A stretch of 64,000 bases of DNA from Antedon mediterranea. Lineage: Eukaryota; Echinodermata; Crinoidea; Comatulida; Antedonidae. Positions within the stretch are counted from its first letter, which is position 1. Every line of letters starts with the position of its first letter. Shown here piece by piece: positions 1 to 64,000 of the stretch. Made by a program: the position numbers and the translations under genes. The stretch lies in the NCBI RefSeq assembly GCF_964355755.1, contig NC_092673.1:24681001-24745000 (forward strand). The letters are read 5' to 3'. The notes under the pieces are model-generated. The model was given only the letters and a program-made list of their open reading frames with translations. It made no database searches and was not told the DNA's origin.

Positions 1-1835
1 AACTTATCTGTTTATTTTGTCTTTTTATAAGTGAATATTTTTTTTTTTTCTACAGAAGTGAATAACTTTTAAGTGCAAAATTTATCAAAAGTTTGATTTT
101 ATTAATCTTCATTTTTCATGTTTTTGAGGGGCGATACATCTTTAATTAATTTGGTTAACTGCTTAAAACTATTTAGAGGAGGATGTATTATTAAAGGTTT
201 GCCACTAATTGTTGTTCAATAACATGTTTTGGTTAACTGCTATTTACAGGATGCACAGTATTCATTAATAAAAATATTTGTTGTTGTTCGGCCAATTAAA
301 TATGATCCTAATGGCAAGCTGAACGTACGTTATATTTTTATTCTTCATGTCCATACCCTGTAGCCGATTACGGAATGTTGCATGTTCAATTTGATGGTGT
401 TTGCCATTGACATTCACATTATATAAATTAATTATTAATATAGTAAATTCTCTAACTAATTTATGTTTCAATTTATCAGCATTATCAGACTAAAAAATTA
501 ATTATTAATGGAATAATTCTTTAATATAATTTATGTTTAAAGACTAATAACATTTTTTTCAATAATGATTAAATTTAATGATATTTAATAATAATTATAC
601 ATTCACAGATAAATAATTTTAGCATAAACCACTAATTAAACAACCAGCTTTACTACTTCAACACAAACGGTTAAAAATAATAATACTGGACTATTTTTAG
701 GCCTTTTAAAGCATTATATTTCTGTCGTAGATTAACCACCAACTGCACATATATATATATAACTTTAAAATTCAAGTGCAACTAAAGTAATGGTAAACAT
801 ATGTGAAACATGAATGCGACATTACTAACTGAATAAATCAAGATTACATTAAAGATCTAAGAACATTAAATGTTTCGACTTTATGGGTCAAAGGTTAATG
901 TCAATACGAGGTAAATTTTAACGTCAGCGCTACAATGTGTAAATAGGCTAGCTATGAAAAGAATATATTGATTAGTTAATAAACACTGCATAATTTTCTT
1001 CACAATTGCAAGCCGGTGTTTAACAAATTTTATTTGTTAATATTTTCTAAATAGGTGTGATTTGATGTTAAGACTTAAGAGCACATTTTAGTCTCTGAAA
1101 AAAAATATGATCTAGTCATAATATAATAGCTTAAATATCAATTTCTTTTCAAGGCTAAGATCTAATTAAAGAATTTGATGGGCATCATTAAATATAGAGG
1201 TATTCAAAGAAAACATTATTACAAATACTATAGAAATATTTTATTAAATACATCATTGCAACGGTTTGGTTTATGAATTTAGATTGGTTGATTTACATTA
1301 AGATAGATGAGAAATAGTTTTAGGAGGAACACCCCTGTTGAGATAATGGTTTGCTCTGTGTAATTGAGTGGTTCGATTACGATTGTTGCATTGTGGGAAG
1401 CTATATTCTGTATGGTTTATTGATCACAAGCAAAATGCATTTACACAGAGTCTTCTTGCAATATCCAGGCTGGAATTAATAATTCCTTGATAGTAAATGT
1501 TCTCGCTCGACCACTGCGAGGTCCTGGAATGCTTTCTCAGCTTTGTTTGCTAAATGAGCAACAAAGGGGGCCTAAGCAGCCAGCTCAAGTTGTGCCAGAA
1601 TTTACAAGCCAACCTGGTGGATTTTACGTCATCAAATATAAAAATGCTTCATTAGCAAGGAGATACAACTTCATCCAATGATCTTTATTTCCGTGGATAT
1701 ATTACTATACCCTTGCAGGTGAACATAACTAAAACTGCTAGATTTTCTGAGCAATAAAAGTAATCGCAAGGTTTAATTTTGATTTCTTGCAATTTGTTAT
1801 TTATATTTATTATAACTTAATTTGCTATGCAACAG
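1..1835. other. AT-rich non-coding sequence at left edge
   Basis: No convincing exon, RNA gene or repeat was found. If the NPDC1-like gene extends to the left, this is probably intron. An open stretch at 1487-1681 (+) has no recognisable domain and was not called. Confidence 0.4.
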
Positions 1836-1981
1836 CCAGTTGAATCAATAATAAGTATGGATGAATTTGGTAACTATTATTACAAAGCCAAGGACTATGT
1901 TTCCACAGCAAAAGAGTCTGCCAAAGACTACATCAGCAGTGCCAAAGAATACTTTTACAGTAACTTCCAAACAGACTCTAT
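1836..1981 (+). CDS. candidate internal exon, amphipathic helix (possibly of the NPDC1-like gene)
   Basis: This open stretch is bounded by CAG at 1833-1835 and GTAAGT at 1982. It reads in phase 0 as PVESIISMDEFGNYYYKAKD, followed by two near-copies of an 11-residue unit (DYVSTAKESAK, DYISSAKEYFY). It is Lys/Ala/Tyr-rich and predicted helical, with no membrane segment. It ends with two bases of a codon, which fits the phase of the next NPDC1-like exon at 9847. Chance gives that fit one time in three. In known NPDC1 proteins the transmembrane segment lies directly before the part encoded at 9847, so membership of this gene is doubtful. It could be an alternative exon, part of another gene, or spurious. 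Confidence 0.35.
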
Positions 1982-3099
1982 GTAAGTTAAATAAATGCAT
2001 GCATTATGTAGTCAGAGAAAATTGTAGTTTATGTTGTCCCTCCTCTAAAACCATGTTGGTATTAATGTCTGTATATGTATGTTAAAATCAGCAATGTCCA
2101 GTCATGATTCAGAAGATTCTGAAGATGTATAAAGATATTCTTTTGAACCAATAACCACTTTTCAGACTAGAAGTTAGCTTGGAACATGGATAATTAAGTT
2201 TGTTTCAGGGATATTCCCCCATCCTCAAACTCTCCACATGATTTTTTTCTTCCCCACCCCCTAACATTGTACACGCATTCATGTGGTTCAGTTTTGTGTT
2301 CATATATAATATATAAATATATGTGGAACGTCAAAAACCTTTAGACAAATATTAAGAATAAATGTTTGGCAAAATTATTCTTATTCAAATCATAGTATGT
2401 TGATGTATGATTTTGCGCTCCAGTAAATCCACTCCTGTGTTCAAATCTATCTTCATTTTATCCACTATCTTCATTTGACTTGGTTTTTTTTTATACTTGT
2501 TATGTTATTTGACTTTTATTTGCATTTGTATCTCATTGTAATATAATCTACTAACTGCAAAGTATACATTATCAAGTCCATAAAATAAATAGCATCAGGT
2601 TATGCATTATGGCTGACATTTCTTCAGCCATCTTCTTCCTTCCATTAAGTGACTATATATGTCATTCTTATTTGTAACATTTTTATACGATAAACCCCCC
2701 AGCAATAATAATCTTTTTGAGTTTTTAACGATTATATTTATTTACTTATTAAATATTTTTATGAAATATTGTTATATAATGCTGTATATACTCTGTGTCT
2801 TAACATTTTGAATAATAAGTTAATGAAAAATATTTTATATTTTTATAATCATTATATACACTAGTATATATAGTACCATTATTTTGGTGTTTTTTTTTTA
2901 TCATCGCACATTCAATTCTTATTAGAATATGTCTAAATTCTTATTGGTAATTTAGGACAGATATTTACAATTGTATTTAATATTAAATGATTTTTCATTC
3001 ATATATCTTGCCATGTATACATATTCAGATGCATTCATGAATATTCATGAACATTTTGCATATTAGGTTGTTATTCACCTGTTTCATTCAATCTACACA

Positions 3100-3440
3100 T
3101 TCTAAATATTGATAAAGAATTTACATTATATATTCAAATTTATTAATTTATTTATAATTTAGTTGAAATAGTATTTTCAGTAAGATCTTTCATTCATTTC
3201 TTCTATTGCGATAACATTCTTAATATTGATAAGGGATTTGAATTTTTATATAATGTATTCAGATATTAATGAATATTTTTCGTATTTATTTGATCATTCA
3301 TTCATTTCCGTCATTAAGACATCTGCAACACATCTTGAATATTAATAAGGTATTTACATCTAATATTTTGCATATCATTTGTCTCTTATCAGATGTAATT
3401 TCTGAATATTAATAAGGGATTTGTAGCATTATGTATTCAT
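3100..3440. repeat. diverged tandem repeats around the phrase AATATTRATAAGG
   Basis: The phrase (A/T)ATATT(G/A)ATAAGG(G/T)ATTT recurs near 3108, 3219, 3340 and 3404, each time followed by a variant of TATATAATGTATTCA. The irregular period of roughly 65-120 bp suggests an old decayed tandem array. No coding content is visible. Confidence 0.5.
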
Positions 3441-5765
3441 TATGTTAAGTGCAAGATACAGCATACAATAAACCAGATCTCCCACCATAGTCTAGCAATA
3501 ATATCCATATCTAATTTCTTTCATTTCTTTGATGTGAAGATGAATTAGGAAGCTATTTTTAAATTAATAATAATAATATGAATACTGAACTACAGTATTG
3601 ACGTTTTATCTTTAGTCTTTTGAGTTGGTTTTACATCAAGTCAAATTTGTTTGTAGTTGTGTTCTATATAGAATATCCACTTTCATTTACAATAATTCTT
3701 ATTAAAAGAAGAAAATATTTCATTGAATATTTTTCACTGAATACTAAATATCATAATGTATGTTAATTTTACATTCAATGAAAGACACACATGGTCTATT
3801 GATAGGGCAGCATTACTCAAGCAGAATTTGAGATTTCTTCCGGGTCCTAATTTTTTCATCATCCCATTTGTATTGTAACAGTAGCATTATGCCGGGGACA
3901 TTTTCCCTTGGTTTAGCACTCCAAAGGGGCCCTCCATTTCTGGGCAATTGCACCGAGGCTGCTAATGCTCAGGGTCCCCCATAAGCTCAGGGGCCATGGG
4001 TTTGGCCAGCGAGCGCTCAAAGCTGTTACAACACTTTAAATACATAACCTTTTTTTTTAAATTTCTATACATAATAATACTTTGTACTACTACTATTAAT
4101 AAACCAATTTCAAGCTTAAAAAGATATTTAGAAATGTATCATCCGCTTTGTATGAACAATATGCTTTATACATTTTCTATATTGTTAACTTTCTTTAGCT
4201 CTATTTGGAGTTCAATAATGAATTATGAATTTATTATTATTATGTATTTATTAAGTAAGTATTATTATACTCTTCGGGTCTGTTTAAAGTTTTGTAACCG
4301 TATGTAACATTAACGGACACAATAGAATAAAGAAAATGAAATAATATCGACAATAAGCCATATAGATGTAGGTTACAAACATAAAACTCCATATGTTACT
4401 TTGGACTAACTTTTTGTTCTATTGACTCATTACAATAATATCGTGCAATTTTTATTTTAATATCTTTTGTCTGAAGAAAGCATAATACTATTAAGTTTCT
4501 CATATAAAACCACTTTATTTTATCCATATGTTACATTTATGAAATTGCTGGTATAAAATAACTACCAAAGCAAGCAATACATATAATAATCATTTTCTTA
4601 TATTACTTTTCTTACTCTAATACAATTCGAAACTTGAGCTGCACCGACGAGATCTAATAAGATTGAAACAGTACTGTCTGCAGCTTGGATGTATTTAACA
4701 TTCATATAGATGAACTATTGAATCAAACAACATTGAAGGAACAAATAAAAGTAGTCTATGATCCCATTTTACTGCCATATGAAGAAGTACTAATAGCCAA
4801 ACACACTTTGGCCAAGGCTCTCCACTGCCATAGTTCTGGTGGTAGAACAAGTATTTTCAATAAAGGCATACAACTTCAGTTACAGATCCTGTTCACATCA
4901 AGCACTGTAAAACACCCAGTGCATCTTTCGGTTTACAGATCCATGTCAGTCCCTATCGTGGGTAGACAAGGTTTTCCTATAAAGATATAGAATGAATTTA
5001 TTCTCCATCTACTGGTAAAATGTTTCAGTATTCTGTTATCAACCTGGATTAGAATATAAGACAACTGTCCAAATATCTATATACAAATTCAATTAAAATT
5101 ACTGTACTGTGCAATTTCTATCTCTGATCTGCAAAGACACCTTGAAACCATACATTAGGTGATAAATAATATTGAAGGAAATTAAATAAGAAATTGAGCC
5201 ATAGTAAGAAACTTAATCTGAATATTTTAATTGAACTAAAAACTGCCTTTTCATTCATAATACCAATGTTATTTCCTATTTGATTTTGAGCCTAGTTGAT
5301 CACATGAATTGGTATTTCAGTGATGTAGTCACAAGAAATAGTTTTGCGGTTTTCGCAAGAAAAGGGAACAATCTCTGTTGTCAAAGGCTTCTGTGAAAAA
5401 GTGGTCAGGTTGAAACCTTACCAACCGTACTGGTGGCTATCACCCCTGTATTTATCATCTATTTATCAATATTGTATGAAATCAATATTGATAGTTTAAC
5501 TCCAATTATGAGAATTAATGATTTACCTGATTAATTATGCCAGTGTGGTATTTTACTAATTGATTATCAATTGGAGAAATTGCTAAACGTCAGAAAGTCA
5601 TGGAACTGAAGACTAGATCCAATTAAACATCCATTATACAAAACTAATCTATATCTTATTAGAAAGAATGGTATTAAAGCTATTAGTTTTATGTTTCAAA
5701 ACCGTAGATTAAATTGACATTTGTAATATGTGTAAAAATACCTGGATTTAGAGGAGTGTATTATG

Positions 5766-6190
5766 AAGTATAAACAAACCGATACTGATGGCAGTGATAC
5801 ACTTAATTGTGAATTAATTATCAAATTTTGCAAGTATTTCCTGTCAAAATGTAAAACAGTTTATGGTGGTAGTTAGTAGAACTTGTCCAGTATACACATT
5901 TCACTCATGTGGACTTTAATTTAGTATGAGTAGGGGTTTTCCCATGTGTAATATAAAAGTATAAACAAACCGATACTGTGATGCCAATCCATAGTGATAC
6001 ACTTAATTGCTAAGAGTTGTTCTGAAACTAATGCATCAGTTGTTTAGATAAATGTATATTATCAACTTTTCCAAGTCTTTCCTATGTCAAAATGTAAAAC
6101 GTTTTAATGGTTTTAATGATAGTAGAACTTCAGTATACACAGTTCACTTTAGTTTAGTATCTGCACCATTATATGTGTTTACCCATGTGT
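5766..6190. repeat. two-copy tandem duplication of about 200 bp
   Basis: Copy 1 begins near 5766 and copy 2 near 5960. Both share AGTATAAACAAACCGATACT, TGATACACTTAATTG, GTCAAAATGTAAAAC, CAGTATACACA and CCCATGTGTA in the same order. Copy 2 has an extra stretch near 6012-6060. Non-coding. Confidence 0.7.
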
Positions 6191-6866
6191 ACCATTCACT
6201 TGGATTGATGAGAGAACACCCATAGTATAGTTAAATGGATATAACATGACCCTAAGTGCAACATGTATTTTGAACATGCAACACCATTGTTTCAATACCA
6301 TATATCATTATTATTGCAGTACCCCCATTAAGGGTTAAGGGTATTCCAATTCATAGCATCGAATTGACATCTTCAAAATACTGTAAAGAAATGATCTTTA
6401 GTGTAGGCTTATACGCTCCCCATTTATTTCTCTATTATTGCAATTGTTTTATCATTCTCTAATGTTGCCATATTTAATTAAAGTCAAATCGATTACATTT
6501 CACTTTTATTATTTCTCAATTCTAAGGTCGTACGGCCTTGCAATGTTTGTGACATTAAGTAAATGATTTATCTTTCCATTACTGCCCTTTATTTCTGCAA
6601 ACTAATTGCTTGCGAAATGGGCTAAAATTGGTATGTACATTAAATTGGAATGTTGCCACATACATACTGTATCTACATATCTGTAGATCAGATTCAGTGT
6701 GTTTAGGCTAGTTTTACAGAAATTTCTTATACAGAGGGAAAAGGTGCAAAAATGCATGAATTTACATATTTCTTATATGAACATTTTGTATTCAAACTAT
6801 GATTTATTCCACAATAAATCTTATGAGAGAAAACTATGAAAAATGTATGACTATAGAATTTAGTTT

Positions 6867-7281
6867 GATTTATGAGACACAGATAAATTATATTCAATTA
6901 TTAATATTAGATCAGGATCACGTAAGAAAGCACGATTCTCATTTGCATATTGAGAGTTAGCTATTTGCATATTATGTACTCATTTGCATATTTATTTTGC
7001 TAATTATCAATCATGACCATGCAAATTTGTATACATTGAAATGGATTGGTTGAAATTTTATTTATGATACACGAATACATTATTTTCAGTTAATATTAGA
7101 TCAGGATCACATAAGTTAATTTAAGCCTGATTCTCATTTGCATATTGAGAGTTAGCTATTTACATATTCTGTACTCATTTCCATATTCATTTGTCTTTAT
7201 TAATCATTGACCATTAGCCATCTAGTTCATATATTATGGATCCAAATTTGTATACATTGAAATGGATTGGTTAAAATTTTA
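6867..7281. repeat. two-copy tandem duplication of about 200 bp with octamer words
   Basis: Copy 1 is about 6867-7059 and copy 2 about 7060-7281. Shared blocks in order are TTAATATTAGATCAGGATCA, GATTCTCATTTGCATATTGA, GAGTTAGCTATTT, GTACTCATTT and TACATTGAAATGGATTGGTT. Non-coding. Confidence 0.75.
6941..7143. promoter_or_regulatory. cluster of five POU octamer sites
   Basis: Perfect octamers ATTTGCAT or ATGCAAAT lie at 6941-6948, 6963-6970, 6982-6989, 7019-7026 (opposite orientation) and 7136-7143. This is the known core for Oct/POU-domain factors. Four are in the first copy of a tandem duplication. In the second copy three equivalents differ by one base (ATTTACAT, ATTTCCAT, ATCCAAAT). Regulatory activity is inferred only. 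Confidence 0.4.
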
Positions 7282-7977
7282 TTAGATTAGATTCCTGGAG
7301 TGAATGTACTTTAAACATGTACTTTTTTTGTGGATATGAAGATTTCATGCTCTAATATTTTTTATGTGCATGTACTTTCCTTGCTTTTTTCATATTAAGT
7401 AATAAATTGGTTATTTGATGCTAAAACTGTTGATTTTAAAAGTAAAAGATGGTTTGTGTGTTTCAAATACTAAGACTAGAAAAATATCCTAGCCTGGCAA
7501 ATATTTTGATTGATCGTCACAGTATTATAGATAATGATTCGGTTTATGCAAAGTTTGACATTTTGTTTTCTGTCGTTCAGTTGGCTTTATTTAAGCCTTC
7601 GTCGTTGCCGCGTTTGAAATTTGACGTCGTTGCTCAGGTAGAGAAGGTATTAATAGCTTGTTTTGTGTGCAAAGGTGATCACAGTAAACAACCAAGTGCT
7701 TTGACACTCGTAAGATAATGCGTTTTAGTCTTTAGCGCTGACAGCATATCGGCGCCATGGGCATACATTGAGCGGGATGTCAATCACTTTATAACCCACT
7801 GTAATTTTTTGCGACTTTTTTAAAGGGTTTATGACAAAAATAATTTAATTTATAGCTATAGGTGTTTGTCAGTATCAATGAATACATTTTGTGTATCTAT
7901 ATATCATTGCTTGTCAACAAGCTTGATAATAAATTGAAAAAACATTTAGCATCTCTATTAATGGAATATATTCTGGA

Positions 7978-8105
7978 CCAAAGTGTCCCTTAATAGAGTC
8001 TTCTAAACAAAGGTTAACGATTGTGTAACATAATAAATATATTGCTCTTTGTTCATCCCATTAATTGGTGTGTCTCCTGAATAGGGGTGTCCCAAAGGAA
8101 GGGTT
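7978..8105. repeat. dispersed repeat with 'AAGTGTCCCTTAATAGAG' phrase
   Basis: It contains CCAAAGTGTCCCTTAATAGA and, further on, GTCTCCTGAATAGGGGTGTC. The same wording recurs near 12650, 17155, 17648, 39347 and 41455, so this is one copy of an interspersed family of unknown class. Confidence 0.5.
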
Positions 8106-9846
8106 AACTGTGCAAAAATATATGGAATCTTGTCATATATCATATTTACATAATACTCTGTATAAAATTAACATTTTTGCATTAACGAATGTTTGACCTT
8201 CATCCATTACGGGCGTGTACTTAAACAGAATCACAACTTGCCATGATTTATGTAATCAAGCCATGTTTTGATCGTCCTCGTTACGACTGTCTATTAAAAT
8301 TAATACAGTAATGGCATAAGATATTACCTATATATATTATATAGCAATGTTTGAAAGACTGCATTAGAGTTATTTTTCTTATTAAATATCAGAATGTTCT
8401 CAAATAGCAAAGTAGGCATATATTCCGTAACCGATAAACGCCAACAAACAGCATTTATTGATTACGAAAACATCATTTCTATATACATACAACAATTGCC
8501 TAGATTTAGCTGTTGGAAAAAGTTTAAAGGTACAGTTTCACAACAACTGAATATATCAATGATAACGTATGGTGGTGCTTGGTTTTCTATGAATTCACCT
8601 AATGACTATCTTCCAAAATTGTTGTCGAGCATTTATTTCTTTCCAAGTTAGTTATATTAACATTGTAATAAGATTTTCAACACATTGCCAAAGTTACATA
8701 ACTGTTTGTACGTTTCGTTTCTCTACTCCACTTTCTCGTTTTCATGCAGATTAAATCAATATTCGTCCCTGCGCATTCGATAGTGAAGGAATCATGACCT
8801 TGCATTTAAGTTCCATTGATCGACAGATTTATTATGGCATCAGCTCCGGCTTGGTTCTAACCGTAGCTTCGTTAAATATTTATATGTTCAATTATGCAAT
8901 GCATTTGTGCGATGGTCGTTGAAAACCATGCAAGCCGATAGTAGATGTGAATCTAATGTACTTAAATGTAATGCGTGTTGATTGTGCTATTCTGTTCACT
9001 TTCATTAATAAGCATGAAGCCATGTAAAATGTATATACTGTATAACAAGGAATTATTATTATTATTTGTAAAAACAATATTTTAACCCATATGTCTACAC
9101 TGATGTTGTGGTTATTATTCTTCATTAATGATAATTCATTAGTTTGTTTCATACTCAAAAGTATTAATTTATATTAAATACATTTTTATATGAAACAAAT
9201 TATTTAGAAAGAATAGATAATTTGTTTATAATGAAAATGAATGTATCATATTTATTATAAGCTTTTATGTATTTGTTTTATGACATATTCAATCAATTTC
9301 TATATATTATGTATAGATTATCCATCCCATATTTGGCGAGTTGCTCACTGTTGGATGCGTATTAAATTAAAAAATTAAATAACTACAAAAGAGACTATAA
9401 ACACAAACATTATTTAATAATCTGTATTGCTTATTAATATATACACATAATATTTTCATTATCCTCTGGAATACAGATTTTAATAACGGAATTCCAAAAT
9501 ATGGCCTGAATACATGTTTTAAAGTTTATTTTATGTATGACATTCAACGAAAATCCTGACTGACGTAATAATTTAGAATAAGATTTGTGATTGCTTTCAA
9601 AATGAGGAAGTAATAAAGTTTGCGTGAAACACAATCGTGATAGTTGTGTCAATTAAGGCGCTTCTCTACAATTTGAATGTCAGCCTATTTAAAATGTTAT
9701 TCATTATTGCATTTTTTTCCTTATTTCTAGTTTTTAGAATAATAAAACTTCAATTCATTTTCCATTTGTATTCACATCTTTTGACGTAATTTCTTTCTCT
9801 ATCTATATTCTATTTATTAATTTATGATTTTTGTTATGTTTTGCAG

Positions 9847-12800
9847 ATTGCACACGACTGCGAAAGCAGCTAGTGACACAGAATATCCTGCCTATGGCGT
9901 AACTGGACCAACAACACAAAGATCTTCTATGACGGTAAATGCTTCTTTATTTTTATGCTTTCAAATTTTTTACCAAAGGTGCGCAATCAAAAAACAATGC
10001 CCCACGCATAGGCTATGAATAGTTACACATGGGAACAAAGCAGTAATTAAGCACCACCACATAAAACTACATAGGCACATTTAATTGGGGCTGTAAAGTG
10101 GTAGCCGTCCTTTATTATTTGTTTAGCAGTAAAACTGATATGCCATCAGTTGTTTTTCATGATCTCGAAAGAAACTTAGTAAAATGTCACGGAAACGCAT
10201 TAAAATGGTAACAGTCAATTTTGATATTGTAAGAAATGACAAAAAGATAGGATTCAAGCTTTAATAGTACTGACATTTATTATATGTAAATATTTAGATT
10301 TTACATGAAATCAAATTCTTTTATTGTCTGATTGTCTGTTTTAATTCTAAAACATTACAATTCAGAAATGACTTAGTCTGTTGAATAAAACATTGTTTTA
10401 TCATCTTGCTTTAGACATATCAAAATTATATTTATTTACCATGACCAGGAAATTTGACAAATTTTCGCTCAAAACAAATATACACACAATATGCTCAACG
10501 TAAATGAGGTTAATGCAGAATATTTTTATTATAAATTAATATAATACTTATTATAATAATAATGATATGCCATGCACACATAACAAGAGATCTATTAACT
10601 AACGTGGTTATCTGTTTGGTGCGTGCGTCAATGATTATAGCAAAAAAATGTAGTTAATCTGACCGTAATTCTGGCCAATCGGATTGAGTAATACAAATAC
10701 TAAATGCATTTCACATATCATCATCTATATGTGTAATTGTTTTCTCAATTGGTTTAATTAACAGAATTCTCAAAAGGGTATAATTAAACTTCTTTAGTTT
10801 TTAATGTAAGATTCTTTTTAAAGCAGAATGGGTTATTTGATTCGCAAGGATAAGAATAAAAATAGATCATGCGATTGACCTTGCCTATTTAAATCTGACC
10901 TAGAACATCTTTGAGAAACTACTACAAATAATAATATTGTGATATTTTATATAGTTTGTGCTGTTGCTTGCATACATACAATGTTTTACACAAACACCTA
11001 CAATTTAACAGTCATGCCTTTTTTACCCCCTATTTCAAAATCCCGGATCCGTTCCTGAGGGGGAATTTAAAATAAAATGTGACAACCTATAACTGTAAAT
11101 GTACTGCAGTTCTAAAGTTATCAATCAAAAGGCCCTTTGATGTTTGTTTATGTGCAATCTTTAGATGTGCCCATATATGGACATGATGATGTCATATTAC
11201 TACCATATTTGGGCATATCACTACCATATTTGGGCACATTACACTTTTTTGTCAAACTAGTTTGGGTATATCACCCAAATATGGTAGTGATATGCCCAAA
11301 TATGGTAGTGATATGACATAATGTCCATATATGGGCACATCACATTTTTTTGTCACATAAAGTTTGATAGTGAAAACAGAGCTTTACACTTTTTTTTCTA
11401 AATAATTTGTTAGTGTAGACAGAGCAATTAAGATAAGCGAAATAATATAGATGAAATATGATTTTGCTATGAAAAGATAAGAAACTTATAATTCTACATT
11501 AATGTTCTGTTATCAAACAATCTTTTGAGGCAATTTACATTATTGCTATAAGCTATATTTATAATATAGCCATAATTAATCAATTGTGCTTTATTAGTGC
11601 TATACTCCAACGATCATTCTCCATACTTTGCACTGCAAAGCGCAAAACTAGTTTAATAAAAATAATGTGATGTGCCCAAATATAATAGTGATATGCCCAA
11701 ATATGGTAGTGCTATGCCCAAATATGGTAGTGATATGACATCATCATGTCTATATATGGGCACATCACACATAAAGTTTGATATTGTAGACAAGGCTTAA
11801 GTGATGTCCTTCCTATGCCATAGTGTGACATATCTGAATAATATGAAGAAGAAAAACAAAAACAAATTTGGTTTTGATAAATAGTTTGTGAGTGCAAAAG
11901 TATTTTAGTCATGAAAGAATCACAATATTAAAAGCAGAATCACTTAACGCTGACATAACAAAATACACTTCAAACTCGTGTTCAAATACATCACATTTTC
12001 ATGGACGGATGTGTTTAAAGTAATTTGTTTCTAAAACACAACTCATCGCACATCCGATCGTAAAAAGGGTCTTTTAATTTCTGAAACTTAGTGTTGGTTT
12101 TTAGTTTTTAAAACAACGGCTTGCTGTGTAGATTTACGATCGTACGTAGATTAAATCTGACAGATTCAGGTTACATTTCAATAGCGGTCTTACCAGATTT
12201 ACACGTCACTACTAATGAGCTGGTTTGAGAAATAATCGTTTATTTTCATTTCAAATCCAATTAAATACAAACAATTGATAAATTCTTTATGATACAATCC
12301 TAAGTGTATTTTTACTCGTGTACACTTATAACCAAGTCTTCTTTTGGACACCCATTTTCAGGGGATACTTTCCCACGAAACAAAAAAGGGACAACATATG
12401 TTTATATAGTACCATTTAAGTATATAAACAAATCAGGCAAAGAACATTAATTCTAAACCGCCCGGTGATATACGGAAATTTAATTAATTAATTTAAAACG
12501 ATAAAGATGAGGAATGAGAAAAAGTCGCTCCAAACAAGACTCGAACTCGGACCGCCTGCTTGATATGCAGATGTCCTAACCATTAGACCACTGGGGCTTT
12601 CATGGTATTGTTCAAACTCGATTGGAGTTTTAAGTATATATATGTATGCCAAACCCTTATTATGAGGACACTTTGTTGGGTCCAAAAGTGTCTCCCTAAT
12701 AGAGGTTCAACTGTATGACAATTAAGACTTGCTTTAGAAAGTATAGTTCTAATTGTTTAAACTGATATTTAATTTTAATGATTTTACTAAAACAAAAATA

Positions 12801-14667
12801 AGAGAAAAACTCAAATTATAAATCAGAAAAAAATGTTGAATAAACCAGCCTTAAGCTCACTACAGAGCAGTTGTTTTATAGCCTTTGTATTAATCAGAAT
12901 GCGGTGTTTTCAATAATCGCATAGTTCATTGACGTCTATTACGATCACTTGCCTCCCAAGGCTCATTTAGTGTTCTAAATGATTGTTCCTAATTGCTAAC
13001 GCAAACCTCTTATTGTACGAGTAATCATAGTATTGTATCTTGCATTACAACACGTTTACTTTTACAGTGTTTTTTTGTTATATTTCTGACGGAATGTTTG
13101 TAAAGTAAAATTTAGATTTCTTTATTTGTTGTTTAGTGACAGAATGATACATTAATGTTTTAATCGGATATATTTACACATTTGTTTAAATTTCTTTTTG
13201 TCTGTTATTTTTTTGATAGAATGGAGACAGGAAGTTAGCACAGAGTGCTCAGATGTATCATTACCAACATCAAAAGCAACAGATGATAGCTCTTGAAAAG
13301 TAAGTACGGTATTCATTAACAAATAGAAGCCGTATGACTTTCAACAAGCCGAACATCACCATGCTATTTTACAAGTACAAAAAGAAAAGTCAACTACATT
13401 AGTTATAACTTAGGATATGTTCGCACTCACCGTATATATGTATGCGGCACACATTTTTTTTGTCTGAACTAGGTTGCAATAGATAGCTATTACGCCTTGC
13501 ATTCAGAGTTCAGAATATAAGCAGTAGAGGATATCATACATTTTAAGTCTGTTGTTTCAACTATTAAGAAAATGTATTCATTTGGATTGAAAATGCTGTG
13601 GTGGGTTTTCATCTCTATGATGTGAAAAAAATCCACACATTTGCCTAGTGAAAAACAGGCTTTATATTAGTAATTCAAATCTTTTCATATCACCTCCGAA
13701 GTTCCGGGCATCAACACCTACAACATGCGCTGTTTGTGAATTCTAGAGATGTGAAGGGGCACTACATTATGAACTCTAAATGTAAATATAATCCAATGAT
13801 TACCATTAGTTATTGACATTTATATTTTGTACAATTTTTTGTCTTTACAGTCGAGAGCGTGGCGAAACACAGAATGATGCTTCCGATTATGACTCGGATG
13901 ACAATGAGGAACCCACCGTCTACGAGTGCCCTGGCCTCGCCCCAGTAAGTATAGAGAGAAAAAACATCTGTAGTGTTGCTTATAATTCTCTGCATTCAAT
14001 TGTGCTTTTTTTTTCTTGCATGTGTCTTATATAAAAAGGTTAAGATGCTCACAGTGTCAGCAGCCCTAATTCTATCAATTGTGAGGGCGGTAGACTAAAG
14101 AGACAGTAATTATTTATACAAAATATTACCCTGCGCATGCATATAATCCTAGTATATGATGTAATGTTTATCCTTTGTCTACAGTCCTGAAACGAAAACT
14201 TGCTAATGAACAGAATGGTGTATACTGAGCTATACACAGATTAATATTTTTTATATAAATTATACCATCATCTGCCTACAGCTTGCTACAGTACCTTTAA
14301 AGTACACAAGTATAAAAAAGTCAATATTTGGATTGTAAATGGCAATGTATTTCATTCAGCACGGCAGATTACAATTCAGTGTGTAATTTCCTTGCAGCTG
14401 TGTTTTATAGAACAGTACACCTTACTTCATTTTCCTCTTTAACAATAACAAACTCATTCCCAAATGACTTCAATTTCTAACCTCGTTTAAATTATCAAGC
14501 CTTTGGTTTATTTCTTTGAAACTAATTTACCTATTTACTTTGTTGTGATTTATTAAAATGAAAATTGCTTTATTTTTTTTCAGACTGGACAAATGGAAGT
14601 TAAAAACCCACTGTTCCAGGGAATGGAGGAGAGATTACAGGCAGAGCAAAAAAAAGATGACAACTAA
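9847..14667 (+). CDS. NPDC1-like protein, C-terminal cytoplasmic part
   Basis: NPDC1 is a single-pass membrane protein linked to neural differentiation. The cytoplasmic tail is the conserved part, and only that is visible here. Exons are 9847-9934, 13220-13299, 13851-13944 and 14584-14667 (stop TAA 14665-14667). The junctions are GT/AG and the phases are consistent, giving 115 codons. Signature stretches are EYPAYGVTGP (exon 1), KLAQSAQMYHYQHQKQQM (exon 2), an acidic run ending VYECPGLAP (exon 3), and TGQMEVKNPLF (exon 4). The last three match the family tail as I know it. The signal peptide, ectodomain and transmembrane exons were not found, so they lie upstream or in the 1982-9846 interval unrecognised. 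The exon at 1836-1981 is a doubtful candidate. Two CArG MITEs and a SINE-like sequence sit in the 3.3-kb intron before 13220. Confidence 0.85.
11164..11384. mobile_element. CArG MITE, head-to-head dimer
   Basis: The left half, in reverse orientation, runs from GATGTGCCCATATATGG to AAACTAGTTTG. The right half repeats the inverse and ends with a decayed terminal repeat GTTTGATAGTG...ACAGAGCTT. The two halves form a long inverted repeat. Several perfect CArG boxes (CCATATATGG, CCAAATATGG or its inverse) are present. The left outer terminal repeat is missing. Confidence 0.75.
11644..11799. mobile_element. CArG MITE copy
   Basis: It begins inside the left terminal repeat (AAACTAGTTT). Three tandem versions of the 21-bp GTGATATGCCCAAATATGGTA unit follow, then the CATCATGTCTATATATGGGC core, and it ends ATATTGTAGACAAGGCTT. 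It lies 260 bp from the dimeric copy. Confidence 0.75.
12330..12715. repeat. dispersed repeat interrupted by a tRNA-like sequence
   Basis: The right part carries GAGGACACTTTGTTGGGTCC and CCCTAATAGAGGTTCAACTG, the wording of the interspersed family seen at 7978, 17155, 17648, 39347 and 41455. The left part carries TTTTGGACACCCATTTTCAG. The tRNA-like segment at 12526-12604 appears to have inserted into it. Confidence 0.5.
12526..12604 (-). mobile_element. tRNA-derived SINE head or tRNA pseudogene
   Basis: Read on the minus strand it has an A-box-like AGTGGTCTAATGGTTAGGAC, an anticodon-arm-like CTGC...GCAG and a B-box GAGTTCGAGTC. The order and spacing are those of a tRNA. The acceptor ends pair poorly, so it is not called as a functional tRNA. 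Confidence 0.55.
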
Positions 14668-14962
14668 AGAAAAACCAAGATTATATTTTATTCTGATTTC
14701 ATAGATTTTATTTCGCAAACCTTTTATTAGAATGGTACATCACTGCATTGATCACATGACCAAAGTTACTCATCTGCAGTCAAGATACAGTGTGCAGTAT
14801 TTAACTTTAAAATGGTCATTTTAATCTCCAATGAAGATTAAAAATATTTTTCAAAAACATTTTCCAAATGTTATTATGTTTTACCATCCTATTCCTTAGA
14901 TATTTATTTTTATATAATTTATTATTAGCTTTTGACATTTTTGCTGTAAATGCAAAAACAAA

Positions 14963-14968
14963 AATAAA
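14963..14968 (+). terminator. polyadenylation signal of the NPDC1-like gene
   Basis: AATAAA lies about 295 bp after the stop codon, followed by T-rich sequence. It is the first canonical signal downstream of the terminal exon. Confidence 0.5.
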
Positions 14969-16741
14969 CATACCTGTTTTATTTTATTTGATACAGGTGT
15001 TTTTCATCTGATTTCAGTATATTATCTTTTTCACCTTCCTCTATTAATATGAAAGGATAAAATATTGTAAAATTTTTAGAACACTTATAAAGCTGTTAAA
15101 ATCTTGATTAAAAATGTTCATCTGGTTTGAGGAATCCATGAGTTAGTAGTTCTTTTTGAACTAGTAACTCTGTTTAAATCTCGGCGACATTTCTCACTTG
15201 TACGCCAATGTATTGTAGAAAAACTGTTTTTATCGAAAACATGTAAAAAACAATGGGAGAGAGGAGTTTCGGTCGAACCATACTCTCTTTGTGACCTAGG
15301 CCTGCTGCTGTGTGTCTATTTTCACAAGCATCTTGTCTGAGTGCACCTGCTCCCCCACTTAAACATTCCTTTTTACGGGTCTTTGATTCATTTACTATAA
15401 TATTTATAACAAGCATGTCTCAGAACAGGCCTCAAAAAATGTATATATATTTCATGTGAGATTCTCCCTTATTTCTATCTTCATACTGTATCTATTATAA
15501 GAATAATATTGACATAATTTCTATATATATGTACTTCAATTCTCTCTTTAAATCATTGCGAACTTAAAAATACCAGAAATTGTCCCAATAATAATCTACT
15601 TAATTCATATTACCTAATATTTATTATTCAAAATAAAAATTATATTTTAAATCCATTAAAAAACGAATGATAATTTATTCAAATTGAAATGTTGATTTTG
15701 ATATATATTTAAAATTAAAATATCATTACATTATGTAAGAATTATCTTTCTCTAAAATCTGAAATATATATTTACTTATATTCTCAAATCTTATTAATTA
15801 AATATGATTTTTTCAGTCCCCGTTGACTGTATGCCTATTTATAGATTTCACATATTTATTTTAAAATAGTTTTATTCAATTTAACAGCCTTATCTATATT
15901 TATTTTAATATTTTATTCCTGGAAAGTATTTCTGGTTTTACCATTTTCATCTATAATTAATTTTAAATTGCTTTTCGGATTACTAAAATAAAAACTATAG
16001 ATCATGTTACCAAACAGATTAGAAATTGGAACAAATTTAGGTTCCACATGATTATGAGAGGTAAAAACAAAACAAAAATATACTCTAATTAAGATTGGAA
16101 TCAATACTGTACCTTAAAATGTACCTAAATATCTAAAGATCACTTTTGTATAATATAGAACTTTCCTTACTGTAAAAATACCCCAAGTTTTTCAGTGGCA
16201 TGTAAGTGAAATATATGTAGGTAAACATATGCTCTATCCCATGTAACTTTCGGTATAGCAAAGATAGTCTATAATATAGTTGAATACTGCAGTAACTGCA
16301 GTAGGATAATTATGACATGACCCGTAATCTAACACAAGATTTAAAGTTATCTTTGGAAGAGAAAGTGTTTACGAAAAGTCGTTTATAACAAGTTGTACTA
16401 AAAGACCCTGTATGATGTTATCCCTCATAAATTGATAGTATATTTAGGTAGGAGCATGAAGAGAATAATTAAACAGTGAGAATTGTGATCTGTTACGTTT
16501 AGCTGCCGTTTGATTTGAATCAAAATAATTCTGAATCAATTAATGTATTTTTAACACATATATATACACTCAGGATAAAAATCCTCTAAAAAAAACATTT
16601 ATTTTAACAAAATATTGCGGCAGTTATAACAAGATTTCAGAACACATAAAATTCAGAGAAAACTGTTTCAGTTGTGTGTATTTTAAAGGGTAGATTTAAA
16701 CTACATTGATTTTTTTCCATGATTGAGTGAGTGAAAGTGTT

Positions 16742-16781
16742 GGGGTGGGAATGGGGGTAGGAGGGGGAGGGGGGTATGGGG
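16742..16781 (+). other. G-quadruplex-capable tract
   Basis: Within 40 bases there are seven runs of at least three G (GGGG, GGG, GGGGG, GGGGG, GGGGGG and others) separated by loops of 1-4 bases. This meets the usual G4 pattern on the + strand. It stands out in an otherwise AT-rich region. Confidence 0.6.
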
Positions 16782-17154
16782 AAGGATGGTATTGTGTGTA
16801 GTGTGTAGTCTTAATTTAAAAACTGTGTCTTGATTTGTGTCAGATTCCATGTATGTGTATATATAATAAATTAAGAAATAATATTTTTAAAGACAAGTAA
16901 AACATAATTATTGTAACTGTAATGTCTCTATGATTATGTGTACAAAAGATAAGAAAATGTTTAATTTAATTTATGTTCAGTTATTCTTAAAAAGTTGTAT
17001 AAAGTAATGTTATAAATGCTAAATGCATCAATGCTAATTATTTAAATATATTCAAATTTTATGTAAATTCATTCCAAACATTTCACTCAACTCATACTTT
17101 ATTGCCATATTTGGACATTTCTTCATACATATTCAATACAGTATTATAAAGTAG

Positions 17155-17285
17155 ACACCCACTCTATTAAGGGGACACATTTGAGACCAAACAATAGGAG
17201 TGTTCCCTAAATAGGGATTGGCCCAGTATTATATATAGTGCATCATTCATTATATAAGATATAAGTACCTCCTTAATAAAGGGCC
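17155..17285. repeat. dispersed 'CTATTAAGGGGACAC' repeat copy
   Basis: It contains CACTCTATTAAGGGGACACA, CCCTAAATAGGGATTGGCC and CTCCTTAATAAAGGGCCACT, wording shared with the copies near 17648 and 39347. Confidence 0.55.
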
Positions 17286-17647
17286 ACTGAATATGCTAAC
17301 ATGCAGCTTGTTTATGGTCTATAGAGTGCTTGCTGTTCATTGCCTTCACTCAATGGTTACCAAAACAAAAGTACAATTTTAGAAAAACATGTTTTCCGCC
17401 TCCCACCTTGTATTGAACAGCCATGGATATTCTCCAGCACAGTTACTGCATTACAGGTATTTTGACATTTCAATTGCCTTAGTACCAAACTTAAACCGAC
17501 TTAATATTCTACTATTGTACGCTAATTCTGATGTACATTCATTGTACAATTAAAATAATAGTTATATCTTTATTATTATTATTATTGTATTATTCTGATT
17601 AATGTTAATATTTATTATTTAATTGTATTATCATGTATTACTGCAGT

Positions 17648-17770
17648 AGAACTCCTATTAAGGTGGCACCATATGGACCAACAAAGTGTCCACAGAATAG
17701 GGAGTCGGCCTTACAATGGCCCTGACTGTTTTATTTACAAGAATGTGTCCCTTTAATAGTTGTGTCCAAA
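17648..17770. repeat. dispersed 'CTATTAAGG' repeat copy
   Basis: It contains GAACTCCTATTAAGGTGGCA, CCAACAAAGTGTCCACAGAA and TGTCCCTTTAATAGTTGTGT. Same family as 17155 and 39347. Confidence 0.55.
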
Positions 17771-18609
17771 CACATGGGTTTTACACTGTATTACTTGATA
17801 TGATTTATTGTATTGTTTTATGTTCATTTATTTCTTCATATTATAGTTTTTCTTTACATTACAAATATTTTATTGCTAAATGTGTTGTTTTGTGATCGTC
17901 TTTTATTAATATAATTATTATGTTTCAATATTTATTGATGTAGCGAATTGTTGTTATTAATATTCAATGTTTATACACTATATTTTTTTATTTATTTTAT
18001 TATTAATAATTATTCTATATTATTTTCTTTAATGATTATTGTTTATTTGTGAAGAGATGTAAGTGCATATTGTTGAAGTACAGTAAATATGACAAATTCA
18101 TGATTTTAAAATAAGATATTTTTGTGTAGATATGTCTTGTACTAGTAATAAGACGTTACCTCCTATCATATGCTGTCAAACTACCATAAGTCATTCCTTA
18201 CATAAAATTGTGTAATAATATTTTCGTAAGATTTTGATGGTGCAATGCTGTTTGTTATTTATTTTGGAAGGAGCGAAATCACGATGGTTTCAGTAAATTG
18301 AAGAAGAACGTATACTAGATATACCTATCCATCTGCTTATAATACAGTGTATACAGAAGTGTATGACTAGTGTAGATCGATGACGGACCATATTTCAGTG
18401 TTATGTGTTTGTGGTATAAATCAGTACGTACTTAAGTATTATTTTCTGATCAGCTGTAAACAATTTTAGCTGCTACTATAATGTATACTTGAAGTAGTGC
18501 CATGTTTGCGATTATTTTACGCATAATGTTCTTCTAGGTGGCAAGACGTTAGTAAATTCACAAATAGTCACGATTTGACCCACGTGTTGGCGTACTTATT
18601 GTACGCGTG

Positions 18610-18800
18610 CGTTCAAATTTTGCTGAAATTTGTTAATCGCGCGTTCAAATTTTGCTGAAATTTGTTACGCGTGCGTTCAAATTTTGCTGAAATTTGTTAC
18701 GCGTGCGTTCAAATTTTGCTGAAATTTGTTACGCGTGCGTTCAAATTTTGCTGAAATGTTTACGCGCGCGTTCAAATGATGTGAAATGTTGTATGTGCGT
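18610..18800 (+). repeat. 32-bp tandem array containing ACGCGT
   Basis: Units start GCGTTCAAA at 18610, 18641, 18673, 18705, 18737 and 18768, so spacing is 31-32 bp, and a decayed seventh follows. Most units hold TTCAAATTTTGCTGAAATTT and the CpG-rich ACGCG(T/C). The period is not a multiple of three, so an open frame across it (18694-18882) is not a real repeat protein. Confidence 0.85.
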
Positions 18801-20524
18801 GATCACATGGAGCGTCATTGTGTATCTCTTCGTGATGATTGGCTATTCATTGAGTTGTCGCAAACATGTTGTATGTTGGTGAGGTATTATATGTGTATAC
18901 CATCATCAACGACTTCCGACAACTGAAAATAAATTATGTCTGTGTAAAAATACTTTTGTTTCTTTTTATTGTAAGTGATGTCATATCGGGGATAATAGTT
19001 TTTCTGTATTAAGAATGGAATATTGACTCAAGGACACTGAGCTTGCCTTGCCAAGATAGAAACTCGTAACATAACAGTCCTTTGGTCTGGCTACGACAAA
19101 TGTACAGTGCTGTACTATTTTCCGCTCCGCGTGGAGTGAAACTGATCGCGTCGCAGTCACAGATAAACCCTTTGATCTCCGGAGATCAGCATCCTGTTGT
19201 TTGCCGAAGTCGGTTTGTATTCTCCGGTTACATAATTATGATGCATAAAAGTTGTGTTATTTTCCTCTTTTATCATAATTAAATGTATTAATTACTTGTT
19301 TTATACGTACGGTAAGCATACTGGTCTATCTATATTAATATATATATTCGCCATGCTGTTGTGTTAATTGTCTATTTGAAATAAGTCAGTGAGCTAAACT
19401 ATTACGCAATCATATCACACCCATCACCAGCGCTCTGAATTAATCCACGTCGCGTTTTCAAACACTACGGTGCCGATTGTGTATGGTTAACGTCCTCTGT
19501 GTTTAATTACCCAACGTCACTCATCAGTCACCTTTAAGCTATCGTAAAAAAAGGAACTTTTTAATCCTATCAAGTAGTAGTGCTTATGTCATCAATGAAA
19601 TCACGGTGACTTTAATTGTAATATTCTAATTTAAATTATCGCTAAGTTTGATTCACAATCGAGGACGCTCTCTCTGTTCACAACAAATTTGTCGACAGAG
19701 TTTATGAAGACAAAAGATCTCAAACATTTGCATTTTTCGGAATGATCTTATTGATATTATGAGGTAAGACTTGTTTGATTATATTTTTGCATTGTACTGT
19801 ATTATAAAAGAATTTAGTCGTATAATATACTGTGTCGCGTCTGTATGTTCTTTTTTGTTTTTAAACAACGCAAACACTATTATAAACAGTTTTATAAATC
19901 TACTTTTGCCAAACGCTATAGAACATTTCTAAAATGTTTTGGTTAGAGGACCCATTGGAACATGATTCGTCATATTTGAGCTTCAGAAGAGGAATTACCC
20001 AAGGAAGTCCATTAACAAATGTAACATAATATGAATTGATGATCCACAAATCTGATGACATCACCGAAGATTCAGCGATCCAGTCCTCCTCTTAACCCAT
20101 TCCCCTACTTACCCCCACACATTACAACACATACTTCAAATAGGAAACATCCGCTTCAGTCAGTATTATATTACCTCAAACGTTTGTTTTAGATTTGTTG
20201 TTTCTAATTGTTTGCAGGACGCGTTGTTTTCTCAGAAACTAACTTATCTATACAGAGGAAAAGGAAACATGATTGTGAATTGATTAAAATCGCAATCTGT
20301 TTGTATATTTTATATAATTATTATAAAGTCGATGTTTGAAGATAACATTATGATGTGGAACTCATCTTTGAAACGGTATAGAGCCTGAGTAGATGCCCTA
20401 GAGATAGAATAATTACTCGAAAGGTTCTTTCAATCAAGTCTTCAATTATATTCACGAGGCCTTGATCTGTGTGTATAGTTAGTCTTTTTAAAAATATCTG
20501 TTTATTTGCAAATGTTTTGAGGAG

Positions 20525-21523
20525 ATGAATAGTACGGTCCCAGCAGACGACGAACCATCATTTTTGTTGACAATTATTATAACTTTCTGCTTGGCGATCA
20601 TCATAATTTTAACAATATTTGGAAATTGTTTGATCTGTTTAATCCTGATCTTAAACGAACCTCTTCGAACATTGCCTAATTCCATTTTAGTATCTTTAAG
20701 CGTTGCGGATATTTGTATTGGAATTGTCGTAATGTCTTTATCAGCAGTGGATATCATTAAGGAACAATGGATATTTGGTAACGTAATGTGCCGTGTGTGG
20801 ATTTCACTCGATGTTTCGTTTTGTTCAACGAGCATATTCCATTTGTGTTACATTGCTTTTGATAGATATATGGTTATATGCAGGCCTTTAGATTATGGCA
20901 AATGGGTGTTAAGAAAACGTCAGCATTGTGTAACAATCATTTGTTGTTGGATTGTACCAGCTACTTTTTCAATTCTACCCTTACAACTTGGATGGCACAC
21001 TTTGGGAATTACAGACGAGATCGTCAACATTGATGCACAACCAAAACACTGCGTCTTTATGGTGAATAAAACATACGCTGTTATTTGTTCAACAGTCGCA
21101 TTTTACCTGCCAAGTATTTTAATGACTGTCGCATACATACACGTTTACAAAGCGGCTACGAGACAAGCAAATGAAATTACAAAACTCGAGCGTAACTTTT
21201 CATGCGCAAAAGAACGCACGAAATACAGAACAATCATTCAGTTGGGTCACTGCGAGAGAAAAGCAACCAAAACTATATCAATTATTATGGGTTGTTTCAT
21301 CATTCTATGGTTGCCGTTTTTCATACTGAATGTTATCGATCCATTTTGTAATTATTGTATCAACAAACAAGTATGGTTAGTGGTCACTTGGTTCGGTTAC
21401 TTAAATTCAATGATAAATCCAATTATTTATATTTCTTTCAATAGACCCTTTCGTGAAGCTGTTTATAAACTGTTTGGCCTTGCAAAAAAAGCATCAATAA
21501 AAGAAACACAAACAGGTGTTTAA
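20525..21523 (+). CDS. 5-HT4-like serotonin receptor (class A GPCR), intronless
   Basis: A single open frame of 332 residues with seven hydrophobic segments. Class A landmarks are N34 (TM1), D62 (TM2), C89 and C176 (conserved disulfide), D96 (amine-binding Asp of TM3, position 3.32), DRY at 113-115, S189 and P196 (TM5), WLPFF at 262-266 (TM6), N269, Y292 and NPIIY at 298-302. The run from CVFMVNKTYAVICS into TM5, and KATKTISIIMGCF with ...NVIDPF in TM6, closely resemble vertebrate 5-HT4 receptors. Gs coupling and serotonin as ligand are inferred from that family. N2 is a likely glycosylation site. The tail is short, lacks palmitoylation cysteines, and ends TGV, a class I PDZ-ligand pattern. 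The start ATG at 20525 is the first in frame and leaves a normal short N-terminus. Another amine ligand cannot be excluded. Confidence 0.88.
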   Translation: MNSTVPADDEPSFLLTIIITFCLAIIIILTIFGNCLICLILILNEPLRTLPNSILVSLSVADICIGIVVMSLSAVDIIKEQWIFGNVMCRVWISLDVSFCSTSIFHLCYIAFDRYMVICRPLDYGKWVLRKRQHCVTIICCWIVPATFSILPLQLGWHTLGITDEIVNIDAQPKHCVFMVNKTYAVICSTVAFYLPSILMTVAYIHVYKAATRQANEITKLERNFSCAKERTKYRTIIQLGHCERKATKTISIIMGCFIILWLPFFILNVIDPFCNYCINKQVWLVVTWFGYLNSMINPIIYISFNRPFREAVYKLFGLAKKASIKETQTGV

Positions 21524-21965
21524 CAAACGTTTCGCAACGTGTATCAACGAGTAACAAACAGTAGCTTAGTACATTAAAACAATTATCCGTCATGTGTAAC
21601 TTCTTCCAAACATTCCCCATGTTGTTGGCACAGGGAATGTAAGACACCACTACAAAGTTATTTTGTGTGCCATCTTCTACTACTGAAACTCATGAAGTAG
21701 ATTCACGTTCGTGTTCATGTTTTTGCTGGATGTGCAACTAGTAGATGAAATGCGTTTGGCAATCTTCTCAATCTCTCTCTTATTATAAAAATGCGTTTGA
21801 CAGTACATGGTACCATATTATCACCACTAACTTTTCATTGGAGCTGCAGAGTTACAACTTAACATATCTGTCCTATACATGTCGCTCTGTTATCTCGTAA
21901 TATCATGAGTATCTTTATTCTTTTTAATCATCAATTAATATATGACCACGAGATTTGCTTTCTTT

Positions 21966-22245
21966 AACAAATATTGGATCTAAATCCTAGATATTATTTT
22001 CATGTCGTCTATCAGATGTTTTCCTAGGTAGGAAAACACATATTGTTAAGCTCTGTCTACACTATCAAACTTGTTTGACAAAAAAGTGTGATGTGCCCAA
22101 GTTTGGTAGTGATATGCTCAAATATGGTACTGATATGACATCATGTCCATATATGGGGACATCACATAACAAATATTGGATCTAAATCCTAGATATTATT
22201 TTCATGTCGTCTATCAGATGTCTTCCTAGGTAGGAAAACACATAT
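21966..22245. repeat. 78-bp direct repeats flanking a CArG MITE
   Basis: Segments 21966-22043 and 22168-22245 are identical except for one base (GATGTTTTCC versus GATGTCTTCC). The 124 bp between them holds a CArG MITE whose right terminal repeat is missing. Confidence 0.9.
22048..22166. mobile_element. CArG MITE copy, right end missing
   Basis: It starts with the intact terminal repeat AAGCTCTGTCTACACTATCA and has the TTGTTTGACAAAAAAGTGTG joint, a CCAAGTTTGG box, a TCAAATATGG box and the CATATATGGGGACATCACAT core. It then stops at the second 78-bp direct repeat. Confidence 0.85.
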
Positions 22246-23041
22246 CATGGTTTATGATTATTGTAGATCAACAAGCTGTTGCAGTCTAGTCAGATGTGGT
22301 CAATCATGGATTTCTTTGGATTAATACATACAAGTACTAAATACCTTATATTATTATGCCATAACATTACAGATATCAACAACCTGTTGTAACTGCCTGC
22401 TGAGTCCAATGAAAGAGGATAATAGTTAATATTATATACTTTGACAAAACACAAGTATCGGTAAAGCAATAATTAGTATTCCAGTACTAAAATAGGCATT
22501 GTTACTATATATATAGAATATATACCATTATCTGACCAACTATAAAAGTCGTTTGTAAACATTAAATAAACAATATTAAACTACTGTATGCATCACCATG
22601 TAATTTATTCATTTATAAAGTATTGTAACTTCTTTTTCCTTGGATTGCACATGAATTTCTAGTTGATGGTTCCAAAACAAAGTATCTTGAATCAGATAAC
22701 AAATCATATCATAGCAAATATTCAACATATTTATCATGATTTATAGTATTCAGAATATATTACACAACACTTATACTTCTCTTTCATTCATTTTATAATG
22801 TTTCCTTTTCCTGGAAAGGTACACCCTTTGTTTCCTGCAAATCTTAGGGACCATGTCAACATTATTCTACTGCACTTACTACATATTTTTACTGCAGTAA
22901 CATTAATTTTAGTATTATCAATTTATGAGGCAGTCCCTGCAATATGTATGATTACCTAAAATAACATGCTAAATAATCAGGTTAAAGAGTAATCACAATG
23001 TAGTTACTGTAGTAACTGCATTGACATAACATGGTCCTTTA
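22246..23041. other. intergenic, nothing recognised
   Basis: AT-rich sequence between the receptor and the AtuA-family gene, without an open frame or clear repeat. Confidence 0.4.
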
Positions 23042-23304
23042 GGCTTGGTTCCTACTTGGGCACAATGTAACTACAGTGGTGGACCAGGATTTAGGGGAGG
23101 GGCCCAGGGCCTAAAAGTAGAACTTAATTTGTAAAATTTAGACGAACCCGAGCTGACTGGGCCCCGCCTTGAATCCACCCTGAACTATGTATGCACAACA
23201 CAGGTTGACCAATAACAAGCGACAGTTCAGATTGTCAATTGCGCTATGATTAGTCAACTTGTGTTGTGCCTACAAAGTTTTCTTGCAACCAAGTAAGAAG
23301 CTTT
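23042..23304. mobile_element. diverged MITE related to the 'GGTTCCCACTAG' family
   Basis: The ends GGCTTGGTTCCTACTTGGGC and CAACCAAGTAAGAAGCTT are imperfect inverses and resemble the ends of the 25690 element. Inside is a second inverted repeat, GCACAACACAGGTTGACCAAT against TTAGTCAACTTGTGTTGTGC, and a G-rich stretch at 23085-23165 not found in the other copies. Confidence 0.55.
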
Positions 23305-23317
23305 ACTTTACTAGTAG

Positions 23318-23323
23318 TTTATT
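23318..23323 (-). terminator. candidate polyadenylation signal of the AtuA-family gene
   Basis: TTTATT on the + strand reads AATAAA on the minus strand, about 207 bp after the stop codon. No nearer canonical signal was noticed. Confidence 0.4.
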
Positions 23324-23529
23324 CATCATGCAAACCTTAACAAAAGAATGATAATGTGCATTCTACTCCGCTTAATAACAGAGCATACACTTGATCACTC
23401 TTTGAATCTCCACTGATTTTGATTGAAATTAAAACCAAATTACATTTGAAATTCAAAAATGTTATGAGATAATAAATTTGAAATTGTATTCAACGTTATT
23501 ATCTAAATTAATATATGCATAATCTGATC

Positions 23530-26500
23530 TCACTTCATTCTTGATAGTAGATCTGGCATGCCATCAATTTTAAAATCCAACATCATCTGTCCCAGAGCTT
23601 TACCCTATAAAATAAACAATTACTGTATTATTATAATGACTTTGCAGACATACTGTACATATATCTTTGGATAAAATAAGTCATGAACCAAACACACACA
23701 GTTTTATTGATTTTTGGAATGTGTAATGTACATACACAGGCCCAACAGCTTTATTAGACCATGGAGGTATAAAAAAGTACCTCCATGATTAGACAAATAA
23801 AAAATTATCCACCATATACCCACAACCTTTTTTTCACTTGCTAGGTAGTCACCTTACATGTGATTACATTAGGTTAAACTACCTAATTAGTGAAAAAAAG
23901 ACTATCAAATATTATATTTAAAATTCATGCCGGTACTTGAGCTTTAAAGTATCACATTTAGAAACACCATAAACCAATTGGTAAATAACATGTTTACTAT
24001 GGTTACATGTTCTACTACTAAAAGTTGACTAAAACATTTCAAATGACTAAATTACGTAATTTTTTCACTCTTTATCCTTGGCGGCCAGTCACCAATGATT
24101 AATGATTGATATATGAATGATTGAAAATAATTGTGAATGACCTTTATGATCTCAGGGTTATTTCCAAACAGATTTATTTCTCAATGACACAAAAAACAAA
24201 AATAACCAAGTCTTGAACTTGAAAGTTGACTAACCTGTGGATCACTTCGTAGTGATGCAACACCGCCACCACCAAGGGCGCCCTTTAGCAAGAAATTGAA
24301 TCCATGGATACCAGGAAGCTCAAATCTAGAAAACGATAATTATCAAATAAAGAGAGGGATCTATTTGATAAATTTCAAGATTTTTTGCAATATATGCAGT
24401 ATTTTAAAATTATTTACATAAGTGTTAATAAAATTGGAATAACTCAATGGGTCGTTAAGACTTAAGATTATAAAAAATAGGAATAAGCAAAGAATAATTT
24501 CTCAGCTTTTGTTTTTGTTTGTTTGTTTTGTTTGTTTGTTTGTTAAAAGCACTACAAGTTTCCAATACAAAAATCACGAATTGCTTATTCTTATATAAAT
24601 TTTTAGACACTCTTGTAACATGAGTATGTCAGCAGAATCAACCTTTGACCTATTGGACACCATCATAACATGAATTAATCAGCAATGTATTTCACAGAAA
24701 ACAGAAATCATAAGAAGGTTAAGTGGATTATTACTAGAAAGCAAAATAATAATTTCACAAGTGATGTAATTACAAAGGTCTTCCTTAAAGATTGCCTTGT
24801 CCTTGTTTAGATTGGGAATAATTAGCCTGGTTAGATAATGACCTTAAATTAAAAAACAACAACTTGATTTTGGACACCTGCTATTCATTCAGCTTGAAAA
24901 AGTAAAGTTTAAACTTGACTACTTTATAGTACAGTAAGTACAGTCTTTCGAGTCAAAAGGCTGAGTGATTTTAGCACTGTAAACCACAGCCAATTATCAG
25001 CTGCACAGGTTCAAGTCACTCCTCTGCAATACTGTAAATAGTAACCCACTTCTAATAGTAACCCACCTTATAAGTCTATCTATGATAATAACCCACTACT
25101 CTAATAGTAACCCATGGGGGTTACAATTAGAGTCACAGAAACTATTGACAAAAAGCAATTATGATGCAGCCGTATTTTGAAAATTTGAATTGTAGTGGCT
25201 TCGCTGTAGGTGCCTAATGACCATAGAAGGCCTAATCTGAATTCTAATCTCAATTGAGGATGAATATTGTCAAACATAAACAAACAAAAAGAAATAAAGC
25301 TGAAATTGTTAATAAAAAATAATAATAAATCACAACGTAAATCTCTGTCTACTTTATGTAACAAAAAAAAAGTGATGTGCCCATATATGGACATGATGTC
25401 GTCATATCACTATCATATTTGGGCATATTGCTACCATATTTGGGCACATCACACTTTTTCGTCACATATACTTTGATAGTGTAGACAGAGCTTTATCTAA
25501 CCTTTGAACTTGGTTGTCAATATCAGATTCAAGAATATGTTCAAAGTACTTTTTTACTGCATCTTCTGTGAGTGCCTCACGCAGGTAAGGGACAAAAGCC
25601 GGATCACGGGCGATAACACCTGTGAATGAGCAGATGAAAACGGTTTATTACAAATACTAGATTCTCAAGGACGTAGTTTTTCTCACCTTAAGCTTGGTTC
25701 CCACTAGAACGTAACGCAAGGACGTAAACGCAACGCAAGCGTTTCAACCAATGACAAACGAAGTTATAGACAGTTAGCAATCACAAGCGAATAAGCTATC
25801 GCTTGTGATTGGTCAATTCACTTGCGTTGCGTTACGTCCTTGCGTTGCGTCGCTAGTGGGAACCACGCTTTAGAGACAGTCTGCAATGAAATCTATTTGA
25901 AACGACACAGCGTTATAAACACACAAGGTTTCTACTAAAAATAGATCTTGAATGTTATACTGTGTTATATTATATTACCAAGACAAATCAAAGTTCAATC
26001 CATTTGAAATTAGGCACTTTGGTTTTACTACTCCATGACATTGTCACAATAATCCATTTGGACAAAAGAAAGAAAATAAAGAAAGAAAATAAAGAAAGAA
26101 TCCACTTGGACAAAGAATGCTAATATGAATAAAGTTCTGTCTACACTATCAAACTTTATGTGACAAAAAAATGTGATGTGTCCAAATATAGACATGCTGA
26201 TTTCATATCACTGCCATATTTGGGAATATCACTAACATATTTGGGCACATTACATCTTTTTTGTCAAACTAGTTTGATAGTGTAGACAGAGCTTAGGGTT
26301 TAGTTCAGATTTAAAGGTTTGTAAAGTCTTTTTTAAGTACCATGTTTGAAGTAGATTCGCACAACTTACCAATCATATTTTATTGGTTGGTAGTTTATGT
26401 GTAGATAATTAGTATTAAGTAGCGTCAGAGAGCTAATTACATAAGATTAGGGCAAAACATCTGAACAATTAAGTTTATATTACGTAGTTACAATCCAAGT

Positions 26501-29500
26501 ATGATTGCAATTATGATAATTGTAAAATCTGATCTTTAAGCTAATTGACCTTAGCCTTCTGGCTTAACTATATTTCCGACCTTAGGCTGAAATTCAGTAC
26601 AGGCCTACAAATTTTAAATGATTGTAACTAAAGACGGACAAGATGAACATAACATTGGTTGATAAGGAATAATTAAATCTTCTACAGAGGTATGTCAATC
26701 ATGGTGAAGTGTTTTGGTTCTTCAGAAAGTTTGACGCCATAGAGGGCGCTAATATTACAAATAATCCAAACATAGAGGATGCTATTTAAAAATACAGGGA
26801 CAGGCACTTTAAAATTTCATTGTGCATAACAGGTTGAAAATGTAACAATAACTGCACAGTTTTTCGCCAAAAAAGGGACCTACTGTAGTAGAACCTCATA
26901 CTAAATTTATGCACTATTGGATGTTGCAATCGAGAAGTTGCACCCTTAACAGGAGAAGGGGGATCATTCAAAATATTGGAAAACTATCATGATTATTTAG
27001 AAACTTGAGTGTTTCTTTATAAATGGGTGTATCCATATTAAATTCAGTATATGCTACCCATATTTAAATGATAAGGCAACTTTTATAAAACAAATTGGCT
27101 TCTCTAGCATAAAACATGTTTACTTAAGAAAATATTGTAAATGAATGAGTTTAACATAGGCCTATAAATAGTATTTTAACATTTCCTTTTGCAATTTGAT
27201 GTATTTTTCTCTCGATTTTTCTTTGTTGTTTTATTGTCTTAATTATGCCAAGCAAAATAATAACATTTCTTGAATACTGTGAAATGTTTTTGTGGGTGTT
27301 GGATTCAATCGGATGGATTGTAGTACAGTAGTAATAGTCAGAATGTTTACCTATATTTGCACTGTCTCCCTTGTCCCCACTTCTTGCATAGGCTAGTTGG
27401 CCTAGTGTATAACTAAATGTCCCTGTTTCACATTTACTTTCTGTAGGAGTTTCTGGGGTTGAATTACTACTTGATGTTGTTCTAGGCTGTTGAATCTCCA
27501 CGGTTTCTTTGTGATCATCTACTTCAACATTAACCTATTTTAGGGTTAAAAATTAGTGCCATTGAATAATTAAAGATAATATAGTACGCTTGGACACCAT
27601 GTTTCATGAGCGATGGATTATTCTACTGTCACTATTCATTGGTCAACTCGCTTGCTTATGCTTACGACTTGCGTTGCGTCCAAATGTCAGATTTTCATGA
27701 AATCGATGATACAGTGCTCAACAAACTCAGTACCACATAGTTGCCAGATAGAAAATATGAATTATGAATTTTTTTATGGTAACAATCGTATTTATTTATT
27801 CAACTTTATTTCCTGAGGTGATATCGGTCTTTTCAGAATCATCAATTTCAGCATGTTAGACAATATTATATATAAAATTGAAAAACCTACCGTAACATTT
27901 TCTTTGGGATAAAGGAATGAAAATAACTTGAGCACAGGTGAGCTGAAATAAAGACAGTCAGGTAGGTGTCATAAGTTTATTTACTCTAAAACCGAGTATA
28001 ATTCCATGTCTGAGTATAATTCCATGTCTGAGTGTATCCATAGAGATCTCTATGGTGTATCAGTCTATATATTTTTTTTTTTCATTTATTTGGCATCTCA
28101 ATACATAACATTAAAAATACATCAATAATATATATAATCACCTTAAGATGTTATAATGATGTTATGATATAGATACGCATGTTTACTATTATCTTTTTAA
28201 TAGTGCCCTTTATAGTTAGTTTTAATTTTCAAAATATCGTCTTTTATAGTTTGGACCTTCAAAAAAGCTTATTTTTCCTAGTTGGGAGGTTTGCTAGTTA
28301 GGTCTATTTGGGAGGTTTGCTAGTTAGGTCTATTTGGGAGGTTTGCTAGTTAGGTCTATTTGGGAGGTTTTCTAGTTAGGTCTATTTGGGAGGTTTGCTA
28401 GTTAGGTCTATTTGGGAGGTTTGCTAGTTAGGTCTATTTGGGAGGTTTGCTAGTTAGGTCTATTTGAGAGGTTTGCTAGTTAGGTCTATTTGGGAGGTTT
28501 GCTAGTTAGGTCTATTTGGGAGGTTTGCTAGTTAAGTCTATTTGGGAGGTTTGCTAGTTAGGTCTATTTGGGAGGTTTGCTAGTTAGGTCTATTTGGGAG
28601 GTTTGCTAGTTAGGTCTATTTGGGAGGTTTGCTAGTTAGGTCTATTTGGGAGGTTTGCTAGTTAGGTCTATTTGGGAGGTTTGCTAGTTAGGTCTATTTG
28701 GGAGGTTTGCTAGTTAGGTCTATTTGGGAGGTTTGCTAGTTAAGTCTATTTGGGAGGTTTGCTAGTTAGGTCTATTTGGGAGGTTTGCTAGTTAGGTCTA
28801 TTTGGGAGGTTTGCTAGTTAGGTCTATTTGGGAGGTTTGCTAGTTAAGTCTATTTGGGAGGTTTGCTAGTTAGGTCTATTTGGGAGGTTTGCTAGTTAGG
28901 TCTATTTGGGAGGTTTGCTAGTTAGGTCTATTTGGGAGGTTTGCTAGTTAGGTCTATTTGGGAGGTTTGCTAGTTAGGTCTATTTGGGAGGTTTGCTAGT
29001 TAGGTCTATTTGGGAGGTTTGCTAGTTAGGTCTATTTGGGAGGTTTGCTAGTTAGGTCTATTTGGGAGGTTTGCTAGTTAGGTCTATTTGGGAGGTTTGC
29101 TAGTTAGGTCTATTTGGGAGGTTTGCTAGTTAGGTCTATTTGGGAGGTTTGCTAGTTAGGTCTATTTGGGAGGTTTGCTAGTTAGGTCTATTTGGGAGGT
29201 TTGCTAGTTAGGTCTATTTGGGAGGTTTGCTAGTTAAGTCTATTTGGGAGGTTTGCTAGTTAGGTCTATTTGGGAGGTTTGCTAGTTAGGTCTATTTGGG
29301 AGGTTTGCTAGTTAGGTCTATTTGGGAGGTTTGCTAGTTAAGTCTATTTGGGAGGTTTGCTAGTTAGGTCTATTTGGGAGGTTTGCTAGTTAGGTCTATT
29401 TGGGAGGTTTGCTAGTTAGGTCTATTTGGGAGGTTTGCTAGTTAAGTCTATTTGGGAGGTTTGCTAGTTAGGTCTATTTGGGAGGTTTGCTAGTTAGGTC

Positions 29501-32500
29501 TATTTGGGAGGTTTGCTAGTTAGGTCTATTTGGGAGGTTTGCTAGTTAGGTCTATTTGGGAGGTTTGCTAGTTAGGTCTATTTGGGAGGTTTGCTAGTTA
29601 GGTCTATTTGGGAGGTTTGCTAGTTAGGTCTATTTGGGAGGTTTGCTAGTTAGGTCTATTTGGGAGGTTTGCTAGTTAGGTCTATTTGGGAGGTTTGCTA
29701 GTTAGGTCTATTTGGGAGGTTTGCTAGTTAGGTCTATTTGGGAGGTTTGCTAGTTAGGTCTATTTGGGAGGTTTGCTAGTTAGGTCTATTTGGGAGGTTT
29801 GCTAGTTAAGTCTATTTGGGAGGTTTGCTAGTTAGGTCTATTTGGGAGGTTTGCTAGTTAGGTCTATTTGGGAGGTTTGCTAGTTAGGTCTATTTGGGAG
29901 GTTTGCTAGTTAAGTCTATTTGGGAGGTTTGCTTGTTAGGTCTATTTGGGAGGTTTGCTAGTTAGGTCTATTTGGGAGGTTTGCTAGTTAGGTCTATTTG
30001 GGAGGTTTGCTAGTTAGGTCTATTTGCCATTCATAACTTTTGCTGTTAAATATCTTTTTAATTGTGCCCTCTATAGTTTGATGTAATTTTCGGTTAGAAA
30101 AATACCGCCCTCTACATATTTTGGAAATGTTTTCAAAAAACCTCCCGATATTTCATTCTTCCTAGTTGGAAGGTCTGCTGCTAGGTAGGCCTATTTGCTA
30201 TTCATCCCTTTCCCTGCTAGTTTGCACCCTTGAATACCCCCTGACTAACGGCGTGAACATTGCAACTTACACTCTTGGCCTTCCTCCGACAATACCAGTC
30301 AAACCGGGGCCTGTAAAGTAAAGTAAAGAATCATGATTATTATTTTTATTGTGCTTTAAATTTATTATTTTAAATTAATAATGAAAAAAGATACATTTAT
30401 GATCTTCTACTTCACAACTGTATATAATGATGGTATTAATATTATTTACACATTCCAGTTCCAGCTGGTGCGATCTCTCTTGACAGGATCTCTAAGGCTT
30501 TCTTTTGTGAGTGTTGAGCTGCCATCCAGATGACAATCTCTCTGGGATTTGGCGAGTTACTATGAGGACCATATGACTCTTCAGCGCCAATCATCTGCAC
30601 AAGAACAAAACATAATATTATCAACAAGAAAAAGTTGAGTTGAGTTTATCAATTTCAAACTCTGTGTAGTTATGGTATTAAGCTCTGTCTAGACTATCAA
30701 ACTAGTGTGATGTGCTGAAATATAGTAATGATATGACATCATCATGTCCATATATGGGCACATCACATTTTCTTATAACATAAAAGTTTGATAGTGTAGA
30801 CAGAGCTTAAGCGACATTCCATTTTCAAAAGGTGTCACATGACTATGCAGCTATTGTGTCTTCAGACACTCTGAGCATGCTCATATTTTTATTTTTTATA
30901 TGCAGAACTCGACAGCTGCAAGGTGAAGTGCCATTAAAAAAAAACAAGAGGTTCAAGGGTGCATGTGACAAATTTTGTGTTATTTCTCAAACTCTTTTTA
31001 TTCTAGGTTCTAGCAACTTTGGTAAACAATCTCTGGATTCATGTTAACTCACTTGAGAGGGCCAATATCTAAATGGGGGGAATAACCTGCGACTTGCAGC
31101 CTACTAGACTGAATTGTACACAGGTGTGGACGACACATACCACAACTTTCTACTCCCCTAAGGGTCCTTTCATTGATTTAAATTATTTCACAGTAGGCCT
31201 GTGTATCATCTTAGAAATGGGAACTCCATGCATACACTTATATAGTTAAAAATAAAGATGATAATGAGGTAGCAGGGAGTGGTAAGTTAATTGGTACAGT
31301 AGATGTTAGTACTTTAAGAATACCCTTTTTCCCATAAAAGTAACATATATATTTGTCAAGTTTTACCTGTACATTTGTTTGAGTGAAATCTTCAAGACCA
31401 AGAAACTTGAAAATTTTTCTGACTCTAAAGAAAAAAGGTATTAATTTATAAACTATGCTCTGTAAAATGATAATATATACAGTAATTGTATGGGATATGA
31501 ACCCATGACCTTTAGATCACTAGCCTGGCAATCATACCTCTAGAACATCAAGCTTGTGCTGATGGCTAGGGTTACATTCAAGCTCAAGGATGTAACAGGC
31601 ATTGAACCAACATAATTCTTTAATTCAAGAGAGCAAAGTTATTTGGTCAGATGTTTTTATTTTATAATACATTCAATTTGATTTACCTTTTCAGAATGCT
31701 TTCTGCTGTTCTTCTTCCTTTTTCTGCTGCATTAATTCCTGCGGTAGGGCATACTGCTGTTACCCTGTAACCATCTGTATAAGTTGCACTAACCTGTAAA
31801 ATGTAATGTCTACACTGTATATGTGACAAATAAATGTGATGTGCCCATATATGGACATTATGCTGTCATATCACTACCATATTTGGGCATATCACTACCA
31901 TATTTGGGCACATCACACTTTTGTTGTCAAACTAGTTTTATAGTGTAAACAGAGCTTTAGATAATTATTTTATTTATTTTGACAGCTCTTTTAACCTAAA
32001 TATTCTCAATAGAATTTAAGGACAAGACAGCATGATTTTGACCTCTGACCTATTAACATACAAGTTCAATTCCATACTATTACATCATCTCTCTTTAAAA
32101 AAAATGATGTTTCAAATTAAAATTAGATAAATGTCAGAATATATATATTAATCCTATTACTGACTCATTGAGTTACAGTGACAGAGTACAGTGAGTTAAG
32201 TGACCTTGGTCACTATTCTGACCTATTTTTTATATGCATACATTTTCTTTTTTGTTGATCCAATTCAGTACGATCATAGAGATATTATAGTTCACTATAA
32301 TATCTCTATGGTACGATAGATAAGTACAAAAATGGTCATAGAATACCTTATATTTATCTGATGGTATAGAACCTAGAGCACCTGTCACGGCCACACTTTC
32401 ACCATCAGTGACCTGGGTCAACTTAACCTGACTGAAATCACACGTAACATCAGGTAGGAGGTAGTTCTTAGGGTCACCAATCTCGTACACAAGTTGCTCT

Positions 32501-35500
32501 GCAACTGCAGGTACTGATACAAGTCCGCCTGTTTTGGGTGGTTTGGTGATGATAAATGAACCATCGGAAGAACACTCAGCTATTGGGAAACCAATGTTGT
32601 CCCTAAACAAAAACAAACAAATTGGGTTATAGAGAAGTCAAAATATATTGTTTATATACTGTATGTAATTACTATTATTTTTTTTTCAAATGCATCCAGC
32701 CAGTACAAACTCGCCAACAGGATGGCTAAATTATTTTATAATTTATCGTGCATATAAAATAAGTCTCATTTAAGGTTGAGGGAGCGGAGTTGAAAGAGTT
32801 ACAACCCTAGCACTATGTCAAGATTGAACCTTGGACCTTGAAATTGGAAGGCAAGCATGTTAACCACCAGGCTACAGGTCCATTTTATAAGTGTAGTTTA
32901 TTTTCATATACATTTGGATTCAATCAATTAAAGTTATACTATAATTTTATGTAACAATACCACAATATTATACTATTTCTATACCTTCACTGAATTAAAT
33001 TAAACATACAACACTTATTAGAAAATATAATTAATTACATTTAAATTATAAAAACTAATTTCATAACTTTTTCATTGAACTTTTTTTGGTACACAGTTTT
33101 AAAACTGTACATACTTACCAATCTGGAACAGTATGCCAATCAGTAAATATACCACCAGTCACCTGGGCTCCGCATTCTACTAAATGGCCTGCTAAGCTGC
33201 CTTGAGCCAATAGGTTATACTCATCAGTGGCCCATCCAAACTACATTACATGGACAATATATATGTATATAGTATAATAGATGATGGTCACATAAAAAAT
33301 AAATAAATAAATACGCAGGGAAAATTACAAAATTTACTCCATTAATAATATATGGCAGATTAGAGGATTAAGAAATCGATGTAGGGCCTAGTATCAGTGT
33401 GTGAGAGATGAGAGATATTAGATTTTTACCTTGAGCCTACCTAGGCTAGCTAATGTGCACTGGTAGATTTTTTAATAAAATGTCGTTGCAGTTCAGTATT
33501 GCAAGCAGCCATTGAAAGAGACTTACTGTGTGCATTAGGGGTCCCAAGACAACAGCACTGTCCACACATCGGCCAGTGATGACCACATCAGCACCAAGAT
33601 CTAAAGCTCTTGCTATTGGTGTCGCACTGGTGAAAGAATATGTTGAAGAATTGCAACAAAGAGCACCAACTAAGTGGGTATTTTTTATTTCATTTATTCA
33701 CTGTAGTGTAATTACCAAATGATTAAATACATATTTTTTTTTAAAGCGCTACAAAATTGTAAACATTAGTTGTATTAATTATTTTTGTTGCAGGAATCAG
33801 TACCCAAAAAAATTAAGCTTAAAAACATAATATTAACATATTCATACATCCTTGTCTACACTAGCAAACTTTATGTGACAAAAAAATGTCAAATTAGTTT
33901 GATAATGTAGACAGCTTTAGGATGACACCACATCCTGATTGACTTTCCTTGGAAGATCAACCTCAGGAATGTAGTGATCCACGTTAACTAGGCATCAGGG
34001 AGAATAATGCACTTGTCAATTGTATGACCCACTATACGACCCCCGGGAGAGGTGCGTCATTTGTCCGATGTGCGTCATACTTTTGAATACCATGACGCAC
34101 CCGTGAGTCAAAAAGGTGACTTACCTTTAGGTGACCATGACGCACCCATTTTGACGCACTGTGACCATGTTGTTTATGATATGGTGGGTGGTAAAGTGAC
34201 GGACATTGACACACCTTGTTCATTGATGTGACGTACCATCTAGGTTTTTTGACGCACCCCTGCGTCAGTAATTATTTGTAAATGACGCACCCATGACGCA
34301 CCTTTCCCGGGGGTCGTATAGTGGTTCATACAATTGACACGTGCATAAGGGGTGAAACACATGTGTGTTCTTAGTCGCACCATGTTACAGACTTACCCTA
34401 GATAGGCATTCATACTGACCAGAGACTTTGGCATAGCTATACCAGAATCAATGTCACAAACACTGCTTTCAAATATATCCGATTTCTGAGAAAGAAGTTA
34501 TTTAGGTTGGTTTAGTCACATTTAAGAAATAGGTTGGCTATCGTGCAATTTTATAAACATAGAAATTAATTATGATTGGATTGCATAAATTGTGCATGAC
34601 TGGATCACACAGGCAAAGCTCCCAAGTGTTCTTATTTTTACCATGTCTTATTTTAAAAGTTATACTCGCATAAGTAAGTACAATGCGCATAAAATAAATT
34701 CCCCGACACTTAATAAGTGTTATATTCTCACATCATTAATTAATTATTGACAGTTAATATATAATATATTTGTGAACTTTCCTATAAGAAATTACAAAAA
34801 AACAAACCTTTGATATGATGTTATCACCAGTTACGACTGCAACCTTTAGGTCTACACCAGACTTCTTTGCAACCTCTTTTAGAGCAGCAGCACAACTGTG
34901 TGGGTTGATACCTCCTGCATTACTAATTACCCTCACTCCTTTCTTCTTTATGTCTCCCAGAAGAGGTGCCATTACTGCTTGGATAAAATCTGGTGCATAA
35001 CCAAGTTCCTTTAAATAAAAAATACTATATATATAAAAACAACAAAAAGACACCCTTTGCTTACAGAATACAGAATTACTCCATTAAAAATTACCACATA
35101 CACATAATTATTACCATAATAAACACATACATGTATTACTATAAATGTAAAATACAATGGTAAAATGAATTGGGAGAGTTTTTGGTTTTCAGAAAGTTCA
35201 GTAAATTGGGAAACTTGCATGAATGTTTATAGATATCTGTATAGCATACATAAACAAGTTGAATTCTATTTATTCAAAAACATATAGCACGGGTCAACAT
35301 TTTTGAGTGCGCAATTTGAGTTCGCTACACAACATTAAAGATCAACAGTAACTTTTTACCGGAAATTTGTGTTTTGCAGCTGTAAGAAGTGACATTGTTA
35401 TTTCGGATAAGTAGTCAAAAACCAGAAAATCAATGTTGCCATAGTGAACTAGTTGTGGAGCTGAAAAATAAAAACAATGATTAGTATTATTGATGTTCTA

Positions 35501-36182
35501 ATGCACTTTTATCAGACTATCTTCAATGTTAAGTTAGCCAATACCAATTCGCCAATACCAAGTGGTCAAACATGCATCATGACACCAAAAAAGTCTGAAT
35601 GGGTGCAAACAGTTAAATTATCACCAATCCAATAATCAATATTATTATTATTTACACTTGTTAATGTATTATTTATTTTTACTAGGCCTAGGCTAGGGCC
35701 TAGGCCTATATAGTTAAAATTATTATTATTATTATTATTATTAGGCTAGGCCTAGGCCCTAGTAAGTTTATAAAAAAAGGGTGCGAGTCAACCTTGTTGT
35801 TATTATTATTAATATAGGTATAATGGCCACTACACCTGACAACAAAAAGGCGGATATCTAGGCCTAGTCGCAAGCATTGATGATAGTAGAGGCTTCCTCC
35901 TCCACCTTCCCTGCCTCCCTCCTTCAGGTAATTTCTCTTTTATGCATGGTTTTAAATTTAAGGCCTAGGCTAGGCCTACTTCTTATAATACTAATTACTA
36001 TTACCAGATGTCGCTGTATCGCCCCAAAATCCAGATGCACATCCAATTCGCAACTTTCTTTCTGATGCTTGGGAGCTACAATATCGTCTAATCAATTCAT
36101 TTCTCGAATTCACAGAGACATTATATAGACTTGAAAGTCTAGTATTCATTCTAAAAAACAAAGAGCACTTTGTTAACGACAT
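23530..36182 (-). CDS. AtuA-family (acyclic terpene utilisation, DUF1446) protein, 16 exons
   Basis: Exons in transcript order: 36182-36005, 35460-35360, 35008-34808, 34485-34397, 33626-33527, 33240-33119, 32602-32347, 31793-31687, 31424-31367, 30594-30450, 30310-30271, 27942-27891, 27534-27351, 25619-25502, 24325-24235, 23604-23530. All introns are GT/AG; 1917 nt close into 638 codons plus TGA. An N-terminal domain (from about residue 44) carries [26 protein letters not shown] and [17 protein letters not shown]. The small C-terminal domain carries [13 protein letters not shown] (533-545), a hallmark of the AtuA C-terminal part. Ser/Thr-rich residues 500-516 look like a linker. Bacterial AtuA belongs to geranyl/citronellyl catabolism; its animal role is unknown. 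Residues 1-43 are Arg-rich with one acidic residue before position 41 and suggest a mitochondrial presequence. An in-frame ATG at 36290 would add 36 residues. The intron between 30271 and 27942 holds the large minisatellite. Confidence 0.88.
23753..23794. mobile_element. micro-palindromic insertion A with 7-bp direct repeats
   Basis: The 28-bp palindrome at 23760-23787 has 10-bp arms CATGGAGGTA and TACCTCCATG around loop TAAAAAAG. It is flanked by exact direct repeats ATTAGAC at 23753-23759 and 23788-23794. It lies in the last intron of the AtuA-family gene. It is read as an insertion with a 7-bp target duplication. Confidence 0.75.
24516..24545. repeat. GTTT microsatellite
   Basis: Imperfect run of GTTTGTTT units in an AtuA intron. 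Confidence 0.7.
24975..25025 (+). mobile_element. tRNA-like SINE fragment
   Basis: It contains a B-box-like GGTTCAAGTCACTC preceded by a decayed anticodon arm. It is the only such fragment noticed on the + strand. Weak. Confidence 0.3.
25343..25493. mobile_element. CArG MITE copy abutting the exon-14 donor
   Basis: The left terminal repeat has lost an internal segment (CTCTGTCTAC is joined to CTTTATG). The right one is intact, ending GTAGACAGAGCTT at 25493. After TA (25494-25495) comes the splice-donor hexamer of AtuA exon 14 (minus-strand GTTAGA, 25501-25496). CCATATATGG and CCATATTTGG boxes are present. Confidence 0.85.
25690..25870. mobile_element. MITE of the 'GGTTCCCACTAG' family
   Basis: The terminal inverted repeats are AAGCTTGGTTCCCACTAG and CTAGTGGGAACCACGCTT, followed inward by ACGCAAGGACGTAA against TTACGTCCTTGCGT. 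A second inner hairpin has CAATCACAAGCGA against TCGCTTGTGATTGG. TA follows the right end. It lies in an AtuA intron. No open frame. Confidence 0.85.
26132..26294. mobile_element. CArG MITE, both terminal repeats present
   Basis: It starts AAGTTCTGTCTACACTATCA and ends GATAGTGTAGACAGAGCTT. Inside are CCAAATATAG, CCATATTTGG and the TTTTTTGTCAAACTAGTTTG joint. Left flank TA; right flank AG. Confidence 0.85.
27588..27686. mobile_element. possible decayed relative of the 'GGTTCCCACTAG' MITE
   Basis: It has CGCTTGGACACCATG at the left, CATTGGTCAACTCGCTTGC in the middle and ACTTGCGTTGCGTCCAAATG at the right, resembling pieces of the 25690 element. The inverted repeats are poor. Confidence 0.35.
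27994..28029. repeat. 18-bp tandem duplication
   Basis: GAGTATAATTCCATGTCT occurs twice without a gap, directly before micro-insertion C. Confidence 0.85.
28032..28061. mobile_element. micro-palindromic insertion C with 7-bp direct repeats
   Basis: The 16-bp perfect palindrome CATAGAGATCTCTATG at 28039-28054 is flanked by exact direct repeats GTGTATC at 28032-28038 and 28055-28061. It has no loop. The ends match those of insertion D. It lies in an AtuA intron. Confidence 0.7.
28284..30025. repeat. 26-bp minisatellite, 67 units in perfect register
   Basis: The GGG of the unit starts at 28284 and recurs every 26 bp to 30000, so there are 67 units with no net length change. Each unit reads GGGAGGTTTGCTAGTT, A(G/A)GTCTATTT. 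A common variant has TTAAG instead of TTAGG, at 28531, 28739, 28843, 29233, 29337, 29441, 29805 and 29909. Rare variants are GGTTTTCTAG (28367), GAGAGG (28466) and GCTTGTTAGG (29931). Flanks share a further repeat (TATCTTTTTAAT.GTGCCCT.TATAGTT near 28190 and 30052; CCTAGTTGG.AGGT at 28278 and 30161), so the array grew inside an older duplicated element. It lies in the AtuA intron between 30271 and 27942. Confidence 0.95.
30680..30808. mobile_element. CArG MITE copy
   Basis: Both terminal repeats are present (AAGCTCTGTCTAGACTATCA and GATAGTGTAGACAGAGCTT). The interior is short, with one CCATATATGG box. It lies in the AtuA intron between 31367 and 30594. Confidence 0.85.
31488..31565 (-). mobile_element. 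tRNA-like SINE head
   Basis: On the minus strand, TCTAGAGGTATGATTG resembles a decayed D-arm/A-box and GGTCATGGGTTCATATCCCA is a paired T-arm with a B-box. The acceptor stem is not convincing. Lies in an AtuA intron. Confidence 0.45.
31808..31957. mobile_element. CArG MITE copy next to the exon-8 acceptor
   Basis: The left end is truncated (GTCTACACTGTATATGTGAC); the right end is TATAGTGTAAACAGAGCTT. It has one CCATATATGG and two CCATATTTGG boxes. Only 12 bp separate it from the acceptor AG (31794-31795, minus strand) of AtuA exon 8, so it supplies the upstream part of that 3' splice-site region. Confidence 0.8.
32268..32317. mobile_element. micro-palindromic insertion D with 7-bp direct repeats
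   Basis: A 36-bp hairpin at 32275-32310 has 16-bp perfect arms (CATAGAGATATTATAG and its inverse) and loop TTCA. It is flanked by exact direct repeats GTACGAT at 32268-32274 and 32311-32317. It starts 30 bp inside the intron from the donor of AtuA exon 7 (exon end 32347). Confidence 0.8.
32811..32886 (-). mobile_element. tRNA-like SINE head
   Basis: On the minus strand, CTGTAGCCTGGTGGTTAACA is an A-box-like D-arm and CCAAGGTTCAATCTTG is a T-arm with a B-box. It lies in the AtuA intron between 33119 and 32602. Confidence 0.5.
33852..33917. mobile_element. CArG MITE reduced to its two ends
   Basis: A 66-bp remnant: the left end (TTGTCTACACTAGCAAACTT, TATGTGACAAAAAAATGTCA) runs straight into AATTAGTTTGATAATGTAGA and the outer right end. 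The whole CArG-box core is absent. Confidence 0.75.
34007..34346. mobile_element. 340-bp inverted-repeat element with nine TGACGCA words
   Basis: The ends are imperfect inverses over about 50 bp: ATGCACTTGTCAATTGTATG, then ACTATACGACCCCCGGGA and AGGTGCGTCA at the left, with matching inverses at the right (GTCGTATAGTGG, ACAATTGACACGTGCAT). The heptamer TGACGCA or its inverse occurs at about 34050, 34071, 34093, 34140, 34153, 34250, 34261, 34284 and 34295. No protein is encoded; it looks like a non-autonomous DNA transposon. It lies in the AtuA intron between 34397 and 33626. Confidence 0.8.
35678..35766. repeat. TAGGCCTAGG palindrome with ATT microsatellite
   Basis: ACTAGGCCTAGGCTAGGGCC and its near inverse AGGCTAGGCCTAGGCCCTAG flank a run of ATT units. 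Similar TAGGCCTA words occur at 35962, 38021, 63165 and 63573. Confidence 0.7.
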
Positions 36183-36720
36183 CTTTTTGCAACATTTACG
36201 CCGGGTATTTACTTGAATTGTGATATCTGGGGATATCCCTTTTGGATTAGTATATAGAGGGCGCAATTTCTGATTCCGGAGAGAGAGCATAAATAAAAAA
36301 TACAGATTTACGGCCTTTTTTAATTTTATATAGAATAATTCAAAGAGAAATAATATATTTTCCCATGAAAAAATGCTTAATTTTACAATTGTTTTGCTGA
36401 TTACGCTATTCTAATTTTACATAATAGTAGTTAACGCAAAAATTTAAGCGAAATCAAAATTATTATTAATATTTATTATTAGCAACAAAAAAAATCTTCT
36501 AATCTAACAAAAAATTACTTCTCTCAAACTTCACCTTACCTATATTATAGGCCTATGGCTACATAAACTCAAATATGAATTCCAAATTATTTTCTAGATC
36601 GACACTAATAAAAACAGTACGGCTACGTATTTAATTGTGTCTATTTTTTAAATATAACATAAATTAATTTATAATTGTATATAAAAAATCAAAATAAAAC
36701 AGTTAAACAAATTAGAAAAT

Positions 36721-36729
36721 AAAAAAAAA
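36721..36729 (-). terminator. Pol III terminator of tRNA-His
   Basis: A run of nine A on the + strand is nine T in the transcript, 33 bp after the mature 3' end, which fits RNA polymerase III termination. Confidence 0.65.
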
Positions 36730-36762
36730 GTTTGGAACTATGCCGTGACATTGTTTGATCAA

Positions 36763-36834
36763 TGCCGTGACCAGGATTCGAACCTGGGTTATTGCGGCCA
36801 CAACGCAATGTACTAACCACTATACGATCACGGC
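36763..36834 (-). tRNA. tRNA-His (GTG)
   Basis: The 72-nt minus-strand sequence folds as a full cloverleaf. The acceptor is GCCGTGA with TCACGGC and A73. The anticodon arm is TTGCG, TTGTGGC, CGCAA with anticodon GTG (+ strand 36799-36801). The T-arm is CCAGG, TTCGAAT, CCTGG with a perfect B-box. The D-arm GTATAGTGGTTAGTAC matches animal tRNA-His. It lies between the two divergent protein genes. The 3' trailer carries a second copy of TCACGGCA, 22 bp downstream. Confidence 0.95.
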
Positions 36835-38051
36835 GAGCTGCTAGTTCCGTTGTAGCTGATGCGAATTTTAAGAACCATATCGCTTGACTGTAATCTTTTG
36901 GGCGGTTCCTGTACGTGATTGGTCGAGATGGTATGCTTCACTAATTTCGCCTCGGTATCGCAAAACCTAATTCCTATGTAGCGCCCTCTGTAAAATCTAC
37001 CAGATCGTTCTTCTTTCACACACACACACACACTAGATAATAATAAAGTCTTCGGCCTTTTATGGTTTTCTTTCAACCTAGTCACCCGAATTTTAAATCT
37101 TGAAATTTTAATTCTGTACTTATCATCGCGGCATACAGACAAAACTTTCATTCCGATATTTAATAACAGAAAGATTCATATAAATGTTTTACAAAATGGG
37201 ACGATTGATTAATTGGCTTTTTAAAATATAAAAAAAACGTACAAATGATTAAATTTCATTTGTTTTACTATATATAATTGTATTGGCTGCCTAAACGATC
37301 ATTTATTAAATTATAGGCCTGCCATCGGACTGTCAATCACACATTTTAAATCTTAACTTGCCTTAAATTATACTTGTTTGTACTCTAGTCTAACTGTTTG
37401 ACATAGCTAACGTATTCTGCAAACAAAAGCATACATGTGAAAAACTGTATGGCTTTTGTTTAAATATTTTAAGAAAGAAACGATAAGATTCAGTTTTTCT
37501 TAACAAAATTCTTTTCTCTATTAATTTTCAGTAGGTCTAAAGGTATAGGCATTTTCAAATTAAAATTAAACTTCTTTTTTTTGTGTCATATCATATGGGT
37601 AATTTGTTTAGGCTGAGGGAGTGGTCTCGTAGTTATCAATATAAGCAATTTATTAAATAAAACATTTACTAAATCCGAGTAGTATAATAGCATTTCCTCC
37701 AATGTAATAATAATAGTAATATAAATTCAATCAAATAGTAATATAAATTCAATCAAAAAATCAAGATGAGATTAAAAATAGCAGCAGCACACAGACGTCT
37801 GCCAATCACCTCTTTGACATAAAAATATCAACCCATTCTAGTTTGCGGAAATCAACACACATGCAAGTCCCACCTCAAACCACATGATTGACAGAATAAT
37901 TTTTAAAGGGCCAGCCCGCCGCCGTCTCGCGCGTTTTCCGCAATGCATACAGCAGCAGCAGAGACTACACACAGAGAAGAAAGCTTTCGCGGTGTGGATT
38001 TACCGGAGGTTCGTGGGTTTAGGCCTACATGGGATTTCCCTTGCGAAAACC
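36835..38051. promoter_or_regulatory. region upstream of the PCGF gene, with a CA microsatellite
   Basis: About 1.2 kb between tRNA-His and the PCGF start codon. It contains a CA run at 37018-37033 and a CpG-richer stretch at 37908-38010, which probably holds the PCGF promoter and leader. An open frame from 37884 continues through the PCGF start but has no known domain upstream of it. Confidence 0.4.
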
Positions 38052-41000
38052 ATGAATTTATACCGTCATCTGCCGCAAAATCTGCATGATGACCAAATGA
38101 AGGTAATTATTGAAATATATTTTATATGTGTACGTAAATTCAGATAAATTAGTTACGCAGAAATGTTAGAAACTGGCGATTAAACACAAGACTACATGGC
38201 ATTTTTAACGCTGAGGGTTTGTTGTATGTAAGGCAGACGTGGCCTCTCCTTCACACTCCTGGTGCGGTTTTGTCCCTGGAACTCGTCGTAAACTACACAT
38301 AAACAGTACCAACAGTGCTCAGTCAATACTAGTTTTGGCTACCGCTTGAGAGTACAGTACTGTTTGTAATGTTTTGTATGATGTTTCAAGAGTAGTTGTT
38401 TAACAAGTTAATTAAATTTAATTATTAATATTATGTATGTTTTTTGTGCTATTAATTACTAGTATAGGATAGGAAGGTAGACATGCGAGCCTTTCTAGAC
38501 TACTTTTAATACTCCATGTTTTAATCATGGTAAATTTCTATTATATTCGCCGTACATTCATTCAACATTTATTTAGGAACATTTACAATAACTTAAATGA
38601 TACAAGTACAGAGGGAATAACATTGATACACAGTTAAAAGAAATATTAATGCATTTAACCTAAAAATGTATCCCAAAACAATATACTGTATTCCATACTA
38701 TCTCTGCCACTTTTCCCGCAAGGAAATGTGAAAAAAACTGACTCCACTCAAAAAAGCTGACAGCAGCCAGAGCACTGGGTGAGATGGGAAGCGGGTCTCT
38801 CTAAAAAGTCAATAAAAAGAGCTATACTCTTCCCAAAATAGGCTTTCGCTTATAATAAAATTACAAAGTTACTGTTTTTATTAATAATGAGGATTGCTAA
38901 ATTCTCTACTTTGTTATTCAATTTCCATTTTTAAACATAAATTACAAAGTAAAGTAATAATCAAAGATTAGGCTTACTCTACATTAAATTTCACTTTGTG
39001 TACAGTGAGTACTGTAGTTAATAAGGGTTTCCAGTAGGCTATTGAATGGCTAATTAATTTTTACAGTTGGCAGTTAGTTTAGTGGTAATCAGTCACCAAT
39101 CCATTGATTAGTATAATCAGGGAGTTGTTTCCCTGGTATAATAATCAACCACACACTGTGCTTAGTACCATAATAAGACAGAACATCTTGTTACATTAGT
39201 TTTAAACAATTAAAATGAAAGATTGCATGCACCCTTATTACCTGATTTCAATCATGGTAGCTGGCACAATTGAATTTAATCCAAAAAATAAATCTTCAAT
39301 TGTATCATTCCAAGGTAGTAATTAGTTTTTTTTAAGTTACAGAAGAACTTCTATTAAGGGGACACATTCAGGACCCAACAAAATGTCCCCTTAATAAGGG
39401 GCTTTCCTTGAATAGGGATTGGCCTTAGTTTATTGTTGTTCATTTTATGGTGTCCCAAAGGAGGAGTTACACTCTCATTTGATTTGATGTTGAAATCTAC
39501 AGTATATGATAATCATTTGATTACTGTAACATTATGTAGGGAGCCCTTATCTGTATACTAATTATGTTATATATTACTGTATACAATTCTTCAAATACAT
39601 TTTTATTGAATGAATTTAATAATTCGATTTTATTTTTGCAACAAAATTGTTAGTTACAGTATTGTACGTAAACTATTTGCATCACAACTTTGCATGTCTT
39701 CATATGTCATCCTAAAAACTGTCTGTGATTTATAGTAATTAGTATTTTAAACAGAAAGTTGATGCAAACAATATAAAGCAAATAATATGCAATGTATAAA
39801 GCTATTTTTCTACTGTAGGGTCAATGTTAAAAATTCCATTAAAATTCCTCATAAAAATTGTCTTAATATAGCATGAATTTCTATGTTTTTCAACTTGTGA
39901 CCTATTTTCAGCTGTGGAGTATAGCACCATTTTCACTTCAAGATTTCTCATCCTGTCTGGTTCAATTATTCATTACAATTTGATTATATTAGTTGTACTT
40001 GCTTTTCACAAGCTCATAAATGAATTTCTTGAGTTTCAAACTACTACTGTACTCTATTTACTACTACTCTATTTTAATATTAGATATAAAAATGTAATAC
40101 ACAAGTTATTTGACAACAATGTATACAGTACTACTATTCATTTGTGTTCCAACCTACTGTACTGTGTGTACAGTTTAATTGTTATTGATTTACTTAGTGT
40201 AATTTACAACCTTTTATGGTACACAATTCAATGTGCAACCCCTTTATCCATAATCATATATTAAAACAAAACAGACTTATTAGTTAGAGACTTATTATTT
40301 ATTGCACCATAGAGGAAAGAATGAGTTAGTGGTGTTACTGGCATACCACAAATAAATAAAAAAAATTTAATGTAGAAACCCTTCTTTTGTTCTTGTACTG
40401 TATAGTACTGTACAAAAATATGTTATTTAAAATCAATAATTAGTCACTCAGGTATCTTCCCGTGTCAAGTGAGTGATGTCACTTAACTTTTTATACATGT
40501 CACTATTTGATATTTAAAAAAAGAAATATTAATAAAAATAGCTAATTAAAAACACATTTTAAAATCCGGTAAGTTAACAAAAATGAATGTACAGGAAACA
40601 AATTGTTTTAATTTATTCGGCCTTAATTTTAATAAATTATGAATTTAAATAAAATGTTTATACAGTAGTGTTAATTATTGTAAATTCAGAATAACAGTTT
40701 GGCATTGTCAAAATAATATATATAATAAAAGATAATTATGTTTTGTAGTACAATAATCAATTGATACTGACTGCACTTCAATGTCTTTGTTATGATTTTA
40801 AAAACAATGCATTGTTAATAACTTTACATTTATATTTGTTAATATTATACCAGATTTGGTGTCTGAAGTACTTTACAGTAGGTCATGCAATATGATATTT
40901 ATTGATACACTCGTACCCATGCATTTCAAAATTCACTGTTAATGTAAAACTAAAACTTTGCAAAGCTTTTCCTACATGCCAAACAAATGACAACATGAAA

Positions 41001-44000
41001 CCAATATTGATATTTGATAAAGATTTAATACAGTTATTTAAAGCATATTTTCAAAATTCACTGAATTTTTTGGCGATAAAACATTGCCAAGCTTCTCCTA
41101 CTGTACTGTATGCCCAATGACAATCAATATTGATATTTGATAAAGATTGAATACAGTTACACTGTATTTAAAGCATATTTTAAAAATTCACTGAATTTTA
41201 GTGATAAAAATTTGCAAAGCTTTTCCTATGCCCAATGACAATAGGAAACTAATATTGATATTTGATAAAGATTTAAAATACAGTTATTTAAAGCATATTT
41301 CCCCTCGGGGTTTAGGTTCCTCTTTTCTCCATCCTGCAAAAATACTATTATGATTGCTATCTAGATCTTTGGTTGAGCTTTACAGATGTGCCACACTGTT
41401 AATTATATACAGTAGATTATATTTCATTTTTTTTAAACAGTATCTCCTTCTTTATATCCCTATTAAGTGGATACCTCCTATTAGAGACACTTACAGTATG
41501 TGCGTTTTAAACAAATAAGGTTATACACTGTGTTTAAACAATACGGTCAACCACTATTAATGGACATTCTATTGTCCCCTAAATAGGAGTTTTCTACTGT
41601 AGAATTTAGATTAATTTAAAATTAGCTTGATAAAACTTCCTTAAAAATCTTAATTCATCATGTACTTAATTTATTTTTTATTTATTTATTTAGGTTTAAA
41701 AACACATACAAAACAGCAGCCATTGCCTGATAACGTTTGTTTACAATCAATATACATATATAATTTAAAGTAAAAAAAAGAGGCACAATTATAAACAGTA
41801 TAGAAAAAAAACTATATTATAAAACACAAAATACAATATTATTCGTTCATAAAATTAAGTACGTCATTATTATTATTATTATTTAAGATTATTATAAGTA
41901 TAATACATTATTAAAATTATTATATAAAAAGTGGAAACGGCATCGAGAAAGTGAGAAATAATCGTGGAAATCAACCCATATCAGTTAGCATTAATAAACT
42001 TAACAATCGTAGGTATGGCAGACCTTTGGTATCGTTCAGTTTTACACCTGGGGGGAAGGAGACTTCCGGTACTAGTAAGTGTAGTAATAGGAGGACTTGG
42101 AACAGAAGGGCATAGATAGGAAATTTACTTTAGTTACGATACAAATCCCAGCACCATTTTTTTCATTACAATTAATGACTATCGAATCTCAGTAACTGAT
42201 AATCATTGCTTGTTGCAGGCTTAGCTACTGTAGACAATGCTTGCCCTTTCCTTTTAACAAGGTAGTATGCACACACCACTTAAGAATTACAAACAATGTG
42301 AAAAAACACAATAGAAATCAATTGCATTTAACAGATGCATGGTGGTCAAATAAAGCACTGTTTTGGTTAAAAAGGTAAACCACAAATATTTCTGTTAATT
42401 GATATTTAACATCTTTATTAAAAACATACACATTAGTTTTTTTCTCAATATATAGTATATATATAGTATAGGTTCATTTTCAGAATAAGTTGCTAATTTA
42501 TTTAGTCTACTTCGTGCCTAGCTTACCTGGATAAACCGACAATAGCCCGGTCTCTCCAGAGGGAAGACTTAGATACAAAAAATAAAAAGTTCCTAGAACA
42601 CCCTGTACTGTACCATAATGAGACTAGTCCGCAATTCCACCTTCATTTGGGATCGTCCTAACATACCACCATCATCATTTATTTTCGGAAGAATTACTCC
42701 TAGAGAAACTAAAGCCTTACTGATTATGCTACTACAGTATTTAAAGATCTGTGGGAGACAGGGGTGGGTTTCATCAATTTCACTAAGTCTTTAGTTTCAA
42801 AGGGACACATCAAAAGATAGATTTGTTTGAACCCTTGAAGCTCCAGGCAGTACAGTATATGGGGCAGCTTTACCATTTTGTGAATAGTTTCAGTAAAGTT
42901 GTAATGCGACAGCTTACCAACGTATGCCTGAACATACAGTACCCATGTTTTATTTACAAACAGAAGTACCAGTGTGGAATTTACATATATTCATTTTATG
43001 TTATATTTTAAGACTCAGTACTTTATTATCTAATTATTTTGCACTGTCTGTTATGTTAACATGGTTAATTACATCAGCTAACAACTGTCTCTACCTTTAG
43101 CTAAACCAAAAGTGATAAAGTATTTTGTCGAAAATTAAGAAAATACACCTAAGTAGCAGAAAGATTGATTAAAACATTACCATTATGTGCCATATCTATT
43201 TGAGTTTTGCCTGTAGCCATTTTAATTAAGAATGAACTTGCGGCAACTGACTTGCTCTCTTTCTCTCTCTCCCACTGACTGGTGGAAATAATCTTTTATT
43301 CAAGCGTTATTGTTTCTTGTTTTGCGAGCAGAAATCTGTTTTGTTAGAGTTTTAGTATTACAGTAGTACTTTTACTTGGTCTCTGCTATTTTCTTGTCTA
43401 GGCCAAAGCTAGAGGCTTCATTTAATCATTTGTACCTAAATGGTCTTTTATTCTCATTAAAAATAAATAATAAACTTGGAATGTACTGTGGCTTATATTC
43501 TTATTTTTAAATTAATTTAAAGGCATTCTGCCTAACTTCAACAACCCAAGACCTACTGTATTGTACCCTAAAAAGTACAGTAGGGTAGACATTTTATTCA
43601 TTTGCTTTTAAAGGCCAGGTGCGGGCAAAAAATGTCTATTGATCATAAATTCCAATAATTATCGATCTATAGTTTCCCCTATGTTTCATAATTGTTGGGA
43701 TTTTATTTGTGTTACACGAGCTTGTTAAAAATAAGCACTTTCTTATCAGTGGGGGGATAGTTCAAATAACACAGTAAAATCTCTATTCTTTTATACACAA
43801 ATTTTGTAAATAGAGAGGCATTTTAAAAAGCTATGAAAAATAAACGGTGTGGTAAAAAATGTTATCAGATGACTAAATATAGGTAATATAACTTGAATAT
43901 TACATTTCTGATATTTTTATTCAACTTCAGATTTTCATTTTCATGCTATAGCAAAAATTATCCACCATACAGTATATCCACCAACTTTTTTCACCGTCTG

Positions 44001-47000
44001 GGGAGTCACCAGACATGTTATTACATTAGGTTAACTACCTAACTACTGAAAAAAAGTCTTCCTGGTTTTTATGGAAGAATTTTTCCAAATTTTGTATTTG
44101 ACCATATTAAGGGAAATTCATGTTTTTTCGTCTTGATTTCTGTTACAAATATTTGATTTATGTACAATTAACCAAATATTATATTTAAAATTCATGCCTG
44201 TACCTGAGCTTTAAGTAAAGATACTGTAGTTAAAAAGCGCTTAAAAAAAGTAAAAACCATCTTTTTTATCTTGTGGAATAAACTTCATTCAAGGAAAAAA
44301 TATTTTCATAAATTTAGCTTTGAATAGATGATTTTACTTTTTGCGAAATACGCATGTTTTATATGTCAATCAGCCGCATTAGGTTTGTGTAGTTTCATCA
44401 ATGAACTGAATAGGAAAAGATATTATTGATTTCCTAGACATAATTGATTGAAAGTTAATGATCAAACCTAATTTTTAATTCTTTTGCATATTTCACTGTG
44501 AATAAATTTAGCTTGGGGTAGTATTATTTTAGCATTATTAATTAGTACTGATCTATAAAAGAGACTCAACATTATAGATCATGAAATAAATTCATTTTTT
44601 CACCTCCCTGTACTGTAGCTAATTTGTTCAAAATAACATTAAATAGTATAACGTAAATGTGCAACCAAATGGGTACCCAGTGTATATAGTAATTACATTG
44701 TAAAAGGTAGGAAGTTCATATCAGCATTTCATTACACACTTTTTAAGGTAACAAAACATAAACATACTGTAATAAATATAGGCCCTACTGTAAGCACAAA
44801 GGAGTTGTTTATTGTTTTTTAAAAACTAAACTATTTTAAATACCATCCACAAATATTCAAATGGAACCAATAGTATAACAATAGCAATTCTGACTGAGTA
44901 TTGGCTAAAAATAACTGTTAAGATCGTATCTGTGTATACTTTCAGGATTTATTGGTTAATTGAATTTTACTTAGAAAATGCTTAATGCCTTTGAAACTGA
45001 CGTCTATTTGTTATTATTTCAGTAACATTAACAAGTATGTGAGGATATTAGGATGTGATTCAATTGACAAAGGAAGTGTTTGTGTGATTGTTTGCAACTA
45101 AAAAAATTGCCTTTAATTCTCCAGTTACTGTAGCACCTGTAATGTACACATACTGTATTGTACTGTATGGCATTTTAATACTGTATGTCCAGTTTTAAGC
45201 AACATTCTGTAATACAGTGTCACATATATATCATACGTGGCACCTTTTAAATATACAGTGATCACATACTGTATGATATATGTGACACTGTTTTACAGGA
45301 CTAATAAAAATACTGAAAGACTCATTGTGAATGTGACTATATTGTTTGCCAGTCAAGCTTCAGAAAAACTAATACTTTCTTTTGACATTTTTCATTTCTC
45401 TCTATTATGATTTATGACATATAATGTTTTTGATAAGTCAATGAAGAATTGTCAGTATTGATTAGTTTCAAGAGTGACATGATTAGTTGACTGTTATAAG
45501 TTTATTTTATATTCCATAGGCTACTGAATTCTGTACATAGTATTGTGTTTTGTATTGTACTATATTACTATTAAAAATATTAATGCATGCAATGTGAAAT
45601 GTGTTTTTTTTAACATTATAATGTGAGCATTTGGAAACATAATGCTATAAACTGTATTTATTTTCAGTTATTCAATCTTACAAGTTACAGAACCTTTGCA
45701 TCAATTAGTGTACAGTACGTACTCAAATGGTTTTACAAATAACTATATTAAACTACAGTAGAAGGGCACTCACAGAGCGCAAACCTTAGCCTTCTGTAGG
45801 CATATGAACATTTAATCATGTTCTCATACAGCTACTGTACTGTATGAAACCATGAAACCATCTTTTAAAATCTTGTGAATATCGGGCAATAACTTTTTAT
45901 AAGAAACACACACAAACATGTGCGATTGACCACATAACCTATCACCTTTCTGACGGGGATAATTATGGAGGGGAAAAATAAAAGAATCTAAATTCTCTTC
46001 CCCTCAGAGAAGAAAATGCCTACCGGTATACGTTTGTTTTTCCAAGTGACACTCATAGACTACCAACCATTGTTGGTTTGTGCAGGGAAGAGTGATTCAC
46101 TCTTCTCTGTTTTGACTAAATTTTAATAGTCCTACTGTCCCCTGTATATAGTCAAAGTCATACTGTAAAAATTCAAGCGATTATGAAGTACCTGTATAAG
46201 GTAAAAACTTACCATTTCATTCTTGGTATCTCCAATCTTTAAAAAAAATAAATAATTATTTCATAGTATTACCAATCTTTGGGTCAAATCCTATTCCAGA
46301 AATTTGTCAAGATTTTTCTCATGACCGACAACACACTGCCATTTACCTACCTGTATTAACCTTCATTGCCTTATTTATCACATTGCTATTAATTATTCAT
46401 TAAACAGTATTTTGATGATATAATTTGCAGTATGTGTTGTTTTCTTGATTAATTAACCATGATTTTACAACCCATTTTTAGTGGCTTACAATACAAACTA
46501 ATTAACCTTGTGTTGAGTGTTTTGACCTTCTGTAATTGGAAAACATTACAAAGTAATCAAGGAAAAACAGAACAGTGTGCAATGAATTTGCAATGAATCA
46601 TACTATACTGTGAACTTATATATGATATTTTAAATTGATAAAACATTTGTTATCTGAGAATAAATTTCATTCAGTCCATTTGATAATGTCTAGCATAGCA
46701 TACTGTATCATGGCCATACAGTACCAACAATAGCCTCTGCTGTCTATCTTCATTTAGGACCCTTTATTCCATTGACCACACCCTTTATCCAGGGAGTGGG
46801 AATAACAACTCCCTGATTTGATTATGAGGTAGAGAAATGTCACCTTTTATATTTCACTCATAACCCAACAAAAGCAAGATAATTTGAAAGAAAGTTGAAT
46901 TTAACAATGTATGTAGTTAATTTGTATTCTTTAGAATGTCTTTAAACCATTTCACTATGTTATTTGGAAACGAAAATAATGATTTGTGAATTCGAGAGAA

Positions 47001-50000
47001 TATAAAGAAGAGGTTGTTGTACTTAAATGTAATGGTTATATTTAATATGCCTTTATTACAGTAAAGTAAGCCATACTTTGATATTTTGATAAGTACATTT
47101 GGCTCTTTGTCAATGTAATAAATAAAAATATGAAAGATTTAGATCTAGTGCATTTTGCATTGTTTTTAAATTTTAAGGCTTATATTTTCTGTCTCAATTT
47201 TCTTGTAAACAAGCCTTTGCAGGAGAATATCGGCATGAAAAAAAGCAAACTGCTTCTTAATACTGTAACTAGAAGGTTTTAATAAATAGGCAATTTATTC
47301 CAATGACTAAAAGGTACTGTATTGCTAATCGACACATTACAACAAAGTATTTTTATAAATGTTATGTTGTGTGTACAGTGTATACATTAATCTAGTCTAA
47401 CTACTGTGCACATTTCAGATTCTACAGACATTCATATTCCATAGTTAATGAAACCTCATGCTCATTTATTAATTTATTCTTGATAAGACCGATACATTAC
47501 GATTATAGGTATTCTATTCTCTAAAATAATACGGATAATGGTATGATTAGTTTATCCAAGTAAGTATTAAAAAAACATATTCAATAATTATTGTGTTTTT
47601 CCCTAACTGTTTGTAAAAATGTTCTACCAAATATATTAATTGCTCTTATTGTTCTTTTCAGCTCGGACAGCAGGTTGTTCTTCTTCGGGAAATAAATGAT
47701 CAAATTACTTGTCGTTTATGTGATGGATATCTTATTGATGCCACCACAATCACTGAGTGTTTACACACATGTAAGTGTTTATTCATTTATCACTGTATGT
47801 ACAGTACAATAGCCCTGTACTGTACTGTACAGTAGGTGATTATGCAGTAATGAAAACTCTTTGTTGTCTTTTGGCTTTTAATTTTTAGTAAACTAGCTTT
47901 TTTTTATTGACATACTGTACTCAATAAAATGTTGTTATCCCTGTGTACTTGAATTACACAATTTCGCAGCCTTTTGTGCTCAAAAGAAAAATCTGTTACG
48001 GTATATTATTTATACGTCCTCAGAACAAGCTCTATAAATGTACCCTTACAAGTCAAATTCACTTAGACATAATCCCATTGTCCAAACTTGACTTTACAGT
48101 CAATATCATGTAAAATGGATGTTGGTTTAGTACTATATACATACAGTATTGTGATATGTACTGCTGAGTAATAGTTGTATTATTCAATCCTCCATAAAAA
48201 TAATGATGAATTATGTCAATATACTCCTTCATAAGACATTTATTTTCATGTCAGAGAAAGGGATAAACTTGATTTGATCTTGCTTAGAAATCAATCTGCT
48301 CATTGAAGTTTACTTCTAGAACCACTTTATAAACTAACCCTGTATATGTTTGTAAGTTAACCTACAATGATGATATGTCTGTAAAACCTCTCAATAATGT
48401 GCCCGTATTTATCCAGTCAGTTTTTCGCAGAAAAGAAGGGTTATGTTAATCTGTTGACTACCAGTAAAATATTTAAAATAAGAAAAGAGAATTTATGGCC
48501 TGATAGTACTGTAGGATAGTTAAAAATAAAGAAAGACACTTTAAGCATAAATGTAATGCATACATGAAACTGGAGATATTTTAATTTTATTATAATGCCC
48601 ATTGATAATTCAAAAATATTTATTTATACAGTGCTATTAATAAAGTTAAAATTAAAAATAGATTTTTTTTTATTGTTAAAAGTGTGATTAAAATAATTCC
48701 GTTATTGTCCAGATATGTCCCATCATATAATTGACTGTAATTCCATTCAAACACGTATCTGGTTTCAATTTAGGAGTACATGTCTGATTGCAACTAATTT
48801 GAATAATATTAATAGCAGCTTAAGAAATAGCTTACATGATATCACAATATTTAAATAAACCTAGCATGTCTAGATAGATGATTGGAGTTACATAAATTAA
48901 ACAAATGGATATCATAGGTTTTATTACTGATTTAAGATGTATTTGTGTTCTCTTCCCATTATGTTATCGCAAATTGATGATTGCTCCGGGAAATGATAAT
49001 CGTTTGTTATTATCCTATGCACCTGTCAAAGAGACGCAACCCATGAACTAAAACTGGAAGGCAATAATGTTTATATTTTGGGCTTTACAAAAAATGAATA
49101 GAAAATAAGAATTAAACCTCCTCAGACCCTCATCTAGCGAAAAATTACTACCCCACCCCTGGATCCACCACTTTTACATACCAGTTGTCGGTTGTTAGTA
49201 AATTATCTTTTAGTTTTTACTAAATTAAGAATACTGGAAATTAATTTTACCCCCTTATCAGCCACTCCCAATGCCAATGTTCCAAATTCAAACCTTTTTA
49301 TCAATGCATGACTTCTGATGTCACTACAGTATGTTTAACGGCCTTTCGTGAAAATAAAATATTTGCCATAATTAATTAATAATAATTGTTGTTCTCTTTT
49401 GTTTTACTTTCAGTTTGCAAGAGCTGTCTTGTCAAGTACCTAGAAGAAAATGTAAAATGTCCAATATGTGATATAGTTATACATCAAAGTCATCCATTGA
49501 ATTACATTGGGTAAATTCTTTTTCTATATATTAATATTTATCTTAATAAATTGTAGCAGTGTCATAACGACTATATGAGCGCTCACTTGCTAAACCCAGG
49601 GGCTCAGGAGGCGTTTGAATTTACCGCCAGTGCCCACTGCATTTTGGGTACTGCTAACAATTTCCGTTGACAACCACCCACTGATTTAAACGGTTATTTA
49701 AAAGCTAAAATCGAGCAGAACTGCAGTCAATATATAATTATATTTTAAATCTATTTTGAAATTAATGGTTTATTTGGCGCTATGCTGTAAGAAACAGACC
49801 CTATGAAATAAAAAAATAAACATCAATGAGTTTGTATGTATGCAAAATATTATAAATGCTGTACTGTATCCAATTGTTCTGGACTCCTGTACAGTATAGG
49901 ATTTGTAATAAAACATCTCAACATTGCTTCTGGCATTCTTGTTCTTTTCATTGTTTGAAATCTCTGTATAAATGTCTGTCTGTTTTTGAATATTCACTCT

Positions 50001-53000
50001 GTATGAGAAAATGTGCCTTGCTAACTTGTAATGTGATCACATAGATTATTGATTCCAGTGAAATGTGTATTTATCATAACAAAATAGCATTACTACAAAA
50101 CCTATAGTACAGTAGCAGACTTATACACGGAGGTATTTTCTCCCAGCATCATATTCTTGTTGAACTTCTGAGCACCACTTAAGTCCTTTTTACCCCTAGG
50201 CTAAGGATTTTGAATGTACTGTGTACACTTCTTTTCCTCTAGTTTCAGCAATAATATTTATGCAAGCAAACTTTATTCTAGCCTAAAGGACAATGAGCAT
50301 TTCTGCATGTGCTCATATTACCAAATGAGCAAAAGGTGTTACCATTTTCGATGGCAATTAAATTCCATATTTTATTTATTGTCAAAATTGTTAGCTTTTG
50401 GTTACTTTATAGTACAGCAGTACAAAAAATAAATAAAAGAAATTATTTCTCCATGGTACACTCTCTCATGATTACCTTCTGATATTTATGGTTGTTATTC
50501 TGGCTTTTAATTTTATAAACATATAAAACTATTTGAATGCTGAATATGAAAGTAATAACTGTACAGTATAACTTGAAGATTAGCAATATTTATCTAAATT
50601 GAAAAGCACAAACATCATTTCAATACTTGGAAAGCGAAACTGAAGCTCGTTCATGCGTACCTTTGAACTGTCTGTTAAATCGGGGAATTTTGCTTTTCAA
50701 ATAGGATTTCTGTATTTAAAAATTACAACAAATAAATTAAAGACACTAATGCTGTATCATTACACATTTTAGTGTTGATAAATTGATGTTACTTTTGTTT
50801 TTTTGTACGCCAACTCTGTAAATATGTGGTTAATTTGTATTCAAGCTATAATTCCCTATGGAGAAGCTACTGTAACAGATTTTAACATTTCATTTTTCAT
50901 TCGAGATTTCAAAATACTATTAAACTATTGTAGTTTAAAGTTTTTTTTTATTACAACCCTATTGTTTTATACTTTGCATTTTGATAATATAGTTTTATGA
51001 GCGCTTGTGCCTATTTCTACAAGAAGCATAATCTTATAAAAGCAGATTTTCTGAAATATGTATTCTTAATTTAATTGTTTCTCAAAACCTTTTCAAAATT
51101 TTAGATGATATTATCATTAATTTATAATTATTGTGTCCCGTGATTTTTTTTTTGTACTGTGCATAAGTTAGAGACTCCTTATATGACAGATAGCCAAACT
51201 AACTTCCTAAATCTTAACCTAACCATGTAAATAATCTCTCTCTCACTCTAAAGTAAAATGAAGTTGCTCATGGGATTTGAACCCCGTGCATCGACATGCA
51301 AAGTCCATAATCTAAACCATTTGACTACACAGACAGCTTGATGGAAAGCATTGGCATTAGTGAATGTAAATGCAATCCATGAGTTCAACTGTAGATTTTT
51401 AAGATAATGTTTCAGTTTAGTATGTAGTGTGGTGAGTTCTTGCAGCAAGCAAGAAGAATTTCAACTGTCACATGTTTGGCCTTTGACAATAAAGTTTTCT
51501 TGTATCTTGTAGTTTAGTTCAATTCTTTAGTCACCTTATAGATTTGACTAATGAATATTCATGTTTATTTTGTGACGTTTCATGAGAGGTCCCCAACTAT
51601 GTACGAAAAGAAATGTCGCGTCCAGCTCCTCCCAATAATTGACAGGGTATTGTCATTATCAATTGTACACTCATATAGTATTAATTACCATAATTTTTTA
51701 AAAATTATTTTTAAAACATTTTTTCTTAGATTTGATCGAACAATGCAAGATATAGTTTATAAATTAGTACCAGGTCTTCAAAAAAGTAAGTTTTTATTAT
51801 TAATTGTTTATTTATATACATTTAGAATTAGAATATAACTATCCTTTAAATAATATATTTAGATATGGTTATCCATTGGTTTAGTACCAACCAATATGAT
51901 ATATAAAATGATTTCATAATGGAAAAAATTAGTTTTATAAAAACAAAGGGTAAACTAATTACTTTTTCTGGCACACAAAAGTATAAAATATATAATTCCA
52001 TGCCATCATGTTAGGATTCAATTTTTCAATATAATGTCTGACTTTACAGTAGATGTGTTTATATAATGATCATACTGTACAATACAACTCCAACCAACGA
52101 TCTCCCTCCCCACCCACAGTACAGTGCAGGTAGGTCATAAAAGTACATGCCGTTGTATGGCTCAATAATATAATATTAAGGGTGTGGATGTGAAGTTATT
52201 ATCAGTAATATCCCTTTTCATTCACATACTACTGTGTCAATGTAACTACATTTTACTATGCTATGAATAGAAGAGGAAAACAGACGGTATCCAATCTTAC
52301 TTTGTGATTACCATCATATTATTTAAATAATTTTCTACTTAGGTATATACCACTTAATAAATAATATATTCAGAGTGTCTCTCTTCTCCACGCTTTTCAT
52401 CCTTAAATACATTAAAACTATATTTATCATATTTGATAGAAACTTAATATTATTTATAAATGGAATAATAATTAATATATTTTTTTTACATTTTGATTTT
52501 TCAAAATTTAAAAATTTCATTTATCTTGATATCATTTTTGAATTATGAATTTACTGTAAATGTAAAGCACAATGTTTATTTTAATCGTTAAATAATTTCT
52601 GTGAAAAATTGAGGTGTCTAAAAATGAGCACAGTACAGGCTGACAGTACTGTGTCTGTAGATAGCATACACCATCATAAATTTGATCGAATGTCAGCCTA
52701 AATATCTTTATATAAAGAGATTTCTGTGCATCTTTGAGGTTAATTGTTTGCCTAAAGACCAGTAACGATAAGGCGAAAAACCATGTAGCTTGTCTTACGT
52801 AGAATCTGTATCTATCCTGAGTGAAAATAGCCTGCTCTGCTTTGTGTGTATAAATGGTCATAAGAAATAACATAGATTTTTATTACCATTACCGCTCCTC
52901 TCTGTAAATTGGCTACAGTACTGTATATATTACCTAAAATAATAATTGTTTAACAAAAAATGTTTTGTTTGGAAAAACTACAAATTTTAATTCTATTTTA

Positions 53001-56000
53001 AAATAAACTCTTATTAAATTAAGTTTTATGCAGCAGAAACAGGCGCAAACACAACAACCATGGATTAAGAATGAGAGACATTAGTGTAATGTCATTTTGA
53101 AGTCCATTTACCATACTGTATGTACACGCAAGTCAAATTTTTGTGAGCACAAATTTAGCAGAAATGCAGTCAACCAAAATAAACGGTACATTCAGTGCTA
53201 TGCATCAGAAACAGGCCCTTAGTTAGAATGCTGGTTATAATTATCGCTGTCCACTTTTTTATCTAGTTTACAATGCAAAATAGCTGAGAGCCAAACCAAC
53301 ATTGGATAATAACACTATATAATGCCATTTTGAAGTCCATTTACCATGATCCATAAGTCAAGTTTAATTTGTCATGTTGAAAGCAGTCATAACTTATACC
53401 AGATGGTAGTAGAGAAATCAATCAAGCATTACTCATTAATCAAAGTAGCTTGTATTGTATAGCTACAGTAACACATTAACTTTATTTCTACTTTAGGCTA
53501 ATCTTCTTTGTTTGCTTCTAGCCAGACATGCAACGGATTTCTTTCATTTCCTTTCTGTTGCTACACTGCCAGCCGAGTTGTGCCAGCTATGATAACCATG
53601 AAATGAAAGTTGTAATGGGATTATAAATAAAAAGGTTCTAGGATAATCCCAGTTTACCGTAGTATGGCCATGTCCAAGTCGGTACGTCCAAAACCCATAT
53701 TGCCGACTGTATTTAAACTTAGAAAATTTGTTTTATGATTTATAAAGTCTATTTCCTAAAAGATATCTTGGTGTTTTGTAATGCCTTTTTCATTCGAAGC
53801 CTACACCAAACTCATGTTATTGAAGGAAACATTTCATTGATGGGTCGTATATTAATTATTAATGGTGTAAACAAAAGCTCTTGTGGCTAGGGTGGTTAAT
53901 AGTAGCAACAAAAATAAAAAATAAATAAACAATACAAATTTACAACTGTTTTTACTGTCAAACAATCCAAAGTTCTCCTACTGTACTGCAGTGTAAATCT
54001 TCAAAATCCACTTTAAATCTATTGTAATCCTATACTATGAATAAAGGAGGAGTGTAGGACAAAGGTGTAGCATTTTACTGCTATTGTTCATTGTCAAAGT
54101 ACAGGGCTGGCATTAACCATTAACCTGTTTTGCTTAAGCCGACCTCTACTGTTACAGAACTTGTAGTAGTCTCCTCTTTCTTAGTAGCCAGATGCAGTGC
54201 TACTGAAAGATAGTGCTAGCTCGAACCAAATTAAGTCTACTGTATGAAAGCATACACCGCCAACAAAATGACGGATCTTATACCACTTTCACATACCACT
54301 TAGCAAATCGCAAGAGTTTACGCACACCAGGGTGTATCATCATCAAAAACAAACCTGTATTGACGCCCCTGTACTGTATGTAAACCTCAGAGTGAAAAAA
54401 AAATTCACTGTTTTTCAGGTTAGCAGCAGCGACTGTTAAAAAGTCATTTTGATTTAATAGTGAATACTGATAAGTTATACTGTAGCTCCCCATACATGTG
54501 TAACAATTAACAATATTGAATACTGTACATAACAAGCTTTTCACACATGATCGTACATTGTGAATTGATGCGTTTAATTGCCATTAACCAATCGCAATAC
54601 TGAATAAAGGCTACGAAATAATCATACAATAATATTCACTTTGACCAATTACAATAGTTAATTTTATTTTATTTCAGTCCTTCATTAATAAACGACATTC
54701 GCCACTCAAAGAATTAGAAACATGTTTTCTTACTCTAAATGATCAAGTCATTAATTTAGCGCTTCAGTTAAATTTACAAACTAAACTATATATTTTAAAT
54801 GCGTATATGGATATATAATAATATGGCGGATATAAAATTATTTAAGCATTGCGGTACTCTAATCTTAGTATTCCTCGTTTGGAGAGACTAATTGTTGGTT
54901 TATCTGGTATCTTGGGCATAAAGTTTGGCAAAAAATATAACATACTACTATTTTAATAATTTAAATATGCGTAAAGCAAAGAGAACATTAAAGAAAATAT
55001 GAAGAGCTGTTATTAACTTTGTCCCAGTAACATAGGTCAACTGGTCCCCAAGCAATTAGCCTGTTTTGTTGATTGCTGTTTAATGTTTTCAACATTCATC
55101 AACAGGAGAATTAGGAAGGCTCAATTGTTGCTATTATTACTAAGCAGGTGGTAGATTGTAAACATTGTTGTTTAATACGTGCACTAGGCACATGGTATAA
55201 TATTTATTTGTTATCAATGCACTGTACTTTTGATCCATTTTCTGTGCTTTCTTTACTACAGCACAAACCTGTTTCTTGTTCACAATTTTTTGGAGACACT
55301 TTATAGTAAGCCTACAGTACTTCTGTTTTTGAAATACAAAAACAGAAAGTAGAGGGTTCCTGTAACTTAACTAAAACACTACTACTACATTACTTCAGAA
55401 AGGTTTATTTCATGTTAATTTTTTTTAAACATTTTTTTAAAAACCATATTTAATGAGGATGATCCATCCAGCTATTGCTGATCGTTAGGGACCCTCAGAG
55501 GTTCACAAGACAAACATAAGATGCTCTACATAAACAAAGTCTTTTTACAAGTCTTTGGGAGTGGATAATTTGGTCCTTAGAAAAAATCCTGACATGTGAC
55601 AGGACTTGAACCCAGGACCCTTGGAGTGGTAGCCAATAAGCATCATAACCACCAAGCCACAACTCCACTCCAAATTAGAATTTAGAATTCACATGCATAG
55701 ATAAATAACATAAACTATGTGTAAACAAACAAAATAAATAAAATGTTACTACTGTATATTCAGTGAATACAAAACAACCAACAGTTGTTCATTTGTTTCA
55801 AATGTAAATTTAAACTATTTTGATGAATGGTCAGCATAATCTCTCTCTCTCTCAAAAAGTTTCCGTTTTTATGTATTGTTATGCATTCCACGTTCTATAT
55901 TCAGTAAGTGGCAAAAAATATTTACAAAAATCTATTTAAAAATATTATTACAAAACAAACAAATTGTATAATTTTTCTGATGAGGGATGACTGGAAGTTG

Positions 56001-59000
56001 ATAACACTCTGTACAAGGTTAAACTGTAAAAGTCAAGGCAAATTATGATAATTATGGAACAAAATGTCAACTCCTACATTTATTTTAAAAAGACAATTTT
56101 TTCTGTTTGAACTGTTTATTCAAATGAAAATAAAATACCATAGCAAGATTTAAAAAGTGAAATTGTCCTTTTCATGAGATGTTTTATTTTTGTCTTGTGT
56201 GTGTTCGTCCCACTTTTATTATGATACTCTGTAAATACATATATTTTTTCAAACATATTTTGTTTTTTTTCATGAGATGTTATTGTTAATAAGAAGAGAT
56301 AAATAAAATATTGAGTTTAGATACAGTATGGATTTAATTACATGAGATGAGCTATCTATACACAATTTCTACGAGAGAGTTCAAATAAAAGAGTGCATAG
56401 TGAGCAGCTGTAGGTTTTGACATTAACCATACACAGGAAATAAAGTACATTATGGTACAATAGGAAGAGAAAAAAAAATATGTGAAAAGAACAAAATATT
56501 ATTTTTACACGATTTTGTCTTAGTCTTTGCAGTTTAAATTTTAGTTTGTTCTGCGTACGCAAGGTAAACATTGCACTCGATATATTACCCTCATTTTAAT
56601 TGGTTGGGTGGGTATCTAGTAATGTAGTATGGGTGAATTCTGAAACCTTTCGGAAGTTACATTGTACTGTATGTAATCATGGAGGTATAAAAAAGCCTCC
56701 ATGATGTAATGAATGGTACTATTATGTAATGTGTAACCTCTGGAGCCTTGCAGAGTTATATCAGGTGTGTGTACCCATCAGAGTTATATTTTATATCTCT
56801 ATCGAATCGAAGGTGCATCAAAGTTATATTGGAGCATGGAGAGGTATCTAATTTTATACTGCTATGATTGGAGGAGCTACCAAGTTTCCTGATCACACAA
56901 GCATTAGTTAAAGTACTACATTGGTTGTAAATCTGATATGATTCTGATCAGCTTAACCCTGTTATATTATACAAATAATGAATGTTTATGAGTGCAATGG
57001 TACAAATAATGGCACGAGGTGAATGATGAAAGGTTATATCAACGAGGCAAAGCCGAGTTGATATAACCTTTCATCATTCACCAAGTGCCATTATTTGTAC
57101 CATTACACGAATACAAAACATTCATTATTTGTTTTATATAACATCTAGACGTTTTTTTTTCGTACACAAAAATGTTTCAAAAAGTACTATTTAACGATCG
57201 TTGAATAGTGCGTACTATTGCACGCCATGTGACCCACATTCGTCCAATCAAATGACAGGAATTTATATAGGTGTTATATAAAAACACTTAAATCCAGTGT
57301 GTGTGAGCATAGTATGTACTGTATGTGGTATATACAGCTTTAGTACAATAATTGTGAACCTGACATTTTATACCTCCATGGTAATGGTATACTGTACTAT
57401 ACTAGTTTCTTGTATATTAATAATAATTATTAATAAAAAAACCTACAATTCAAAATTTTAGATTAATGATCTACTGATTTTAAGATTTGTTCATTGTTTC
57501 TTTCTTCAATAATTAACAGTTAAAGCTCACTGCGCTACTGACAAAGAACATTAAAAAAGTTACAAATCTTAAAGACTACAAACATCACAAATATGCTTCA
57601 AGTTTTCAGGATAAGACATGGTGAATAAATGAGTTTTTAAGCTAGACTTGAATGTATATAATGTACTAGAGTTAAAGTAATATTGATTTATTTTTTTCTT
57701 TAAGGAGAAGAAGAGCAAGAAAAAGAATTTTTTGATAATTATGGCAAAAATGAAGAAGAAGAAAAATCAGGTTTGTTAATAATATTTTTATCATTGAAAT
57801 GTCACTTAAAGGATGATAAGTTGTCAATATTGACTTTGTTCTCAGACAGAAAATTAATGAATTAATCTAAATGTTTATTCGTTTATCAGTTTATTGCAAA
57901 TCTAGTATTAATTTATTATCTTTATTAATTATACTTTTAATCAATCAATCCAGTAGGTATCTATGTACCTGTATTGGAAATGCTTAATTGTTCAATATAA
58001 ATTTATTCAACATCTACATTTCTGCCACCTAATATTATACCTAGCTTAAACTCTGTCTACATTATCAAACTAGTTTGACAAAAAATGTGTAATGTGTCCA
58101 AATATAGTAGTGATATCCCCAAATATGTTAGTGATATGCCCAAATATGGTAGTAGTGATATGACATCATCATGTCCATGGGCACGTCCCATTTAAAGTTT
58201 GTTCGTGTAGACAGAGCTTTAATTTTCTATTAACACCCACCCTGAAGCGTGGTTCCCACTAGCGACGCAACGCAAGGACATAACGCAACGCAAGTGAATT
58301 GACGTCCTTGCGTTACGTTCTAGTGGGAACCAAGCTTAAACAAGCCTCTTAACAACCATCTAAAGGGCATAGCATGGTATATACAACCTACTCTACTGTA
58401 AAGGGGGTGACTACTGTAGACTAAATAATTTCTCCATGACTAGAGCAATCTATTTTTTAAAGCGCCGATTGTCATTTTTGTTGATGACATGTTGTTTTCT
58501 GGGAATAAAAGTTAAGAGTACAATGATCATGACCCATCCTTCAGTTTTTGGTACCTACCCTAAGTAAATCTTCCCCCTTGTGTATATGTCCATAAAATAA
58601 TAACATAATAATACTAATACTATACTATAGTATGAAGAGTTATACAGTATATTAATAAATCATGTTCATGATTGATTAGAACAAACTAATTGAGTAAGTA
58701 AGATACTGTACGCATGTATAATCATTAAACATTGTCATGTACATAATAATAATAATAATAATTTATCATGTTATTGCCATCAATTAATATTAATACAGTA
58801 ATAATATTAAAGTACTAGGCATATATGAGGAAATCGGAAATAAAAGAAATATAATAATGATCGTAATCATGTACTGTTATTTTCACTTTAAAGCAAGATC
58901 AGAAAAAAAAGATCCAACAAAATGGTACACCAGGTTTTGATGCGTTAATATTTCCTCACTGGTGATTCAACGAGGAAACAATGCACATTCAATTGTTTCT

Positions 59001-61381
59001 CTTTGTTTAGAAATTCAATACTCAGCTCAGCATCTTTGTTTTTAATTGTCTTTTCTTAAAATAGAATTTTGTATTTTGTATATAAATTTTTATATTTTTC
59101 TATTTCTTTTTTTCAAGTTGGTATGGTATAGGAAACTAGTACTACTGTATATTATTATTGTGTTTATTTCTGTCAGTATACACAAAGGGCATTTTTTAGT
59201 AAATTTATTACATATATTTTGTTTACTAAATTTTATAACAATCTGTTTGTGTTTAACAATATTGTAACATGCCATCAAGAAAAAATTAAATCTGAAATCT
59301 TGGGAGATCAAATTTTTCAGTTTTTTGCATCTTCACAAAAATAGTACAAAAAGAAATGATGACGGTGGTATGTTGGGAGGCTCCCACTTAAGGGTGCCAT
59401 TACGGACCATCTCATTGGCAGGTATGGGTGTCATCCCACTAAAAATTCTTATCCCGCACTTTATCTTTATCTTTTTTTTTTTTATTGAATAGGCTAAAGT
59501 TGGTTAAATCCATGTACTGTAGAATTACCAATGCCAACCATTTCTGCAAACATTGTGATTTAACACTTTAAAAAAAAGCACATTCCAAGATAATAAAACA
59601 CAGCCATTTAAAAACGTACAAATGGTACTGTACTGTATACAAAGTGGATAACGATGACAAGTCACAGTAAACGATTTAATTCATCTGCTCAGCAGGTGCT
59701 TGAATATTGGAATACTTTCTTTCATTGTAAGCTGTTTTTAGATCGATTAAAGCTAAAGGGAAAATGACAAGAACGTAGGCTGACGGTGTAAAGTAAATGA
59801 GCACTGTCCGATGTAGATTAAATGAAGAGTAATAATATTTTTAACTATAAACATTTTCATCATTGAAAATGAAACAAATTAGTAACTGTTTGAGATGTTT
59901 CAGTACCTCCAGGCAAAATATGTGTAATTTATCACAGACAAGGCTTGTATGAGCATAGCTATTATTTAGGTGGTAAACATCTGGAATTAGTGGTTTAATG
60001 AATGGATAAAGTAGAATTAATGCGTGCAGACGTACTGTGAGTAGTTATTATGTAAATTAGGTATGCTGCGTAGTAATACTTTATACTTAATTAAAACAAA
60101 CACTTCACATTAGTTATAGATATAAATAAATTGATTGAATAATCAATGCATACAGTAGTTTTGATATGTGATTTTGCCAATATTATACAAATATCAACCC
60201 CTTCTAAAATACCAAATTATAAGCCAACTTCTTGGTTGCTGTACAATGACTTTAACTTATAAGTCAATAAATAAATATATAATTGGACAAAAGTATAATT
60301 ATTAGCATGGATGAGTGACATATTTAATTATAAAATCCTAATTAATCCTTTAGATATTAACACTTAGATTTGTTCGTATAAGTAATCTAAATTATATAGT
60401 AAGTGCATTAGCATTTACAGTTTAAGTATTATTCTTCATTTTATAGGTTGCTTTAAATTTCATAGCAACATTATTTTTTATTATGCCAGTATATTTATCG
60501 AAATTATATGTTATTTAAAAAAAAAAATTATATAAATTATGAAGCTAAAGCTCTGTCTACACTATCAAACTTTATGTGACAACAAAATGTGATGTGTACA
60601 TACAGTATATGGACTTGATGATGTCATATCACTACCATATTTGGGCATATCACTACCATATTTGGGCACATCACACCTTTTTTGTTAAACTAAACTTTTA
60701 AAGAATTGTATATCTTTTATTTGCAGAAACAGAAAAGGAAAAAGAATTAGAAGATGAGATAAAAGAGGAAGAAGGGGATTACCACAGAAACGATGACCAA
60801 GTAAAAATACAATTAGAACGAAACACAGAAAATTGGAGACAACTGCGAAAGAAGTACATTCGTATATCATCGCAGGCAACTATAACTCACCTTAAAAAGT
60901 TACTAGCGTATAGATTAAAACTCGAGAAACATACGGAGGTAGGTTACTCTTTGGTTTTATCGACCTTGGCATCTAGCTGTTGAGTCGAAAAGTCATCCTG
61001 CAAAATGATTATGCAGAATAACTGCAAACTCCTTATTCATCGTTGTGAAAATGAATGGTGATCAGTGAAGGACTGACAGGATTTTCAATGAATGGTTGCT
61101 GTCATAATCTTGCAAGCATGTCTAATCACATTTTTTAATATAATCATCTTCAATCAACGAAGCGCATGTACATGTTGCTCGGTTGCCTAGGTCTAATCTC
61201 ATATGTTTTATTGTATCATTCTGAATGGTTTATCTTAAGACATTATAAATAAATTCATCCTGTTATATTGAATATTTACTGTACTTGCTTTCTTCTACAG
61301 GTTGATATACTTTGCAATGAGGAGATACTTGGCAAGGACCACTCACTAGAATTTGTTAGCGCAACTAGATGGCGTAGTAAG
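38052..61381 (+). CDS. PCGF3/5-type Polycomb group RING finger protein (last exon outside window)
   Basis: PCGF proteins pair with RING1/2 in PRC1-type complexes that ubiquitinate histone H2A in the nucleus. Exons are 38052-38102, 47662-47770, 49414-49510, 51730-51785, 57705-57770, 60727-60938 and 61301-61381, all with GT/AG borders and consistent phases, giving 224 codons. The C3HC4 RING uses C34, C37, C50, H52, C55, C58, C69 and C72. It is followed by HPLNYIGFDRTMQDIVYKLV, nearly identical to vertebrate PCGF3. A Glu/Lys-rich linker spans 105-143. The RAWUL domain (about 168-224) contains VDILCNEEILGKDHSLEFV and ATRWR. The final strand and stop are missing, and no matching exon was seen to 64000. 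The first exon adds 17 residues (MNLYRHLPQNLHDDQMK) with a good start context; another 5' end is possible. It is closer to PCGF3 than to PCGF5 by eye. Confidence 0.87.
38504..38525. mobile_element. possible decayed micro-palindromic insertion
   Basis: Exact direct repeats TTTTAAT at 38504-38510 and 38519-38525 flank only ACTCCATG, which equals the right end of the micro-palindromic family. The left arm would have been lost. Speculative. Confidence 0.25.
39347..39470. repeat. dispersed 'CTATTAAGGGGACAC' repeat copy
   Basis: It contains GAACTTCTATTAAGGGGACA, GGACCCAACAAAATGTCCCC and TTGAATAGGGATTGGCC. This is the best preserved copy in the window. Confidence 0.6.
40926..41300. repeat. three-copy tandem repeat, about 125 bp per unit
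   Basis: Each unit has CAAAATTCACTG or AAAAATTCACTG, (C)AAGCTT(T/C)TCCTA, a TGCCCAATGACAA-like phrase, AATATTGATATTTGATAAAG and TTTAAAGCATATTT. Units begin near 40926, 41050 and 41176. Confidence 0.8.
41455..41600. repeat. dispersed 'CCTATTAAGTGG' repeat copy
   Basis: It contains ATCCCTATTAAGTGGATACC, CTCCTATTAGAGACAC and CCCCTAAATAGGAGTT, wording of the same family as 39347. Confidence 0.5.
41690..42140 (-). mobile_element. 3' end of a non-LTR retrotransposon (LINE fragment)
   Basis: Read on the minus strand, an open tail from about 42120 gives SVPSPPITTLTSTG, then PPRCKTERYQRSAIPTIVKF and a stop near 41990. The PP..KTERY..S.IP pattern is typical of the C-terminal end of LINE ORF2 proteins. 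An AT-rich untranslated part follows to about 41690. It is severely 5'-truncated and cannot move by itself. Confidence 0.55.
42500..42560. repeat. short dispersed repeat 'TAGCTTACCTGGATAAACCG'
   Basis: TAGCTTACCTGGATAAACCG, followed by ACA, occurs here and again at 61814-61836. The element class is unknown. Confidence 0.5.
45207..45298. mobile_element. 92-bp inverted-repeat element (MITE-like)
   Basis: CTGTAATACAGTGTCACATA at the left and its near inverse ending CACTGTTTTACAG at the right continue inward through TATATCATAC and GTATGATATA. No exact flanking direct repeat was seen. It lies in PCGF intron 1. Confidence 0.6.
51254..51318 (-). mobile_element. tRNA-like SINE head or tRNA pseudogene
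   Basis: On the minus strand, TGTAGTCAAATGGTTTAGAT is a D-arm/A-box and GGGGTTCAAATCCCATGAGC a T-arm/B-box. Anticodon-stem pairing is weak. It lies in PCGF intron 3. Confidence 0.5.
55440..55685 (-). mobile_element. tRNA-derived SINE with body
   Basis: On the minus strand the head has GTGGCTTGGTGGTTATGATG (A-box) and GGTCCTGGGTTCAAGTCCTG (B-box). A non-tRNA body of about 150 bp follows (GAGGGTCCCTAACGATCAGC and others), with an AT-rich tail near 55440. This is the most complete of the tRNA-like sequences here. Confidence 0.6.
56671..56710. mobile_element. micro-palindromic insertion B with 7-bp direct repeats
   Basis: The 26-bp element at 56678-56703 has arms CATGGAGG and CCTCCATG around TATAAAAAAG. 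It is flanked by exact direct repeats ATGTAAT at 56671-56677 and 56704-56710. Its first 18 bases are identical to insertion A, 33 kb away and in another gene. It lies in PCGF intron 4. Confidence 0.8.
56961..57144. mobile_element. 184-bp hairpin element
   Basis: The arms are nearly perfect inverses over about 54 bp each at 56996-57049 and 57052-57105 (AATGGTACAAATAATGGCAC, GGTGAATGATGAAAGGTTAT, ATCAACGAGGC), with almost no loop. Looser pairing continues outward (ACAAATAATGAATGTTT) to GTTATAT/ATATAAC. Read as a MITE; no clear target duplication. Confidence 0.75.
58048..58219. mobile_element. CArG MITE copy
   Basis: It starts AAACTCTGTCTACATTATCA and ends TCGTGTAGACAGAGCTT. Inside are three tandem 21-24-bp units with (T/C)CCAAATAT; one contains a perfect CCAAATATGG. 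The second core box has decayed to TCCATGGGC. Confidence 0.85.
58245..58337. mobile_element. MITE of the 'GGTTCCCACTAG' family, short form
   Basis: A 93-bp inverted repeat starts AAGCGTGGTTCCCACTAG and ends CTAGTGGGAACCAAGCTT, with inner ACGCAACGCAAGGAC against GTCCTTGCGTTACGT. It lacks the inner hairpin of the 25690 copy. It is 25 bp from a CArG MITE. Confidence 0.85.
60548..60691. mobile_element. CArG MITE copy, truncated beside PCGF exon 6
   Basis: It starts AAGCTCTGTCTACACTATCA after TA. It carries two CCATATTTGG boxes and breaks off inside the right terminal repeat near 60691. PCGF exon 6 begins at 60727, 35 bp further on. Confidence 0.8.
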
Positions 61382-64000
61382 GTAAGTTACCATACATATT
61401 ACCTTAGTTTTAAATTCCAAGTATGCTACTGGTACTTGATATGTTGACATCAAAAAACTAAGCTTTTTGGCACTCCGTCTGCCAAAATTTGGGAGCTTTT
61501 GATTTCACTATTTTTCTAGAGCAGTACTGTACGTTAGCTTCATCTATTGAATTAACATTTTTGATGACCATGATTACTGTATTTTGCTCATGTATCTATA
61601 CTAAGTTTGATTTCCAAGACAAATATGTACTGTACAACAGTATGCAGAAAGAAAGCCATTTTAAACACACATGGCATAATCAAGTGATTATTCAATTTTA
61701 TAGGTCTTTACCAAAATCAATGGACTGCATTTTTTCTTCATTGAGTTGAAAGTCCAAAGCTACCTATTTTTTAATAAATCGCAATGCAAAAAATGTCTAG
61801 TCTATTTTGCGCATAGCTTACCTGGATAAACCGACACTGGCCTATTCTCTGCAATGAACTGCATTTTTTCTTCATTGAGTTGAATGTCCAAAGCCACCTA
61901 TTTTTAATAAATCGCAATGCTACTATTTCCACCAGTATAATACCCATATTGCTCCTGCTTTTTTAGTTTATTCAGACAAATAAATCATATTTGAAAATTA
62001 AGAATTAATTTTTATGTTTGTACACTACTATACCAAAAGATGGTATGTTTGAAAAATAAAAAAAAAAATTCTCACCAAATTCATATTTAATTTTCTGCTA
62101 TTACCGAGTTTGAAAATTACCAAATTATCTTAACTCTTAACTATATAATAGTAATTAATTGTGCTCATGAGAGAATACAGCTGAAAGCTAAGCTCGAATG
62201 CAGTGTGTTAGAATGTATAAAACATTATTTGTAATCCCGTATCATATTGAAACCGTAGATTGCAATTTTACTTTAGGGGGTGAAACTTGTACTGAATAAT
62301 GAAATTCATAGGATTAAATTCACACTTATTAAAATTCAATGCATTTAAAAGTCTACATTCAATAAATCCCAAAACATAATCCACATGTATTTTAAGAGGC
62401 ACTATATGTGACCCGATCTGGCAAAACCCTCTCTTTGTCGGCAATTCAAAATTCACGTAATCAGTCAAAATACGTCCAAATCGACTACCCTGGCAGATTA
62501 CATGTTTTTGCATTTTCGAAATATTTCACTATCTAAGAATACGTCTACCTGATTTAAACTCCCGAAATTTAACTAAAATTATGAAAAAAGAGAGTTTTAA
62601 AAACATGTATTTTCCTCAAGCCTAACAATTTATTCACGATCTACGCTAAAATTTTGCGTAAATTCAGTTGAAAGTTGCCGAGTTTTACGACATTTTGATC
62701 GCCAGTTCGCTGCACAATGTTGAAAGGTCACACATCAAAACAAAGCTCATCCATTTGACATTCCAAATATAGAAGTTTTAGGGCGGAGTTTAAAGAAGGA
62801 ACCAATGAAAACTTTGATTTACTATGACATCATTTCAGAAAATTCGGTTCTTCGAAGTTTCTGGAACAGCGAACTGCGTGTGTTGCTATGGCGCATCATC
62901 GCAATAACAAACGTTATTGGTCAACGCGCTAGATGTTATACGCTCTACGCGCGGAAATAAAAAGTTGTTTACATTTTTGTGAGGTTATTTTTATTGTACA
63001 CACAGCATGTCGTAAATTGGAATAAAAACGATTTTAATATTCAAAGTAAAGTGTTTTGCAATAGCTGTAGTGTGTATTTGTTTATTCCATAGTAAAATAG
63101 ACAAGTTAAAAACAATTCACGTCATAAATTCAATTGTATTTTCTATATTTTTTTGGGCTAGTAGGCCCTAGGCCTAATTTTATTATGGTTGTAGGCCTAC
63201 TACTACTGGGCCTAGCTTTATATTATTGTCAATAGTTTTATTTATACATTTTATATATCCAATCGGCTCTTAATTATTTATTTAATTTATTGTCCATTCT
63301 TTTCATATTAAATGTTTTTTTAAATCATTGGATTCAAGCCCAAACATCACAGCGAATCTTCCACGTTATAAAAAAAAACAAATGTAATCGTCAATACAGT
63401 GTAATGTTAGCTTGCAATTAGCTGTGACTCTGCAAGGCGCCTAACTTGTCTAGACTAACGCTAGCCCCCGTGTCGATGCACCGCTGCCATACACGGCCTG
63501 ATGAACACCCTTCATCAGTAGGTCTTAATACAGGCGATGACGGCGAAAATCTGAATAGGCGCGCCTAGGCCTAGGCCTGCTTGTTTTTTTGCCGTTGATA
63601 TCGTAAACACTTCCGAAACCAGTTAACATTAGCTTGGTAGTTATAATGCTGCTTTTCAATAGTGCAAAATAGTTAATTCGAGTGACTAAATAGGTTAAAA
63701 CGGCGTCTGAAATCAGTCAAATTGACCATAGTGTCCACGCTGCTGCTATATCGCACACACTTCCTGGTATGACGTCATTGTGCCTTAGACCAAAATAGCG
63801 CGTTGCTACGGAGTGAGTTTTCAGCGCGTATCAAAAAGAATTTCATTGCAAACTTCAAACGCGATTTTCTCGTAAACTAATTGAATGATTTGTAAGTTTT
63901 TAAAATATAATAACTTTTTAAATATTTACTCAATTTTTATGAAATAAACACCATTGCAAAGCTTATGATTCAAATAATCCAAATATATAAAAAAATACAA
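61382..64000. other. right-edge region, no exon recognised
   Basis: This should be PCGF intron. It holds a two-copy duplication (61718-61789 and 61852-61921), the short dispersed repeat at 61814, and from about 62400 a CpG-richer stretch with phrases such as TGTGACCCGATCTGGCAAAA and AGGCGCGCCTAGGCCTAGGC. That stretch may be a large interspersed element. No protein was recognised in any frame. Confidence 0.4.
61718..61921. repeat. two-copy duplication, about 71 bp each
   Basis: 61718-61789 and 61852-61921 share ACTGCATTTTTTCTTCATTG, AGTTGAA(A/T)GTCCAAAGC and TAATAAATCGCAATGC. The spacing is 134 bp. Confidence 0.85.

Follow-up and report, generated by a model that had tools for sequence, protein, structure and literature searches.

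Four short palindromes, each set between two exact copies of a 7-bp sequence, lie in the window, by which we mean the whole 64-kb stretch of DNA analysed here (loci A to D in Table 1). The GC content of the window is 31.5%. An earlier note on this DNA had claimed all four, and each was found where it had been placed; a generic scan of the window for inverted arms of 7 with a length of 14-49 and exact 7-bp direct repeats returned these loci and no further ones. The common plan proposed in that note, CATRGAGRT...AYCTCYATG, holds strictly at three loci in the window, but at locus D the right arm is GCCTCCATG, which departs from AYCTCYATG.

Read against the inverted repeats of the transposon families described below, locus A consists of an 18-nt left arm and a 10-nt right arm of the family 1a repeat with zero overlap, and the asymmetric locus D of an 18-nt left arm and an 8-nt right arm of the same repeat, again with zero overlap. 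By eye, locus B reads as two 9-nt arms with AT in common. For locus C, arms of 22 nt and 17 nt with 3 bp in common were obtained from an identical 36-mer (L045, on the reverse strand) measured against the family 2 element L120.

Table 1. Palindromes of the window and transposon copies with related ends. In the end sequences, the slash marks the usual arm end and is not a measured cut.
Feature	Position	Strand	Size	Target duplication	Family	Ends or coding content
Locus A	23753..23794 (palindrome 23760-23787)	+	28-bp palindrome	ATTAGAC	1a
Locus B	28032..28061 (palindrome 28039-28054)	.	16-bp perfect palindrome	GTGTATC	2-like
Locus C	32268..32317 (palindrome 32275-32310)	-	36-bp palindrome	GTACGAT	2
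Locus D	56671..56710 (junction 56678-56703)	+	26-bp junction	ATGTAAT	1a
Family 1a ends					1a	CATGGAGGTATAAAAAAG / AAGGAGATTC...
L074			3130 bp	GTGAAAT	1a
L101 to L011	C3:12873686-12888305			GTTTTAG at both ends (read in L101 and L011)	1a	616-aa P-type ORF
L102/L103	C11:6724249-6727388		3140 bp	GTAAAAC	1a
Family 1b ends					1b	CATGGAGGTATAAAAATA / GAAGGAGAG...
L095	C11:13871856-13878179		6324 bp	CGGTATC	1b	P-type transposase ORF
Family 2 ends					2	CATAGAGATATTATAGTGAACT / GGAGAAAC...
L120 (single copy)			566 bp	GTTTCAA	2
L003-L008				7- or 8-bp, matching in four of six copies	3	CAAAGATCTTATATACTA / AAGAT
L096, L097			5.55 kb	CGGACAC and TATAAAC	4	CTGAGACAACAATCAAAG

Palindromes and target duplications across the genome

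In the 354-Mb genome, the pattern CATRGAGRTN{0,30}AYCTCYATG has 1560 matches and the reversed pattern 4, an excess of the kind that the earlier note had proposed looking for. The strict pattern thus occurs at a density of about 0.28 per 64 kb, and since the window holds three matches it is richer than average. Duplications were scored at the first 40 of 50 listed sites, which fall within the initial 9.7 Mb of contig C1 and so are not a random sample. At 30 of these 40 sites an exact 7-bp repeat abuts the palindrome edge, against 0.077 expected when flanks are re-paired between different sites; three sites have one mismatch, one has two and six have no repeat. Exact edge repeats of 5, 6, 8 or 9 bp occur at none of the 40, in agreement with the earlier claim that the length is 7, not 6 or 8, and among fifteen displaced positions tried in this sample, thirteen gave no exact 7-bp match and two gave one each. 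With 30 of 40 exact at 7 bp and none at 8 bp, the 8-bp target duplication typical of Drosophila and zebrafish P elements is not seen in families 1 and 2. The 30 exact repeats comprise 28 distinct sequences and show a target preference, GTnnnAC/T. Because common flanks tie five of the 40 sites into two groups, 1560 is an upper bound for independent events.

Parent elements and predicted palindromes of two further families

Genome matches to P-type transposase domains number 13 for PF12017 and 35 for PF21787, with some matches being fragments of the same gene. Parent elements were located around these matches and by pairing of ends in listings; by-eye pairing of listed single ends yielded L074-L077 and L120. 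A P-type transposase domain is present within copies bounded by terminal inverted repeats and target duplications (L095, L096 and L011). The earlier note had suggested looking for a full-length transposon with the same ends, and L095 is such an element, being 6.3 kb long with a P-type transposase and a 7-bp duplication. Its 582-aa ORF matches PF21787 at 4.9e-24 and stops near the start of the region of the GTP-binding insertion domain, which was not reported for it. The 616-aa ORF of family 1a, in L011, matches PF21787 at 2.8e-19; the continuity of the surrounding element rests on its matching duplication, because about 4.2 kb of the interior is unread. THAP was not reported in families 1a and 1b, where a weak zf-AD-like match at the THAP position is below the cut-off.

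Transposase domains mark the parent elements in families 1, 3 and 4 as P-type, and family 2 is placed with them provisionally, from similar ends and duplications only. L120, at 566 bp, is too short to hold a transposase gene, and beside this single copy the search turned up no autonomous element bearing family 2 ends. A search for a family 2 parent via the AGGAG motif gave 0 matches; L120 reads TGGAG there. L079 was considered as a family 2 element end and dropped, 7 of its 8 other matches lying within ~31 kb on the same contig. Among the remaining P-type matches, L001, L002, L009 and L010 have no bounded pair of terminal repeats and duplications in 8 kb, bar one chance-like match in L009. The left ends of L098 and L094 resemble family 1 (CATGGAGTAAAG...), and no matching right end was seen for either.

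P-type elements with unrelated ends should have palindromes of their own, and families 3 and 4 were therefore searched, after this prediction had been made. Both predictions held, with 24 palindromes for family 3 and 14 for family 4, each against 0 in the control. At the 24 family 3 sites the repeat is exact over 7 bp at 8 and over 8 bp at 6, has one mismatch at 3 and 3, respectively, and is absent at 4; two site pairs have common flanks. The 14 family 4 sites have exact 7-bp repeats at 7, one mismatch at 3 and no repeat at 4, with three sites having common flanks and four others apparently related. In family 3, L003 contains transposase HTH, RNase H and THAP domains (THAP being PF05485, at 4.9e-08), and L004 and L007 have the ends without a matching duplication. 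The family 4 ORF in L096 matches PF21787 at 3e-26 and the GTP-binding insertion domain PF21788 at 6.5e-18, with no THAP domain reported; for the transposase of this family, chain 6p5a of the Drosophila P transposase is a match at 1.5e-14.

One site can be compared with its state before insertion. L074 contains a putative 20-bp footprint between two copies of GTATTAA, and the same stretch in L011 and L012 has one GTATTAA and no footprint. The earlier note had in mind empty sites in other individuals; the comparison made here concerns one site and is between paralogous elements. The insertion history with 7-bp target duplication proposed in that note is borne out.

Arm limits and junction forms

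In family 1, 24 sites from the list of exact 16-nt arms reduced to 20 distinct single arms, sites paired as elements being excluded and, for the first eight, palindromes from the set of 1560 as well. These arms are 16 (1), 17 (1), 18 (10), 19 (5), 20 (2) or 21 (1) nt long, and the longest among 32 listed family 1 palindromes is 20, within a parental repeat that extends to ~35 nt. Chance alone would carry some arms beyond 18; 8 of the 20 do so, which seems more than chance would give, so the cut may be at 18 or 19. Family 2 arms, measured against the single copy L120 (27 fetched, 25 distinct), reach 23, with six at 22, and none of the 48 family 3 arms exceeds 19 and none of the 28 family 4 arms 17. 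The search patterns had room for longer arms than those seen. Within each family, the arm has a fixed end inside the terminal repeat, to within 1-3 nt. No one cut position suits all families, since arms extend up to 22-23 nt in family 2 and to no more than 17 in family 4.

An exact second 7-bp copy lies within 75 bases of the single arm at 14 of 20 family 1 and 16 of 25 family 2 sites, against 2/552 and 2/702, respectively, when flanks of other sites are used; at 6 of 20 and 7 of 25, no 6- to 8-bp repeat copy lies within that distance. There are 394 exact 16-nt arms of family 1 (192 + 202), and only 16 of them run on into the sampled parental repeat (GAAGGAG); full ends mutated within the pattern escape such counts. 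The remaining 378 do not all represent independent scars: they include ends that belong to other subfamilies or to partial elements (L075-L077), as well as copies within amplified repeats (L087 is the same as L104, L118 and L119, and L086 the same as L112).

Blunt, overlapping, filler and strongly asymmetric junctions all occur in the genome. At L109 and L122 there is one arm, directly followed by the second target copy, and at L075 the left-end 18 nt is fused to ~95 nt of right-end sequence; L076, like L075, retains ~16-18 nt on the left, and its right-end remnant is ~58 nt. Overlaps of 4 bp are found at 5 of 32 family 1 joints against 3% expected under a rough model in which arms are truncated at random and joined blunt, and overlaps of 6 bp at 5 of 24 family 3 joints against 6%, two of these five having common flanks. 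Family 4 joints show no microhomology excess under the same model, which takes one repeat variant per family, sites being scored against all variants. Microhomology use is only modestly above this rough blunt model. End joining of tails is well supported, and the involvement of any one pathway, such as polymerase theta, only suggested.

Probable excision footprints and alternative origins

We conclude that the palindromes are very probably excision footprints of several P-type DNA transposon families, of which this genome seems to retain over a thousand, a conclusion that draws on the common ends, the 7-bp duplications, the arm limits, the P-type transposase in bounded elements and the one empty site. 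A full element would insert and duplicate a 7-bp target, preferably GTnnnAC/T, and transposase would later excise it by a cut with a long stagger, so that each flank would retain a single-stranded 3' tail made up of ~17-22 nt of the terminal inverted repeat, the length varying with the family. Because the two tails are almost identical in sequence, filling in and joining them would yield a palindrome between two target copies, and joints that were blunt, contained filler bases or fell at short matches would have one or both arms shortened. The cut itself, the polarity of the tails and the repair pathway are modelled on Drosophila P, whose transposase is described as cutting with an exceptionally long stagger of 17 nt (PMC7776569, PMC10983969). 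Counting against the footprint reading, the repeat is absent at 6 of 40 strict-pattern, 4 of 24 family 3 and 4 of 14 family 4 palindromes and has two mismatches at one more strict-pattern site. The single arms that lack a nearby repeat copy, the representation of family 2 by L120 only, the differing arm limits of the families and the modest use of microhomology count against it too, and identical products are present at unrelated sites, as would also be expected of mobile units.

Such identical sequences, together with the exact 7-bp duplications, are indeed what would be seen if the 16-36 bp palindromes were minimal MITEs, mobilised as such through cut and paste by a transposase acting in trans, as the earlier note had proposed. 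One-armed or asymmetric copies (positions 23760 and 56678 of the window; L109 and L122) are a poor fit to a mobile unit requiring both ends, and in them the two terminal repeats have not been kept intact as movement of such a unit would entail. Filler bases at the joints and arms that halt where the parental repeat goes on likewise argue against this proposal, as does the match to Drosophila excision products (PMC2895639), and we regard it as very unlikely. Internally deleted elements, left by interrupted copy repair after excision and not by plain joining of tails, would account for remnants such as L075 and L076, which are as such repair predicts, and SDSA plus end joining is described in Drosophila (PMC2895639). 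However, a second 7-bp copy within 75 bases at 30 of 45 distinct single-arm sites suggests that long remnants are rarer, in a count that is partial because the palindrome patterns, with at most 30 inner bases, are blind to them. This route, too, begins with excision, and it is highly improbable as the origin of the palindromes.

Duplications of 7-8 bp would by themselves be compatible with footprints or insertions of a superfamily other than P, be it hAT, Dada or another. Against this, P-type transposase domains lie within elements that have these very ends and duplications, and the match of the family 4 transposase is to the Drosophila P chain. Of the two sources named in the earlier note, P-type is thus sustained by bounded elements with a P-type ORF, and Dada, like any non-P origin, is extremely unlikely.

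The excision footprints favoured here have close counterparts in Drosophila P, where the junctions in Table 1 of PMC2895639 run from one target copy through a portion of the repeat, filler or a short match, and a portion of the inverted repeat to the other target copy. These junctions retain at most 17 nt per terminal repeat, their joints may be blunt, contain filler or coincide with short matches, and strongly asymmetric products are found too. The two systems differ in that an 8-bp duplication, 17-nt tails and laboratory crosses there (PMC2895639) stand against mostly 7 bp, putative tails of ~17-22 nt and a natural genome-wide set here. Zebrafish Pdre2 and THAP9 (PMC10983969) share with our families a P-type transposase and, with families 1 and 2, repeat ends starting CAT, yet they are described with 13-bp terminal inverted repeats and 8-bp duplications, and the accessible portion of that source describes no genome-wide footprint set. 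In searches of the open-licence PMC literature, no title or abstract opening described a genome-wide natural set of P-type palindromic footprints; a genome-wide comparison of DNA transposons in two rice species may be related work (PMC4423477).

Beyond excision as such, it is possible, if rather doubtful, that these families form a P-type clade with a family-dependent stagger (~17 in family 4, 18-19 in families 1 and 3, 22 in family 2) that ends 0-3 nt before GGAGA in families 1a, 1b and 2, and that the elements re-target their own scars, stacking footprints at one target copy (GTAAAAC, GTCAAAC) and seeding 43-bp tandem arrays of scar plus duplication.

Objects of this kind are already known; what is new is how large the natural set is, that the duplication is 7 bp and that the arm limit depends on the family. 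As many as 1560 natural germline junctions lie in a single genome, and the P junctions printed in the available part of PMC2895639 come from laboratory crosses. This set of footprints could act as a fossil record of transposition, could show how an unstudied organism mends breaks with long 3' tails and, as with family 2, could reveal transposons that have otherwise nearly vanished.

Possible repeated use of target sites

In a stretch of contig C11 that spans L102 and L103 (C11:6724199-6727438), a footprint, the short palindromic junction that we read as an excision remnant of a P-type transposon, and an element alternate with target duplications in the order duplication-footprint-duplication-element-duplication, and every duplication is GTAAAAC. 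The target of an earlier, excised element now holds a later one. At four other loci (L087, L104, L118 and L119) scars are clustered, with GTCAAAC between them. This cluster is present repeatedly in the genome and, at L104, includes an apparent CATG footprint of 4 bp (GTCAAACCATGGTCAAAC).

Tandem copies of a 43-bp unit, 11 in all, were observed at L100 (G000:C1:19904700-19905220). The unit consists of the 36-bp footprint of family 2 together with its 7-bp duplication, GTCCAGG, and the asymmetric centre of the footprint switches orientation inside the array.

Element copies and their second reading frames

The family 3 copies L003 and L005 have both flanks in common, which run in opposite directions when the two elements are aligned, and their duplication is the same sequence, reverse-complemented between the two. 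This arrangement reflects either an inversion or a duplicated site that was hit in the other orientation.

Elements of families 1a, 1b and 4 carry a second open reading frame (ORF; see table). Those of families 1a and 1b are 34% identical (5e-42), and that of family 4 shows weak similarity (1e-4).

Possible further scars and other features of the window

No left partner was found for the lone right-end-like arm in the window, which is possibly a one-armed footprint or the end of another subfamily. At L010, a locus with a P-type transposase match, CAGAGCCATTATAATAATGGCTCTG lies between exact copies of the 8-bp repeat TAAATTAG (L010:7804-7828) and is perhaps a scar left by a further family. We saw no sign that the long inverted repeat in the window is connected to the footprints.

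Second ORFs of P-type elements and additional features of the window
Feature	Location	Strand	Remarks
Second ORF, family 1a	L011:5054-6010	-	Faces transposase ORF; no Pfam match
Second ORF, family 1b	L095:4379-5407	+	Faces transposase ORF; no Pfam match
Second ORF, family 4	L096:4864-5835	-	Faces transposase ORF; no Pfam match
Lone right-end-like arm	window 57366-57380		TTTTATACCTCCATG, then GTAATGG
Long hairpin-like inverted repeat	window 56960-57143		62-nt arms, 89% complementary, 3-nt spacing; outer 28-nt arms
Rhodopsin-type GPCR reading frame	window 20525-21523		Open, 332 aa; PF00001, 9.3e-57
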